In this document: piece by piece, positions 1 through 64,000 of the stretch
How positions within the stretch are numbered: the stretch's first letter is position 1
Layout: every line of letters starts with the position of its first letter
DNA from: Undaria pinnatifida
Taxonomy: Eukaryota; Sar; Phaeophyceae; Laminariales; Alariaceae
Length of the DNA: 64,000 nt
Assembly: GCA_012845835.1 (NCBI GenBank)
Contig: JABAKD010000018.1
Span: 2,302,616 to 2,366,615 of the forward strand
Direction: 5' to 3'
Made by a program: the position numbers and the translations under genes
Notes under the pieces: generated by a model
Seen by the model: only the letters and a program-made list of their open reading frames with translations
Database searches by the model: none
What the model was told of the DNA's origin: nothing

Positions 1-62
1 ATCGTATAGTCTAGTATCGTATCATATCGCATCGTATTGTGTGGTGTTGTATCGCATTGCAT
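1..62. repeat. ATCGTAT-type short tandem repeat
   Basis: Imperfect copies of ATCGTAT and ATCGCAT run from the first base. The same kind of sequence returns at about 1425-1575. From about 100 to 600 I see no gene, repeat or exon that I can support. Confidence 0.6.
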
Positions 63-619
63 GGTACGATAACAGACGTATCTGTAGTCCTTCGTGAAAG
101 CCGAGAGCAATATAGAAATCCCAAGATTTGTCGTTCAGATGAACCCCAAACTGGCATCCGTTCAACTCCGATCTGGAGCCGAAAAGTCGCCCTGTCGACC
201 GCTTCTCCGCGGCCGAGTTCCTAGGCCTTCGCCGTGCCTGTACGCGCGCGCGCCGTCTCGAGGTCACTCGCCGCAGCCGAGTGCTGCTACCCCACTGTGC
301 ATGAATCGGTAACTCCTTGTGAAATAGTTAGTGCGTGCTTTTTAATCATGGCTGCGGTTGTGCCTCTACTTTCACCTGTACCGAGTAAAGGCCACGGGCG
401 CTATTGGCTCTGGACCTCGCGCTCTACGAGTAAAACGAGCTTTAAAATGTTTTGTTGGCTTAGCGTAGCAAACAAACATCATTCAGTCCCATGCTGGCGG
501 TCCGAATTCTGAAATCGAGAATGATTACCGAAGGGTAAGGCTGCACTCTTTGTTTTTTGTTGGTACTATTGTGATAGCACTGCAACTTTGTCAGATGGTA
601 AATGGAATAGCAACACACA

Positions 620-780
620 GGGTACAGTTGGGGTCCCCCAATAAAGCGATATCCCTATATAAGGCGGTATCCCTATATAGTGCGGTCAAAATCGCTTGGC
701 TCAACTGGGGAACTGTACTTACAACCCGGACTGAATAAGGCGCGGCCTCCCCCTATAAGGCGGTATACAGTGCTCTGGCA
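620..780 (+). repeat. Copy of the TAAGGCGG minisatellite
   Basis: Short units of the type CCCTATAAGGCGG recur here. They belong to the minisatellite that forms long arrays at 34600-35420 (same orientation) and 4828-5300 (opposite orientation). Confidence 0.6.
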
Positions 781-814
781 CACCACCTACTTACTGGGGG
801 GGGGGGTTAGTGTT

Positions 815-985
815 TCTTGAGCACAAATTGACTTGCGGAAAGCGCGAGAACGTGAGTTAGCAACACCCCTCGATGAAAAATCGACGAGCAGTGGGATTGC
901 TGAACCCTGTGCGCGATAAAAAAAATGAAGGCAAGAACCGGGGGGGAGAAGGGACGACGCCCGTGACCACGGCTTGTCCAGAAGC
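815..985 (+). mobile_element. 5'-truncated tRNA-derived SINE
   Basis: The body matches the SINE at 2560-2855: it shares TTGACTTGCGGAAAGCGCGA, the CGACGAGCAGTGGGATTGCT segment, the GAACCGGGGGGGAG stretch and the tail GTGACCACGGCTTGTCCAGA. The tRNA-like head is missing. The remainder of 985-1330 shows nothing I can name. Confidence 0.65.
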
Positions 986-1340
986 TGGAAAGTAGATGTG
1001 TGTGGAAAAAAAAAAGAAAAAGTGTAGCGACCCCCTGCTGTAGCGTAGGCCGTTCATCCTGTGATAAATGACGCCCTCAATGAATCCTACCGCAAGGCTT
1101 GGCATGCAAAGCGCTTACACACGTTTGGCGTATACTTGATCCTGCAAGTGTGTAAGCAACATGTACCTGGTATATACCAAAGCATTACGAGTCAAAATTG
1201 ATCAGTTTTAGCCTGTCCGAAGCACGGGTGCCGGCGAATACCGATACCCATGCGGAGACCTTGTACCGAAACGCTGTTGTGCCGTGTACTGTCGTATAGT
1301 ATCGTACCGTATTTATGTTTTTGTCGTTGTGTTATTCGAA

Positions 1341-1401
1341 ACCACGGTGCGGGTGGAGTTCATAGTGAAGCGCATGGCAGTCGGATACCTGTCAACCATG
1401 C
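1341..1401 (+). CDS. Possible Rab switch I exon or its decayed copy
   Basis: One frame reads TTVRVEFIVKRMAVGYLSTM then Q, ending at CAG|GTATAA in phase 0, as the next exon at 1830 requires. It resembles the Rab segment TIGVEFxxKxxxVG that precedes the WDTAGQ motif. Against it: the invariant Gly of TIGVEF is Arg, the spacing to WDTAG is one residue short, and I find no acceptor AG close upstream. It may be a ghost copy of an exon that lies outside the window. Confidence 0.27.
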
Positions 1402-1424
1402 AGGTATAAACTGCTGTATCGTAC

Positions 1425-1575
1425 CGTACTCTATATATCGTACCTTGTCATGTCGTACGTGATCGTATCGTACGTTGTCATATCGTATAGTATGTTACCA
1501 TATTATTACCATATCGTATGGTATCATATCGTATAGTATCATATCATATCATATCATATCGCACCGCATCGTGTT
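1425..1575. repeat. TATCGTA/CATATC tandem repeat
   Basis: Degenerate tandem copies of ATCGTATCGTAC, TATCATATC and related words fill this stretch. Confidence 0.7.
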
Positions 1576-1624
1576 TTTGTCGTCGTGGGGGTGAAACTCT
1601 GACGCCGATCTGTGACTGTGGTAT

Positions 1625-1810
1625 TGTAATATGTACGGTTATCTGATCTGTGTGATCTGTACAGTATATCTGATCTGTCGTCTGTACAATTTCCGGAACT
1701 GTGTGATCTGTAAAGTATAAATGACCTGCTCGATCTGGACAATGAAACTGAACCGTGCGATATGTACAATAAAAGTGATGTGTGTGATCTGACCAATTAT
1801 CTGACCTGTC
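1625..1810. repeat. GATCTGT-rich tandem repeat
   Basis: Repeated TGTGATCTGT and ATCTGATCTG words extend up to the acceptor side of the Rab exon at 1830. Similar GATC-rich arrays occur at 2050-2110, 23970-24480, 25370-25885 and 31680-32110. Confidence 0.6.
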
Positions 1811-1829
1811 CACCTGGATTCGAGCGCAG

Positions 1830-1949
1830 ATTTGGGACACCGCGGGACAGGAGCGGTACGCGTCGATGATGAAGACCTACTATCGCAAGGCGAAGGGGTC
1901 ATTGCTCGTTTACGACGTTACCAACCGAGGGTCGTTTCAGGGGCTAGAG
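1830..1949 (+). CDS. Rab exon [10 protein letters not shown] switch II exon
   Basis: Forty codons from [10 protein letters not shown] to SFQGLE. The donor is CTAGAG|GTGAGT. The acceptor is either GCGCAG|ATT at 1829/1830 or the AG at 1823-1824, which would add AQ before IWDT as in many Rabs. The Gln of WDTAGQ, needed for GTP hydrolysis in the family, is present. Three downstream degraded copies share its 3' end and donor. Confidence 0.92.
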
Positions 1950-4900
1950 GTGAGTGGGTATAAAATATCGGTTCAGTGCTTATTTTTCCCCTCCCCCCCC
2001 CCCACCCCCCTGCCATCGTTTTTTTTTTTTTTTTTTTTTTACGACCATTGCGCGGATCAGACAGATCGCCATCTACAGCTGTAGATAATCTAGATCACGA
2101 TAGATCATCTATCCCCTAGTGCATCTCTACGAGGTTGAGTTTAGCGCTACACGTCCATGATAAGACTTACTATCGCAATGCGAAGGGGTCATTGGTCGTT
2201 TACGACGTTGTGTGCCAACCGAGGGTCTATTCAGGGGGGCTAGAGGTGAGTGGGTGGAAGATATCGGTTCTTTGCTTATTCTCCTCTCCTTCCCCCCGGC
2301 CCGAGATTTTTCCCGTTTTTTGTTTTGCTTCGAACCTCCAACGGGTCGGACAGATCGCGATCTACTGCTATAGATCATGTAGATCACGATATACTGCTGT
2401 AGATAATCTACTGTAGCTACTAGAGTATGGCTCCGGAGTTGGTTTTGGCGGTACGCGTCGATGGCGAAGACTTCCCATCGCAAGGCGAAGGGGTAGTTGC
2501 TCATTTTTTATGTTACCAACCCAGGGGTTTTTTAGGGGCTAGAGGTTGGGGGGTTATGTGAGGCCGGTCGCCGCGGTGGCGTATCAGGTTATCCTCGAGC
2601 CTGATATATGTCACTTTCGTGAGTTTGAGCCCCCCCGAGTGCATACCCGTGTAAATTCGAAGGAACTTTTTTCTTGTGCATAACAAATTGACTTGCGGAA
2701 AGCGCGAGAGTGTGAGTTAGCAATACTCCATGAGAAATCGACGAGCAACTGAACCCTATGCGCGATAAAATTTGAAGGCAAGAACCGGGGGGGAGGAAGG
2801 GACGACGCCTGTGACCACGGCTTTTGTCCAGAAGCTGGAAAGTAGAAGTGCGAAAAACTACAACAACATCGGTTCATTTATTATTTTGCCCCTTCCCCCA
2901 ACCCTTTTTTTTTTTTTTTTTTCTTTGTTACAAGCCTTCCACCGACCGGACAGACGGCGATCTACGGCTGTAGACCATCTAGATCACGGTAGATCGTCTA
3001 GCTCCTCTAATGTATCGGTATGGGGGTTGGGAGTTTAGCAATACCATACGCGTCGGCGATGAAGACCTTCTATCGCAAGGCGAAGGGTCGTTGCTCGTTC
3101 ACGACCTCACTAAACTGACTGTCTTTGCAGCGGCTAGAGGTGAGTAGGTATATAGGATCGGTTCGGCGTCCCCCCCCCCCCCCCACCTCCCCCGCCGTGT
3201 TCCCGTGGTGCTCCGTCTCGAAAGGGATGCGTGGTCAATTGCCAAATGACTACGGCAAGCAACAAATGAGTACGCCCCCCCCCGTCCCCCACCGTGGCGT
3301 TATTTTTTGGTATTTTTTCGCCCCCTTAACAAAAATTGTAGCACTACGTACGTACATGTGGTAGTTTCATTTCTTCGGTAGTTCAATGTTTATGATGAAA
3401 AAGGTATGGATGGCATCAGCCGTCGACCCGTAGTCAAACTGAGTGATCGTTTTATTTTCGTGTTGCGACGCGTGGTACAGTAGAGGTGCACCACTGTTTT
3501 TTCTGAGGTTTCCTCGTTTTGGGAGCTTAACCCCTTTCCAACCGGAAACCCGTTTTTGGAAAAAAAATTACTCGGATTTAGTGTAGGGAGGGGTTCGGGG
3601 GCTCAAAAGGGGTTAAGACCTCTCCCACAAAACTGATTTGGAGAAAAATAAAACTGGTATCATACCGGATGAAAAATCCCATGGTCTCGGTACACGACGA
3701 GAAACATGCAAAAAAAATGGCGTATTTCGGACGATTCTGGGTTAAGGAGCGCCCCCCCCCAGTCATTGAGAAACCATTTCAAACAAAAAAAGGTACACAT
3801 TGATACCTTTATCGTATTAATAGCACGCGTCTTGCCCGCAGTAAAAACGCCATCCTATCTTGCTGGCGGTGGGTAGGGTTATACGCAAGCTGTGGTGAGG
3901 ACACATACACAAAGTATTGGATACGGCACGAAAAGAAGCCTCTGGGAGAAAAGTTACGCACCGTGTCTAAAGAAAATAAAATTAAACCGCCTACCATACA
4001 TATGATAGAGCAGTATAGTGGAAACTACAGTGATAAATTTATAAAATAGATGTGATGTTTTACCGAGCTCAAAATTCCCCACCTAAGGTATAAATATCAA
4101 TACTTACCATTATAGTAGACAAAAAATAGGACACCTCCCAATGAAAAATCACCCACGTAGTATATTACGAGTGCCAACAACGCAGCTTGCAAAGATGAGT
4201 ATTGACCCGAAATTCGTCGAACTCACGGCTGACGTCCTTGAAAATATTTTTATAAAATGGTGTATAAATGAAGGCTTAACACCGAGGGTTTGTCTGAAGA
4301 GCGCCCGCGGGCAAAATAAAAAGCTTCAAAAGGCTTGCTACGCACGACACGCTGCACGGATCACGCCCGAACCTCGACGACGGTGACCGCAGGTCTCCAC
4401 CCCCTTTGGGGTTTCGGGTCAAGGTGGGAGCACAAAGAGATATGCCCGAAAACAGAGGCCGACTGACAAAATATACGTGTACCTATCTATGCCTGGTATC
4501 TGGTACGTACTTACAGTATATAGGGGTCCACCAGACGCCTGCTGCGATAGAGGTATACCTTTTTTTGGCGAAAATGTGTTCTGAACGACGGGGCTCCTTA
4601 ACCCCAAATCGTCGGAAAATACGCCCCCTTAGTTTTTGCATGATTCTCGTTGTGTACCTAGGCCATGGCATTTTCCATCCGGTGTGTAGCAGTTTTGTTC
4701 TTCTCCAAATCAGCTTTTGGGAGAGGTCTTAAGCTCGCAAGTTGAGGAAACCTCAGAAAACAAGTGGTGCACCGCTATCGTAGCACGCGTCACCAGCAAG
4801 GCGGGGGTGTGCGAGAGCAATATGACCGCCGTAGGGGGAAGCCGCTTTATTGATTCCGTACATGACCGCCTAATAGGGGGAAGCCGCCTTATTTACTCCA

Positions 4901-5522
4901 TCTATGACCGCCTTATAGGGGGAAGCAGCCTTATTTATTCCATTTATATATAGGGGGAGGCCGCCTTATTTGTTCCATATATAACCGCCTTATAACCGCC
5001 TTATAGGGGGAAGCCGCCTTATTTATTCCATATAGAACCGCCTTGTAGGGGGGAGCCGCCTTATTTATTCCCCCTATAACCGCCTTACAGGGGGAATACG
5101 CCTTATTTGTTCGATATATAACCGCCTTATAGGGGGAAACCGCCTTTTTGTTCCATAAATAACCAAACCGCCTGATAGGGGGAAGCCGCCTTATTTAGTC
5201 GAGAATGTGAGTGCTATTCCTCAGTCGTGCCGAGCGATTTGACCGCCTTGTATCGGGATACCGCCTTACTCAGACCGCCTTAGTGGGAGGCCCCTACTAC
5301 TGTACCCTGCATGGTATACCCGGTATCTGGTATGTACTTACAAATATACCTTTGTCTATATGTACGATTTGTCTTTTATCTATGTACTTACAAATATACC
5401 TTTGTCTATATGTACGATTTGTCTTTTTCTATTCTCTTAATTTGTACGATTTACGGGCTTCGCGCTAGCGCTTCGATGCCAACGCGGACCCTCGATGCGT
5501 TTACGTTGTGGCCGTAGGACTT

Positions 5523-5589
<67 letters not shown>

Positions 5590-8500
5590 AGTTGTTGTTG
5601 TTTGTTTCGGTTATATTACGTAGTGTTTTTCGTTCGTTGTGTTTTGCCGCTGTTCAGACGTGGCGTAAGCACTTGGACGCCAGTGACGCCGTCGATTTTT
5701 ATAACGTTGTTTCTAGTACTGAATTCGACTTTTTGAATAGTCGATACTTGTATTTGCAAACTGCGTGACTCGTTTTTTCAGGTGTAGTACTCTTCGAAGA
5801 TATACGTAGAACCACTAGTTTTTATATATTTGCTGGAATTGCTCGGTTGGTGCATCCCTGGCCCTTCTGGACGTCCCACGTGGATAACGCCTCCGTCCAT
5901 GACTTTTGGAACGGTACAGCTTTTCTTTTTCTTCTTCCTTCACCTTTTCTTTTTTTCGTAGCCCGACGGAGTTTCATCATACCGCCCAGGTCCCAGCTGA
6001 TCCCAGCTTCGCCCATCATCAGCTCAGCTCCGCCCAGCAGCGGTAACTCAGCAGCGCAGCGCCGTGCAGTGCCGCGCCCTGTCGTGCCCTGCCTTGCGTG
6101 TATGACTCCACTGGGTGCTGCCGGGGTCAACAGGATAATTTTCCACGTGCGATTTCGGCCCGTAATGGATACTTATTATACTATAATGTTCCAAATGGAG
6201 AGGGACAAACGCTGAAACGTTTGTATCCGGGAACGCTTTTCTTTTGTCTGTTTGTTTTTGTTTTTCCTTCTGACACTGTATTTCCACGTCATCTGACACT
6301 CTGATTCCACGTCGATCGCTCACATACGTTTTCGTTCGTTTTTTTTGGTCAATTTTCAGAATTTGCGCAAGCACTTATTAATAGACGCAACAGCACACGC
6401 TTTATGTATTTCCTCCGCGACCGGGAGAAATTATTTTTTTTCGCCTTGTTTTGTTGTAATACCTCTGCCCCCCCCCCCCCCCCCCCCGTCAATAGCCCCC
6501 CATTTAATTAGTATATAACATTTGGCCTCGGTTGGCACCGACGCTGTAAAACATTATATGCATATTGGGGTTGGCGTTGGTTGGAAACGACGCTGTAAAA
6601 CATTATATGCATATTGGGGTTGGCGTTGGTTGGAAACGACGCTGTAAAACATGATATGCATATTGAGGTTGGCGTTGGTTGGAAACGACGCTGTGAAACA
6701 TGCCGATCACTGCGTGAGCTAGACAACCAGGGTATCATTTTTTTTTTTTTTTTTTTTTTTTGGCGGTTATCATGATGGTTATCGAGTTGGATCATATTGT
6801 GCGGGGTGGAGGACCCTAACTCCGCACAAGGGGAATGATCGCATCACGCAGTGTGAATATGGTAAGGCACCCACGAGGCAGTTACATAGTAGTACCCATT
6901 GCTGTCTCTGGAGTGACCACACCAGAAAACAAAGTATCTCCTTGGCGTTGTTTACCACAAGCGAGAAAGTAGGCACATTGTGCGGAAGTCCGTCTTGCGA
7001 GCGGTTCTTGGAAGGATGCAGTTCACCTTTCATGCGACTCGCCAACACGTCACGGCACTTCGCGCTTTGTGCAAGCAATGCCTGCCTGGTTGGTGAAAAC
7101 CCGACGTGCTCCGCCCCGGCATAGTAGGGAGTAGGGATGCGAGGGCCTGTGGTCATACGTTACGGCCATGCACAAACTGAGTATCCCCCCCCCCCCCCCC
7201 TCCCGCCGCCGCCCCCCCGCCCCCCCCCTCGTCAAATTGCAGGCTTGACTTGACGTAAGCCTTTGGACGCCACTGAACCTCGTTGTTTGGTTCCGTTGTG
7301 TCCGGAAACATGCTTTTGTTGTCTCTAGTTGTTAGAAGTTGTTGATTTTGCGACCCGACAATGCTCAGCATGACGAAGCTTCCGCGTCGATCACTGACAT
7401 GCGTTTTCGATTATTTTTTTTTTATTTTGCCATTTTTCAGGAATGGCGCTATTTCTTTCAGCGGCTGAAGAGCGCTGGGCATTGCTGCTCTATCGGTCCT
7501 CACGCAATATAGCCTTTCTAGATTGACAACGAAAATAACAGGCAAGACCCTCACGCAAACTGGACGGGTTGTCTCTCAATCTTCAGCCAGCTAGCTTCCC
7601 CATACGAACGTGGTTCTGCATGGAGAGAAGGATAGCAATAAAATGACGCCCTGTTTTACTGATCGCCCATGAAGCGCTCAATGTGGTCCTACCCGGCACC
7701 ATTCGCCCCGGTCAGCTCGGGAGGGACTCTAATCCACTAAGCCCTTTCACAAAGTATAGGCGATGCAGTGCATGAACATTAGTGTGACATTAGCAATTTC
7801 CTACTGCGATGGATAATATTTTCCACGTCACTTAACACGCTAATGTCTCCATCATGGTCTCCATCATGGTTCATTTCCAGGCTTGATGCTCATTACTGAG
7901 TATTTACTGGGGATCAGGCTTTGACTCATGAACGCTTGCTAGAAACGGGCGACCGTCGTATCACGCAGCTTTTGCGAAGATGATTGTCGGCCCTGAGTTT
8001 GTCGAACTCACAGCTGTCGTTGTTGTAATAATTTGGTGAAGTATCTGCTGCTTGTGGCGGTACGCGCCTTATTCTCCTCGTTTGAGCTCTGGTCCACGGG
8101 GTACAACACGATTCGACGCGAGTCGTCGTGGGAAATAACAGCTGGAGCCTTCCCGAGATAAAAATGAAGGCGTGGGGAGGGGGGGAGAAGAGCCTGTTCA
8201 GTGACCCCCGATTATGAGTAACGTCTAGGAAGGGAGGAGGAGAGGCGAATGGGGCGCGAAGATAACGATAGGCATAGAAATACAACCAGACAAACGAATT
8301 GACGCTTGGACGCCAACGCGGGCCCTCGATGTGGATTCGTCATGGCCGTGAACTTGTTTTTCATGGATTTGTTTTGTAGCGTTTAATCTTGAAGAGACAC
8401 CTGTGAGATCCAAAAGTTGCGTCCAAACTCTTACCTGGTATTTGCAAGCTGCGTGTGGTGCTTGCATCGTTTCTGTTTTTGTTGTTGTTGTTTTTTTGGC

Positions 8501-11500
8501 CAGTTTGCAGACTTGGCGCACGCACTACGTAGGGCCTGGAGCCATCCCACGATGGGAGTGCAGCCGAGGGTTCCTGAGGTTCTCACATGAGGAACTGCCC
8601 GAAAAATGACTTGGAAGGCATTCGTTCGCACAGCTCGAATAAGCTTCTATGCCTTAGTGCTAAAAACATAGGTACTAACTCGTAAAATTACTTGACTACA
8701 GTATACAACCGGCAGTTCCTCACTTGAGGAGCTCGATCGGACAGCAGGTACATTATTAGTTAATCCAACAACTGCAACCCTACCGTGGGATGACTCGGCG
8801 GCAACGCGGGCCCTCGATGTCGTCTTGATTATTTTTTTTTGTTTTTTCGTTGCCCCCCCCCCCCCCTTCAATTTTCAGGCTTGGCGTAAGCACTTGGATG
8901 CAAACGCAGACCCTCGATGCGTTTCCGTTGTGGCTGGGAACAAGTCGGACATGGAGGAACAGGACGTTTCTCCGGACGAGGGCATGGCGTACGCAAAAGA
9001 GGTAACTTATCTTTATTCCTTTACACAAGTTTGCCCTTCGGGAGGGGGTTGCCTTGATATCCGGGGAGTGTCGCAACCTTGAAAGGTAAGACACAGGCGT
9101 TCGCTCCTCGTACCAAGTACTAACTTGTCAGCCACTGGCGAAGTAACCGAGAAAAGGACACCGATCAGGCCAAGTAAGTTTATGGTCATTATAGTTCGAT
9201 GTGGGTGCGTGTCATAGTATAATACATATGAAGGCGTTTGTCCATGGTTTTGTACGCAAAATATTGTTAGGTGTTTGTACGACCAGTTTGTGTGCGGTTT
9301 TGTAGAATATGGTGGCGTTTCTACTGTGGCCGGGAAATAAAAAGAAGTGGAGGAGCGGGAACTTTCTCCGCAAGAAGGTATGGTCTACGCGAAAGAAGTA
9401 CGCTGGTTTGTACCTTATGCCTGGCGTAGGTTTGTACCTTATACCTGATGTAGGTTTGTACCTTGTACTTGTACCTGGCGTATGTTTTTTGTGTGTGATA
9501 TTTTATAAAATTATTCTAAGGACGTCAGCTGTGAGTTCGAGGAATTTAGGGTCGATACTCGTCTTTTGCAAGCTGCGTTGTTGGTACTTGTAATACGCTC
9601 TGTGGGTGATTTTATTTTTACTTAATTAATGGGAGGGGTCCTGTTTTTTTGTTTTTTAGTTTTCTTGCACATGCAGTACTTACCATATTTTGTTTTTCTC
9701 CACTATAAATGGTTGGTGTTGGTAGGGTTACTCTGGGTGGGGAATTTTTAGCTTGTACGCGAAAAATTTACCAGGTACATGGTAGGTTTGTACGGTATGT
9801 ATATTTTTTTGTATGATATGATGGCGTTCCTTCGTGGCCGGGGAGCAGGGCGGAAACGAGGAACAGGAGGTTTCATGGCGTACGCAAAAAGAGGTACTAA
9901 GTATGTTTGTTCCGTACCCCCTGATACACGTTTTTGTATGATATTGATGGCGTGTTGGTTGTGTTTCGTCTATATTCGTGGTCGTGATTGTAATGATTAC
10001 CGTTAATTAATGCGCCCGCTTGTGAGAGTTTCGACTCTTAACGAGGCATTACGTTATTGTGAACGTTAGCGAAGACAGAACACAGCGTCGAGGAGGCGTC
10101 CGTGACGCTGTCATACCCATTGTCCTGATTCTAATATTGACTAAGACAACGCCCCCCCCCTTCTCGTGCTCCCACCTATATTGTACGTACCTGGTAGGTT
10201 GGGTTGGCGTCGGTTGGCAAAGGCACTGTAAAACATGCCGCTCACACACATGAGCTAGACCGCCAGGGTTACCGCTTCATTTTGTTTTTTTGTTTTTTGT
10301 GGAAGTTGATCACAGCTGGCGGTCGAGTTAGATCGATTGTGCGGGGTGGAGAAATTTTGCTCCGCACAAGGGGAATGATCGCATCACTTACCTGGTAGCT
10401 AGGGCTGTGAGTTGGCTGACTATTAGTTGCCAGCTAGTTATTAGCTGGCTAGTTTAGTTAGTTAGTTGCGGCGGTGCCAACTATCCAACTATTTTTGGGT
10501 TTTGGGTTTCCTTGCTTGTAGGAAGGCTTGTTTGGTACGGGGTGCGTAGTTCTCATGCCGTGCACGGCCGTAAGCGTATGACCATGAGGGGAGGGGGCGG
10601 AAAACGGGGACAGGGATCCACACTTTGATGCGAGATGATTTGCCGGGTTCTGCATCTTTGTACGAGTACAGTATACAGTATACAGTAAAAGGTAAAAGGT
10701 AGAACTCTGGTCTTGTGGTTCATGCGGCCAACTGTGATGGCGGGACTTTGTCCCAACGTGCTATTAATATTAATGTAATAATACAAGTATGTCTCTCTCA
10801 GGAGTGTGTCAACTGGATGATGAGCACCTCTGGCTCGGGTGTTTAAGCAATGCTCGCCCTGAGCTGTGTGTCGATCCCAGGCTATTTTGTGTCCTATTTT
10901 TAGTTTGTACTGGTGATGTGCTACTGCCTGCTGCGCGAGTATGTACGTACCATATACGTTTATGGCATCTCTTTAATATCCGACAAACTGAGACGAATTT
11001 TAGAAATATACCTGTTTCGTGATCAAAACCAGAGATAAACTTGGCCCATTTATCATGCTTATTGTGTGTAAAATGAAGGCGAATAGCGTAATTTTTGCCT
11101 CCGGCGGCGCCTTCAGCGGGATCCTCCGGAGGCGCCTCCGGCGGGCCCTCCGGGGGCGCCTCCAGCGGGGCCCCCTCGGCCGGGGGGGGCTTTTTTGGCT
11201 CGCTTCGCTTCGCCAGCCAACTAATAACTAGGCGGAAACTCCAGCCAACTCACAGCCCTACTGGTAGCGCTTATGGTAAGTAACCTACGAGGCAGTTACA
11301 TAGTACTCCCATTGCTTTCTCTGGAAGTGGCCATACCGGAAATTAAAGTAACTCGTTGAAGCTTTCATCCATATGCAAGTCCGCCTTACGAGCGGTTCTT
11401 GGAAGGATGCCGCCCACCCTTTCATGCGACTCGCCGAACACCTCACGGCGCTTCGCGCTTGGTGCAAGCAGTTTCTGCCTGGTCGGTGAAAACCCGACAT

Positions 11501-12193
11501 GCTCCGTCCCGGCGTGGTGGAGATGCGAGGGTCTATGGTCATACGACTACGACCATGCACAAACTGAGTACACCCTCGTGCTACCTTCTCGCTGTGCCTT
11601 CTGACGGTGGTATGGATTCACAGCAAGCGAGGTATGACGTTCTTGCGACGTGAACGGGAGGCAATTATATGGTGGCGTGTTTGTCCATGCTACCCCCCCT
11701 CTTCCCCTGTCATGATATCTTCTCGCTGTTCTTGAGGTTTACCAATAATGACAAGACCCCAACCCCCAGCCACCCTCATGTTTCCTTCCTGTGGTAGTGA
11801 TTTGTAATTTAGCGAAGCATGGCGTTTTTGTCAACGTCAGGGAAAACGCAAGGCAAAGTCGATGAGGCATTCGTGACGCTGCCCTCCCCCCCCCCCCCCT
11901 CCCCCCCCCCCCCCACCCCTTATGTTACCCTTTCGCAGCGCCTAACTCTCTTCCTAACCACGGCAATAATCCCCACCCCCCGCCCCCATATTGACCCCCT
12001 GACGTTTTTATCTTTTGATTGTTTCGACGCTCAGCGAGGCATGACGTTTTTGTCAACGTCAGCGAAGACGGGGGACAACGTCGAGGAGGCGTTCGTGACC
12101 CTTGCGAGGCGTATTCTGCAGGCGGGACAGGAACGACCTTCCGGGGACGCCGCCAAGCCCCACCGACTCCATGTGCGTCAGTCGCCTTTATAG
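1830..12193 (+). CDS. Rab-family small GTPase, 3' part of gene (three exons recovered)
   Basis: Spliced model: join(1830-1949, 8879-9001, 12035-12193), all phase 0. It gives 133 residues from the end of beta-3 to the stop. Seen directly: WDTAGQERY (G3/switch II), [17 protein letters not shown] (G4) and [13 protein letters not shown] (G5). Rab GTPases cycle between GTP and GDP forms and recruit effectors to membranes during vesicle traffic. The order and spacing fit the C-terminal two thirds of a roughly 200-residue Rab. The G1 P-loop and most of switch I are missing and should lie before base 1; a doubtful switch I remnant is at 1341-1401. The subfamily is unresolved; Rab2/4/14/11 are the closest in feel. 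The reading frame ends RLHVRQSPL without the usual C-terminal cysteines. The introns are about 6.9 and 3.0 kb and hold decayed copies of all three exons. Confidence 0.92.
1996..2040. repeat. Poly-C and poly-T run in Rab intron
   Basis: A C-run is followed by about 20 T. It is part of the intron segment that is duplicated together with exon A. Confidence 0.7.
2146..2310 (+). pseudogene. Ghost copy 1 of Rab exon A
   Basis: It matches exon A from the ATG ATG AAG codons through the donor and on into the intron (GTGAGTGGGT, then ATATCGGTTC). It has lost one base in the ATGATGAAG segment, gained bases in GACGTT[GTGTG]CC, and gained two G before CTAGAG. The first 20-odd bases of exon A (IWDTAGQE) are absent. 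It cannot be read through. Confidence 0.85.
2449..2546 (+). pseudogene. Ghost copy 2 of Rab exon A
   Basis: It starts at GTACGCGTCGATGGCGAAGA and follows exon A to GGGGCTAGAG. The codon after AAG GGG has become TAG, and the donor has decayed to GAG|GTTGGG. A SINE (2560-2855) lies directly behind it and splits this repeat unit. Confidence 0.85.
2560..2855 (+). mobile_element. tRNA-derived SINE, full copy
   Basis: The head has an A-box-like TGGCGTATCAGG and a B-box-like GTGAGTTTGAGCCC, as in a tRNA. The body runs through GTTAGCAATACTCC and GCGCGATAAAATTTGAAGGC to CTGTGACCACGG and AAGCTGGAAAGTAGAAGTG. Homologues: 815-985, 44590-45095, 59265-59575 (reverse), and diverged copies near 32110-32420 and 36829-37110. 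It is inserted within the third tandem unit of Rab exon A. Confidence 0.75.
3046..3150 (+). pseudogene. Ghost copy 3 of Rab exon A
   Basis: It begins ACGCGTCGGCGATGAAGACC and ends GCGGCTAGAG|GTGAGT, so the donor is still well formed. One G is lost in AAGGGTCG, which breaks the frame, and the VTNRGSFQ part is scrambled. It is preceded by the same intron block (CGATCTACGGCTGTAGA) that precedes the other copies. Confidence 0.8.
3163..3292 (+). repeat. C-run and dispersed TGCTCCGTCTCGAAAGGG repeat
   Basis: After a run of C, the segment TGCTCCGTCTCGAAAGGGAT continues into a CAAGCAACAAATGAGTACG block. The same roughly 85-bp unit occurs at 20738-20825 and, reversed, at 27558-27615. Its function is unknown. 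Confidence 0.6.
3470..3833 (-). mobile_element. MITE with ACGATAGAGGT termini, interrupted
   Basis: The left end is GTACAGTAGAGGTGCACC; the right end is CTTTATCGTATTAATAGCACGCG. The interior carries the family words ACTGATTTGGAGAAAAATAAAAC and TCCCATGG. Bases 3527-3626 are a separate short element (AACCCCTTTCC to AAAGGGGTTAA), so one MITE sits inside another. Confidence 0.6.
3527..3626 (-). mobile_element. About 100-bp mini-MITE (TTAACCCCTTT termini)
   Basis: The ends AACCCCTTT and AAAGGGGTTAA are inverted copies. The interior has GGAAACCCGTTTTTGG and GTGTAGGGAGGGGTTCGGGG. Other copies: 12325-12435, 17140-17227, 36628-36720, 42412-42497 and 42588-42930, plus tandem arrays at 22790-23200, 31055-31620 and 38530-38935. 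Confidence 0.6.
4173..4240 (-). repeat. Copy of the CAGCTGTGAG...GCAAGCTGCG dispersed repeat
   Basis: Read on the minus strand it has the family form: (ACGT)CAGC, GTGAGTTCGACGAATTT, then ACTCATCTTTGCAAGCTGCG. At least 14 copies occur in the window. 3834-4172 shows nothing recognisable. Confidence 0.65.
4543..4791 (+). mobile_element. MITE with ACGATAGAGGT termini
   Basis: The left end is TGCGATAGAGGTATACC and the right end ACCGCTATCGTAGCACGCGTC. The interior has GACGGGGCTCCTTAACCC, AAATCGTCGGAAAATACGCC and CAAATCAGCTTTTGGGAGAG. No coding capacity. Confidence 0.75.
4828..5300 (-). repeat. AAGCCGCCTTATTTATTCC minisatellite array
   Basis: About ten units of 40-50 bp of the form ACCGCCTTATAGGGGGAAGC followed by CGCCTTATTTATTCC. 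It is the reverse complement of the array at 34600-35420. Confidence 0.85.
5333..5436 (+). repeat. Direct duplication of about 48 bp
   Basis: The words ATGTACTTACAAATATACC and TTGTCTATATGTACGATTTG occur twice in tandem. Confidence 0.8.
5459..5519 (+). pseudogene. Ghost of Rab exon B, 5' part (copy 1)
   Basis: CGATGCCAACGCGGACCCTC then GATGCG, TTACGTTGTGGCCG matches exon B codons for [15 protein letters not shown]. The (TTG)n array starts just behind it. Confidence 0.75.
5521..5603 (+). repeat. (TTG)n microsatellite
   Basis: About 27 TTG repeats with one interruption (TAG). Confidence 0.95.
5650..5694 (+). pseudogene. Ghost of Rab exon B, 5' end (copy 2)
   Basis: GTTCAG then ACGTGGCGTAAGCACTTGGA and CGCCAGTGACGCC copies the acceptor and the AWRKHLDA codons, then similarity stops. 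A diverged copy of the GCAAGCTGCG repeat follows at about 5715-5768. Confidence 0.75.
6020..6110 (+). repeat. CAGCTCAG / GTGCCCTGCC-rich block
   Basis: Low-complexity AGCTCAGCTC and GCCGTGCAGTGCCG words, matching the larger blocks at 18565-18740 and 18842-18965. Confidence 0.55.
6343..6392 (+). pseudogene. Ghost of Rab exon B, acceptor side (copy 3)
   Basis: TTTTTTTGGTCAATTTTCAG then AATTTGCGCAAGCACTTA resembles the acceptor tract and the first codons of exon B. Weak but placed like the others. Confidence 0.5.
6469..6487. repeat. Poly-C run
   Basis: About 19 uninterrupted C. Confidence 0.9.
6523..7180 (+). mobile_element. About 600-bp dispersed element, copy 1, with internal tandem repeat
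   Basis: Four 49-bp units at 6523-6710 (GTTGGCGTTGGTTGGAAACG, CTGTAAAACATTATATGCAT) lead into a unique part containing ATTGTGCGGGGTGGAG, CGAGGCAGTTACATAGTA, CGAGCGGTTCTTGGAAGGAT and AAAACCCGACGTGCTCC. Other copies: 10197-11572 (split by a hAT element) and 33751-34250. No long reading frame; probably non-autonomous. Confidence 0.75.
7183..7230. repeat. C-rich run
   Basis: Almost pure C with a few T and G. It lies directly before ghost exon B copy 4, in the place where exon B itself has its C-rich tract. Confidence 0.85.
7230..7318 (+). pseudogene. Ghost of Rab exon B, 5' part (copy 4)
   Basis: TCAAATTGCAG then GCTTGACTTGACGTAAGCCT, TTGGACGCCACTGAACCTCG and GTTCCGTTGTGTCCGGAAAC matches the acceptor and the [17 protein letters not shown] codons with insertions. 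Placed after a C-run, as exon B is. Confidence 0.75.
7425..7920 (+). other. Intronic stretch without a recognised feature
   Basis: A T-run with CATTTTTCAG at about 7440 may be another decayed acceptor. Beyond that I see no exon copy or repeat family. Confidence 0.4.
7961..8012 (-). repeat. Copy of the CAGCTGTGAG...GCAAGCTGCG repeat
   Basis: The minus strand reads GACAGCTGTGAGTTCGACAA, then CATCTTCGCAAAAGCTGCGTG. Confidence 0.65.
8298..8356 (+). pseudogene. Ghost of Rab exon B (copy 5)
   Basis: ACGCTTGGACGCCAACGCGG then GCCCTCGATGTGGATTCGTC and ATGGCCGTGAAC copies the [17 protein letters not shown] stretch with gaps. Confidence 0.75.
8395..8460 (+). repeat. Copy of the CTGTGAG...GCAAGCTGCG repeat
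   Basis: CACCTGTGAGATCCAAAAGT then TTTGCAAGCTGCGTG. Confidence 0.55.
8480..8835 (+). pseudogene. Ghost of Rab exon B (copy 6), split by a MITE
   Basis: The left half is GCCAGTTTGCAG then ACTTGGCGCACGCACTACG; the right half is GGCAACGCGGGCCCTCGATG. Bases 8539-8796 between them are a MITE. The two halves join in the same order as in copy 5, which dates the insertion after the exon duplication. Confidence 0.7.
8539..8796 (+). mobile_element. 258-bp MITE with GAGCCATCCCACG termini
   Basis: It runs from GAGCCATCCCACGATGGGAG to ACCGTGGGATGACTC, with internal inverted words GTTCCTCA.TTGAGGAGCTC. The same family is at 29042-29334, 29567-29840, 48763-49055, 50277-50524 and 56946-57202. Here the 4-bp flanks do not match. 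Confidence 0.8.
8879..9001 (+). CDS. Rab exon B: NKSD (G4) exon
   Basis: Forty-one codons, [14 protein letters not shown] through [10 protein letters not shown] to EGMAYAKE. The acceptor is a run of C, then TTCAATTTTCAG|GCT; the donor is AAAGAG|GTAACT. It joins exon A in frame (SFQGLE-AWRKHLD), matching the Rab alpha-3/beta-5 region. NKSD gives guanine specificity in the family. At least six upstream ghosts copy its 5' end and two downstream ghosts copy its 3' end. Confidence 0.93.
9307..9405 (+). pseudogene. Ghost of Rab exon B, 3' half (copy 7)
   Basis: In the exon frame it reads VAGK, stop, [19 protein letters not shown] against [28 protein letters not shown] falls where the NKSD motif should be. 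Only the 3' half of the exon is copied. Confidence 0.85.
9526..9597 (+). repeat. Copy of the CAGCTGTGAG...GCAAGCTGCG repeat
   Basis: CGTCAGCTGTGAGTTCGAGG, TTTAGGGTCGATACTCG, then TTGCAAGCTGCG. Just upstream, short GTAGGTTTGTACCTT tandem words fill 9410-9490. Confidence 0.75.
9816..9897 (+). pseudogene. Ghost of Rab exon B, 3' half (copy 8)
   Basis: GGCGTTCCTTCGTGGCCGGG, GAGGAACAGGAGGTTTC, then ATGGCGTACGCAAAAAGAGG followed by TACTAA. An internal deletion and one extra A break the frame; the donor region is still recognisable. Confidence 0.8.
10029..10114 (+). pseudogene. Ghost of Rab exon C, 5' part (copy 1)
   Basis: In frame it reads RGITLL, stop, [16 protein letters not shown] against [23 protein letters not shown]. 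It is upstream of the true exon and begins with the acceptor side (TCGACTCTTAACGAGGC). Confidence 0.85.
10392..10399. repeat. 8-bp target duplication, left
   Basis: CTGGTAGC; identical to 11261-11268 on the other side of the hAT-type element. Confidence 0.9.
10400..11260. mobile_element. 861-bp non-autonomous hAT-type transposon
   Basis: Perfect 19-bp terminal inverted repeats (TAGGGCTGTGAGTTGGCTG and its complement at the right end) flanked by an 8-bp direct repeat CTGGTAGC. An 8-bp duplication and TAGGG/CAGGG-type ends are characteristic of the hAT superfamily. No transposase frame is present, so it must be moved in trans. The interior includes a GC-rich block at 11099-11192 made of CCTCCGGCGGCGCC-like words. 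Confidence 0.9.
11099..11192. repeat. GC-rich palindromic tandem block inside the hAT element
   Basis: Repeated GGCGCCTCCGGCGG and CTCCGGGGGCGCCTCCAGCG words could fold into strong hairpins. Confidence 0.75.
11261..11268. repeat. 8-bp target duplication, right
   Basis: CTGGTAGC, matching 10392-10399. Confidence 0.9.
11810..11885 (+). pseudogene. Copy of Rab exon C with an open frame (copy 2)
   Basis: The acceptor TTTAG|CGA is followed in frame by [20 protein letters not shown] and VTL, against [20 protein letters not shown]. There is no stop, but the G5 motif SAK has become SGK. The similarity ends in a long C-run with no donor or coding tail. Most likely a decaying copy; an alternative exon is possible but would alter the base-binding loop. 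Confidence 0.7.
12035..12193 (+). CDS. Rab exon C: SAK (G5) exon and C-terminus
   Basis: Fifty-two codons plus TAG, from [20 protein letters not shown] through [20 protein letters not shown] to RLHVRQSPL. The acceptor is TTTCGACGCTCAG|CGA. It follows exon B in frame ([20 protein letters not shown]). The tail lacks the CC or CXC needed for geranylgeranylation in typical Rabs. A weak donor-like CAT|GTGCGT at about 12172 could lead to a further exon that I cannot identify. Confidence 0.9.
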   Translation, partial: RGMTFLSTSAKTGDNVEEAFVTLARRILQAGQERPSGDAAKPHRLHVRQSPL

Positions 12194-12196
12194 TAC

Positions 12197-12233
12197 GGGG
12201 GGGGCGGGGGCGGGGGCGGGGGCGGGGGGAGGG
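12197..12233 (+). repeat. GGGGGC repeat, G-quadruplex candidate
   Basis: Five or more G-runs separated by single C begin four bases after the Rab stop. Four or more closely spaced G-tracts fit a G-quadruplex. In the 3' UTR or 3' flank it could slow polymerase; this is inference. Confidence 0.7.
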
Positions 12234-12299
12234 TACGGTTTAATGACCCATGCTACGATCGTGGCTAGCACGTTTTTTTTTTTTTCATGTTTCATGAAT

Positions 12300-12475
12300 A
12301 CGTCAGCTGTGAGTTTGATCAATTTTTAACCCCTTTAGAGCTTAGAGCCCCGAAATCCCCCCCCCCCGTACTAATTCCACGTCATTGCCCACTCCCCCCC
12401 CCCCCCCAAACGTTTTCCAGTTGTAAAAGGGTTATGGGTCGATACTCATCTTTGCAAGCTGCGTGGTACTTTTGG
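12300..12475 (+). repeat. CAGCTGTGAG repeat interrupted by a mini-MITE
   Basis: CGTCAGCTGTGAGTTTGATC ends at about 12326 and TGGGTCGATACTCATCTTTG resumes at about 12436. The TTAACCCCTTTAGAG element fills the gap. Confidence 0.7.
12325..12435 (+). mobile_element. Mini-MITE (TTAACCCCTTT termini)
   Basis: TTAACCCCTTTAGAGC to TTCCAGTTGTAAAAGGGTTA, with two long C-runs inside. Nested in the previous repeat. Confidence 0.65.
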
Positions 12476-12633
12476 GTCGCGCGTTTTTTCACTCTTTCAA
12501 GGTATACGAATCCCCTGGATTTGTTAGAAATGCGATTTCGGCAGGTTTCCTCTTTGTCCATGAGGTGTTCTGGCTTAAGGGGGGCGTAGGAAAGGTGTTT
12601 CGGGGGCTGACCCATGCTACGAGAAGGGTAGCA

Positions 12634-12800
12634 CTTGTTGTTGTTGTTGTTGTTGTTGTTGATGTTGTGGTTGTTGTTGTTGTCGTTGTTGTCGTTGTTG
12701 TTGTTGTTGCTGTTGCTGTTGTTGTTGTTTCGAATACGTCAGCCGTGGCTTCGATCATTTTAAGGGTCGATACTCATCTTTGGAAGCTGCGTGATACACC
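12634..12800 (+). repeat. (TTG)n microsatellite followed by a CAGC(C/T)GTG repeat copy
   Basis: TTG repeats with GAT and GTC variants to 12729, then CGTCAGCCGTGGCTTCGATC and GTCGATACTCATCTTTGGAA at 12736-12800. Confidence 0.85.
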
Positions 12801-12904
12801 GGCCCCTCGTTTTTACCAACAGGCGTATTATCCTCTGAGTACGTATGGCTCATATGGATGTCAGGGTGTACATCAACAACGATTTTTTTTTTTTTCTTGC
12901 CATT

Positions 12905-13825
12905 GGGTTTGCTGACTGAAGGGGACAAACTAGTTGGAATTGGTGTGAGTAAATGTGGGATCTGTACGGCATAGATCCTGCCCAACGAATCATACCGATC
13001 GATTTAGGATCTAGGTGATCTTGATTGTGATCTGTTGGACGTGTGACTTTTTTCGAGTCGACCCCTTTAGAATTTTTACCCATACCCGTGTTTTCGGGAG
13101 CACTTTGTTGGAATTGGTGCGGGTAGATAGTGGAATCTGTACGACACAGATCCTGCCCAACGAATCATAGCGATCGATTTAGGATCTAGGTGATCTTGAT
13201 CGTGATCTGTTCGACGCGTGACTTATTTCGAGTCGACCCCTTTAGAATTTTTACCCATACCCGTGTTTTCGGGAGCACTTTGTTGGAATTGGTGCGGGTA
13301 GATAGTGGAATCTGTACGACACAGATCCTGCCCAACGAATCATAGCGATCGATTTAGGATCTAGGTGATCTTGATCGTGATCTGTTCGACGCGTGACTTA
13401 TTTCGAGTTGACCCCTTTACAATTGTTATCCATACCCGTGTTTTGGGGAACACCTTGTTGGAATTGGTTCGGGTAGATAGTGGGATCTGTACGACACAGA
13501 TCCTGCCCAACGAATTATACCGATCGATTTAGGATCTAGAGTATCTAGGTCGTGACCCGCCCGATGTGTGACTTATTTTGGAGTTGAGCCCTTTAGAATT
13601 GTACCCGTATTTTTGGGGAACAACTAGTTGTGATTGGTGTGGGTAGAAGTGGGATCTGTACGACACAGATCCTGCCCAATGAATTATACCTATCGATTTA
13701 GGATCTAGATGATCTAGGTCGTGATCTGTCCGATGTGTGACTTATCTGGAGTTGAGCCCTTTAGAAATGTACCCATACCCGTGTTTTGGGGAACGGCGGT
13801 TTGGGATTTGTGTGGGTTGGAGGGT
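12905..13825 (+). repeat. Satellite array, unit about 174 bp
   Basis: Unit starts (TTGGAATTGG-type) fall at about 12934, 13108, 13282, 13458, 13627 and 13800. Each unit has TCTGTACGACACAGATCCTG, CGATCGATTTAGGATCTAGG and a TACCCATACCCGTGTTTT end. Units 2 and 3 are nearly identical and the outer ones diverge, as expected when recombination homogenises an array's centre. Confidence 0.95.
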
Positions 13826-13959
13826 TACAGGGCTCGCATTGTTTTTGAAGTAAAAAGCTCATGTGCGTTGGACTGTCAATGCTGTTGTAATAGTACCGTT
13901 GATGTTGTTACGCTCTTGGCGTTTGTGATATTTTGTTCACGTTGGAATACCGTTCCTGG

Positions 13960-14265
13960 CGTCATGCCGTTGCTCGACACTATCTGCTGCCGTGGTGGTT
14001 GTACTGCACTTGTGCTGTTGCACTGCTGGTTGCTCTGCGCGCTCTTGTTTCTTCCCGTTCTCTTTTTGCTCTGCCGCTCGCCTGCTGTGAGGCTTTTGCT
14101 TGATCTCCTGCTGTGCTAGTCTGCTGGATAATGGTGATCTGCTTTGCTCTGCTGTCGTGCTGCTTTTGCCTGGTCTGCTGCTCTGCTTTGCTTGATCTGC
14201 TGCTCTTGCGTGCTCTGCTGAGGTGCTGCTATGCTGCACAGCTGCTCTGCCTGCTCTGATTTCTC
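13960..14265 (+). repeat. CTGCT-rich low complexity
   Basis: Degenerate CTGCT, TGCTCTGCT and CTTGCT words. The frames across it are Leu/Cys-rich and not convincing as protein. Confidence 0.7.
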
Positions 14266-14379
14266 TGCTCGCTTTACCGTTCTACCTTTTCAACTCCGCT
14301 TGTTCTCAGGGCACTCCACACCCTCAAGGCTCCCAGGACTGCTGCTAACAGCCGACAGCGGCCGATGGATACAAGCGAT

Positions 14380-14980
14380 GGTCTCGGGGAGAGGGCTGGG
14401 AGGGGGCGGGCGGAAAAGGGAAGGAAGTAGTCTTTCTTTTTTCGACGATAAAAAAAAGAATTCCGGGGTGTCGGGGGAGGCGGCACTTGGAGGCAGGGGG
14501 GGGGGGCGGAGGGGGGGTATTAGTGGTGGGTTGGGGGGGGGGGTTGGTCCTTCTAACTATTAGGAAAACGGGGGGCGAGGGGCGGAGAGGGTTTGTCCTT
14601 CGTGGGGTCCTTCGAGCTACCAGAAGGGCGCGGGGGTCAGAAGAGGGGCGTTCTTGGCGATGTCCTCCTAGCTAGCAGGAGGAGGCGGGAAGTGGCGGGG
14701 GTGGGGGGGCGGGGGGGAAGCTTTATCCTCCCTTTTTGATTGGCGGCGATTGTTGTTTCGCTTTCTCTTCTTTCTTGAAGGGCGCTTTTTGGGGCGTGTA
14801 TCGGACGAACGCCAGCCGAGGATGACGGCTGGCTATTATAACTCTTTTCGGAAGTGTCACCCATTTTGTGGCCTCGTTTGTATGTTTATTTGTTCTTTTT
14901 GAGGTCGGGAGGGGGGATGGATTAAGGAGGGGGGTGCGGGTGGGGGAGTGTACTTGGGGGGGGTTAGGGGCGGGATTGCT
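14380..14980 (+). repeat. G-rich low complexity
   Basis: Many G-runs of 5 to 10 alternate with short words such as TCCTTCTAACTA and TCCTCCTAGCTAGCAGGAGG. No convincing gene. Confidence 0.6.
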
Positions 14981-15790
14981 TGCCATGGATGTAGCTCGGC
15001 CCTTAACGATGTTTGGACCTGAACAGAGGCGGTGGAGGCAGTGGAAGCAGTGGGTGGCGATGGGGGTTTTGTTTTTTTTCGAGGCTATTGGTGGGATGGA
15101 GTTGGGTGTTCAATCACCGCCTATCCTAGTCCGGTCGTCCCCCTTTTTTATATGTAAAGGCTTTGGTGCTTGAGCGCGGTCTTCTTTTCCCCCCTCCCCC
15201 ACCCCACTCCGGTGTTCTATTTCTCTTCCGTCATCTCTTGCTTTCGATTTTGGGCGGGGGGCAAGTGTTACCTTCTGTATGTGTGTTGCCCCCCTCGTTC
15301 GCGAACGATTGCGCTCGGTTTCTGTTTTTCGCAGTACCCTCCCCCGCCTAGTCCGACAACCAAATTTCATCAGCCGTCGGCCATCAACCGCCAACCATCG
15401 TTGTTTGCGTGTCTGCTGGGGTGCGTGGTGCGTGCGTGCGAGATATTATAACCCGCGGGCGCTTGTTTTTTAACGGACATCAACAGAAGAAATATTTTGT
15501 TGTTTTATGTTGTTTTTGATCCCCCTCACGGGGAAGAACGTTACCTGGCATTTTACCCTCTGGTACCCTGATACCCTGCTTCATATTTTTTAGCTAATAA
15601 AAGAAGACACTTCAGCTGTGGAATCGACACGCGCGGTTCTTCGACCGCGTGTGCCAATTCGAGTCTCAGCTCATGAAGGATCTGTCATAGCAATCGGTGC
15701 CTCCCTGTGTGATACTGGTATCCTATTAATAGTACAAGGGTCAACAAGACGATGTGACAAAGAGACGGTCAGCCTGCTTACCTATATGTC
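14980..15790 (+). other. Stretch without a recognised gene
   Basis: A short open frame near 14990 (MDVARPLTMFGPEQ then RRWRQWKQW) and one near 15630 (RFFDRVCQFESQLMKDLS) look faintly protein-like but have no family match that I know. A truncated CAGCTGTG repeat is at about 15607. Confidence 0.35.
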
Positions 15791-15804
15791 ATGATTGACT
15801 ATTG

Positions 15805-15981
15805 GGTGGAGTCGCCTTTGATGCCGCTCTCTTGGGGAAGAACAGTTGCGACGGCCTGCTGGGTGAGGTGGGACGCGCGCATCCCTGCTTTCTTTGTTCG
15901 CAGACCCGTCATGCTCATGACAAGAATAACCTACGACTGTTTCTGTGGCACGTCGAGAGGTGCTATTTCGTGGGGACGCGG
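15805..15981 (+). CDS. Candidate exon of an unidentified gene
   Basis: The frame GVAFDAALLGKNSCDGLLGE, then TRHAHDKNNLRLFLWHVER and CYFVGTR ends at CGG|GTATCG, phase 0. Thirty-six bases in the middle (GTGGGA to TTGTTCGCAG) have intron-like ends and are a multiple of three, so the frame is kept with or without them. The family is not recognised. It would be the second-last exon of a gene ending at 16378. The chance of a false call is high. Confidence 0.3.
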
Positions 15982-16021
15982 GTATCGCTTGCTACTACAC
16001 TACCACTATGAGGTATTAGTC

Positions 16022-16077
16022 TATTATACTACTACTGCACTGCTACTACTACTACTACTACTACTACTACTGCACTG

Positions 16078-16109
<32 letters not shown>

Positions 16110-16195
16110 GCTACTACCAATACTACTACTACCAATACTACTACTACCAATACTACTACTACCACCACCACCACCAGTGCTACTGCTATTACGAC
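16022..16195 (+). repeat. (ACT)n / (CTA)n microsatellite
   Basis: Long ACT repeat with CAATACT and ACC variants, just upstream of the candidate exon at 16220. Confidence 0.95.
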
Positions 16196-16219
16196 TAGCA
16201 CTTCCAGTTGTTGTTGTAG

Positions 16220-16378
16220 CCCTTCCCCGCGCGCGAGCCCGCGTTGCATGAGGTGTTGTACATGCATGCGCAGCGCATTCAAACTCCAGACAAGAAGCGC
16301 GGCGTATCCTGGTCGCTGTTCCCGATCCCCGACCTAATAATTATTCTTTCTGGCGGGAACTCCCAAGCACGGACCTAA
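16220..16378 (+). CDS. Candidate terminal exon of an unidentified gene
   Basis: After GTTGTTGTAG| the frame reads PFPAREPALHEVLYMHAQRI, then QTPDKKRGVSWSLFPIPDL and on to TAA, 52 codons. The first 30 codons are GC-ending and free of low complexity, unlike the surroundings. Phase 0 matches the donor at 15981. I do not recognise the family. About 300 bp separate its stop from the glycosyltransferase start. Confidence 0.33.
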   Translation, partial: PFPAREPALHEVLYMHAQRIQTPDKKRGVSWSLFPIPDLIIILSGGNSQART

Positions 16379-16678
16379 AGAGCGACAGTACCCCTGGGGA
16401 CACTCGCACATCCAAGGAGCCTACTATGCGGACACGAAGTGCCTAGGCACCTCAGAGCAAGAACAGCACACCAAAAGCACACCAGCCGTGGGGCATAAGC
16501 TGGATACTGGAAAGCTGCTGTGGTTGCTTTCTATTTAGTACCATAATCTTGTGGTACTTTTTTTTCAAGCACAGCGCTTTTAGAACAATCTTCACGTTCG
16601 AATACGTAGCTCTTGCTGCTGTCCTCCACTTCTGCATTGCCTTGAGGTAGCTTGGGTGCGCCGGCCAAGTGCTTCAAT

Positions 16679-16873
16679 ATGGCGCGGAGGCGGCGTGCGT
16701 CCCCTAAAAAGAGGGTGGGAGGGAGCCGCGTGGCAGTTAAGAAGGGGCTGCGTGTGCTGGTGCCATTCCTAGCCCTAACGTATGCGGTGGTGTTTTGGCG
16801 GAGCGGAGAGAAAGGAGGACGCGCAAGCGGCGCAATAGGTTTCGCTTCGAGCCAAGGTTGTTTCGGAGCACCG
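16679..16873 (+). CDS. GT8 exon 1: N-terminus and signal anchor
   Basis: ATG followed by MARRRRASPKKR and a hydrophobic stretch LRVLVPFLALTYAVVFW (residues 24-40), then RSGEKGG. This is the basic-then-hydrophobic order of a type II anchor. The donor is GCACCG|GTGAGT, phase 0. An upstream in-frame TTG is not needed. The phase fits exon 2 exactly, which supports the exon although the N-terminus is not conserved. Confidence 0.82.
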
Positions 16874-19800
16874 GTGAGTTCATGAGTATGTAACGGCCGC
16901 AACCGGTACGGTAAGTCCGTGGCCCGTACCTGGTGTGCGCGGCCGGCGTATGTACCACGCGGTATCAGGCCCAACTTTCTGACCTAAGGCGTTATTTTTC
17001 AGGAAAGACGCGTACAAGACGCGTGCAAGCGAATCTTAGATTACGTGTGTCTTAGATTCGTGTACAGCATGTCGTTTTAAGCTTCGTAATGTCTGGCTGT
17101 AGATTCGCTCCCCCTTAGCATGTCTCAGATTCATTTTAGCGCGTTTACAACTGGGAAACCGTTTTTGGGGGACACATTACTTATGATTAGTATAGGAAGG
17201 GGTTTGGGGACTCGAAAAGGGTTAGCTATCAATACAATAGCGGTGCGGCCACACGGCTTTGCTCGTGGCACTATTTAGGTCGGCGTTGCCCATAGTGATA
17301 AGCAAGCAACGGGCGGGACACACCGTCACCCCAGAAGGTATACCTGGTATGAATCAAAGCACCGATTGGTTCATGAGCCTGGCCAGCAAGCTCCTGAATC
17401 TCCGAAAAGGAGGGGCGTTGGTGTGAGGGGATAAGCACGGCCAAAAATCGATATCTGGGCCGGCGGCCGGCCGACAATGACGGGGGCTCGGCGCGAGTGG
17501 CGCGTGGGTATCCTGGACAATAGCTTATTGAACATGCCTATTGTTTTGCCAATAGGTTGGTGTAGTGCCTATCGGTACCTGCTGTTGCCTGCATTAGGAG
17601 CACGAAATTGTCGATCGATACCTACTGGTGACAACAATAGGTTCGGACACATTGGTACAACAGCCCATTGTTCATGGGATAGATATGTGGAATTGTCGAT
17701 CAATATCTATTGTTTAACCAGCAGGTTCAGCGAACTAGACACAATAGGCTATTGCCCTCGGGATGGGTATGCGAAACGATCGATCGAGAATAGTTTATGA
17801 TGACAATAAATTCAGCGAATGGGGCGCAATAGGCTCTTTTTAGGACAGGCGTGTGAAAGTGTCCATCGATATCTATTTCTTTGACCGATATGTCTAAGCG
17901 AAAATTGTACAATAGGCTATTGGTTTTGCGATAGGTGCGCGAAATTGTCGATCGATACATACCGATGACAACACTAGGTTTAATGGAAAAATTGCATTAG
18001 TTTTTGTGTAGCATCCATCGATGCACGCAGTAGGTACAATTGATAACCTTGAAAATATATTTCTCCAAGTAGATATTCTGTTATGCTACAACAAGTATAG
18101 ACGGCACAAGTAACTCGTTTGGGCTGGTGGGTGTTACTTGCGCGGTTACGTGGGCGGTTGCTTATTTTATTCTGTGCCGCCCTTTCAAACCCACCACATC
18201 TCCTTGGGGAAGCTTGTATTATCGATTGATATCCCCACAGACCTTTAGTCTAATGTGTTCATTTACACGATATATGGTGAAGGGTGTCTGCTGCTTTAAG
18301 CACTAGTGCAACAGTAGCGCGCACCTCGGAGTATAGAACCACTTACAAGTATCGTTTGCCTGAGCGGCCTCCTTTTTTTTCCTGTCATACACTAACTTTA
18401 AGATATTCCCCTCCCGACTGCTGAGCGGGCCTAGGTTCCTGAAACCGAGCTCCTTAGATATTTCCCGCCTGAAAGACGCCGTGTTTTGCAAGTTGAAACC
18501 TGACCTCTTTTGTTCGTTTTGTTTACTTTTTTGTGTTGTTTACGAAGCATCATCATACCAGGTTCCAGCTGAGCTCAGATCAGCTCAGCAGCGCACCGCA
18601 GCACTAGCTCAGCAGAACAGCGCGGTGCAGTGCCCTGCCGTGCCCTGCCGTGCGTGGCGGCCGTGCTCTGCCGCGCGGTGCGGTACTGTGGGGTGCGGTG
18701 CGGTGCTGTGCGGTGCTGTGCGGTGATTTACCGTGCTGCGTGCTGTGCTGTTATACATGCCAGGTCTGACTCGACGAAGTATCATGCGGCAGTACCGAGG
18801 TACACCACACCAGGTCTTTACGTACTACATTGTTGAATCACAAAGAATGCACTCAGCTCAGCTCAGCTCAGCCATAGCCCAGCAGCGCGCAGCGCAGCGC
18901 GGTACGATGCCGTGCCGTGCCTTGCTTTGCCCTGCGATGCGGTGCTGTGCCGCCCTGCGCTGTGCTTTCTTTCGAACACACAAACAATACCAGGTATAAT
19001 GCGAAGTACCTGGTGCCAGATACCAGGTACTAGGTACCGGTGTTGTACGTACGTGTGTACTCGTCTTTTTGTTTTCTTCATTGATTGTCCCCCCTCTCGG
19101 TCCTCTTCATGTCCCCTCCCCCATGAATTTTACCCGTATACCGCCGACCAGCAAGTGACATCGCCAACGAGCACACAGCACAGCACAGGGCATTCAGCTC
19201 TGCACAAGTAGCCTTGGCATTATCAAGGTGCTAGTTGCTCCAAGTCGTGGACCTCTTCTTTCGGCCCCATTCACATTGATTAGTTGTATTCTTCCTTGCG
19301 CGAGCTTAGCAGGTGGCGTCAGCCGCCCGCGGAGCTGAGCCCTTTTATATTTATAAAATTGTTCTTCATACGTCAGCTGTGAGTTCAACAAATTTAGGGT
19401 CGATACTCATCTTTACAAGCTGCGTGACACACCGGCCGCTAGTTTTTTACCAGATGTATTATTCTTTGATTATATGAGATACAAGCAATAGATGTCGATC
19501 GATGACTTGACAACTCCATTGCATTTAGCATTGGGTATCGATCGATGCCTTTTGCAAACATGTTGAATTGAATCACCCGCCCCCCCCCTCCCCCCCCCCC
19601 CTCCGCGTGTTGTTTCCGCGCCGCACGTAACACATAACCCACCGCAGGGCGAGCGAGAGCGAGAGCGAGCGAGGCAGGGAGGGGGGACGGGGATGGTGCT
19701 GAAGAACATCGCGGAGGCTTATCTCATCCCTCGGCAGCTGCACGGGGGGGTCTGTGGGGGCCGCAAGGTGGTAGCTTTCGCGATAACGCTGACTAAGGAG

Positions 19801-22800
19801 GGTAACCACATGGATGGTGCTGTGGTACTCGCAGCTTCTATAGGTGGGTACGGCATCTTATTGCTTCCCCTCCCCTCCCCTCCACTCCCCTCCCGCCGCT
19901 CGTTTCGTCTGCTTGCCTGTCTGTCTGTCTGTCTGTCTGTGTCTCGTTCCCTATGTGTGTGTCTCTGTCTCTATGTCGCCATGTCTCTCTGTGTCTCTCT
20001 GCCTTTTGTCTGTACATATCTCTTGAGCCCTGTGTTGCGCCGCGTCATGTGTCGTTCTAGCTATGTCTGGCAGTTGTTGTTTTCGCTGTGCTGCTGTTGT
20101 CGTTTCTGTCGATGCTGCTGTTGCTGCTGCCTCTACAGTTACTGCTGCTGTTATTGCTGTTGTTGCTATTGTTACTCACCTCCCCCCGCCAATCTCACCG
20201 ATTTGGCGTTTTTTTGTTTGTATTTTTCTGGGTAAATTCGGATAAAGTGTTCCACGTTTACCCACGGCCTTTCTGTCCATTCTTCCATCGCCTCCCCGCC
20301 CCCCCCGCCCCCCCTCCTGTAGACCAAAGCTGTGCGAGAGCAGAGTTCCCGTATGATCTTGTGGCGTTTGTACACGACGATGTGAGACACACCCTACGGC
20401 AGAGGGGCGCTTTTTTTTTTCTTTCTGGAGATCCTTACTTAAGAAGCTGTGTAACCCGCCCAAAAAGTGATCTTAATAATCTGAAAGTGTGCAATCCGAT
20501 GGAAAAAAACCGTGGGCCAGGTAGGCGAAAAGCCTTTTTTTTTTTTGGTGACGAAAAAAAAACAACGGAGTTTCCAACGACTCTTGGGTTAGCGAGCGCC
20601 CCGTCATAAAAAGGCCAAATAAATTTGTCGAAAATGTGGTACCTCTATCGTACACGCGGGGTGAGCTTGCGTTGTCCGCAGACTACGGCCACGCATGATT
20701 GTTGAATGCCCCCCCCCCCTCCTTGATTAATCTGCCCCTGCTCCGTCTCGAAAGGGATGTGTGGTTGCTGGTCAACTGACCTAGGCATTCAACAAAGGAG
20801 TATACCAAGCAGCAAAGGAGTACCCCCCCCCCCCCCCCCCCATGCCTCCCCCCTCCCCTCGTTGCCCCCCCCCCCCCTCCTGTAGACCAAGCGTGCGCGA
20901 GATCGGAGTTCCTATGCGATCTAGTGGCGTTTTTACACGACGATGTGGGGCTGCCTTCGGAGAACGTACTGCGACACTTGGGCTTTAGGTAACGTGTTTT
21001 TTGCCGAGAAAAAACGGCTTTGAGGTTTTACGTTGTGGGTTTTGTGGAGATTTTTCGTACTGTTTTTTGTCGGGGATACGGCTTGAGAGTCATCCCACGG
21101 CGGTAGGTCAGGGGTTTCAGTTTGTGTGCGAACCATTTTGTGATCGGTTGAGCTCCTCTAGCGAGGAACCATTAATAGCGGCTATTCTCATACTTTCACG
21201 CGTACATTTGTTCTGGGACTACTAGTGCGGGGGAGCAAGAGTAAACAGGACCTCGTACGATACACACAAAGATCTGCCTGGTATACATTACCCATTTCTA
21301 GCCATTTTGTTTTTGGTCCTGATTACTGCGTTTCCCTGTTATAGGCCGTAGAAGTGTTGGTCGGCGGTGCGCGAAAGAACGCCTTCTAAGTCATGTTTCG
21401 GGGGGAGAAATCGAGCTGGCTCCTTGCACTTTAGGAGCTCAGAAAATTCTTAGAATCTGCTGCGCCCCGCGCGCTGCCACCGTCGGATGAGGTTTTGAGC
21501 TGTAGGTGTTTTTTTTTGCCAAGACAAACTTGAGCTTTACGTGGGTTTTTCGTTAAGAGTATCTTGGGCTTTAAGGTGAGTTTTCGTCGAGAATGTTTGG
21601 ATTTCTCTGTGAGTTTTCGTCTAGACTGGAGGCTGTGCGAGTGGTGGGGGCAGAACGGGGCGGGGGAGGGGGGTTCAGGAGGCCGTTGGGTCGAGGGGTA
21701 GGGAGGAGGAGACTGTGCGCACTATGCGTTGATTCTGTGGGTGTTGTACAATACAATAGGCTTTGTTCTAGTGATCGGAGGGGAGCGGGGGGGGGGAGGG
21801 GGGGTCGGGAATCATTGGGTCAAGGATGTCGGGGGGGGGTGGAGGGAGCGCACAATGCGGCGCATCTGTTGGTGTTGTCGTTCTTGCGGGTCGGGTCGGG
21901 TCTTGTCTGGGTGATCGACCCGATCCTTAACATTTGATAGTCTCCTGACTCGAACTTACCTGACCCATCCCGACTCGCGAGATTTCGAAAGGCTCTTGAC
22001 CCGACCCGACCCGCAAGATTTTGAAAGCCTCCTGACCCGTGAAAACACTTTATTTTTTTGTTGGTTTCGTGGTCAGGGTTTTCCGGCCCGGGCTCCCACT
22101 TGCCATGGCGGAGATCGAGGATGAGGTGAGCACACAGCTGTTAGAGTACATGGGGGGGGGGGGGGGGGGTACTCCCGGTAGTGCTGGTTGAGTAGTGACA
22201 CTGCCCTGTATAGTTCCGGTGAAGTCGCTGGGCACGACTGGAACTCTCTTTACGTACCTCTGGTCCCAAAAGCAAGTGGCGGTGCCCTGTACATTGCCGT
22301 TGTGTCGGACTGTGTGTACTACTGCTTTCCTTAGTGCCGGCGAGATGGCTTGGCACGACTGGAACTCTCTGCAGGCTGGTTTAGGGGAACAGCTCAAAAC
22401 GGAGAAGTCGGCGGAACAGCCGTCCTACGCCGGTTTTTTAGAAGGGGGAGGTCACCCTTGATAATTTTTCGGGCACGCGTTCTTTGAGTGGGTGCCACTG
22501 ACCACACACACACAGAGGTACGATAGCACTTTTCCGCATTTTCTCTTTTTCGGAACGACCCGGCTCCTTATTATTAACCCAAAATGGTCGATTTTTTTCA
22601 TTTTGTTTTTACGAAATGAGTTTCTTTGTATGCGTAGGCCATCGATTTGCTCATCGGATTCTTGCCCTTTCCGCTCACCCCAAGAAACCGTTTGATGGTA
22701 AGGTATGGAGCTCCTCCAGTCAGGATTCACGGGAAAAAACAGGAAGGTGGTGTCATCTCTCCCGTATCATAGTGTTGTATGCCTAGTCGCTCAACCCCTT

Positions 22801-25800
22801 CAGAGCCCCCGGATCCCTTCCTATACTAACTTCAAGTAAATTTGTCCCCAAAAAGGGTGTCCAGTTGTGGAGGTTTTGAGGAGTCCCGTCGTTCAGAAAA
22901 AAAACAAATTCGCCAAAAAGGGGTACACCTACCTTACTACGTCTATCGTAATATAACCCCTGTAGAGCCCGAAAATCCCTCCCTATACTAAGTTCAAGTA
23001 AATTTGTCCCCCAGAAGAGTTTCCTGTTGTGAAGGCGTTGAGGAGTCCCGCCGTTCAGAAAGAAACAGATTCGCCAAAAAGAGGTATACCTTACTACCTC
23101 TGTCGTAGCATAACCCATTTAGAGCCCCAAAATCCCTCCCTATACTAACTTCAAGTACATCGGTAAAAAAAAAAGGCTTTCCCGTTAAAAAGGGGTTAAC
23201 GCGACACCATCCGACCCGCGGGCCGCCGGTTTTTCAGGAGGTTTCTAAAAGCTCTCGCGGGTCGAGTCGGTTCGGGTCAGGAGGGAGGGAGGTCTCATAT
23301 TTTGGGTCGGGTCCAGAGGTTTTCAAGTACCACGGGTCAGGTCAGGTCCGGTCGGGCCGGGTCGGGACACCCTGACCAGACCCGACCCGACCCGCGGAGT
23401 CACCTTTTACCGCAATTCAGGATTATTATTATATAGGACAAAGTATGGTTGTCGGGGAAGTAGGTTTGGCCCACGTGTGCTTCCAGTATTTATTGAGGGA
23501 AAAAAAAATCAAAACGAAAACTGCAAAAAAGCACTGCTATAATATATTCCTGGCTCTAACCGCAACCCGCACCGCGACCCCAACCCTACCCATTGAACTT
23601 TGTGCGGAAAAAAACCGACGTGTTTTTTTTGTTTGGTGAAAATTTGGTCGACCGCATTAAAAACTCATACCATGATATATCCAAATAGTCCCCGATTTCC
23701 ACACTTCATCCCTACATTATTACCTAGACGTCTCGCAAAGGCTACTGAACCCGCGACAAGTGATCCGACCCGTGAAACGCCCTCCCTGATCTTGATGACG
23801 TTTAGTGTTCACCGGCAGTGATGTCATCCGTCCAGCGCAAGAGTTTTTACAGGCGCATTGAGGCGGCAAAGGCTCGGTCGGGGGGGGGCATTTTCTGCCA
23901 GCTCTGTTTTCGCAGAGCCCCTCGCGCTAGTGACTGCCTACCCAGATCCTGCGCAACACGCTATGATGACAGATATATGATCTATATGATCTATATGATC
24001 TATGTGATCTACAAGATATATATGATCTATATGAACTAGACCATCTATAGTATCTATATGATCTATAATATCTATATGATCTATAAGATATGTATGATCT
24101 AATCGATTTATATTATCTAGACGATCTATAGGATCTGCAAGATGTATATGATCTATACGATGTATACGATCTATATGATCTATATGATCTGTATGATCTA
24201 TATAACCTATATGATCTGTATGGTTTAAATGATGTAGATCGCGATCTTTCCGAGATGTCCATCTATAATATCTATATGATCTATAATATCTATATGATCT
24301 ACAAGATATGCATGATCTAATCGATTTATATTATCTAGACGATCTATAGGATCTGCAAGATGTATATGATCTATACGATGTATACGATCTATATGATCTA
24401 TATGATCTGTATGATCTATATAACCTATATGATCTGTATGGTTTAAATGATCTAGATCGCGATCTTTCCGAGATGTGACCGATTTTGTGTGTCATAGTTC
24501 CCCGTTGATTAGTCGACCAGAAGTACTTTGGCCAAAAAATGCTACGAACCTCTATCGTATTAAAGGAGGTGTCATTTACGGGGTCGGCAACTCCTTGTTT
24601 TCTCCGTGCGTTTTCATTCGTTTTACCTTTGTTTTGTTTTCGACCGACTCCAAGGAAGGGGCGCATGGCAAAACGGCGGCCTAAGCTGCTGAATTTTTTG
24701 TTTTTTTTAGTTGGTTTGCGGTCTTGTTTGTTTTGTTGTTTTGTTCTTGTTTTTTTTGTGTGGGTGCGTGTTTGATATATATATATATTTCGTCCGTTTT
24801 CTGTCCCTACCTGGTAGTTTTTCCGTCTTAATAAACAAATGCGATCATAATTGTTTGTATTTATTTTCATGGTTACTCGTGCTTTTTCCTGCGGCCGACC
24901 CGAGGACGCATGGAAAATGGCGGGTTTCATGTTTTCATATGGACAGTTCTGTTTATTTTCGTAGGCCCTTATTGTTGTTCAGCTTGATGCAGTCTAATTT
25001 TTAGCTTCGTTTAGTTTAGTTTGGTTTGGTTTAGTAGTAGAGTGTGGTCTTTTATTTTCGCGCCTTTCGTTTTGTAATTGACCGTTTTTGTCTCTGCTCG
25101 TTCGTGTGCTTGTGTGTGTTTGTGGTGGCTGCTTTCTTCTTTTGTTCCCTTGCAGTGGACCCGAGGGCGTGTGGAAAAGGGCGGCTGCTGCGGGCCGGCC
25201 GAGCTGATGAAGTTCTTCGCCTACACCTTGACCGACTATCACCGCGTGGTACATCTCGACACCGATGTTTTGGTGAGCCCGCGGCGTTGGGGCTACGATA
25301 AGGAATCACACATCGGACACATGGGATCTCTATTGATGATCTATCGATGATCTGTGTGTCTTTCAGTGCAGATATATCATCCCTGATCTGTACGACCTGC
25401 GTGGCCTGTAGATCATGTTGCCGGGTGAGAGTCCGATGATTTGACGTATATCTCTTTTTCTTGGATCGGATCTATCTGAACTACACAGGTTCCGCACGAC
25501 GTATGTTTCATAACGACAGGAATAGGATCTACATTATCTGTGTGATCTGTTTGATGTATATGATCAACTTCGTGTATGATCTAGATCGTGATGTGTCCGA
25601 TGTTGTGTAAGGATTATGGGCTGACCGGGTCTGTAAATTTGTCCTGGGGGAGATATATCCCTGATCTGCCAGATCTTCTGCGACGCCTGTAGATCATGTT
25701 GCCGGGTGAGAGCTGGATTTTCTGAATGGTCTAGCGCTTTTCTTGGGTTGGACCTATCTGTACTATACAAATCCTGCACAACGTATATTTCATGACGACC

Positions 25801-28800
25801 GACATAGGATGTACATGATGTACAGTAGATACGATCTAGATCGTGATGTGTCCGATGTTGTGTAAGGATTGTGGGCTGGCCGTGTCCGTCGATTTGTCCT
25901 GACGACCGTGGTACTATTGATAGAGCCCAAGGGTGTCACCGCCCGGACCTACATCCTTCAAGAGACGTACAAACTCCGTATCACAGTACCCGCGATCGAA
26001 GCAGCGCATACAGCTTGCAGATATGAGTTTCGGCTGAAACATTGATCGCACAGCTGTGCTTCGAAAACGCGACGAAAATAGTGATGGGCTGTTGCACCTG
26101 CTGTTTACTGCTGAGCTGCTACGTATTACTGGTGTTTTATTTGCTGCGTTGGTAGTCTTGTCTGTCATAATTGTTTTATCTTGTCCGTGTCTGTGTTATC
26201 TGCGTGATCTACCGGTAGATGGTAACTTGTCGGTTTTGTGCAGGTTTATGGAACCGCTGGATCCGGGAGAGTCTCTACGCGGTGTATTTTATGGCATTAT
26301 GGTCGTAAATCCTACTGTCAAAACATTACATATTATAGTCTCAAACCTGCGAATATGTGGTATGTACGATCCATACTTCGAAGTATAACGATAAGCTCAA
26401 GCCTTGTTTATATTATGTGATCTATGTGATCTATGTGATCTATGTGATCTAGATCATGACCTGGTCTGTCTGATTCGTGGACCCTCACCTTGTGCAGGTG
26501 CTGCAGCCTTTGGACCCCATCTTGGACTCAGAGGCGTCTCTGCTCTACACGGAAGACGTCAACATGGCGAACAAGCTCACGCCTGTCCTACCCGCCCAGG
26601 GGGGCTTCATGGTCATCCGCCCTGATATTGAGGTTTTCAACGATCTTGTTCAGGTGTGAGCGTTTTCGTTTTTGTTGCTATTGCACAAAACAGTCCACCT
26701 AGTTGGATGGCGCGTGCTACGATAGAGGTGGTGGCAGTTTCGGTCTGAAATTTTTCTGAACCACGGGGCTCGCCTTAACCCAAAATCGTCGGAAAAATAG
26801 CGTTTTTTTCTGCACCCTTCTCGTTGTGCTCCTAGGCCCTGGGATTTTGGTAGCCGGTACTTGTAGCAGTTTTGATTTTCGCTCCAAATCAGTTTTTTGG
26901 GAGTGTGTCTTAAGCTGCCGAATTGAGGAAACCTCAGAAAAAAACGTGGTGCGCCTCTATCGTAGCACGCGTCAGAAAACGAAGTCGAATGCCCCCAAAA
27001 ACTTGGGCGAAGTAAGGACAGGGTGGTGGGGTGGAGGGGGGCGAGGAGGGTGGTGGGGGTGAGGGCAGGCTGGGTGGGGATGGGGGTGGTGCCGCCCTAC
27101 CCGCCCAGGGGGGGTCCTTGGTCATCCGCCCTGATTTTCCGGTCTTTGAAAACCTTTTTCAGTGACGGGGTTGACTAGAGAGTGGGGAGGGGGCATGCGG
27201 AGGGCAGGGGGGTGACGATTTGAGCGGTGTGGGGGGCAGCGTCGGGGGTCGGGTGACGGGGCGGGAGGGTGCGGGGCGGTGGGGGTTGGAGGGGGTGGGG
27301 GAGGGTGGATGGGTGGGTGCGTTGGCCGGGGGGGGTGGGGATAGGGTGCGGTAGGGGTGGAGGGGGCGGTGAGGGAGAGAGGTTGGGGGCGGGGGGGGGG
27401 AGAGAGAGTGCTACCGTACCCGTCCATGGAGGGAGGGTTCATGGTCATCCGTCCTGATATTAAGGTGTTGGAAGACCTTGTTCAGGTGACGGGGTTTGTA
27501 TGGTAATATGATGGGGGCGTGAGGAGGAGGAGGGGGGGGGGTGGTACTATGTTGTTGTTTGCCTTAGCCATTTGGCCATTGACCGCGCATCCCTTTCGAT
27601 ACGGAGCACCGCCAGACAGGGGGAGGGGTGGGGTGATTAGGGGGTGACATATTGGATTTACGGTTTTGCTCTATCCTGATCAGGTTACGGGGTTTCTTCG
27701 GGAACGAACGGGGGGGGGGGGTGGTGGCGTGGGAGGATGGGAGGCGGACGGTGCCTACCTTACCCGTCAACGGGAGTTCATTGCCGTTCGCCCTGATGTT
27801 GCGGTCTTCCATGACCTGTTCTAGGCGACGGGGGTTCGTCCGGTAAACTCATGGAATGTGAATGACTGAAATATAAAAATCCACCGATGATAACGAAATT
27901 ACACGATGTTTGTTTTGAAGTCATCCCACACGGTAGGCGTGCGTCGGGCGGAATTTTCTGAGCTCCCGACTCAAGGAACTCACTGAATTTGTCATCCGTG
28001 ACGTGACTAGGAAGGCGTTCGTTTTCGCGCAACCCGACCAACACTTCTATGCGCCACAGTTTTCGTAAAATAAATTTCCTCGTTAAATGTATCAGACCTA
28101 CCGGGACTTCCTCACTGAGAAAGGAGGCCAGAAACAAACGTCTGACCCATGAAGCGCAACACTTTTTTTTGGTGTGACAGCATTACGCCAACATACACAG
28201 GTCGCGAATCGCGATTTTATTGCTTTGCGTTCGCTCAGGGGACGTCCTTGGTTAACTTTTCGCTGCACTCACAGTTGTATGGCGATTGTTTGTTGTTCTG
28301 CGATGTACTGGTAATCCCGTTTCTTTTGTTTTTTCCCGTCCGAAGATAGTGAAAAGCACGCCGTTTACTCGGGGCACGGGCTGGGGCGGGAGCAAGATCG
28401 GCCTTTTTTGGGGAGGCATTACGGTGCAGGGGCTCCTTCCGTACTACTACGAGGTGCGGCGACAGTTGTGACGGTTGGTGTTCCGTACTACTGCGAAGCG
28501 TGGCGAGATTTTGTGACGGTTCGGTACCGGTGCGGCGAGGTTTGTGACGGTAGCAAGCTGGTTTTCCTTCCCCCCCCCTCCCCATCTTTGCAAAACTGGC
28601 ACCACACATATAAGGGCAAATTACGCAGACTAAAAAGGTGTTGCCACAACAAATACTACAATGGTGGTAACAGCATGTCTTTCGTCGGGTGTGCTACTCT
28701 GCTGGTACCCGACGCCTGGCACGATAGAGGTGTTAAGGTATGCCTCGTTTTCGATGAAACGTTCTGACGGTGCTATTAACCTTAACCAAAAATCGTCGAA

Positions 28801-31800
28801 AATTGACCATATTTTTGCACAAACTTTTTTGTTTTTTTTGGGGGGGGGGGTACCTCGTGGCCATGGGATTTATTACCGGGTCGCACTTTTCAATATTCTG
28901 AAAATCAAGCGTTTGAGTGGGGAATAGACCTCCTTAATAGGTCAGGAGCCTTTGGAAAAATACGGGTGCACTTCTACTGTAGAGTGGTGCGCCAGACGCG
29001 TTTTACGATTGAGGGTAGCGCTTCCTTGGCCGAAGCGGTTCGAGCCAGCCCACGGCAGGAGAGGTGAGGCGGAAAGGTTTTGGAGCTGGCAACATGTGAA
29101 GGGCTCCATCAACAGCTCGCCGGAACCATGGCGGTCGAAGGCTTTTCGTTCGCGCAGCCCCGAGCAAAAGCTTCTGCTACGAATGCCCTAATCCTGTAAA
29201 ACAAATCTACACTCGTGAAATGACTTGACTATACAGTATACGACCGGTAGTTCCTCACGCTGAGGAGCTCGATCGGACAGCAGGTACACTATTAGTTAAT
29301 CCAACCACTGCGAACCCTTACCGTGGGATGACTCTTGTATGAAAAATGACGGGTCTCCTTACAAGTACCGACCTCTTACGGGAGATTCGTTGTTGGCAGG
29401 ATGGTATCACACAAGAGGAGACAGCACCCCTCTCGCCGGTTTTCAGGGGAGCTCGCTGACGCTACGCCCTTGTTCGATTCGAGGCTCTGTGCGCCTGGTA
29501 ACACCGGCCAACAGAATAAGCTTGAGCCTAACGCAATCAAACAAGGACGGGTGCTTTTTTTTTGCCCCGAGTCATCCCACGGTAGGGGTTGCAGTTGTAT
29601 GATTGCAACAAAACGTCCCTGGGCGATTGAGTTCCTCATGTCAGGAACTGCCGGTCAAATCAATGAAGTAATTTCACTACGAGTACATTCTATTTTTGGA
29701 CTCAGGCATAGAAGAAGCTCGGTCGGGTTGCACGAACGAATGCCTTCGGAGTCAATCTTGGGGTGAGATATTGAGTTTATCCTCGTGTCAGGAAAGCTCA
29801 GGGACTTTTTTTGATGCTGCAACCCTGCCGTGGGATAACAGTGGATCTCCGTAGTTAAAGAAAATGACGGAGTTGCGATTTTTTTTTTCGAGCGTCTCCG
29901 AGTAGCGTGAGCGTGCAGCGGTACCTAAAAAGGCATCACATGATGCGCCCGCCGCGTGCGGTCAGCGGCGGGCGCATCGATAGCCAACGGTGTCTGTCTG
30001 TGTATCGAGTCTTTTTGTGGTCTTGTAGCTCGGACTCCAATTTTATCATCGCCGAAACCAGCTGTGGCAGATGCCATAATCGTCATTTTTTTTTCATCTG
30101 TCATTTTCGTGGCCAAGTTTTTTCCTGCCGAAGTCTAGAAAGGCGATGTAGCTTGAAATCGACGGACTTTTTTTCGTGCTTTTGTTTTTTCGTTTGCGAC
30201 GATTTTCGTGGTATTCCTAGCCTAGACCTGGACCATGGGATAAATCGTTCCTCCGGTGGCAATTATCCCCCCCCCCCCCCCCCCCCCCGGTGGCATATGT
30301 CACTTTTTTGGGAGAGGTGTTGAGTAGTTTAATCGAGCGAGGAGCCGCAGAAAAGAAGAAAGGTGAACGTCTACCGTACCGTACCTGACTCGATAAAATC
30401 GCGTGAAATACTTCCTCCCAAGTCCGAATTTACGCTTTCCACCGCACAAAAAAACAGGATGTGCCTCTAGCGTACTATACCCTACTCAACAATCCCGTAA
30501 AAATGCTACGCCTGAGTTTACGCGCTTCCCAACCCCATTCCACCGCCCTGGCATGTGACAGCACCGCGCTCCAGCGGGAGTCGAGTACCGCACGGTGAAC
30601 CGATGCCAGTACAACAACATGGTTGACACGGAGACCTGTCAGGAGGTCGACGTCGAGGATGTCCGGTGGGTGGATGGATTTCGGGCTTTACGGTTGTGGT
30701 TGTTTGACAGAATCGAACAGGGCGGAAGCCGGGCGAAGGCTTATACCTTATGCACAATGTGGAGATTGAGATCATCGGGCCTTTTGTTTTTGTTCGTATC
30801 AGTACGTGGTGCAAGAAAGTTTGAAGGTTGTGTTTGGTAGGGTGCATTGTAGGTACACTCTTGTTGTTGCTTGTTGTTGTTCTATCAATTACTCGCATTA
30901 GCAAGTCCGTGGTCACAGGACAGGCCGCAGTCACTTCGGAGTGGAAGACCGCCCCCGGGCAAAAAATAAAAACAAACCAAAAGTGGTACGCGTATTAAAT
31001 ATGTGTATACACACTCTAGGTATACTCGGGTATCTATCTGCCCGCGTATTGCTGTTAAGCCCTTTAGAGCCCCCGCATTCCTCCCTATACTAAATTCAAG
31101 TAAATATGTCCCCCCAAAAGGGTTTCCAGTTGTGAAGGCGCTAAGGAGCCCCGTCGTTCAGAAAAAACAGTTTCGCCAAAAAGAGGTATACCTTACTACC
31201 TCTATGGTAGCATAACCCCTTTGGAGCCCCGAAAATCCCTCCCTAGACTAGCTTCAAGTAAGTTTGTAAATAAAAAGGATTTCCAGTTGTGAAGGCGCTA
31301 AGGAGTCCCGTCGTTCAGAAAAAAAGCAGTTTCGCGAAAAAGAGGTATACCGTGCTGCTTCTATCGTAGCATAACCCCTTTAGAACCCCCCAAATCCCTC
31401 CGTGTACTAACTTCAAGTAAGTTTGTTCCCAAGAAGGGTTTCCAGTTGTAAAAGCGCTAAGGATTCCCGTCGTTCAGAAAAATCAGATTCGCCAAAAAGA
31501 GGTATGCCTTACTACCTCTATCGTAGCACAACCCCTTCAGGCCCCCCCAAATCTCTCCCTATACTAGCTTCAAGTAAGTTTGTAAATACAAAGGGTTTCC
31601 AGTTGTAAAGGCGTTCATGGAATGATCCGATTTTGTTCACCGGGGTACACTCATTACGTACACCCTGCTAAGCACACCATTGGAAACTTCCACAGGTCGG
31701 ACAGATCAACGTTCTCTATTTGACGACCTAGCTCTTTCGGGGAAGATCTGAATGATCTGTATGGTCTAGCTCATGCTACTGGGTGGGATCTGTACGATCT

Positions 31801-33623
31801 GCATGATATAGCAAAATTTTCTAGGGTTGCATCTATACTATCCATGTACAGACCCAGCACAATATCGCGTAACGGTAGATACATCTTTTGTAGTATATTA
31901 TCTAGAATCGTCATCTGTAGATGATCTGGATGATCTGGATCGTGATATGTACATGATCTAGATCGTGATTTGTAGATGATATAGATCGTGACCTGTGGAG
32001 GATCTGTAGATGATCTGTAGTAGATGGTCTGTAGATGATCTAGATCGTGGCCTGTGGATGATCTAGACCGTGGTATGTAGATGTTCTGTGGATGATCTAG
32101 ATCGTGATCTGTCCTAGCAGGTGCGGAGAGTTTGCAGGGGTTGGGTCAGGGGTAGACTTGCCATCCTGTCGACGGTTTCTGCTTCGGTTCGAACCTTGAC
32201 AGTCTGCTGTGTTAAACACGCAATGGTTTTTTCCTCTCTGAGTCTTCTTACGTCGCAAACAGCACGAGAACGTAGTCAACAGACGACAAGCGACGAGCAG
32301 TGCAGGAGGGGTGCTGAACGCTTTGCGCAATAAGAGTTGAAGGCTCGTGTACCGGGTGGAGGAAAGGCAAGGAGCCTGTGATCAACACGGCTTGGTTTCA
32401 AAAGGACGATGGGAAGGTAATGTCATGTACACCTCCCACACGTTTGAGCTGGGAAGTGGAAGCTTTGTTTTGACGAGGAACAAAAAAAAAACTAATCTGC
32501 AAAGTGCATCGGGACATGCTCCGGTAACGGTACACCTTTTTTTGCGTCTGATGCTCCCCACCTGGGGGGACCTCCTACGTCCCGATGAGGAGTACATCCC
32601 GATTGACAAAACGAGCCCATGGCCTCGAATTGAAGGTACACCTTTTTTTTGTCTGATGCTCTTCACCTGGGGGGACCTCTGCCTAAGTCCCGATGATAAG
32701 TACATCCCGATTGAAAAACGAGCCCATGGCCTCGAAATAAAGGTACACCTTTTTTTGTCCGATGCTCCTCGCCTGGGGGGACCTCGTACGTCCCGATGAA
32801 ACGTATATATATATCGATTGACGAAAACGAGCCCATGGCCTCGAAATAAAGGTACACCTTTTTATGTGCGATGCTCCTCGCCTGGGGGGACCTCGTACGT
32901 CCCGCTGACAGGTATATATCCCGATTGAAAAACAAGCCCATGGCCTCGAAATAAAGGTACAGTCAACCCCGCTTTAAGGACGCACATGGTTTTCCTTGGA
33001 AAAAAGCGTCCTTGAAGCGGGGTTTCGTCCTTAATAGTGTATACCCCTGTATTTATACTGTCTGTCGGCCCCCTCGGTCGTCCTTAAAGCGGGGAGTTTC
33101 CTTACTACGAGCGTCCTTAAAGCGGGGTTGACTGTACACCTTTTTTTGTCCGATGCTCCTCACATGGGGGGGCTCTACGTCCCGATGAAAAGTACATGCC
33201 AATTTAAAAAACGGGCCCATGGCCCTCGAAAAAAAAGATTCACTTTTTTTTTGTCGGAAGCTCCTCACCTGTGGGGGAACCTCCTGACGTCCCGATGGAA
33301 GGTACACATCCCGATTGAAAAAACGAGCCTATGGCCTCGAAGTACCGAAAAACCCCCGACGATTTTGGGTAAAAGAGCTTGCGTCGCCGCCTCGTAATTG
33401 AGAAAGACAAAAGAAAATAGACGAAAAAAAAGTGGTATTAATGCCGCTATCGTATTCATAGCCCCCCTCGCCCCCCCCCCCCCCCCCCACCCCTCCGCTA
33501 CCAGCTTGCCACCCCCATATCTTCTTTCTCCCTACGCTTTCCTTACCTTGTGCCCTCTTTCCCTCGACCCCCCCCCCTTCTCCCTATGTATTCTATTCTA
33601 TTTATTTTATGATGTACATGTGG

Positions 33624-33676
<53 letters not shown>

Positions 33677-36600
33677 CTCACATTAACTCGCATAATCAAG
33701 TCCGTGGTCACAGGACAGGCTCCAGCCACTCTGGAGCTGAGGAATACCCATAGGTTGGGTTGGCGTCGGTTGGCAACAACACTGTAAAGCATGCCGCTCA
33801 CTTCGTGAGCTATGTAGACTACCAGGGTACCGCTTCTTTTTTGTTTTTTTGTTTTTTGTGGAAGTTGATCACCGCTGGCGGTCGAGTTAGATCGATTGTG
33901 CGGGGTGAGGAACTTTTATTCCGCACAAGGGGGAACTGTCGTATCACGTAGCGCTCATGGTAAGTAACCCACGAGGCAGTTACATAGTACTCTAATTGCT
34001 CTCTCTGGAAGTGGCCATACCGGAAACTAAATTAACTCGTTGAAGCCGTCATCCGTAAGCAAGTCCGTCTTACGAGCGGTTCTCGGAAGGATGCAGTCCA
34101 CTCTTCATGGTACTCGCCGAACACCTCACGGCACTTCGCGCTTGGTGCAAGCAATTTCTACCTGGTCGACGAAAACCCGACGTGCTCCGTCCCGGCATGG
34201 TAAGGATGCGAGGGTCTATGGTTATACCACTACGGTCATGCATGAATATCGAGCACCCCCCCCCCCCCTCGCCCCCTTCCCCCCCCCCCCTCCCCCCTCC
34301 CCCCTCCCTCTACGCAATGCCTCTTTATGGACAGGACGGCCCACTTCACGAACTGCCAAAAGCCATGGAACTGCGCTTACCCCCACCCCAAGCAGCCCCT
34401 CTGCTCCAGGCTGGTTGAGCGCTGGCTTGAGATCAGAACTAAGGTCAGCAATACTTCTGATTGTTTGTGTGTGTTTTCGGGGCGGGGGGAGGGTTTCCTC
34501 AGTTTTTGCTCGAATGCTGTAGACTACACCAGTTCTGACTACAAGTGCAAGACTCTTTCATCCTACAGTATGATACTGTAGGGGTCTCCCCATGAGGCGG
34601 TCCAACGAAGGCGGCGTCCCGATATAAGGCGGTCAAATTCGCTTGGGGCAACAGGAGATCTGCACTATTGCACTCATAACCCGGAGTGAACAAGGCGGCT
34701 TCCCCCTATAAGGCGGTTATATATGGAAAAAATAAGGCGGCTTCCCCCCATAAGGCGGTTATATATGGAATAAAATAAGGCGGATTTTCCCTATAAGGCG
34801 GTGATGTGTGGAATAAATAAGGCGGCTTCATCCTATAAGGCGGTTATATATGGAACAAGCGTCTTTCCCCTATAAGGCAGTTATATATGGAATACATAAG
34901 GCGGCTTCCCCCTATAAGGCGGTTATATTGCTCTCGCACACCACCGCTTACACTCGGAATAAATAAGGCGGCTTCCCCCTATAAGGCGGTTGTACATGGA
35001 ATAAATAAGGCGGCTTCCCCCTATACGGCGGTTATACATGGAAGAAAATAAGGCGGCTTTCCCCTATAAGGCGGTGATGTGTAGAATAAATAAGGCGGCT
35101 TCCCCCTATAAGGCGGGTACATACGGAACAAATAAGGCGTCTTTCCCCTGTAAGGCAGCTATATATGGAATACATAAGGCGGCTTCCCCCTATAAGGCGG
35201 TTATATTGCTCTCGCACACCATCGCTTACACTCGGAATAAATAAGGCGGCTTCCCTCTATAAGGCGGTTATACATGGAATAAGTAAGGCGGCTTCCCCCT
35301 AGAAGGCGGTTTATATATGGAATATGGCGGTTATAATACGCCTTATATATGGAGTACATAAGGCGGCTTCCCCCTATAAGTCGGTCGTGTTGCTCTCGCA
35401 CACCACCGCCTTCAAGGGGGATCCCTACTGTAAAAAGCACATGTGCATTATGTTTGGGCCCAGACTAATACCCTCGTACTAGTCTGTACCTTTTCGTTTG
35501 GGGGGGGGAGGGGGGGGGGTGATAATTGTGAATACGTTTGAATAATGTTGTTTCCGCGGCACTGCTGTGCTTGTTCAACGCCGAAGCTCTCAGAGCTGGT
35601 TGAGTGCTGGCTTAAGATCAGAGCTAGCGCATCCGTTTTTCGATTTTCGTTTAACCTTTTTTTTTCCGAAGAATTCGTCGCGTTTCGTTATTTTTGTTCT
35701 TCGTTTGTTTGTTTGTTTGTTTGTTTGTTTGTTTGTTTGTTTGTTTGTTTGTTTGTTTTTTCTATCTTTTGTCGTTTTTTTGTTTTTGGTTTGTGCCTTT
35801 CGTGTTTCGTTTTTTGTGTATTTGTGTGTGTGTTTTTTTTGTTTAGAGCAAAAAAATAGCTCCTAGAGATCAGTACAAAAATAAAGCTTAAGCTCGCCAC
35901 ACTCGTACTTAGTTTGATACATCATACGCAGCCGTTGCGTCAGTTTATTTCAATAGCATTCGCAATCCAGTGCAAAAATAGCTAACGTGTAGCTAGCTAG
36001 TAATAGTACCAAGGTTAAAACGGTGATTTTGTTTGGTCACAGACGGTTTTGATGGTTGATTTTTCGATGGATGGTTGGTGGTTTGTGGTCGGCTGCTGGT
36101 CACTGGTTGCTGCTTTTTTAGATGCTTGGTACGATAGAGGTATACCTTTTTTTGTCTTCTTTGTCTTTTTTTTCTGAATTACGGGACTCCTTAACCCCAA
36201 ATCGTCGGAAAAATAAATAAATTATAGGCCATTTTTTTTTCTGCACGGTTTTCGTTGTATACCTAGGCCATGGGATTTTTCATCCGGTAGCAGTTTTGGT
36301 TTAGCTCTAAATCAGTTTTTGGGAGGGACATGTCTTAAGCTCCCCAAGCGAGGAACCTCAGAAAAAAATGGTGCCCCTCCAACGTAGCACGCGTTTTGGT
36401 AGTGGGTGGTTGGCGGTTGGGGGTGTGTCGCTGGCGATTTTACCGGCATTCCCGTAAGGAGTGACTCACGCTACTGTACGGAAGGAAAAAGGCGTTCCGT
36501 GTTTTTTCTGACGCTCGCACCTTGCGGAGCTCTGAATCTCGCCCCCCCCCCCAAAAAAAAAACGAAGTTTTTAGTAAACTGAAGTTCGACCAGCACGACC

Positions 36601-39600
36601 AAACGCACGGCCGAGGGATGAACACTGTTAACGCCTCCGCTTTTGGAAACCATTTTTGAGGGGCAAAGTTACTTGAAGTTAGTGTAGGGAAGGAGTTTGG
36701 GGCTCTTAAGGGGGTTAATATCGCAAAACAGAGAACGGCATTCCGACATTTTGGGGTCAAAGCACAAAGATGGTAAAAAAACGCCACCTCTGTCATTTTT
36801 GTCATTTTTCGTCCCTGCTAAAGTCTGTGATGCCTGGTTCAAATCCTCCTGAGTGCATACTCGTGCTGTTGTAGTGGTTGGCGTTTTCTTGCGTAAAAAA
36901 ATTGCCTTTAACCGCGGAAAGCGCGAGAGCGTGGTTAGCAAAATTTGATGAAAACCGACCAGCGCAAAAAAAGCTGAAAAGTGGGTATGCTGAGCCCTGC
37001 CTGTGCGCGATAAAGCGGAAGGAAACTTACCGGAGAAGGCAAGACACCTGTGACCACAGCTTGTCCAGGAGGTCGCTGAGGGTGAAAAAACTCTTGCGAG
37101 TTGAGTTGGAAAGTATAAAGTGATAGATGGGAAGAAATAAATTCGTTGATGACTGATTGGTGGTTTTGTAGTTTATGGTGTACCAGGTACTTTTTAAAAA
37201 TTTAATGGTTTCATTGTTGCTTGTTGATTTGAGGTTTTGTGGGGTATGGTTTGATGGTTCGTGAGTTTGTGGCTGCTCGGTGGTGGGATGATCGTGGATG
37301 GCCGATGGTTTGTGACCCGTGGTTGGCTGTTGGTCGCTGGGTGGCTGGTGGTGGGTGCTTGTGTGCCACTGGTGATTAAATGGTTGATGTTAGGTGGTCT
37401 GTGGTTTGTGTTTTATGAGTTCTGGTTTGTGGTTGGGTCGCTTGTGGTCGGTCGCTGCTGGTTGGTTCTTGGTCGGAGGATTGGTGGTTGGTAGGCGGCC
37501 GCAGCAGCGCTTGTTGCCTTCCCGCATCTTGGGTCGAGAAGTGGACGCACGCTAGGGTCAGACACAGTGATAATCGCAGCATAAGCGGGTTGTTGCTGGA
37601 ATGGATCCATATGGGACGCGTGTTGGACGCGTGTTGCGACATTGAGGTAGGGCTTGTGTTTTGGCGGGGTGATTGGTAAGTGATAAGGCTTCTCATCTCT
37701 GATCGGTCATCTCAGGAGCTATTATATGGTATTAATGGTTTTGTTGTTTGATTGTTTTTGCAGCAGCACTTGAGCTTGTAGGCAATGGGCCATGGAACTG
37801 TTCGTCGGGCGGAACTTTCACCCGCTTAAAACGAAAACAAAAAAAAGAAGTTGTCCTCTATCCTCCGCCGGATGGACGTGAAAAAAAAAAAAGGCTTGCG
37901 CTCACCACACTTCCGTGTATTTTCATACATGCCGTGTGTCATTTTTTGAACCCAATTGTAGACCCGTGCTACGCCAGAGGTGCGCCATTTTTTATTTTTT
38001 TTTCTGGGGTGTTCCCCATTTTGGCAGCGTAAGACCTCTCTCCCCAAAAACTCGAGAGAAAAATAAAACTGCGATCACGATACCGGATGAAAAACCCCAT
38101 GGCCTAGGCACACTACGGGAATCATGCAAAAAAAAGTGGCCTCGTATTATTATTTTTTTTTCGACGATTTTGGGTTAAGGTGACCCGTCATTCAGAAACC
38201 GTTTCAGACGAAAAATGCTACCTCTGTCGTAGCATGCGTCTGTATTCACATTCCAGCGCCAGCTAGCTGGCATTCTACTGCGGATGGATGCATATATACA
38301 GCGAAATCAATATAGCGCTAGGGCTTAAGACGGCAAAGAAGGAAAAGGGGGGGGGGGGGGGGGGGGGGGTCACACGCGCGAGTGATCCTGCGCCACTGAA
38401 AAAAGAAAAATCCCCCAAGAGTGACCTCCCGGGCTTACTTTAGCCTTGGTCGGCGACGCCTGCTACGATACACGGAAGTACAGTAGAGCACTTTTTGTGC
38501 GAAAAATATTTTCTCAACTTGACGGGACTCTTGAAACCTTTACAACTGGACACCCTTTTTGGGGACAAATTTACTTGAAGTTAGTATATGGAGGGATTTG
38601 GGGCCTCTAAAGGGGTTATGCTAAGATGGAGGTAGTAAGGTGTACCTCTTTTTCGCGAATCTGTTTTTTTTTCTGATCGACGGAATTCCTTAGCGGCTTT
38701 ACAACTGGAAACCCTTTTGGGGGACAAATCTACTTGAAGTACGCATGGGGAGGGAATTGGGGGCTCTAAAGGGGTTATGCTACGATAGAAGTAGCACGGT
38801 ATACCTCTTTTTGGCGAACCTTTTTTTTTCTGAACGACGGGACGCCTTAGCGCCTTCGCTACTGGAAACCCTTTTGGGGGACAAATTTACTTGAAGTTAG
38901 TATGGGGGGATTTTGGGGCTCTAAAGGGGTTAGCATCATCGATATTTGAAACCAGGGATGTTCACCAGTCGGGTCGGGTCGGGTCGGGTCACGGGGATCC
39001 TACCCGACTCGTGAGGTTTGAAGAAAACCTCTGGTGACATGAACCGTGATAGTTTTCGTACACCTCAGGACTCTGTTCCCACGGGACTCGATCCGCGAGT
39101 TTTTTTTGTTTTTTCAAACATGCTGCCCGGACCCGCGAGGTCGGGTTCATGACCCACGAGAAAGTCCTTGGTATCATATTTCCTTGCCCTTTTTTTGCGG
39201 TATTTTTTGTCTTTGTTTTGTTTTGTTTTTTGTGTTTGTTTTGTTTTGTGTTGTGTTTGTTTTTTTCTTGTTTTGTTTTGTTAGTTAGCTAGTTCGTTCG
39301 TTAGTTCGTCAGTTAGTTTGTTTTTACGCCTCCGGCGCGCGGATGGGGAAAAAACAAAGATCAAGCTCACCACGCTTGCGCGCGTGATTTCATACACACA
39401 TGCATGCCGTGTGAAAATTTTACTCAACTAATTGTATTCGCAACCCAGCGCTAGCTGTCGTATCCTTCGGTTCCAGTGGTAGCAGGCAGAACAAATCCTA
39501 CCGGCAGTTGTTTTGTATCTAGGCCATGGGGCCGGCTGTTCACCGGACCCCGCACTTTGAGTTCAAGCCAGGAGTCTCGCGAAAATTAGTGTGTTCCTGC

Positions 39601-41706
39601 ACCGTCTCGTTCGTCTGGACTTACAGTAGCTTGATGTATGCATCCGTGTTGCATGATAGAAGAACACTTAACATACACAGTTTAGGCACAAGCCGCTTTT
39701 TTTTTTTCGGTTTGTTCTTCAATCGAAACAGGTGCTCTGTTACTGTATTTCCCACGGATCGAACTACCAGAGGGTGTCGGAATCGCCCTGCTGTCAGTTT
39801 TTCCAGGGGTTTTCACGGGTCAAGTGGAGTCAGGGTGACCCGTCCCGACCCGCGAGATTTGAAAATCTTCTGACCCGGCCCGACCCGTCCCGTGATATGC
39901 CAATCACCTCCTGACCCAACCCCACTCGACCCACGACATTTTTTATTTAACCGCTTGATATGATCCGCGGGTCGGGACGTGGCCCGTGAAAAGGCCTGAT
40001 TTTTTCTGGCTTTCAGACCACTCAACGTGTGACCGCGAAGATAACGCGATGCTTGAATGTTATTGTTATAAAAGCGTAAAACATACACCACACAGCGGTT
40101 TTTGAACAACATGTGCTGATCAGCTGTGACTACGGCTATAAAGCATTTTTGGTATCCTGTACGAACGTCGTAGCTAGCCTATGTTTTGGGATTTTTTTTT
40201 TTTTTCCTGAATTTCGGCACTCCTTTTCCAACTCTGTATCCTAGTCTAACTCCAATTGTTTTGTCAAAATATACACCACAGAGCTGTTATTGAACAATAT
40301 GTGCTGATTAGCTGTGACTACGGTTATAAAGCATTTTTGGTGTCCTGCACGTACGTCGTAGCTAGCCTACATTTTGGGAATATTTTTTTTTTCCCTGAAT
40401 TTCGGCACTCCTTTTCCAACTCTGCATCCTAGTCTAGCTACAAGTGTTTTGTCAAAATATACACCACAGAGCTGTTATTGAACAATATGTGCTGATTAGC
40501 TGTGACTACGGCTATAAGCATTTTGGTATCCTGCACGTAAGTCGTAGCTAGCCTACATTTTGGGAATATTTTTTTTCCCTGAATTTCGGCACTCCTTTTC
40601 CAACTCTCTATCCTAGTCTAACTCCAAGCGTTTTGTCCCTACTCTCCTAACATTATTCTATCCTATTCTAACTCCAAGTGTTTTGTCCCCGTGTCGGGAG
40701 TGCGGTGCTAAAACGGTTATTATCTCAACCCGAAACCATCGAAATATCAGCCCTCTTTTTTCGTGAATATGAATGCTTTTTAAGCGTAGGCCAAGGGTTT
40801 CGTCACCCGGTTGCCTTTTCAGATTTACTCTTTACTATTAATAAGGCACTTTTTGGGCGAGGTATACAGTGGTTTATCAAGCCACTACCCTTCTGCTTCG
40901 ATATCTGTCGAGGTGCACCACTTTTTTTTCTGAGGTTTCCTCATTTTGGGAGCTTAAGATCTCTCCCGAAAACTGATTTCGAGGAGAATAAAACAGCTAT
41001 ATACCGGGTGAACAATCCCATGACTTAGGTACACAACAAGAATCATGCAAAAAAAAAAAATCGTCTTTTTTCCCACGATTTTGGGTTAAGGAACCCCGAC
41101 ATTCAGAAAACATTTTCGCCAAAAAAAGGTATACCTCTATCGTAGCAATAGTGCCAAGGCAAACGTGTGCACTTCTACTGCTGTAGCTTCCGTCACAAGC
41201 ACCCTCAAGTCGCTCCTATTGGTGGCGGAGGATGAATACAACTTGTGGTGTTGAGACGGGGTCTTGAGCCCGAGACCTTTTATTATTGTACTCCGGAGTA
41301 TTATTGTTATTTTATTATCTTTTTTGTGGTGCCCTGTTCTTTGCTACAAGTATTGCCTTTTTTTTTCTTCTTTTTCCGTTATTTCTATGTACGAAGCACC
41401 TTTTTTTTTTTCGCTCGGCATCTCTCTTGGCTCCACGCTTTTGTTCCATGGTTTCCTTGAGTAATTTTTTTTAATTTTTTTCTTCGTTGTATGATATCGT
41501 TTCTGTTTCAAACGAAAAACATACCTGGTATTTTAATATCTCCTTCCGCCTTCACGCCCCCCCATTACCTCCCCTATTTCGAGCAGGCGGAAAGAGCGCT
41601 GGGCCTGCCGCCCGCGGAAGCCTGCCCCAAGGGCTTCATGGGAAGATACGCCCCGATGCCGCTGCTTCCGGTTATCCCTGCAAATGCTCCGAAACGGCCT
41701 CGATAG
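16679..41706 (+). CDS. Family GT8 glycosyltransferase, type II membrane protein, complete 10-exon gene
   Basis: Model: join(16679-16873, 19648-19843, 20886-20988, 22077-22125, 25156-25272, 26498-26653, 28346-28453, 30562-30665, 34335-34443, 41587-41706), 1257 nt, 418 residues plus stop. All nine junctions are GT-AG and agree in phase, including three split codons. Residues 1-23 are basic, 24-40 hydrophobic (signal anchor), and about 94-380 the catalytic domain. Landmarks: AFAITLTKEG, YDLVAF-type DLVAFLHDDV, GGCCGPAEL (190-198), HLDTDVL with the DxD metal site at 216-218, QGGFMVIRP (254-262), GWGG..IGLFWGGITVQG and HFTNCQKPW (346-354). GT8 enzymes move a sugar from a nucleotide sugar with retention of configuration, using Mn2+ bound by DxD and the late His. 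A Golgi lumen location is inferred from the anchor. Acceptor and sugar are unknown. The gene spans 25 kb, about 95% intron. Confidence 0.94.
17140..17227 (-). mobile_element. Mini-MITE (TTAACCCCTTT family)
   Basis: TTACAACTGGGAAACCGTTT to GACTCGAAAAGGGTTA in reverse orientation. Confidence 0.55.
17520..18045 (+). repeat. Satellite, unit about 85-110 bp
   Basis: Five diverged units share AATTGTCGATCGATACCTA, a GACAACAATAGGTTC word and a CAATAGGCTATTG word. Related single units are at 19463-19550. Confidence 0.75.
18046..18560 (+). other. Intron 1 stretch without a recognised feature
   Basis: No exon copy, repeat family or RNA gene seen. Confidence 0.4.
18565..18965 (+). repeat. AGCTCAG / GTGCCGTGCC low-complexity blocks
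   Basis: Two blocks (18565-18740 and 18842-18965) begin with CAGCTCAGCAG words and pass into GCGGTGC and GCCGTGCC words; the same pattern is at 6020-6110. Both have a CCAGGT-type word near an edge. Confidence 0.6.
19371..19438 (+). repeat. Copy of the CAGCTGTGAG...GCAAGCTGCG repeat
   Basis: CGTCAGCTGTGAGTTCAACA, GGGTCGATACTCATC, TTACAAGCTGCGTGACAC. Confidence 0.8.
19648..19843 (+). CDS. GT8 exon 2: first beta strand of the catalytic domain
   Basis: The acceptor follows C-runs and CACCGCAG|GGC; phase 0 in. The frame begins with an Arg/Glu-rich and Gly-rich stem (GERERERARQGGGTG) and continues to VVAFAITLTKEGNHMDGAVV and LAASI. The donor is ATAG|GTGGGT with one base of the next codon. VAFAITLTK..(x)..DGA is the start of the GT-A fold in this GT8 group. 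Confidence 0.9.
19868..20175 (+). repeat. CCCCTCC, (GTCT)n and (CTG/TTG)n low complexity
   Basis: Pyrimidine-rich tracts, a GTCT repeat at about 19917-20010, and CTGTTGCTGCTG words at 20073-20170. Cys/Leu-rich frames through it are artefacts. Confidence 0.8.
20323..20410 (+). pseudogene. Copy of GT8 exon 3, 5' part intact
   Basis: After CCTCCTGTAG| it reads (G)AC then QSCARAEFPYDLVAFVHDDV, against QACARSEFLCDLVAFLHDDV in exon 3, in the same phase. It then continues as RHTLRQRGAFF and runs into poly-T with no donor. EFPYDLVAF is closer to the usual family sequence than exon 3 itself. Most likely the damaged one of two copies, though an alternative exon is not excluded. Confidence 0.75.
20480..20662 (-). 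mobile_element. Degenerate MITE (ACGATAGAGGT family)
   Basis: It has GACTCTTGGGTTAGCGAGCG, CCCCGTCAT and the right end TACCTCTATCGTACACGCGG. The left end is lost. Confidence 0.5.
20738..20840 (+). repeat. TGCTCCGTCTCGAAAGGG repeat and poly-C
   Basis: The roughly 85-bp dispersed unit, as at 3205-3290, followed by about 19 C. Confidence 0.7.
20886..20988 (+). CDS. GT8 exon 3
   Basis: The acceptor is a C-run then CCTCCTGTAG|AC; split Asp codon in, split Arg codon out (TTTAG|GTAACG). It reads QACARSEFLCDLVAFLHDDV then GLPSENVLRHLGF. It joins as AASI-D-QACARSEF and HLGF-R-VFRPGLPL, which is the expected second strand and helix of the domain. Confidence 0.9.
21089..21460 (+). repeat. Fragments of the GAGYCATCCCACGG MITE
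   Basis: GAGAGTCATCCCACGGCGGT with GTTGAGCTCCTCTAGCGAGG, then a second fragment at 21350-21450 (GCGAAAGAACGCCTTCTAAG, TTTAGGAGCTCAG). Neither is complete. Confidence 0.5.
21640..21860 (+). repeat. G-rich low complexity
   Basis: Runs of G with GGAGGGGGG words; no gene. Confidence 0.6.
21885..22050 (-). repeat. (GGGTC)n-derived repeat
   Basis: CGGGTCGGGTC, CCCGACCCGACCCGCAAGAT and CTCCTGACCCG words. Related loci: 23215-23400, 38960-39165, 39800-39990. Confidence 0.7.
22077..22125 (+). CDS. GT8 exon 4 (49-nt microexon)
   Basis: GTGGTCAG|G then VFRPGLPLAMAEIEDE, donor GATGAG|GTGAGC. It completes the split Arg from exon 3 and leads in frame into WTRGRVEKGGCCG. Its position and phase are demanded by both neighbours, so it is secure despite its small size. 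Confidence 0.9.
22151..22375 (+). repeat. G-run and local direct duplication
   Basis: About 18 G at 22151-22168. Then TTCCGGTGAAGTCGCTGGGC ACGACTGGAACTCTCT at 22212-22250 recurs as TGCCGGCGAGATGGCTTGGC ACGACTGGAACTCTCT at 22335-22372. Confidence 0.7.
22450..22785 (+). other. Intron 4 stretch without a clear feature
   Basis: It contains AACCCAAAATGGTCGA-like words reminiscent of the ACGATAGAGGT MITE interior, too diverged to delimit. Confidence 0.35.
22790..23200 (+). repeat. Tandem array (about 158 bp) of mini-MITE plus MITE end
   Basis: Units start near 22795, 22954 and 23112. Each joins CCCTCCCTATACTAACTTC, GGAGTCCCGTCGTTCAGAA and TACCTCTGTCGTAGCATAAC words. The same composite unit is arrayed at 31055-31620, and reversed at 38530-38935. 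Confidence 0.85.
23215..23400 (+). repeat. (GGGTC)n-derived repeat
   Basis: GGTCGAGTCGGTTCGGGTCA, GGTCGGGCCGGGTCGGGAC and CCAGACCCGACCCGACCCGC. Confidence 0.75.
23400..23965 (+). other. Intron 4 stretch without a recognised feature
   Basis: A-runs and a GGGGGGGGCATTTTCTGCC stretch; no exon copy seen. Confidence 0.35.
23970..24480 (+). repeat. (ATGATCTAT)n with a 218-bp tandem duplication
   Basis: TATATGATCTATATGATCTA words throughout. Bases 24043-24260 are repeated almost exactly at 24261-24478: the word AATCGATTTATATTATCTAG is at 24101 and at 24319. Both end in GATCGCGATCTTTCCGAGAT. Confidence 0.95.
24641..24692 (+). pseudogene. Ghost of GT8 exon 5, 5' part (copy 1)
   Basis: CGACTCCAAGGAAGGGGCGC ATGGCAAAACGGCGGC resembles the acceptor-proximal part of exon 5 (GGACCCGAGGGCGTGTGGAA AAGGGCGGC), with a short insertion. 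Only the 5' side of the exon is present. Confidence 0.65.
24884..24926 (+). pseudogene. Ghost of GT8 exon 5, 5' part (copy 2)
   Basis: TTTTTCCTGCGGCCGACCCG AGGACGCATGGAAAATGGCGG matches TTCCCTTGCAG|TGGACCCG AGGGCGTGTGGAAAAGGGCGG in exon 5, including the degraded acceptor. Confidence 0.75.
25156..25272 (+). CDS. GT8 exon 5: CCG motif and DxD metal site
   Basis: CCCTTGCAG|TGG to GTTTTG|GTGAGC, phase 0 both sides. It reads WTRGRVEKGGCCGPAELMKF, FAYTLTDYHRVV, HLDTDVL. The GGCCG..EL..(L/F)YAYTLT..HRVVHLD.D string is diagnostic of this GT8 group; DTD at residues 216-218 is the Mn2+/nucleotide-sugar site. Confidence 0.96.
25370..25885 (+). repeat. GATCTG-rich tandem duplication, unit about 265 bp
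   Basis: Two diverged units share CTGTAGATCATGTTGCCGGG, ATCGTGATGTGTCCGATGTT and GTGTAAGGATT. A more distant relative lies at 31680-32110. Confidence 0.8.
25978..26060 (-). repeat. Copy of the CAGCTGTGAG...GCAAGCTGCG repeat
   Basis: The minus strand has CACAGCTGTGCGATC, GAAACTCATATCTGCAAGCT and CGATCGCGGGTACTG. Confidence 0.7.
26498..26653 (+). CDS. GT8 exon 6: QGGFMVIRP core
   Basis: CTTGTGCAG|GTG to GTTCAG|GTGTGA, phase 0 both sides. It reads VLQPLDPILDSEASLLYTED, VNMANKLTPVLPA, QGGFMVIRPDIEVFNDLVQ. It follows HLDTDVL directly. QGGFMV(I/L)RP is a conserved substrate-binding stretch of the family. Three downstream ghosts copy its 3' half. Confidence 0.96.
26711..26972 (+). mobile_element. 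MITE with ACGATAGAGGT termini
   Basis: CGCGTGCTACGATAGAGGTG to GCGCCTCTATCGTAGCACGC. About 20 bp of near-perfect terminal inverted repeat. Confidence 0.85.
27000..27420 (+). repeat. G-rich minisatellite-like tract
   Basis: GGTGGGG, GGAGGGTG and GGGGGTGGGGA words around ghost exon 6 copies 1 and 2. Pro-rich frames on the minus strand are artefacts. Confidence 0.7.
27090..27166 (+). pseudogene. Ghost of GT8 exon 6, 3' half (copy 1)
   Basis: The frame is open: ALPAQGGSLVIRPDF then PVFENLFQ, against VLPAQGGFMVIRPDI and EVFNDLVQ. The donor GT is destroyed (CAG|TGACGG). The first half of the exon is absent. Confidence 0.85.
27409..27487 (+). pseudogene. Ghost of GT8 exon 6, 3' half (copy 2)
   Basis: GGFMVIRPDIKVLEDLVQ with a good donor CAG|GTGACG, but a four-base insertion before it breaks the frame with the VPV-like part. 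Confidence 0.85.
27558..27615 (-). repeat. TGCTCCGTCTCGAAAGGG repeat, reverse copy
   Basis: The minus strand reads GGTGCTCCGTATCGAAAGGG then ATGCGCGGTCAATGGCC. Confidence 0.65.
27750..27830 (+). pseudogene. Ghost of GT8 exon 6, 3' half (copy 3)
   Basis: It reads FIAVRPDVAVFHDLF then TAG where VQ and the donor would be. One base is lost before the Phe codon. Confidence 0.8.
27918..28130 (+). mobile_element. Decayed GAGYCATCCCACGG MITE
   Basis: GAAGTCATCCCACACGGTAG, then ACTTCTATGCGCC; the right end is degraded around GGACTTCCTCACTGAGAAAG. Confidence 0.55.
28346..28453 (+). CDS. GT8 exon 7: GWGG..GGITVQG
   Basis: CCCGTCCGAAG|ATA to TACGAG|GTGCGG, phase 0 both sides. It reads IVKSTPFTRGTGWGG then SKIGLFWGGITVQGLLPYYYE. 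The Gly/Trp-rich string and (M/I)T.QGL.PY(Y/F)Y are typical of this GT8 group. Confidence 0.96.
28454..28552 (+). pseudogene. Two ghost units of the GT8 exon 7 end
   Basis: The stretch TTCCGTACTACTACGAGGTG with TGTGACGGTT (exon end and donor) recurs as TTCCGTACTACTGCGAAGCG with TGTGACGGTT, then as ACCGGTGCGGCGAGGTTTGT. That makes a 45-bp tandem repeat whose first unit is the real exon end. Confidence 0.85.
28719..28990 (+). mobile_element. MITE (ACGATAGAGGT family), diverged
   Basis: GGCACGATAGAGGTGTTAAG to GGGTGCACTTCTACTGTAG; the interior has AACCAAAAATCGTCGAAAAT and GGCCATGGGATTT. Confidence 0.6.
29042..29334 (+). mobile_element. GAGYCATCCCACGG MITE
   Basis: GAGCCAGCCCACGGCAGGAG to TTACCGTGGGATGACTC, with AAAGCTTCTGCTACGAATGC and GAGGAGCTCGATCGGACAGC inside. 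Confidence 0.7.
29567..29840 (-). mobile_element. GAGYCATCCCACGG MITE, reverse copy
   Basis: CCGAGTCATCCCACGGTAGG to AACCCTGCCGTGGGAT. The interior words (TCCTCATGTCAGGAACTGCC, GCATAGAAGAAGCTCGGTCG) run opposite to the copy at 29042. Confidence 0.7.
29841..30268 (+). other. Intron 7 stretch without a recognised feature
   Basis: CGCCCGCCGCGTGCGGTCAG with CGGCGGGCGC forms a local palindrome near 29946-29975. Nothing else named. Confidence 0.4.
30269..30288. repeat. Poly-C run
   Basis: About 20 C. Confidence 0.95.
30562..30665 (+). CDS. GT8 exon 8: CxYNNMVD
   Basis: GCATGTGACAG|CAC, phase 0 in; GTCCG|GTGGGT leaves two bases of an Arg codon. It reads HRAPAGVEYRTVNRCQ, YNNMVDTETCQEVDVEDV. It follows LLPYYYE and leads to (R)TAHFTNCQKPW. 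C.YN(N/S)MVD is conserved in related GT8 proteins. Confidence 0.94.
30858..31000 (-). mobile_element. (AAC)n-tailed short element
   Basis: In the + direction: GTTGTTGTTC, ACTCGCATTAGCAAGTCCGT, GGTCACAGGACAGGCC, ACTTCGGAGTGG, AAAGTGGTACGCG. On the minus strand this is a roughly 120-bp body followed by an AAC tail. Confidence 0.7.
31055..31620 (+). repeat. Tandem array (about 158 bp) of the mini-MITE composite
   Basis: Units start near 31055, 31213, 31371 and 31529, with CCCTATACTAACTTCAAGTA-type and TCGCCAAAAAGAGGTATACC-type words in each. Confidence 0.9.
31680..32110 (+). repeat. GATCTGTAGATGATCTAGATC array
   Basis: Repeated GATCTAGATCGTGATCTGTA words; the 5' part resembles the 265-bp unit at 25370-25885. 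Confidence 0.8.
32110..32430 (+). mobile_element. Diverged tRNA-derived SINE
   Basis: CAAGCGACGAGCAGTGCAGG, GCTGAACGCTTTGCGCAATA and AGCCTGTGATCAACACGGCT follow the SINE body in order. Confidence 0.55.
32529..33345 (+). repeat. Satellite array, unit about 108 bp
   Basis: Six or so units of GGTACACCTTTTTTTGTCTG, ATGCTCCTCACCTGGGGGGA, CGTCCCGATGA and GAGCCCATGGCCTCGAA. One unit is split by the element at 32960-33134. Confidence 0.92.
32960..33134. mobile_element. 175-bp Tc1/mariner-like MITE
   Basis: Terminal inverted repeat CAGTCAACCCCGCTTTAAGG at the left and its near-perfect complement ending GGGGTTGACTG at the right, flanked by TA on both sides (32958-32959 and 33135-33136). CAGT-type ends and TA duplication fit Tc1/mariner, especially pogo-like MITEs. 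Extra inner copies of TCCTTAAAGCGGGG give it a folded-back structure. Confidence 0.88.
33466..33600 (+). repeat. C-rich low complexity
   Basis: C-runs and CCCTT words without coding character. Confidence 0.7.
33617..33748 (-). mobile_element. (AAC)n-tailed short element with GTT tract
   Basis: GTT repeats (33620-33676) run into CTCACATTAACTCGCATAAT, CAAGTCCGTGGTCACAGGAC and CACTCTGGAGCTGAGGAATA. Confidence 0.8.
33751..34250 (+). mobile_element. About 600-bp dispersed element, copy 3 (uninterrupted)
   Basis: TTGGGTTGGCGTCGGTTGGC to GGTCATGCATGAAT. It is the reference for the interrupted copy at 10197. It abuts the AAC-tailed element without a gap. Confidence 0.8.
34257..34318 (+). repeat. 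C-rich tract before GT8 exon 9
   Basis: C-runs with T immediately upstream of the exon 9 acceptor; it probably serves as the polypyrimidine tract. Confidence 0.7.
34335..34443 (+). CDS. GT8 exon 9: HFTNCQKPW metal-site motif
   Basis: TTTATGGACAG|G completes the split Arg codon; the donor is ACTAAG|GTCAGC, phase 0. It reads TAHFTNCQKPWNCAYPHPKQ then PLCSRLVERWLEIRTK. HxxxxxKPW is the second conserved GT8 motif; the His and Lys-Pro-Trp are kept, while the Gly of glycogenin's HxxGxxKPW is Asn here. Confidence 0.93.
34600..35420 (+). repeat. TAAGGCGGCTTCCCCCTATAAGGCGG minisatellite array
   Basis: About 18 units of 40-48 bp: AATAAATAAGGCGGCTTCCC, CCTATAAGGCGGTTATATAT. A higher-order period is visible, because TATTGCTCTCGCACACCA recurs at about 34926, 35204 and 35387. 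Confidence 0.95.
35571..35640 (+). pseudogene. Ghost of GT8 exon 9, 3' end
   Basis: CAGAGCTGGTTGAGTGCTGG, CTTAAGATCAGAGCTAG reads LVECWLKIRA against LVERWLEIRT. The donor GTCAGC is lost. Only the 3' third of the exon is present, downstream of the real one. Confidence 0.85.
35700..35760 (+). repeat. (TTTG)n microsatellite
   Basis: About 14 TTTG units. Confidence 0.95.
35860..35985 (+). repeat. AGCTCACCACGCTTCC...GCTAGCTGG dispersed repeat
   Basis: AATAAAGCTTAAGCTCGCCA, CACTCGTACTTAGTTTGATA, then TTCGCAATCCAG. Family copies: 37862-38285 (split), 39328-39480, 51870-51990, 53676-53815 and the pair at 63455-63890. Confidence 0.55.
36131..36393 (+). mobile_element. MITE (ACGATAGAGGT family)
   Basis: GGTACGATAGAGGTATACC to CCTCCAACGTAGCACGCG, with CCCCAAATCGTCGGAAAAAT and CTAAATCAGTTTTTGGGAGG. 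Confidence 0.8.
36628..36720 (-). mobile_element. Mini-MITE (TTAACCCCTTT family)
   Basis: CGCCTCCGCTTTTGGAAACC to GGCTCTTAAGGGGGTTAA. Confidence 0.6.
36829..37115 (+). mobile_element. Diverged tRNA-derived SINE
   Basis: CCTGGTTCAAATCCTCCTGA, GTGCATACTCGTG, AACCGCGGAAAGCGCGAGAG, GCGCGATAAAGC and ACCTGTGACCACAGCTTGTC in the SINE order. Confidence 0.65.
37150..37500 (+). repeat. GTGG/TGGTTTG low complexity
   Basis: TGGTGGTTTG, GTGGTTGGC and GGTCGCTGGG words; no convincing exon. Confidence 0.6.
37500..37860 (+). other. Intron 9 stretch without a recognised feature
   Basis: A short frame reads MGRVLDACCDIEV, but no family match or splice context supports it. Confidence 0.35.
37862..38285 (+). 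repeat. GCTAGCTGG repeat split by a MITE
   Basis: The left part CTCCGCCGGATGGACG to GAACCCAATTGTA ends at about 37962; the right part TATTCACATTCCAGCGCCAG, CTAGCTGG resumes at about 38247. An ACGATAGAGGT-type MITE fills the gap. Confidence 0.65.
37964..38243 (-). mobile_element. MITE (ACGATAGAGGT family), nested
   Basis: CCCGTGCTACGCCAGAGGTG to TACCTCTGTCGTAGCATGCG, with TTTTGGGTTAAGGTGACCCG in reverse orientation. Confidence 0.75.
38347..38371. repeat. Poly-G run
   Basis: About 24 G. Confidence 0.95.
38530..38935 (-). repeat. Tandem mini-MITE composite, reverse
   Basis: Three units of CTTTACAACTGGAAACCCTT, GGGACAAATCTACTTGAAGT and GGGGCTCTAAAGGGGTTA-type words. Confidence 0.88.
38960..39165 (+). 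repeat. (GGGTC)n-derived repeat
   Basis: GTCGGGTCGGGTCGGGTCGG and ATCCTACCCGACTCGTGAGG. Confidence 0.8.
39180..39325 (+). repeat. TTTTG- and GTTAG-rich low complexity
   Basis: TTTGTTTTGTTTTG and TTAGTTAGCTAG words. Confidence 0.75.
39328..39480 (+). repeat. GCTAGCTGG dispersed repeat
   Basis: CGCCTCCGGCGCGCGGATGG, CAAGCTCACCACGCTTGCG, TTGTATTCGCAACCCAGCGC, TAGCTG. Confidence 0.7.
39800..39990. repeat. (GGGTC)n-derived repeat
   Basis: GACCCGTCCCGACCCGCGAG and TTCTGACCCGGCCCGACCCG. Confidence 0.75.
40077..40680 (+). repeat. Satellite array, unit about 189 bp
   Basis: Three units starting near 40077, 40265 and 40455: CACCACAGAGCTGTTATTGA, GCTGTGACTACGG, CGTAGCTAGCCTACATTTTG, CCTGAATTTCGGCACTCC. 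A partial fourth end is at about 40650. Confidence 0.95.
40905..41148 (-). mobile_element. MITE (ACGATAGAGGT family)
   Basis: CTGTCGAGGTGCACCAC to ATACCTCTATCGTAGCAATA; CACGATTTTGGGTTAAGGAA inside, reverse orientation. Confidence 0.75.
41150..41586 (+). other. 3' end of GT8 intron 9
   Basis: T-rich (TTTTTTTTCTTC tracts at 41350-41480), ending CCATTACCTCCCCTATTTCG then AGCAG at the exon 10 acceptor. No repeat family named. Confidence 0.5.
41587..41706 (+). CDS. GT8 exon 10: C-terminus
   Basis: TTTCGAGCAG|GCG, phase 0, to TAG. It reads AERALGLPPAEACPKGFMGR then YAPMPLLPVIPANAPKRPR. The AG three bases upstream would add one Gln. With this exon the summed CDS is divisible by three and ends at the first stop. 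Related GT8 proteins end similarly after ER/EW(F/L).(I/V)R. Confidence 0.9.
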   Translation, partial: AERALGLPPAEACPKGFMGRYAPMPLLPVIPANAPKRPR

Positions 41707-42190
41707 TAAAAGTAGCGTGCTGTAGTTTCTGCCGTGCCTTGCACACGAGATGGCCACGTAAGCTGCTATTAAGGTTTTCAGTGGGAACTTTTATCCCTAT
41801 TGTGATGCCTGTTTATCAGTGCCTGTTGGCGGTATAGTGCCCGGTCTGCTGGGATCTCTTGGCACCGCTGGTGCCCGCTATGCTCGTTCCGGTGTGGGTT
41901 GCAAGTTTTGAGCCAAAAAAAAGGTATAATACCATGCCGGTTGAGCTGTCCTCAAGCGAGGGTCTAGCGGCTAGTCTGACGCTTTAGGAGCACAGTTGTT
42001 TTAGGATTACTGTAGCGAATGAGAGAGTTGGTCGGATTGCGCGAGCGAACGCCTTCGAAGTCATGGTTCGGGTGACTCCCCTGGTGTTATCTCAGAAACT
42101 CCCTCTGCTTCCATGCCGTGGGATAAAAAAATCGGTATCGATGCTATACCCAACAGTGTTGGCTGGCATATGCCGGCGCTGTATGGCGGG
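41707..42190 (+). other. 3' flank of the GT8 gene
   Basis: No clear AATAAA close to the stop. A GAGYCATCCCACGG MITE fragment lies at about 41945-42075 (GCGCGAGCGAACGCCTTCGA). Confidence 0.45.
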
Positions 42191-42345
42191 AGATAACCAA
42201 CCGTGGTTTTGATCCATTAGCTGGTCACCCCCTACATGAAAACAGTATTGGTGGTTTTGATCCATTAGCTGGTCATCCCCCACATGAAAACAGTATTTGT
42301 GGTTTTTATCCATTAGCTGGTCACCCCCTACATAAGAACAGTATT
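42190..42345 (+). repeat. Three tandem units of about 52 bp
   Basis: GTGGTTTTGATCCATTAGCT, GGTCACCCCCTACATGAAAA, CAGTATT repeated three times. Confidence 0.95.
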
Positions 42346-42411
42346 TGATACAACAGTGGGTAAGCCCGGTTTAAGAGCAACTCCGGTGATAAGCCAGAAC
42401 GGGCGCTCTTG

Positions 42412-42497
42412 ACCCCTTGAGAACCCTAAAACCACTCCTTATACTAATCCCAAGTAATTTATCCCCCCCAAAAGGTTTTCCAGTTGTAAGGGGGTTA
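42412..42497 (+). mobile_element. Mini-MITE (TTAACCCCTTT family)
   Basis: GACCCCTTGAGAACCC to TTTCCAGTTGTAAGGGGGTTAA. Confidence 0.65.
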
Positions 42498-42587
42498 ACT
42501 GCGCACTGCTCGTGTATCTGACTAGCTGGCAATATATATAGGGCTTTTAGTGTGGCGGAACGTGCCGATTTGACCGCTCTCGCACGC

Positions 42588-42930
42588 CTCTACAACTGGA
42601 AACCCGCTTTTGGGGACAACTTACTTTGGGACTGATTCTACATATGCCCCCCCCGAAACCATTGATTTTGTTTAACGAGCGTTTCATGGCTGCTCGACAC
42701 AAGGAAGGATGCTATTGAAAAAGAAGTATCCATACATTTTCTTGTATGCAATGGTCTATCGATCGATGACGTCGGGGTGTCGAGGGACACCGTATTTGAG
42801 GAGATACCACAGGGAGCTGGTTTTGAAACCGGCGATTTCGGCAAAGAAAAAGGTGTTGGGGGGGCTACCGTAGAACGAATCTTGGGATTAGTACAGGAGA
42901 GGAGTTTTGGGGTTCTAAAGGGGATACGTT
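42588..42930 (-). mobile_element. Mini-MITE split by a 250-bp element
   Basis: CTCTACAACTGGAAACCCGC to TTACTTTGGGACT at 42588-42632, then CTTGGGATTAGTACAGGAGA to GGGGTTCTAAAGGGG at 42883-42928. The flanking words TTTGGGACT and CTTGGGATT may be a diverged 9-bp target duplication. Confidence 0.6.
42633..42882. mobile_element. About 250-bp element also present at 62098
   Basis: It is bounded by ACATATGCCCCCCCC and GGGGGGGCTACCGTAG. It shares AACGAGCGTTTCATGGCTGC, ATCGATCGATGACGTCGGGG and TGAAACCGGCGATTTCG with 62098-62355. A shared frame reads GLSIDDVGVSR, then GAGFETGDF in both copies. Confidence 0.65.
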
Positions 42931-43225
42931 CCGAATGCTCTTATCTTGGCTCCTAAGTCGGGTACCCACTGTAGACCCGGGCTGCGATAAGGGTACTACT
43001 GTAGCACAGTTTTGCCTGACCTGTTTCTGACCATCGGCGCGTGGCATGATATCACTGAACTGGCATATGATACCACATACTGGACCTTTGTTGACATATT
43101 CCACTCGAGTGTTTTTACAAATTACCCCGGTACCGGCTCTCATCTCGACAGCGTAGCGTTCGTTCTTTTTCAGCAAATTGTATCCTGCTGGTACCAATAT
43201 GTCGTTTAAGTACCATTCGTGTTAT
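42931..43225 (+). other. Stretch without a recognised feature
   Basis: CACTGTAGACCCGGGCTGCGATAAGGG-like words hint at a diverged MITE end only. Confidence 0.3.
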
Positions 43226-43605
43226 GTACGTTATGAGGCTTAGTTTGGGTAAGCTATTGGTTAACCTTTTGCAAGCGGTCAAACGGACTAATACCCCACT
43301 AATTCTTTAACCAATGGCGCCGTCGACAGACCATGGGTTTTATGGATCGTGGGTTCGAGTCCCACATCCACCATAATAAACTTTTTCAGACTTTCCCCAT
43401 GTCGAACTTGAAAAATACTTTCCCCGGCATACCCAGGAGATGAAACGGCTTGGATATTAACGGGTCCGCCCGTGTATCCGGCCGACCTGCTATCCCGCCG
43501 TTTAAGGGGGGGATAGTGTTATAAGGCTTAGTTTGGGAAAAAAAGCCGTTAGTTAACCTTTTTTAAGTGGTCAAACGGACTAATACCCCTCTAATACCTT
43601 AACAT
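43225..43605 (+). repeat. Direct repeat (two units) with tRNA-like T-arm between
   Basis: GAGGCTTAGTTTGGGTAAGC, CGGTCAAACGGACTAATACC at 43232-43305 recur at 43520-43595. Between them, GTGGGTTCGAGTCCCAC (43348-43364) has the 5-bp stem and 7-base loop of a tRNA T-arm, followed by ATCCACCA. No matching acceptor 5' strand (GGTGGAT) or proper anticodon arm exists, so this is a tRNA relic or chance B box. Confidence 0.7.
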
Positions 43606-43904
43606 ATACGAAAACAGTTGTTTTGTTACTTCGTCATTTAGACCATGGGGGGGGGGGGGGGCAGTACGCCCTCCCCAGCATGCCCCCCGGGGCGAAAAAA
43701 AAAGGCGGTCTGAGACTAACAATGTGACCGCGCGGGTCTTTGGAGAGGGTACCTCTCAGTAGTAGTAGATTTCACGCTCTGTCATTGGCCGACGAGGGCT
43801 ATGTGGTGGTCCGCAGGTCGGGAACAAAATGACACAACAAAAATCGAAAAAGCGGCGCGGCCGCGTTTTTGGCCCGTTTTGGCCCGTTTTGGGTTCCGGG
43901 TCTT

Positions 43905-43985
43905 AGGTCAGGGGTTAGGATTAGGATTGTGGTTAGGGGTAGGGCTAACGTTAGGGTTAGGGGATGGGTTGGGGCTAGGCCCCGT
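43905..43985 (+). repeat. Telomere-like degenerate TTAGGG block
   Basis: GGGGTTAGGATTAGGATTGT, GGTTAGGGGTAGGGC, CGTTAGGGTTAGGGGATGGG. Interstitial, as at 52735-52762, 58835-58920 and 60350-60375. Confidence 0.75.
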
Positions 43986-44055
43986 ATCTTGATCGCCCAC
44001 CAGCAAGTGCTTCCTAGGTCGCAAACGCGAATAACGTGCCGCCGCGAAGGTTCGC

Positions 44056-44078
44056 GGGGGGGGGGGGGGGGGGGGGGA
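44056..44078. repeat. Poly-G run
   Basis: About 20 G with one A. Confidence 0.9.
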
Positions 44079-44230
44079 GGGGCAGATCGTTAGGCGAGGT
44101 CCGGTCTGAGTATGGCGATATCCCGATTCAAGGCCGCGGTCAAAATCGCTTCTTGGCGCGACTGGGTAATTTGCATTCAGAAGCAGCTGGAGTGAACAAG
44201 ACGGCTTCTTCCGACAAGGCAGTCATGTTG

Positions 44231-44521
44231 TTGCTACGATAGCTAGGTATATATATATTTTTCTACTTTGTTTTCTGAATGACGGGGCTTCTTGAGCCAA
44301 ATTCGTCGGAAATTGCCCATTTTCTTTCGTGTGAATAGATTCATTCTCGTTAGTGTACCGTATAGGCCATAGAATGTTTTTCATCGAGGTAGTCGCAGGT
44401 TTATTTTTATCCTCCGAATCGTTTTTTGGGAGAGGTCTATTAAGCTCCCGGATTCAGGAAAGCCTCTGGAGAGAAGTCGGAAAAAATACTTGGTGCACCT
44501 CCATATCGTGTAGCACACGTC
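44231..44521 (+). mobile_element. MITE (ACGATAGAGGT family)
   Basis: TTGCTACGATAGCTAGGTAT to ACCTCCATATCGTGTAGCAC, with CTTGAGCCAAATTCGTCGG. Confidence 0.7.
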
Positions 44522-44589
44522 CCTAAGCACGCCACCGCCTTCCTGGGGGCCTCCTACCTGTGGCCGTCGGAGAAAGCTTCCCCTTTGGT

Positions 44590-45095
44590 GTGTGGTTGGC
44601 GTATCAGGTTATCATCGAGGCTGGCATAGGTCGTCGGTTTCGTGAGTTCGAGTCCGGGCGTCGGGGTAAGCTTGCCCTTCGGTGTGTGGTTGGCATATCA
44701 GGTTATCATCGGGCCTGGTATAGGTTGTCGGTTTCGTGAAATCGAGTCCGGGCGTCGGGGCAACCCCTTCGGTGTGTGGTTGGCGTATCAGGTTATCGTC
44801 GAGCCTGGTATAATAGGTTGTCGGTTTCGTGAGTTCGAGCCCCCCGAGTGCATACTCGTACAAATCCGTGCAGGGACTTTTTCTTGTGCAAACAAGTTGA
44901 CTCGCGGAAAAAAGCCCGAGAGCGTGAGTAAGCAACACTCACTCGATGAATAATCGACGAGCAGCGGGATTGCTGAACCCAATATGCGCGACACGACTTG
45001 GAAGGCTCGAGAACGGGGGGGGCGGGGGGAGAAGGGACGACACCTGTGACCACGGTTTGTCTAGAAGCTGGAAAGTAGAAGTGTGTGGGAAAAAA
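44590..45095 (+). mobile_element. tRNA-derived SINE with a triplicated head
   Basis: The segment TGGTTGGCGTATCAGGTTAT, CATCGAGGCTGG, GGTCGTCGGTTTCGTGAGTT, CGAGTCCGGGCG occurs three times in tandem (about 44590, 44683 and 44772). Each has A- and B-box-like words. A single SINE body (GTGCATACTCGTACAAATCC to CTAGAAGCTGGAAAGTAGAA) follows. Confidence 0.8.
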
Positions 45096-45099
45096 AAGT

Positions 45100-45175
45100 A
45101 AAAATAATGGCGGGGAGGGGGGGTGGGGGGGGGGGTGTCGCAAGTTGAAGAGGGGGGGGGGGGGGCATTGTCAGA
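45100..45175. repeat. G-rich runs
   Basis: GGCGGGGAGGGGGGGTGGGG and a second G-run at 45152-45166. Confidence 0.9.
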
Positions 45176-45740
45176 AAACGAAAAAAAAAGATAGTCAAAC
45201 ACCGCGCAGGTAACCCCGGCATGGAAACCCAAAAAAGAGCTCAGAAGGTGTGTGTATAGCTTAGAACCGCTCTGATGCTAAGAAAAACAACATTTGGATA
45301 GTGTTGAAAAATGTCTGGTAGTCTATTTGGGTGAGATAAGCGAGGAGGAGGAGCAATCATAACGGAAGGGCGTGGAGGGTGGACAAGTCTAGCACGGAGT
45401 ACATTGTGTAGAGCTCGGAGACACGCGGTTAGTTAGTAGTGCGTGTCTGTGACGCATGAAATGTCCTAAAAAAGGGAGAATGAAACATGCCTGCCTGTTC
45501 TCTACACACTCCCAGAGACGGCTGAACAACCATCTCCTGCACCTCGGCGTACACTCAACTCAACTTGACGCGTCCAAACAGGCCGGCCACTCGCAACTTT
45601 TACGTTTTGTTTGCTTATTTGGGGAGGGGGGTTATAGACTATGCGGACGAAGCAAATACACTAGGAGGTCCTCGGTTTGACCCCATGACTGACCGCCCCC
45701 AACGCTAAACCTACGGTACCTCCACGGCAGGACTGCAGCG
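45176..45740 (+). other. Stretch without a recognised feature
   Basis: A 74-codon frame at 45456 has no family resemblance that I can see. Confidence 0.35.
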
Positions 45741-45741
45741 G

Positions 45742-46006
45742 GCGCGTGCTACGATAGAGGTAAGCAGTTTTCGTCTGAAATGGTTTCTGAATGACGGGGC
45801 TCCTTAACCCAAAATCGTCCGAATTTGGCAGTTTTTTTTTTGCACAATTTTCGTGGTATACCTAGAGGCGATGGGATTCTTTTTTCTATCCGTTAGTAGT
45901 TTTTATTTTTTCTCCAAATATCACTTTTTGGGAGACCTCTCTTAAGCTCCCGAAACGGGCAACCCCCCGAACAAAACGTGGTGCACCTGCATCGTAGCAT
46001 GCGTTA
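45742..46006 (+). mobile_element. MITE (ACGATAGAGGT family)
   Basis: GCGTGCTACGATAGAGGTAA to CACCTGCATCGTAGCATGCG; GACGGGGCTCCTTAACCCAA, AAATCGTCCG inside. Confidence 0.85.
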
Positions 46007-46065
46007 GCGGAAGTTTCTGAGCTCTCTCCTGACACGAAGCCTTGAGTATTTTGGTATGGAGCAAA

Positions 46066-46364
46066 CGCTACGATAGAGGTGCATACCGCGTTTTTTCTGG
46101 GCAACTTCCTCAATTTCGGGCAGCTCAAGACCCACTTCCCAAAAAAAACTGATTTGGAGGAAAATAAAACTGCTTCGTACACATACGATGGAATGAACAA
46201 AATGCCACATGTGGCCTAGGTACACGACGAGATATATCGTTGCTAAAATAAAATGGTTTTTTAATTTCGACGATTTTGAGTTAAGGAGCCCCGTCATTCA
46301 AAAATAAAAAAAATTAGCCGAAAAAAAAGGTAAACCTTAGCAATACCTCTATCGTAGCACGCGT
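46066..46364 (-). mobile_element. MITE (ACGATAGAGGT family), reverse
   Basis: ACGCTACGATAGAGGTGCAT to CCTCTATCGTAGCACGCGTG; TCGACGATTTTGAGTTAAGG inside. Confidence 0.85.
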
Positions 46365-46403
46365 GTCATTTTAGTATGTTAAGGCCCGAAGGAGGCCTTG
46401 GAT

Positions 46404-46703
46404 ACGTGCTACGATAGGAGGCATTATTAGCACTTACTTTTTGGTTATTATTATTTTTTTTTTCGGAGAATGGCGGGGACTCTTCTTGACCCAAAAAATC
46501 GGGAGAATGTGTTAGTCTTTGTTGTGGCGCGTGAGGAATGATGCTTTTTTTTTTGGTACGCCCTGGGGGGGGGGCATAGGAATTTTTCCGTCGGGTTGCG
46601 CGCGAGCTTTTGTGGTATGTTGAGCTCCACAATCGGTTTTTGGTGGGGGTGGGGAATAGAGTGGGTCAAGAGCGAGGTGTGCACTTCTACAAACCCGTAG
46701 CGA
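46404..46703 (+). mobile_element. MITE (ACGATAGAGGT family), diverged
   Basis: ATACGTGCTACGATAGGAGG to GTGCACTTCTACAAACCCGT. Three family members lie end to end from 45742. Confidence 0.65.
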
Positions 46704-47049
46704 ATATTGAGGATATATATCCACCGTGCTACTGGTAAAACGGAGCATCAGTTAGTCCATTGTAGCCTATCGATGGCGGTGTTGTTCACATGTCACACAC
46801 AGCTATCTGGGAATGAATGCGTAGCTCGTACCTGCTAGAGGACACAGCGCAGCCCATGACGTGGTGGTAGAATACACGACGACTCGTACACGCTCGAGTG
46901 AGTTACGCCAGACAGACGTGTTCATTGTAGCATTCTCCAGAAAAAAATGGATGCACCCCTGCTTCTGGCAGCACGTGTCGAACGATGAAGCGTCTGTTAA
47001 ACTCGCCAAAAACACAGAATAAACTCCTCTTTTTGGGGTGAGTGTGTTA

Positions 47050-47210
47050 TGAAGTGATCGTAGAGGTTATCTACAGGCCATAGATAAGACGTAACGACGA
47101 GTGAGTGTTGTGGAGTGGTCTCTCCGCCGTATATTCATCTATAGGCTATAGATAAGACGTGACACGATGCCAGTTCTTCTAGATGAACTCTGCGTGGTGT
47201 GTTTTGACCC
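47050..47210 (+). repeat. Tandem GGCCATAGATAAGACGT repeat
   Basis: TATCTACAGGCCATAGATAA, GACGTAACGACG then TCTATAGGCTATAGATAAGA, CGTGACACGATGCCAGTTCT. The last part recurs near 51110-51140. Confidence 0.75.
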
Positions 47211-47399
47211 CAGTTTGGCTTCACAAACGCATATTAATCGTGTTTGCTGCCTTGCGCCGTTCATATTTCCCGGCAAGCCCGCTGTAGGACGAACGTCTTT
47301 GAAACGTACCGCCGTCTAGTAAGTAGTTCTCACAAGCTAGCCTGTGTCGAGGTCTCTTGTTATGGACCCCCCCCCCCCTTTGTAAGGCTACCGTACGTC

Positions 47400-48650
47400 G
47401 CCATGACACGACACTAGTCTTCTTTATTTTGATGTTTTCCTCCTTTTTCTGTTACTCTCCCAAGGGTTGATGCACGGTATATCGACCCCGTTTTTCCGCC
47501 TTGAGGTACCCCGCTACACGGTGTTCTTTTTGTTGTGGTTTTCTCCGCTGCCTGGTCTCTTATTGGAACGAGACACCTCCAGCTTTGCTTCGAGGTGCAC
47601 GAGATCTTCTTGCCGATCCCGTTTTCGGCTTGCTTTGTTCACGGCTGAATAGCGTTGATGCGTCAGCTGGCATTGCTCCTGCTATGACCTACCCGGTAGT
47701 CTTTCCGGGCGTCACGATGGCGATCCTCTCTCTCTCTCGCTGGTTTTCGGTAGTACCTTCTGCCTTCTGAGCCGATGCTTCAGTTCGTGTTTGTTTGCGT
47801 AGCGCTTTCGGGTGACTGCACCATATATTATTTGTTTTTGGTCCTGGTACAGTAGTCTACTCAGTTTCGCTTCGCAGGGTGCTCTGTTGTTGACCCTCTC
47901 GTTTCAGCTTTCCGGCTTATCCCACGCCCCCAGTGCCCCCGTTTCGGTGTTGTCTTTTTCCGTGTTGTCGCGACGTGCTTCGGAAGCCCGGTGTGTGTTC
48001 CGTTTTACAGCTCGATGGAAGATTTATGCTCGTCTTCTCGGTCCAACCTTGCGGCCCCCGCTTCGAGTACTTCTTAGCCCGTACTTTTTTTTTCTTTTCG
48101 ACCGTAGCTAGGGTCGGGGGGGCGGGGTCCCCTTTGGGACCTTTTTCTTCGAAATGGCTCAGAACCACTCGCGCGAGTGCCCCCCCCTCTTCCTCGACTT
48201 AGCGGGCACAAGTGTTTTGCACTTTTTTTCAAGTATGTGACACTATGTACATATTCATTCGAAATACAACGGTAAGCTAGCTACGCTGCGCCACAAAAAA
48301 CCGCCCAAAGTCTTCGGGGTCCGCGAGGTACAGAAATCGCTTCGTGCGAGGAGTGGGTCCAGTCCGGTCGGGAAAAGGGGGCACCCCCCACCTACCGTAC
48401 CCTTGTTCGGCCCGACGTCAGCCTTCCAGGTCCAATATTGAAGGCACTGGCACTAGCTCTCTTAGTGTGTCCTGCCTTCTCCCTTGGCTTTCGACCAATG
48501 GCCCTACGGTCACCCCCCTGGGGCCCACGTTACATGCCTCAAATGTGTTCCCCGATCGCAGCGGTGAAACGTGATTTCGTTGTACGCTCTTTGAGCTTTT
48601 AAGTTTTTGTACTATTATATATTTTGTTTCCCTTGGCATCCTTAACGCTC
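47400..48650. other. Pyrimidine-rich island free of known repeats
   Basis: The + strand is rich in TTC/CTT and GC-balanced, and lacks the families above except a CACTCGCGCGAGTG word at 48166. No frame longer than about 100 codons, no family recognised. Confidence 0.4.
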
Positions 48651-48762
48651 AGTTGCCTAGCCCCTCTCGCGCTTTCGTCCAGCTCGGTTGCACTGTTGGA
48701 ATGTCGCAAGACTTAACAGACCATATTTCGAGAGCTTCCGCTGCTGTGAGCTTTGTAGGTCG

Positions 48763-49055
48763 AAGACTCCCACGCGGTAGGGATGCAGCAGATTCTAAGA
48801 ACTTTCTGTGAGCTCCTAGCAGGAGGAGTAGCTTGCTCAATATCTCACCATCGCCGTAAAACATGACTTGGAAGGCGTTCATTCGAGCGCAACCCGACCA
48901 AGCTTCTATGCCCTAGTCAAACTAAAACAAACCATACCTGTAAACTTACTTGACTAATGACTAACCGCTAGTTCCTCAATTGAGGAGCTCAGCCGGCCAG
49001 AGGTATACCTTTTTTTGGCTCAAAGCGCGCGACCCCAACCTACCGCGGGACGACT
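48763..49055 (+). mobile_element. GAGYCATCCCACGG MITE
   Basis: GACTCCCACGCGGTAGGGAT to CTACCGCGGGACGACTC; GACCAAGCTTCTATGCCC and TTGAGGAGCTCAG inside. Confidence 0.7.
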
Positions 49056-49323
49056 CGACTCGCTCACAGGGTTAATAGTCTTGCAAGAGAGGCGGGTCTT
49101 CGCCTATTTTGCGAGGTGTGGTGGAAATCAATATATACTTCGTATGTAGATAGGGCCCTTGTCTTGTGTGTTCGATTATTAGCAGCCTCGTCTTCGCCCC
49201 CCCTCTTCTTCCAACTTCTCGGTGTTATGTTTGACGTCATTATATAATTGTGGTATGATCTGCATGCTCGACTATGCAGGGTGGGATAATGTTATTAACG
49301 CAAAAAGAAAATCAAAAACGTGC

Positions 49324-49460
49324 ACTTCAGCTGTGAGATCGACCAAGAATAATTTGACCAAAACTCAGCTTTGCAAGCTGCGGGTGAAACTTCAATCGCG
49401 CGTGTTACAGGTTGTGTATACCCTCGCGAAGGAGACAGGTCGGTGACTCCTCTGCTAATG
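49324..49460 (+). repeat. CAGCTGTGAG repeat, extended form
   Basis: CTTCAGCTGTGAGATCGACC, AACTCAGCTTTGCAAGCTGC, CGCGCGTGTTACAGG, GGTCGGTGACTCC. Extended copies: 50907-51020, 52489-52615, 60849-60975. Confidence 0.85.
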
Positions 49461-49970
49461 CTAGCGTCAACAGGACTAAGACGTTCAGCCTCGTTCTGCG
49501 CACGGAAACTTTAAAAACCGCATCGAGTGGGACAAAACCAGACATCTGCGGAATTCATGCAAACAACAGATAATTGTGATAGTAGTGTGAGTTAACTTTT
49601 GGAGTGGGCGGGGGCTACTTGGGTCTACCAAGGTTGTACACAAGTTCCTGTGTACTCCATGTATATGTGGCACGCTAGCGGAGGTCCAGCCCGGGCCTGA
49701 TGCTCGGGTCGTTAGTGATATCGAGTCTTTATAGAACACGCGGTGGTCGTCGATCGCTATTGTTCTGAAGGGATCTCTATGTTGCTCTTGATGTAATTGC
49801 AAGGGCACACTCCCACACCTGTATTGATCGAATGGAGACCGACACGTGAGGTCTGGCGATCTGTATCAGACGTCGCGCGGTGCACATTTGGTCCTAAAGC
49901 TCTTTGAGCGCCCATTTCGCACACTACTAGGGAATACACAAACATGAGCGTGGATCCCAAAACCCCAGAG
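49460..49970 (+). other. Stretch without a recognised feature
   Basis: It starts with CGTTCTGCGCACGGAAACTT, also found at 51053 and, diverged, at 61027 and 61205; otherwise unnamed. Confidence 0.4.
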
Positions 49971-50229
49971 ACGCGTGCTACGATAGAGGCAGCACTTTTT
50001 TTGGTCTGAAATGGTTTCTGAACGACGGGGCTCCTTAACCCAAAATCGTCGGAAAATACGCCCCCTTAATTTTTGCATGGTTCTCGTTGTGTACCTAAGC
50101 CACGGGATTTTTAATCTTGTGGCAGTTATACATTTTCTCCAAATCGGTTTGGGGAGAGGTTCCTAGGCTCCCAAAATGAGGAACCTTAGAAAAAAAAAAG
50201 CGGTGCACACCTCTATCGTAGCATGCGTC
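49971..50229 (+). mobile_element. MITE (ACGATAGAGGT family)
   Basis: ACGCGTGCTACGATAGAGGC to ACCTCTATCGTAGCATGCGT; one of the best-preserved copies. Confidence 0.88.
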
Positions 50230-50276
50230 TAGGCCTCTGCACCCCCTACAGAGACAAGCTCTTGCGATAAAGCATA

Positions 50277-50524
50277 GAGCCATCCCACGGTGGAGGTGCA
50301 GCATGAAGTCCCTGAGCTCCTCACATGAGGAACTCAACATCTCACCCGAAAAATGTCCTCGAAGGCATTCGTCCGCACCACCCGACCAAGCTTCTATGCC
50401 TTAGCCCTAAAACAATGTGTACTCGTGAAATTGCTTCACAAACCGGTAGTTCCTCACATGAGGAGCTCAGTTGGCCAGGGACGTTTTGTCGCAAAAAGGT
50501 GCAAACACTATCGTGGGATGACTC
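50277..50524 (+). mobile_element. GAGYCATCCCACGG MITE with 4-bp target duplication
   Basis: GAGCCATCCCACGGTGGAGG to ACTATCGTGGGATGACTC. CATA flanks it on both sides (50273-50276 and 50525-50528). Two inner palindromes GAGCTCCTCACATGAGGAAC lie one near each end. Confidence 0.88.
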
Positions 50525-50906
50525 CATAATGATCTAAGGTGCTTGTCGCCGCGTGGCCGATTGCCTTGGTTATTCCCGACAGCCTCCATGGATATTTCTG
50601 GGTAGAGCAACCGCAGATAACAAATTAGCCTACCTGAAAAGGTGTTGGGGTCGAAATCGGGATCGTGAAAAGCACAGAACGACTTCGTCCATAATTTGTG
50701 ACAACTGTTGTGAATGTTCATCGGGATTACGTACAGCGAACAAGAAACTCCCGGATGGGTCGACTCCCCCGGGGAGTCGACGTGTTTGAACGGGCATCAC
50801 TAAAAGCGCGAGCTGTACACGACCATTAGGTTTCTCGGGATACTCAGGCTACTACGTGGGGCCAGGCACTGAGCGCTTGGTATTTGAAAAAATATGAAAT
50901 GCACGT

Positions 50907-51160
50907 TAGCGCTGTTAGATCAACCAAAGAGGAATTTCATCAAAACCCAGCTTTGCAAGCTGTGTGTGATACTTCGATCGCGGGTGTTACTCTCGTGAAG
51001 GATACGGGTCGGTGACTCCCATGCTAGTCCCAGGACTAAGACGTTCAGCCTTGTTCTGCGCACGGAAACTGCTATTGCGTGCCCTCCGTAGATGTAGAGG
51101 CTATATACAAGAAGACGTGACACGACGCCAGTTGTTTTTGATGCACTGCGTGATGTTTCA
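50907..51160 (+). repeat. CAGCTGTGAG repeat, extended, diverged start
   Basis: GCGCTGTTAGATCAACCAAA, CAGCTTTGCAAGCTGTGTGT, GGTCGGTGACTCC, TTCAGCCTTGTTCTGCGCAC, AAGACGTGACACGACGCCAG. Confidence 0.75.
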
Positions 51161-51254
51161 TGCTATGGTGTGTCATAGATCTCGTAGATGGTTCCCATAT
51201 AGATAGAGTAAACGCTTTCATGGCAAATGCATCGCACCCCGGGCTAGGAGACTT

Positions 51255-51345
51255 TCTTCTGGTACTCCATCCTTTGGTACTCACTCTATCGTCTGGTACT
51301 CTCATCTTCTGGTACTCTATCCTTTGGTACTCCGGTGTCTCTGGT
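51255..51345 (+). repeat. TGGTACTC tandem repeat, unit about 18 bp
   Basis: TTCTGGTACTCCATCCTTTG, GTACTCACTCTATCGTC and further GGTACTC units. Confidence 0.85.
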
Positions 51346-51469
51346 TCCCTACCTGTAATGATCAACATCTAAGCAACCATATCTGCCTTGCCTCATGGCA
51401 TCCTTCACCATAGAGTTCTCCATGTTATCGACGGTACCCCGCACACGAGTTGTCCACTTATGCGGTAGG

Positions 51470-52450
51470 GGTGGGATTTGGCCCAGGTGGGATCTCAGGT
51501 CCGGAAATAGTGTGCCAAGCGGGGCCTGCTTGGTTTTCCCACGTTTTCCACTGGGCTGGGGGGTGCATTCCCTAAACGTTATGGGCTATGGGCTAACGCC
51601 CGAATGGGTAGTGCGGACCGTAACTGGATTAGGTCCAGTCGAAGGCTTGTTTCATCATGGCCGGGGGTTTTGTTAGGGGGCAATATTGCGCAAGTTTTTC
51701 ACACTAACCGAAAGGATGACGTTCCGGGTGGCTATCTCTCTACCGCACCTGGTCACCAGGGAGCACATCGGCTCGACACACTCACGCATTCGTATGCAAC
51801 GGCAGCTGTCGCTGCCGGAGCAGTAACGGTCACCGCCGGCAGGGGCAGCTCGCGCTTTCGGTACCCACGGAAACTAACGGACATGCCAGCTAGCGCTGGA
51901 CTACGAACACAATAGAGTTAAATTGAGACATGTATGGGAATACGTGGAAGTGTGGTGAGCTTAAGCTTTGTTTTTCCCTATCCGCTGGAGGGTAACAAAA
52001 AACGACAACGTCATGATCTATACCATGGTATATGATACCAAGTGGAGGGCTCTACCATACAAGTATTGCCACTGGAAGACATGCAAATCGTGGTGGTCCA
52101 CATTTTTTCGGAATTGTCGTCCGCACTTCGGAAAGTTCTGGCAAGATGCGATGAGAATAATGTGGCGCTAAGCCGGTATCGGTCTATACTGCAACGGCCA
52201 TCGCGCAGAGTTCATGTTCCAGGGGGAGGTTTTGTAGCTTGGCGTGGTACGCAGATCGGACCGTGGTCTGGGGTTCAGGCGTTTCTTTTTATCACAATGT
52301 TTCATGGCTCGATACTATTATAGTATTGTGAAAGCTGCGCAGCATCCGCCGCCGCCGCCACCGCTCGTTTCGCGTTGTTTCTGGACTGTTTTGGCCCGCT
52401 TCGGAAGGAGGCAGGCGCCTTTTTACCAGTCTCAATCTTACGCGAAATCA
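51470..52450 (+). repeat. Long dispersed segment, copy 1
   Basis: Shared with 55190-55925 and 59690-60180: GTGGTCCACATTTTTTCGGA, AGTTCTGGCAAGATGCGATG, GCGTGGTACGCAGATCGGAC, TTTCGCGTTGTTTCTGGACT, TTTTGGCCCGCTTCGGA. The copies differ by insertions. A GCTAGCTGG repeat lies inside at 51870-51990. No coding frame is conserved across copies. Confidence 0.7.
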
Positions 52451-52488
52451 TACCGGGTAGCAGATAATATATAAAAATAAAAATACAC

Positions 52489-52615
52489 TCCAGCTGTGAG
52501 ATCGAAGATTTTGTCGAAACTCATCTTTGCAAGTTGTGTGTGATACTCCGATCGCGCGTATTACGGGTTGTGTGTCCTCATTAAGGATATAGGTCGGCGA
52601 CTCCCCTTGCAACTA
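52489..52615 (+). repeat. CAGCTGTGAG repeat, extended form
   Basis: CTCCAGCTGTGAGATCGAAG, AACTCATCTTTGCAAGTTGT, GATCGCGCGTATTACGGG, GGTCGGCGACTCC. Confidence 0.85.
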
Positions 52616-52734
52616 CCAAATATATTTTGCACTTATAGGGGTGATGTAGGCTGTTTAGTTGTTCTTGAGTTTTCGTGCTTTTTTTTTTCGAATCACGAAG
52701 AAAGGGCCTCGACCCATCGCCACCCAACCCTAAT

Positions 52735-52802
52735 GCTGTGATCCTAACCCTAACCTAACCCCCGCCCAAGGCTATACGGTTGGGGGGGGGGGGGGGGGGG
52801 GG
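52735..52802. repeat. Telomere-like words and poly-G
   Basis: GATCCTAACCCTAACCTAAC, then about 20 G from 52782. Confidence 0.75.
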
Positions 52803-53039
52803 TACCCCTTTCGGGCACTTTTTTCAGTGGCTCGGTGTCACTCGCGCGAGTGACACCCTCCCCCCCTGTTCTTTGCGGTGTCACAGTCTTTTTCGTGCTC
52901 TGTTTACCATGCATTCTCGAAATTGATACGAAAAGGGACATGCATATATATATATATGGTTGTCTGCGCTGCACAAAAAAAAAACGATGAACGAACGTGG
53001 TTTTGTCAGTGAGGTCCAGCGTCACTCGCGCGACTGCCT

Positions 53040-53049
53040 CGACAACAAG

Positions 53050-53089
<40 letters not shown>

Positions 53090-53118
53090 GCAACAACAAC
53101 AACAACAACAACAACAAG
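53040..53118 (+). repeat. (AAC)n microsatellite
   Basis: About 24 AAC units with one AGC. Confidence 0.95.
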
Positions 53119-53384
53119 CTCAAACCCGGTAGTAGCGAAAGTTGGGGGTAACTCCCCTGCCTTGGTTCCCCCCCCCCCTCCTTTTTTTTTGTTCTTCGTC
53201 CCATTTATCATCCTTCGCAGTGGTAACTCTGATCCGGGGTCACATATCGAGCCCTCCTCCCCCCTCCCCAATACGTACGGTGCATCCCTTTATTCTTGAC
53301 GCGGGGAAGAAAATAAATCGGCGTTTTCTTCCCTCGTCGACTCGCGTTGAATTGTAAACCCGGGATATGAAATAACTTCTCCCC

Positions 53385-53560
53385 GTCCGACCGGCGAGCG
53401 ACTTCGTCCCCGTTTTTTTTCTGGAAAATCTGACAAGAATGTGCAGGCCACGTCCGCAAAGCGAAATGTATGTGGTACTTCAACCTGCCGTATCTGGGTA
53501 TATGATTTGTGGGCGGAGAACACGGGAAAAACCAAATATTGTTGTACGACTGCGTTGTTT
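53385..53560 (+). repeat. CCGTCCGACCGGCGAGCGAC repeat
   Basis: CCGTCCGACCGGCGAGCGAC, GGAAAATCTGAC, GTGCAGGCCACGTC; copies at 57711-57850 and 60404-60520. Confidence 0.7.
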
Positions 53561-53675
53561 AAAGGCATTGGCTATAGGGTCCAAGAGTCGTTTCTAATGA
53601 CCAAACGAAATTTCCCAACACTTGCTATTTTGGCAAGAAAAAAAGGGCAACCTTTGTTTTACTTTTTTTTTTAAT

Positions 53676-53815
53676 TCTCCGGCGGATGGGGAAAAATAAA
53701 GCTTTAGCTCACCACGCTTCCACGTATTTCGATACGCGTCGTGTGTCGATTTAACTCAGATGCTTTCGCACCCCAACGCTAGCTGGCGCACCCTTCGGAT
53801 CCCAGTGTAGGTATA
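53676..53815 (+). repeat. GCTAGCTGG dispersed repeat
   Basis: CTCCGGCGGATGGGGAAAAA, TTTAGCTCACCACGCTTCCA, CGCACCCCAACGCTAGCTGG. Confidence 0.75.
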
Positions 53816-53889
53816 GCGTAGGCTGTCCCTATTATTCGGCAGGCTATGTAAGATTTATCGTTTCCACGCACAGATTGAGTTGCCCCGCC

Positions 53890-53913
53890 CGCCCCCCCCC
53901 CCCCCCCCCCCCC
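53890..53913. repeat. Poly-C run
   Basis: About 24 C. Confidence 0.95.
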
Positions 53914-54182
53914 TGCTCCGTCTTGTTCAAACCAATGCCCCCACGCGCTTCAAAGTTCTGCTCTCCCCTCATCGGTTATACGACTTTCAGGATACACTTG
54001 GTAAACTGACGCATTTCCTTCCACAGCTGTCAGATTTTGTCCCCCTCAAAAACGGGTTTTATAGTTTACGCGCACAGACTGACTAACATCACCCTCTTGA
54101 CCCCGATGCTACACTGTAGCTCCAAGGGAAGTCGCCGACCTATACCCTTAATGAGGACACGCAACCCGCAATATGCGCGATC

Positions 54183-54250
54183 GGAGTATCACACACAGCT
54201 TGCAAATATGAGTTTCGACAAAATATTCGATCTCACAGCTGGAGGAGTGT
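54183..54250 (-). repeat. CAGCTGTGAG repeat
   Basis: The minus strand: CCAGCTGTGAGATCGAATAT, GTCGAAACTCATATTTGCAA, GCTGTGTGTGATACTCCGAT. Confidence 0.85.
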
Positions 54251-54795
54251 ATTTTTAGTTTTACGATATATAAATATAGTCTAGGGCACTTTTGACTTGC
54301 TTGTTTTCGGCTGTGCGCCGCGCAACCGAAACAAATAGCGACAACCGACTCTCCGGGGATTTCTGTTGCTCCTTGTATCTCCTCTCTTCTTGGCCAACTG
54401 ACTAGTCACTGTGGAACAATACCCGTGGCGGTATGCGGAGTACTTTATTTATTTGTTAGTGCCGGTTGCCGCTGTTGAAGTGCCGGTGCTTCCGACTGGG
54501 TACAGGCTCCTATATTAAGACGGATCACTGCATACGATGTTGGAAGCCGACTTCGCTTTTTGTTCACTACCGACACGACCAGAGCTGGGATGGATACATA
54601 CACCCTCTTCCTCGACCGGGTTTTAGCCACTCGCACGAGTTTGACTCTCTCTGTGATACCTCCATCCTCACCAACAAGAATTTTTGACATTCTTTTTTGG
54701 GGCAGCATCTCGTAACTTACCTTCTTTCCGTTCATGGCGGATTCACATCGCATAACATAATTCCAGCAAAATGCACGTACGTGTGTGTGGGGGGT
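54251..54795. other. Stretch without a recognised feature
   Basis: A 160-codon minus-strand frame (54445-54927) has no family resemblance and runs into the repeat at 54800. Confidence 0.35.
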
Positions 54796-54797
54796 GA

Positions 54798-54885
54798 TCG
54801 GAGTATCACACAAAGCACACAGCTTGCAAAGATAGATGAGTTTCGACGAAATCTTCCATCCCACAGCTGCACAGCTGGATGCAGG
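54798..54885 (-). repeat. CAGCTGTGAG repeat
   Basis: The minus strand: TGCAGCTGTGGGATGGAAGA, GTCGAAACTCATCTATCTTT, GCAAGCTGTGTGCTTTG. Confidence 0.8.
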
Positions 54886-55189
54886 TAGGAAGGAGTGCAC
54901 ATTGTTTTTTTGCAATAATAAATACAACAGTCTAGGCTAATGATCATTGAAACAGCACGAACGCTAGAGACTGCAAAATAACGGGGAGTCGCCCGCGCAA
55001 GTGACCACGAACCACTGCAAAACATGCCCCGAACGTGACTCCGCTACCATATTACGTAGCCTTGGTCGCACGTGGTGTGATGGTGCGCGCTTCCCCGGTC
55101 TCTCCCCCCCCCCAGGTTGCTCCTGCTCCAGTGGAGAGCGCCGCATATGTTTCTACACTCCTACTACGTGAGAGGGACTACGAGAGATC

Positions 55190-55925
55190 GAGTCCGCGGG
55201 GTGTGGGATACGGTCAGGTCCAGGCGGGAACAGGTTCGGAAAATAGTGTGCCAGCAAGCGACCGAGGTCTACTTTTTTTTTTTGGTTCGCCCGCATTTCC
55301 ATCAGGGCTGATGAGGAACACGTCCAAAACCGTATTAGTATGATCTATACGATGCATGGATGGGTGTTGTTGTCCTCGCGAACATTAACCCGCACAATGA
55401 AATCTGTGCTCACAGGAGGACCAGGCTCCAGTCAGCCTTGAGAGCGGAAAGACAAAACCCAGGGAAAAGCTATGATATGGCACGTGATGTGATACCAAGA
55501 AGCGGAGAACTCTACAAGAAGGGAAGCCGTGGTGGTCCACATTTTGGCGTAGTGGTCCGCATTTCGGGACATTGTCACAAGATGCGACGAGAGCGCGGTG
55601 CCAAGCCAGTAAAGTATTCCTCAGCGCCAGAGTGACTGGAGCCCGTCCTGTGACCACATACTTGATTATGCGAGTTAACGTAGTAGCAACAGTAGCAGTC
55701 GCGCAGAGTGCAGGTTTGAGAAGGAGGTGTTTTAGCTTGGCGTGGTACGCAGGTCGGACCGTGGTCCACGGTTCAGACGTTTCTTTCGAAAACAACGTTT
55801 CGTATCGCTCGATACACATTGTGAAAGTTGCGCAGACGCCGGGCGGCGCAATTTGCGTTGTTTCTGGCTGGTTTTGGCCCATTTCGGGAGGAGACAGGCG
55901 ACTTTACCTATCGTACGCAGACGCG
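55190..55925 (+). repeat. Long dispersed segment, copy 2
   Basis: GATACGGTCAGGTCCAGGCG, GAAAATAGTGTGCCAGC, GTGGTGGTCCACATTTTGGC, GCGTGGTACGCAGGTCGGAC, TTTGCGTTGTTTCTGGCTGG, TTTTGGCCCATTTCGGGAGG. It is split by an AAC-tailed element at 55607-55700. Confidence 0.7.
55607..55700 (+). mobile_element. (AAC)n-tailed short element
   Basis: TATTCCTCAGCGCCAGAGTG, ACTGGAGCCCGTCCTGTGAC, GATTATGCGAGTTAACG, then a decayed AGCAACAGTAGCAG tail. Confidence 0.75.
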
Positions 55926-56305
55926 CTTGCCAAGACAGCTTCCGAGAGCATAGAGGCGATAGTGCGCAAACGGAGGATATTGTTTGCGGGATTTATAGAA
56001 CGTATGGGCGAGGAGCTTCTGCCACAGAGAGAGGGTGATGTTTGGGGGGCTTGTTGGGGGTAAGGGCTACTCAGGGGGGCAAGGGAAGGACTGGTTGGTG
56101 CATCTGAAGGAGGATGTGTCGGTCTTTGGAATGAAATTGGAAGGATAGCGAAAGGCTGCTCAGAAGGCCGGCAGCTGGTTTCGACGGGTAGATAGAGGAG
56201 GGAGCCGAGTTATTCATGCGGAAATAGCATGAGACGGCGAGACAGAGAGCTGCAGAGCGACACGCAAAGGCCGCAGCAGCGCTATCCACCGTCGGCATTT
56301 CTAAG
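55896..56305 (+). pseudogene. Frameshifted C-terminal end of a LINE-type reverse transcriptase protein
   Basis: Frame 1 (to about 56034): SESIEAIVRKRRILFAGFIE then RMGEELLPQR. Frame 2: VMFGGLVGGKGYSGG, QGKDWLVHLKEDVSVFGMKL, a TAG, then RKAAQKAGSWFRRVDRGG. Frame 3: ETARQRAAERHAKAAAALST then VGISKR. In order these match the segment after the polymerase domain that I recall from many protist and fungal non-LTR retrotransposon proteins (RKRR(I/L)L(F/W)AG...RM....LP.R). At least two frameshifts and one stop show that it is dead. The polymerase core itself is absent. Confidence 0.7.
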
Positions 56306-56400
56306 CGGCCGGGGGTAGGGAGGTGGGGGGAATGGGGAGGGGGGGGCTGGGGAGGATCGTGGGGGGAGGGGGGCGGGGGGGGGGGGGAGGGAGGGCGTCC
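56306..56400 (+). repeat. G-rich tract
   Basis: GGTAGGGAGGTGGGGGGAAT and G-runs directly after the LINE remnant. Confidence 0.85.
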
Positions 56401-56590
56401 TGCCGAAGAGAGTGACGTCTGGATCTGGCCATCATCGTCTTGAAATTTGTGGGTCTTCCAATGGTCGCCACAAGTTAGCGTAAGGCCGCCCTGACTTATT
56501 CGCCTGGTTACGTTCTCTCCCCAGTGTCATTGATGATGCACTTGATACCCTCTATGAGCCCAATGCCGTCTTTAGTCAGTTCCTAGGGTC
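56400..56590 (+). other. Stretch without a recognised feature
   Basis: Nothing named between the G-rich tract and the T/C-rich tract at 56600-56740. Confidence 0.4.
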
Positions 56591-56599
56591 TGCTAGTAT

Positions 56600-56740
56600 G
56601 ACGTTTTTTTTCTTTTTTTTCTTTCCTTGCTTCCTCTTCTTGTCTTGTCTTTTCTTGCTTTTCTTGTCTTTTTTTTTCTTGCCTTTCTTTTCCTTTCTCT
56701 TGTTTTCTTTTCTTTGTTTCTTTTTTCAATTGACTTGCGT
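56600..56740. repeat. TTTCTTG-rich low complexity
   Basis: TTTCTTTCC, CTTGTCTTTT and TTTCTTGC words; the Lys/Glu/Arg-rich minus-strand frame is an artefact. Confidence 0.85.
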
Positions 56741-56945
56741 CTGGCTTACGTATGCAAGGTGATAGGTACAATGAACGTGTAATATATACGTGGTAGTCTT
56801 TCCTGGGTGTCAAGCGGTATAATAGTCGGTTTTTCCAGGTGCGAGTAGTGAGACGTATGCACCAATTTCAATGTGGACCTGGCACATCGTAAGTCTGACT
56901 CCCGAATTCACTTTTTTTTATGTTTCTGGCGGAGGCATGAATGGC

Positions 56946-57202
56946 GAGCCATCCCACGGGAGGCATCAGATCAGCCCCTGAGCTCCTCACAAGAGGAACT
57001 CAAGATATCTCACCCGAAAAATGACTTGGAAGGCATTCGTTCGCACAACCCGACCAAGCTTCTTTGCGGCAGTCCTAAAAACACAATGTACTCGTGAAAT
57101 TACTTCATTGACAGGCAGTTCTTCACATGACATGAGGAACTCAATCGCCCAGGGACTTTTTGGCGCAATCATACAACTGCATCCCCTACCGTGGGATGAC
57201 TC
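56946..57202 (+). mobile_element. GAGYCATCCCACGG MITE with 4-bp target duplication
   Basis: GAGCCATCCCACGGGAGGCA to CCTACCGTGGGATGACTC. TGGC flanks it on both sides (56942-56945 and 57203-57206). The second independent copy with a perfect 4-bp duplication. Confidence 0.9.
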
Positions 57203-57234
57203 TGGCGTCAGCTGTGACTGTGATATATGTGTGT

Positions 57235-57357
57235 ACCACCCTTGGTTTGTTTGTGTTTTTTCTCTCGAGGGTATTCGTTAGCTCCAGAGTGACTGGAATC
57301 TGTCCTGTGATCACGGACTTGATTGTGCTCGAGTTAATGTGAGAACAACAACAACCA
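57235..57357 (+). mobile_element. (AAC)n-tailed short element
   Basis: GTACCACCCTTGGTTTGTTT, TAGCTCCAGAGTGACTGGAA, CTGTGATCACGGACTTGATT, GAGTTAATGTGAGAACAACA. Confidence 0.8.
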
Positions 57358-57599
57358 GTTTTCCCCATCATACCCGGAATCATACCAGATAACGTATCAT
57401 ACCAACTATTTTGATGCATGGTTCGCACGTGGAGGGGGGCGGTGTTCAGGTAGTTAGTCTATTGTAATTTTTGTAATTATTAAAACTCTGATTCGGTGCT
57501 TTCTTCTCTGTGAAGCACAAGAGGATCTCGACCTTTCAAGCCAACCATATGGGCAATAAAACCCTTCCAACACAAACTTGAACCGGGAACGGCAACCAA

Positions 57600-57700
57600 C
57601 CATTGTTGTTGTGTAACATTCTTGCATTAACTGCCTAACGAAGTTGTAAGTCTGGTCACAGGATAGGCTCCAACCAGCCACTCAGGAGTGGAAAAAATGC
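57600..57700 (-). mobile_element. (AAC)n-tailed short element, reverse
   Basis: CCATTGTTGTTGTGTAACAT, GTCTGGTCACAGGATAGGCT, CCACTCAGGAGTGG. Confidence 0.65.
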
Positions 57701-57710
57701 TCTCTAACCC

Positions 57711-57850
57711 ACCGTCCGACCCGCGATCGGCTTCGCCGCGCGTTCTTCGAAAATCTGACGAAGTGATGTGCGGGCCACGTCAAAAACCGAAATATATGGT
57801 GCTTTAGCCGGCCTTGTTCGGGGTACGTGTTGTGGGTGCACAACACGTCA
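57711..57850 (+). repeat. CCGTCCGACC repeat
   Basis: ACCGTCCGACCCGCGATCGG, CTTCGAAAATCTGACGAAGT, GTGCGGGCCACGTC, GGGGTACGTGTTGTGGGTGC. Confidence 0.7.
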
Positions 57851-57871
57851 TAGGGTGCTAGTCTACTACTA

Positions 57872-58255
<384 letters not shown>

Positions 58256-58384
58256 GAGTATATATTTCAGCTGATGATGCAAGTCATGCCCCGGTCAGAG
58301 AAACATATATAATTGATATCGGGAGTCAGCCTGCGATGTGCCAGGTCCATACTGGTGCATACGTCTCACTACTTCAATATGCTA

Positions 58385-58560
58385 ATGCCGCATTTAGGGG
58401 CCAGGGCTAGGGTGTCTCAGCCGCGTTTGTTCGTTCCCAGCTTTGGGATGAGGGGTGTTGTTAGGATTACGGTAAGGAACCCAAGGCTCGGTTGGTGGTT
58501 GAATTTACACCCGATCGATCCTTGGTTCCACTATTAGTAGGAAGTGCTTTCTAGCCCGCG
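58385..58560 (+). repeat. Dispersed repeat shared with 60545-60745
   Basis: CCAGGGCTAGGGTG, TCCCAGCTTTGGG, ATTACGGTAAGGAACCCAAG, GATCCTTGGTTCCACTA in both. Confidence 0.75.
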
Positions 58561-58834
58561 AATCCGTTTACACACATTATGTAGACTACATGCTGTACGC
58601 AGTGATCCGTCTGTATGGGAGCCTGCATGTACCAGTCGGGGACACCGGCACTTCAACAGAGGCAACCGGCACTAAAGTACCCCGCATACCACCACGGGTA
58701 TTCTTCCATGCAGTTACTAGATCTGGAGCTCCCCCACCTAACAAGTTAGCCGCCCGGACCTTTTGGGGTGGTGGGCTGTTCGCGGTTGCGAGCAGAAAGC
58801 ACTCCCGGGTCGGATAGAGGTGCTGGCGTAGACC

Positions 58835-58920
58835 CTACCCACCCCCTAACCCGAACCCCAACCCTTACCCTAGCCCTAGCCTTAGCCCTAACGCTAACCT
58901 TGACCCCAACCCGGACCCAA
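58835..58920 (-). repeat. Telomere-like degenerate CCCTAA block
   Basis: CCCCCTAACCCGAACCCCAA, CCTTACCCTAGCCCTAGCCT, TAGCCCTAACGCTAACC. Confidence 0.8.
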
Positions 58921-59130
58921 AACTCTCCTGCCGCCTGTGACCACCGACTTGATAAATATTAAATGGAGTTGATGTGAGAACAACAACAGCAGCAACAACT
59001 CGTAATTAAACTACTACACAGCAGTAAGTAGTTAGGCGCTCTTGCTGTTTTACTCACATTAAACTCGCACAATCAAATCCGTCCGTGGTGGCAGGACGCG
59101 CTCCGGTCATTCTGGAGTGGAAGGCGCTGA
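58921..59130. mobile_element. Two (AAC)n-tailed elements, head to head
   Basis: 58921-58998 ends GTTGATGTGAGAACAACAAC on the + strand. 59036-59130 is the reverse: TACTCACATTAAACTCGCAC, CATTCTGGAGTGG. Their tails face each other. Confidence 0.75.
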
Positions 59131-59264
59131 AAAGATAGTGGGCAACTGGCACTTACTAAAAAACCGGCGCCATAGAGGGGCGCCTACTGATAGCGAACAG
59201 CCCGATGCCTCGAGGGCTTAGGCCGGGCGGCTTGTTGTTGATGTTATCATTGTTATTTTTTTTC

Positions 59265-59575
59265 ACACTTCTAGTGTCCAGATTCTGGACTAGCCATGGT
59301 CACAGGTATAGGTGTCGTCCATTATTCCCCCCCGCGTTTCTCGCCTTCAATTTTTATCGCGCATTGGATTCGGCAATCCCGATGCTCGTCGATTTTTCAT
59401 CGAGTGTTGCTAACTCACGCTCCCCCCGCGCTTTCCGCAAGTCAACTTGTGCACAAGAAAGAAGCCCCCACGAATTTATACGAGTGTGATGCACTCGGGG
59501 GGATTCGAACTCACGAAACTGACCTATAGCAGGCTCGAGGATAACCTGATACGCCACCGGGGCGACCGGCTCGTA
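59265..59575 (-). mobile_element. tRNA-derived SINE, reverse, intact head
   Basis: On the minus strand: GGTGGCGTATCAGGTTATCC, TTCGTGAGTTCGAATCCCCC (a full B-box match), GAGTGCATCACACTCG, TTGACTTGCGGAAAGCGCG, CGAAAAATCGACGAG-like body. Confidence 0.82.
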
Positions 59576-59689
59576 CTATAGCACCCTAGCTAGGCACCCC
59601 CCCCCTCCTACGAAGGCTGCCCCGCCTGGGAAGACGTTCTTGACTACTTCGACCAGTTTTGCCCAAAACACGGAAGACATCGTACATCC

Positions 59690-60030
59690 CACAGATAGAT
59701 TCAAGTGGAAGACTGACTCCACCATCATGCGAGTATTGCCTCAGGAAGGCAACCAAGCCGTGGCGGTTCACTTTTTTTTCGGAATCAATCGTGGTCCTCA
59801 TTTCGGAAAATTCTCGCAGGTTGCGACGGGAGTGGCGCCAAGCCAGTATCGGTCTTAATTGAACCTCCCCCATCGCGCCGAAGCTAGGTCGCCGGGAGGC
59901 ATGGGATTGGTTTTTGGGTGCTACGCAGAGAGACCGGACCGTGAGCCGTGGTTTTCCGTGGTTCAGACTTTTTTTTTATAACAGTCAATGTTTCGTCGCT
60001 CGATAATAATAATGTGAAAGCTGTGCAGCG

Positions 60031-60074
<44 letters not shown>

Positions 60075-60180
60075 GCGTTTCGCGTTGTTTATGACAAGTT
60101 TTGGCCCGTTTCGGAGGGCGCCTTTACAAGCCTCACTCACACACGAGATCATACCAGACAACGTGCCAGGCACCAACTAC
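59690..60180 (+). repeat. Long dispersed segment, copy 3, with (GCC)n
   Basis: GGCGGTTCACTTTTTTTTCG, GCGCCAAGCCAGTATCGGTC, CGCGTTTCGCGTTGTTTATG, TTTTGGCCCGTTTCGGAGGG. It contains a (GCC)n tract at 60030-60073. Confidence 0.75.
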
Positions 60181-60349
60181 ATACAGCAGTAGTTTATTTC
60201 GCGTTTTTATGCGTGTTTAGACAGGTTTGAAACTGCTTTGATTTTTTCTTCTTTTTTTTTTTTTTTGCGTTTTTTGCGTTTGCTTTTGTTTCTCGAACCA
60301 CGAGAAGAGGGCCTCGACTCAGCCCAACCCACAACCAACCCTATAACCC

Positions 60350-60520
60350 TGCGACTCTAACCCTAACAACCCGACCACCAGCTCTAACCCAGGCTGAAAG
60401 GCTCCGTCCGACCGGCGAGCGACTTCGCCGTTTGCTTCGGAAAATCTCACTGAGAACGTGCGGACCCACCTTGACTGGGACCAGTGGTGTATGATACGTG
60501 GGACGAGCACACGTTAAAGG
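60350..60520 (+). repeat. Telomere-like words and CCGTCCGACC repeat
   Basis: CTCTAACCCTAACAACCCG at about 60355, then CTCCGTCCGACCGGCGAGCG, GGAAAATCTCAC. Confidence 0.65.
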
Positions 60521-60544
60521 CTACTGCTATTACTATCTGCTTAT

Positions 60545-60745
60545 AATATGCTGCCGCGTTTACGAGTCAGGGCTAGGCATGTGAATCACGTTTCTTCCCA
60601 GCTTTGGGCGCCATTGGTGCCGGCGGGGTTAGGCTGAGGGATACGCTTAGGGCTACCATTACGGTAAGGAACCCTAGGTTCGGTTGTGGATTGTGAGTCT
60701 ACGCCCGCCCAATCCTTGGTTCCACACTAGGAAGCGCTATGGCAC
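60545..60745 (+). repeat. Dispersed repeat shared with 58385-58560
   Basis: GAGTCAGGGCTAGGCATGTG, TTACGGTAAGGAACCCTAGG, CCAATCCTTGGTTCCACACT. Confidence 0.75.
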
Positions 60746-60848
60746 TATGCAGTGTTTCTTCCTGGCCCAAACAAACGTGCACACACACATGTATATATAT
60801 ATACTTTAAATAAATGTAGTGGGGCCCCTTTATATTATAAAAATGAAA

Positions 60849-60985
60849 ATACACTCTGGCTGTGAGATCAAAGATTTTGTCGAAACTCATCGTTGCAAGC
60901 TGCGTGTGATGCTCCGATCGCGCGTATTACTGGGTGTGTGTCCTCACTAAGGATATAGGTCGACGACTCCCCTTGGAACTACAGT
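60849..60985 (+). repeat. CAGCTGTGAG repeat, extended form
   Basis: CTCTGGCTGTGAGATCAAAG, GAAACTCATCGTTGCAAGCT, CGATCGCGCGTATTACTGGG, GGTCGACGACTCC. Confidence 0.85.
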
Positions 60986-61024
60986 GTAGCTTGCACCAGG
61001 GTCAACACGGTGATGTCAGTCAGT

Positions 61025-61330
61025 CTGTGCGCGGAAACTATAAAATCCGCTTTTGAAGGGGATAAAATGTGACAGCAGTGGAAGGAAATGCATCAGTTTA
61101 TCAAGTGTATCCTGTAAGTCGTATGACCGGTGAAGGGAGGGCGGAGGTTTTAAGGGCGTGGGAGACTGGGTTTGAACAAGACGGAGCGGGGGGGGGGAGG
61201 GCTGTGCGCGGAAACTATAAACCCATTAAAGGGACAAATCTGACGGTTGTGGAAGGAATGCATCAGTTTATCATGTATGTATATCCTGTAAGTCGTACTA
61301 CCCGTGAGGAGAGGGCGGAGTGTTCGAAGA
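61025..61330 (+). repeat. Two tandem units of about 185 bp
   Basis: GTGCGCGGAAACTATAAA, GGAATGCATCAGTTTATCA, TATCCTGTAAGTCGTA, GAGGGCGGAG occur twice. The 100-codon frame through both units is the repeat, not a gene. Confidence 0.9.
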
Positions 61331-61636
61331 AGTGGGGGGTGGAGGGGATTTCCAACAGTCAAAAGCTTTAGGTCGCATAGATGTAGGGGCTTGCTATATG
61401 CGTGGTGCTAGATGTAGGTGATGGTGCGGGTGGTGGGGAAGGAGAAGGCGTTTGGTGGGGCATTGGATCGTTGGTGGGGGGGGGGGGGGGAGTATACATA
61501 TGTATGATGGCTCCGATTCCAGTTTATGTTTCTCTAGGCGGATTAGGGCGGATGGATGAATTGCTTCAGCTGTGATATACGATACGTTGACCACTTTTGA
61601 TTTGCTTTTGTTTTTTTCCCTGGGAAATTGTTCTAC
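61331..61636 (+). other. Stretch without a recognised feature
   Basis: A G-run at 61475-61490 and GGTGATGGTGCGGGTGGTGG words. Confidence 0.4.
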
Positions 61637-61945
61637 TACTACTCCAGAGTGACTGGAGCCTGTCCTGTGACCACGGGCTTGATTATGTGAGGTGACGGAA
61701 GAAAAACCACAACAGCAACAACTCCGTATGTGGTGGTCCCTTTATATATTGCGCCGGTACGTAGCAGTGGGACAAACTGGTGCCACGTTACAACAGCAGC
61801 AGCAGCAACCGGCACTCCTCCGCATACCACGACGCGATTTAGCTTAGTTTGGCGCTATTGTTGTAGTTGTTCTCAAAGTCACTCGCATAACCAAGTCCAT
61901 GGTAGCAGAATGGCTCCAGTCACTGTGGAGTTTGAGGCGCTACAA
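61637..61945. mobile_element. Two (AAC)n-tailed elements, head to head
   Basis: 61637-61722 (+): CTCCAGAGTGACTGGAGCCT, GTCCTGTGACCACGGGCTTG, AACAGCAACAAC. 61855-61945 (-): TTGTTGTAGTTGTTCTCAAA, CTCCAGTCACTGTGGAG. Confidence 0.78.
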
Positions 61946-62097
61946 TAATAGTGGGCAACCGGGACTACCATCAAGACGGTGCTATACAGAGGGATCCCTA
62001 CTCCATGAGGAGCAATACTGGCGGCCTGGACGCCTTACCACCGTATAGCACCAAGGGTGGCATCCCCTAACCTACCCCGCCTGGGAATAATTTCTTC

Positions 62098-62355
62098 TGC
62101 GACTGATTTTACGATAGCCCCCCCCCCCCCCAAACCAGCGACTTTCTTCAGCGAACGTTTCATGGCTGCTCGATATGAGGAAGGATGCTATGCAGAGTAT
62201 ATCTTCACATGTATGTTCTTGTTCGCGAAGGACTATCGATCGATGACGTCGGGGTTTCGAGGGGCACCGTAATTCAGGAGATACGACCGGGAGCTGGTTT
62301 CGAAACCGGCGATTTCGTCAAACAACAGTTGGGGGTGGGCTACCGTAGCAAGACT
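62098..62355 (+). mobile_element. About 255-bp element, copy of 42633-42882
   Basis: GACTGATTTTACGATAGCCC and a C-run to GGGTGGGCTACCGTAGC. An open frame continues to 62565 and reads GLSIDDVGVSRGTVIQEIRP then GAGFETGDFVKQQ; the other copy keeps about two thirds of these residues. Confidence 0.65.
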
Positions 62356-63070
62356 CCTGCTAGCTTTTTCCTCTATAAAAACCGCGACACTCTGCCCCCA
62401 GATACGAGTGGAAGATTGAACGAAGGGAACCTGGACTTTGTGGGGAAATGTATTGAATTATTGGCAAGAGGGGATGAGGGAGATGGGCCACCAGGCGAGA
62501 GCGTTTCTAGTTGGTTGAGCTGGAGAAACAGAGGGAGAGAGGATATAGTAGTAAGTGTTGATTGATTTCAGAGACTCGCAAAGAAAAACACTTTCAGCTT
62601 TAGTGCGGGGATTTGACTCCACGTGATGTTGTCTGCGAACAGGGGTTTCGTACACTCCGTAGGAGGTCGGCGAGTGGAAAGACAACATGAGAGGGTGGGT
62701 GTAGGGAGATGCCGACGAAAAATTTCCGTTCTCTCGACGTTCAGTGTTTGCTCTTGCTCTCTCTCTCTACCGTTGACAAGAGAAAACCATCTATCTGTCG
62801 ATTTTTTCTCGATTGGATAATACGCGTTGTCTTGGTGCGCGCTACGTACGATATAACAATAAAGGGTCTTGTTCTTACACAATGGTATTTCAGAGTGACT
62901 CCCACGATCATTCCTAGCCGTGTTTTTCCGGCGGCATGAATGTGGAGAAAGAGGCGAGAGGAGCGAGGGGTTGGGTACATGTATCCCCCCCCCGTATAGC
63001 CTACATTCCCACGGAGTAGGGGTTGGGATTTTCGGGGGATGCGTTTCTGACCGGTTGTGCTCCCCAGTTG
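62356..63070. other. Stretch without a recognised feature
   Basis: A frame of 196 codons on the minus strand (62568-63158) and one on the + strand (to 62565) show no family resemblance. Confidence 0.35.
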
Positions 63071-63074
63071 CGGA

Positions 63075-63325
63075 CCCATCTCGGTTAGCAGTACAGTACT
63101 TCGACGCGAGTGTGCTTGGCTCGGTCGCGCGAAATGAATCCAATGTCTTTGAGGTCATCTCGGTTCTTCTAGCTGCAATAATACTTTGACGAGTGTGCTT
63201 GGCTCGGTCGCGCGAAATGAACCAATCTCTTCGAGGTCATCTCGGTTAGCTGCACAATATTTTGACAAGGGTGCTTGGCTCGGTTGCGCGAAATGAAGCA
63301 ATGTCTTCGAGGCCATGTTTCCGGG
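63075..63325 (+). repeat. Three tandem units of about 80 bp
   Basis: GTGTGCTTGGCTCGGTCGCG, CGAAATGAATCCAATGTCTT, GAGGTCATCTCGGTT three times. A MITE remnant (GCTCATGTGAGGAGCAGCTC) follows at 63335-63400. Confidence 0.92.
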
Positions 63326-63454
63326 TGAGATGTTGAGTTGCTCATGTGAGGAGCAGCTCAGGGACTTTCCGATGCACCCAATGCAGCGTGGAATGACCAG
63401 CTCTAGTACTAGGTGGTAGGACAGCTCGCCACGCTATCCGCTATCATGGGAACT

Positions 63455-63890
63455 GAAGGACACGCCAGAAAAACAGCTGGCTTGCGAAAGAACGCAGTTG
63501 AGTCAAACTGACACACGACGAGACCCAAAATACGTCCAAGCGTGATGACCTTTAATAAGCTTAATGTTTCTCCATCCGCCGGAGGATAAAAACAGAAAAT
63601 GAAAGACTCCCTACCCTTCCCAGGAGGAGGGGTACTTGGGGTTGGAACAATACGGGAACCAAAGGACACGCCAGCTAGCGCTGAATCGCGAAGAACGCAG
63701 TTGGGTTGGGTTGAAAAAGTTGACACACGACGTGTGCACGAAAATAAACAGAGGTTGTGGTGACCTTTAATAAGCTTTGTGTTTCCCCATACGCCGGACG
63801 ATCTGCGGCGGAGGATAAAAAATAACAATAAAAGACTCCCTACCCGTCCCAGGAGGAGGGATGAACTTGGGAGTTGGAACAATATCCTGC
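63455..63890 (-). repeat. GCTAGCTGG repeat, two tandem units of about 210 bp
   Basis: GAACGCAGTTGAGTCAAACT, GGTGACCTTTAATAAGCTT, ACTCCCTACCCTTCCCAGGA occur twice; the minus strand is the family orientation. Confidence 0.88.
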
Positions 63891-63958
63891 CCCGTGACCG
63901 CGGAGGAATTTGCTTACTAGATGCGGGTTAATGTGAGATCAACAACAACATCTGTATA
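63888..63958 (+). mobile_element. (AAC)n-tailed short element, 3' part
   Basis: TGCCCCGTGACCGCGG, GCGGGTTAATGTGAGATCAA, CAACAAC. Confidence 0.65.
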
Positions 63959-64000
63959 TGTTGTTGTATGCAGTATACCTTTTGTTGAAGAAGCAAGGAG

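What the first reader, a model, noticed from the sequence alone, without database searches (positions are those of the whole stretch)
1830..41706. Ghost half-exons beside the exons of both genes, with a strict side rule
Seen: decayed partial copies lie in the introns next to Rab exons A, B and C and GT8 exons 3, 5, 6, 7 and 9. Every copy upstream of its exon carries the exon's 5' end with the acceptor side (Rab B, Rab C, GT8 3, GT8 5). Every copy downstream carries the 3' end with the donor side (Rab A, Rab B, GT8 6, GT8 7, GT8 9). Nine of nine sets obey this, and Rab B shows both sides. Inference: each arose by tandem duplication of a segment with one break inside the exon and the other in the intron. 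That keeps one whole exon and adds a ghost half-exon plus a spare splice site to the intron. If general, this is a way for introns to grow without transposons, and it places decoy splice sites beside real ones. I know of no description of this side rule as a genome-wide mode of intron growth.
Basis: partly seen in the sequence, partly recalled or inferred. Interest (0 to 1): 0.9.

Follow-up and report, generated by a model that had tools for sequence, protein, structure and literature searches.

The report
Half-exon fossils from tandem duplications
In this large, probably algal genome, many exons are flanked in their own introns by decaying copies of one half of the exon, left by small tandem duplications that keep one exon whole, which makes exons a readable fossil record of how introns lengthen.

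Summary
In detail: all nine claimed sets are in the window, on the claimed side. Two exons searched as DNA against the 511-Mb assembly matched only themselves and their own ghosts. The pattern extends beyond these genes: of 67 Ras/Rab and chaperonin exons elsewhere, 12 have half copies bearing an exon edge, all obeying the rule.

The cause is ordinary, the filter informative. Exons carry local direct copies no more often than matched non-exon windows (13 of 74 against a mean of 16.6). But at that threshold none is whole-length, wrong-side or inverted (expected 5.8, 9.6, 4.7). So exons look like passengers in pervasive local tandem duplication, and units holding a whole exon seem not to survive; selection is likely but not proved. 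Ghosts decay neutrally: codon positions 1 and 2 diverge equally, and splice dinucleotides persist in 25 of 39 against 0.62 expected.

My paper searches showed no description of the side rule. One potato case reports the same founding mutation, there giving a new intron. New variant of a known kind.

The parts
1830..1949 (+). Rab exon A (intact)
   Evidence: splice sites and open frame; Ras Pfam match of the spliced partial protein
2143..2245 (+). Rab A ghost 1: exon q23-120 plus donor (GT kept); the copy runs on into intron and abuts the parent unit (about 291 bp)
   Evidence: E 4e-17
2448..2544 (+). Rab A ghost 2: exon q24-120 plus donor (GT kept)
   Evidence: E 1e-16
3047..3139 (+). Rab A ghost 3: exon q28-120 plus donor (GT kept), about 70 bp of intron follow
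   Evidence: E 5e-15
5445..5514 (+). Rab B upstream ghost: exon q1-58 plus acceptor side (AG lost)
5651..5731 (+). Rab B upstream ghost: exon q1-74 plus acceptor (AG kept)
6349..6432 (+). Rab B upstream ghost: exon q1-67 plus acceptor (AG kept)
7217..7312 (+). Rab B upstream ghost: exon q1-66 plus acceptor (AG kept)
8303..8367 (+). Rab B upstream copy of exon q13-77 (no exon edge included)
8879..9001 (+). Rab exon B (intact)
9302..9416 (+). Rab B downstream ghost: exon q28-123 plus donor (GT kept)
9820..9915 (+). Rab B downstream ghost: exon q38-123 plus donor (GT kept)
10019..10109 (+). Rab C upstream ghost: exon q1-68 plus acceptor side (AG lost)
11685..11880 (+). Rab C upstream ghost: exon q1-68 plus acceptor (AG kept) and up to 138 bp of intron
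12035..12193 (+). Rab exon C (intact, last; ends in the stop codon)
   Evidence: taken there as 12035-12191; the next two bases complete the stop
20277..20388 (+). GT8 exon 3 ghost: exon q1-66 plus acceptor (AG kept) and 46 bp of intron
20886..20988 (+). GT8 exon 3 (intact)
24611..24925 (+). GT8 exon 5 ghost: exon q1-31 plus acceptor side (AG lost) and about 290 bp of intron
   Evidence: E 1.6e-6; exon alone E 0.049
25156..25272 (+). GT8 exon 5 (intact)
26498..26653 (+). GT8 exon 6 (intact)
27092..27162 (+). GT8 exon 6 ghost 1: exon q86-156
27411..27497 (+). GT8 exon 6 ghost 2: exon q86-156 plus donor (GT kept)
27753..27839 (+). GT8 exon 6 ghost 3: exon q84-156 plus donor side (GT lost)
   Evidence: not found
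28346..28453 (+). GT8 exon 7 (intact)
28481..28523 (+). GT8 exon 7 ghost: last 17 exon bases plus donor side, 44-bp tandem unit
34335..34443 (+). GT8 exon 9 (intact)
35576..35699 (+). GT8 exon 9 ghost: exon q59-109 plus donor side (GT lost)

Best explanation
Exons in this genome are passengers in frequent, short-range direct tandem duplication of intron DNA. When one end of a duplicated unit falls inside an exon and the other in the neighbouring intron, the result is one complete exon plus a half-exon with its own splice site on the intron side: a 3' half with donor lands downstream, a 5' half with acceptor lands upstream. The founding unit is often re-amplified inside the intron into an array that carries the same half. 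Units containing the whole exon are missing, most simply because an extra complete exon would be spliced in and selected against. Surviving halves then decay neutrally as ordinary intron sequence. Shown: the copies, their side, abutment in several sets, shared inner breaks in most multi-copy sets, local-only distribution for two exons, and neutral decay. Inferred: replication slippage or unequal exchange as the physical process, and selection as the reason whole-exon units are absent.
For: Curated table (same-strand rows only): 41 copies in 20 sets at 19 exons; 40 of 41 contain an exon edge and all 40 are on the predicted side (13 sets downstream-3', 7 upstream-5'); 1 is interior. GT8-7 adds a 21st set. 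Local only: at E<=10 GT8-6 and Rab A DNA matched nothing in the assembly but themselves and their own ghosts. Copies abut the parent within about 20 bp in Rab A, Rab C, GT8-5, GT8-7, L020, both L024 exons and TCPa exon 1; the seven ghosts of TCPb exon 4 abut one another, though not the exon. Inner breaks are closer than uniform in 6 of 9 multi-copy sets (P<=0.005 each). Missing classes against matched windows over 74 exons: whole 0 against 5.8, P=0.0016; wrong side 0 against 9.6, P=0.0008; both absent in 0 of 5000 resamples; inverted 0 against 4.7, P=0.005. Neutral decay: codon positions 0.823/0.827/0.705; exon part 0.785 against intron part 0.710; donor GT 18 of 28 and acceptor AG 7 of 11 against 0.616. 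Gene fetched last (L039): 1 of 6 exons with a clear copy, rule obeyed.
Against: The missing-whole statistic weakens to about 0.035 if every sequence is weighted equally. For 8 sets with an estimated unit length, geometry alone gives a 0.23 chance of no whole copy, so selection is not proved. The 13 exons lie in only 7 sequences and the control windows share arrays, so neither is independent. In 3 of 9 multi-copy sets (L028, L033a, Rab B downstream) the inner breaks are not significantly shared. Looser searches gave off-rule rows that I dropped after inspection: one opposite-strand match at L024 (E 0.006); one inverted intron-repeat match at L021; one opposite-strand match (E 0.020) and one apparent whole-exon copy at TCPa 2071, the latter with a poorly aligned, gapped exon part; two TTG-repeat rows at TCPc 844 that in form carry the 5' end downstream; and a weak 57-61% match between the real TCPb exons 4 and 7, which in form is also wrong-side.
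Confidence: 0.82

Rival explanations
1. Pure geometry: the same tandem duplication, but its units are mostly shorter than about two exon lengths, so half copies dominate and the side rule is automatic, with no selection on exons at all. It shares every step of the best explanation but the filter, so the two confidences overlap.
For: Where measurable, units run from 44 to about 290 bp; for 8 sets the geometric chance of seeing no whole copy is 0.23. The side rule itself is a logical consequence of a two-copy tandem duplication.
Against: Matched windows of the same lengths in the same sequences show whole copies in about a third of cases with a copy, even within 300 bp (none at exons: P=0.0096); conditional on the same sequences P=0.003, though 0.035 with equal weight per sequence.
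Confidence: 0.3
2. The ghosts are functional: decoy splice sites or alternative half-exons kept by selection to regulate splicing.
For: Many ghosts keep a donor GT or acceptor AG (for example Rab A and most of Rab B).
Against: Splice dinucleotides are kept in 25 of 39 cases against 0.62 expected from exon-part identity, and codon positions 1 and 2 diverge equally; alignments contain indels.
Confidence: 0.07
3. Dispersed copies: exon pieces captured by transposons, or reverse-transcribed fragments, that landed in nearby introns.
For: The introns are full of dispersed repeats (19.5% of non-exon bases in the sample).
Against: Copies carry intron flank and splice-site positions, lie on the same strand in the adjacent intron, and no other copy was found in the assembly for the two exons searched.
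Confidence: 0.03
4. Assembly or sequencing artefact, or chance similarity.
For: None found.
Against: Exon-part identities of 66-91% are too low for an assembly duplicate; reversed sequence gave 0 same-strand matches against 25.
Confidence: 0.01

Closest known systems
Intron gain by tandem duplication across an intron-exon boundary, potato RdRp gene (PMC4974935; search listing and passages seen)
   Different: There a new intron arises at the duplicated region; here, as far as sequence shows, the half-exon stays inside the old intron and decays. One case, no side rule, no frequency.
Tandem duplication of exonic AGGT segments as a source of introns (Rogers model; Hellsten 2011 and Gao and Lynch 2009 as cited in passages of PMC3443670 and PMC4974935; the originals were not read)
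   Same: Tandem duplication involving coding sequence and splice signals.
   Different: The duplicated segment is exonic and an intron is created; here one break is in the intron and an existing intron lengthens.
[quoted passage not shown] passages seen)
   Different: Concerns new intron positions, not half-exon relics beside unchanged exons, in the passages seen.
Tandem duplication of whole exons (recalled, not read)
   Same: Local direct duplication around exons.
   Different: Whole functional exons are kept; here whole-exon units are the missing class.

Membership tests
Tandem duplication across an exon-intron boundary | Direct, same-strand copy beside the parent exon | tested here: met
   25 same-strand against 1 opposite-strand matches over 59 exons; none inverted at the fixed threshold over 74 exons
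Tandem duplication across an exon-intron boundary | Copy carries intron sequence adjoining the exon edge | tested here: met
   16 of 18 kept window rows run past the edge; donor position aligned in 28 and acceptor position in 11 of 41 copies
Tandem duplication across an exon-intron boundary | Copies abut head to tail | tested here: inconclusive
   Within about 20 bp in 8 of 21 sets; in the others a gap of decayed or inserted sequence remains, so it is shown for some sets, not for all
Intron gain by tandem duplication | A new intron is created and spliced | not testable with these tools
   No RNA data; the gene models need no new intron
Whole-exon tandem duplication | Copy spans both exon edges | tested here: not met
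   0 of 74 exons, 13 of which have a copy, at the fixed threshold; one apparent case in a looser search, TCPa 2071, rejected on its alignment
Regulatory decoy splice sites | Splice sites conserved above neutral | tested here: not met
   25 of 39 kept against 0.62 expected

The most novel reading that the evidence does not exclude
Splice-junction-anchored tandem duplication, filtered by selection against whole-exon units, is a major and continuing route of intron lengthening in this lineage. Because the intact exon is a fixed reference, every ghost dates and sizes one growth event, so the history of intron growth can be read exon by exon and compared with intron gain, of which these events would be the neutral majority.
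Probability: 0.35. Interest if true: 0.72.

Novelty: new variant of a known kind. Interest (0 to 1): 0.5.

Why it matters
How introns grow apart from transposon insertion is hard to study, because in old intron duplications both copies decay. Here one copy is a conserved exon, so old events stay visible and can be counted, sized and dated. The missing whole-exon, wrong-side and inverted classes give a direct way to measure selection on splicing structure. The same kind of mutation that makes a ghost can also make a new intron, as in the potato case, so the ratio of the two outcomes becomes measurable.

Tried and rejected
Frequency enrichment at exons: rejected; 13 of 74 exons against a mean of 16.6 in matched windows, P(at least 13)=0.88.

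Detection of ghosts through protein-family hits: kinesin exons searched at E<=10 gave 138 matches (only the best candidates are scored); reading the list by eye I noticed no exon repeated within a gene, so decayed ghosts are not visible this way.

Rows dropped by inspection. GT8-6 with 36045-36374. L012 (GGT-rich), L023 (intron self-repeat), the L021 inverted row; L012 and L023 would have counted as obeying the rule; one opposite-strand row at L024 (E 0.006). TCPa 2071 (an opposite-strand row, E 0.020, and an apparent whole copy), TCPb 508 (intron repeat), and weak pairs between real exons (TCPa 6131/12617, TCPb 5770/10194); four TTG-repeat rows at exon 844, two of them wrong-side in form, and one weak row at exon 6509 (E 0.017) lying on exon 242; 6 rows named in its output; its script also skipped opposite-strand rows and rows overlapping the exon. 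TCPb 7166 (E 0.012) and TCPb 12671 (no exon edge) are not counted as sets.

One search was given 25 of the 80 exons: the 13 of the window and the 12 outside already seen to have a copy. Its 40 of 41 therefore describes copies already found; searches examined every exon given to them (59, 74, 74).

Shortage of young ghosts: by the measure no exon's best match reaches 90% identity, against 20% of control windows with a copy; with 13 exons this is not significant, and by exon part alone two copies reach 0.91.

Search for prior description: the listings, and the passages seen, showed nothing describing the side rule. Four of these searches returned no paper, so their terms may have been too strict, and of the 159 papers only 20 were listed. 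Most subscription papers are not held; Gao and Lynch 2009 could not be opened.

Full report
Setting. The window is a 64-kb piece (C24:2302616-2366615) of a 511,146,479-base assembly in 68 contigs. The size resembles the published Undaria pinnatifida kelp assembly (511,280,173 bp in 114 scaffolds; passages of PMC7058681), but the species is an inference. Two plus-strand genes were modelled. One is a Rab GTPase (Ras family, E 4e-35) with a further exon before the window. The other is a ten-exon gene of glycosyltransferase family 8 type; that is a weak assignment, Pfam PF01501 at 16.9 bits below its cut-off of 24.3, with matches to a solved Skp1 galactosyltransferase (E 4.7e-5) and glycogenins. 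Both splice to open frames. Rfam and tRNA scans of the window found nothing.

With flanks, 16 of 18 kept rows cross the exon edge into intron sequence, by 7 to 298 bases. GT8 exon 7, which these searches missed, has a 44-bp tandem unit (score 133 against a null maximum of 81, n=1949).

It is not limited to these genes. I took 46 of 66 Ras/Rab-family exon matches, in 26 stretches elsewhere in the assembly, 15 exon matches of two chaperonin genes and, fetched last, 6 of a third. Over 59 exons (46 plus the window's 13) there were 25 same-strand copies and 1 opposite-strand copy at E<=0.02, at 13 exons; reversed sequence gave 0 and 1. The chaperonin genes add clear cases: three copies of the 3' half of TCPa exon 1, seven tandem copies of the last part of TCPb exon 4, and single copies elsewhere. 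The gene fetched last has one clear copy among 6 exons, and it obeys; two TTG-repeat rows there are wrong-side in form and were dropped. In a curated table of 25 of the 80 exons (13 of the window, 12 outside already known to have copies; same-strand rows only), 41 copies form 20 sets at 19 exons; 40 of 41 include an exon edge, all on the predicted side.

The copies are local. The 156-base GT8 exon 6 matched three places in the assembly at E<=10: itself and two of its three ghosts. The 120-base Rab exon A matched four: itself and its three ghosts, in order. These searches score only the best candidates and skip very common words, and the third GT8-6 ghost (about 73% identical) was missed, so older copies elsewhere would be missed too. 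Searches with three further exons did not complete.

What the rule means. A direct tandem duplication with one end in the exon and the other in the intron leaves one whole exon and puts the half copy on the matching side. The side rule is therefore geometry, provided that no unit contains the whole exon. To see whether that proviso is special, I compared 74 exons with windows of the same lengths placed at random in the non-exon parts of the same sequences, at one bit-score threshold. Exons have local same-strand copies as often as these windows (13 against a mean of 16.6). But 0 exons have a whole copy (5.8 expected, P=0.0016), 0 copies are on the wrong side (9.6 expected, P=0.0008), and 0 exons have an inverted copy (4.7 expected, P=0.005). 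Within 300 bp the result for whole copies is P=0.0096. Conditioning on the same sequences gives P=0.003. Giving each sequence equal weight gives 0.035, and a geometric calculation for 8 sets gives 0.23. The 13 exons lie in 7 sequences, and the control windows share arrays, so these are not independent trials. I read this as good but not final evidence that units holding a whole exon are removed.

How it probably works. First, a founding tandem duplication, of 44 to about 290 bases where the unit can be measured. Copies abut the parent within about 20 bp in Rab A, Rab C and GT8-5, GT8-7, L020 and both L024 exons and TCPa exon 1; the ghosts of TCPb exon 4 abut one another but start about 160 bp past the exon. 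Second, re-amplification inside the intron: in 6 of 9 multi-copy sets the inner breaks are closer together than uniform placement allows (P<=0.005 each), as expected if later copies descend from one founder; L028, L033a and Rab B downstream do not show this. Third, neutral decay. Identity at codon positions 1, 2 and 3 is 0.823, 0.827 and 0.705, so the copies show no sign of constraint as protein. The exon part (0.785) is better kept than the intron part (0.710), as expected when only one partner of the pair is conserved. Splice dinucleotides survive in 25 of 39 cases against 0.62 expected. The physical process (slippage or unequal exchange) is inference.

Share of intron growth. In 302 kb of sequence outside the exons used here (introns, intergenic DNA and any unannotated exons), local direct duplication covers 12.3% (8.5% not also dispersed), local inverted copies 3.5%, and sequence found elsewhere in this small sample 19.5%. 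Local duplication is a real contributor but not the only one, and only part of it touches exons.

What is known. Tandem duplication of exonic segments is an accepted route of intron gain (passages of PMC3443670; PMC2891723). One potato case duplicates an intron end plus the start of the next exon and gives a new intron (passages of PMC4974935). The ghosts here look like the neutral alternative outcome of the same mutation. Nothing in the listings of my searches or in the passages seen describes half-exon relics with a side rule; several of those searches were strict and the library lacks most subscription journals.

Verdict. The rule is less mysterious than claimed, the copies are not enriched at exons, and the decoy idea is not supported. 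The absence of whole-exon, wrong-side and inverted copies at the fixed threshold is the interesting residue and can be tested genome-wide.

Noticed in passing
L037 (C29:12909000-12918900), 6105-6645: A seven-copy minisatellite with a period of about 75-95 bp, seeded by the last part of a chaperonin exon plus its donor; four of seven copies still carry GT at the donor position.
   Followed up: partly
all exon sets: Downstream (donor) ghosts outnumber upstream (acceptor) ghosts, 13 sets to 7, which could mean that a spare upstream acceptor is less tolerated; numbers too small to say.
   Followed up: no
whole sample: No exon's best local copy reaches 90% identity, while 20% of control windows with a copy do; perhaps young spare splice sites are selected against. 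Not significant with 13 exons.
   Followed up: partly
window 12921-13817, 23973-24476, 40078-40637: Tandem arrays without an exon, best pairs 89-92% identical: the background process on its own.
   Followed up: no
G000 C2:16037041-16037637 and C2:16066188-16066784: Two kinesin loci with identical match scores about 29 kb apart, a recent tandem gene duplication or an assembly duplicate.
   Followed up: no
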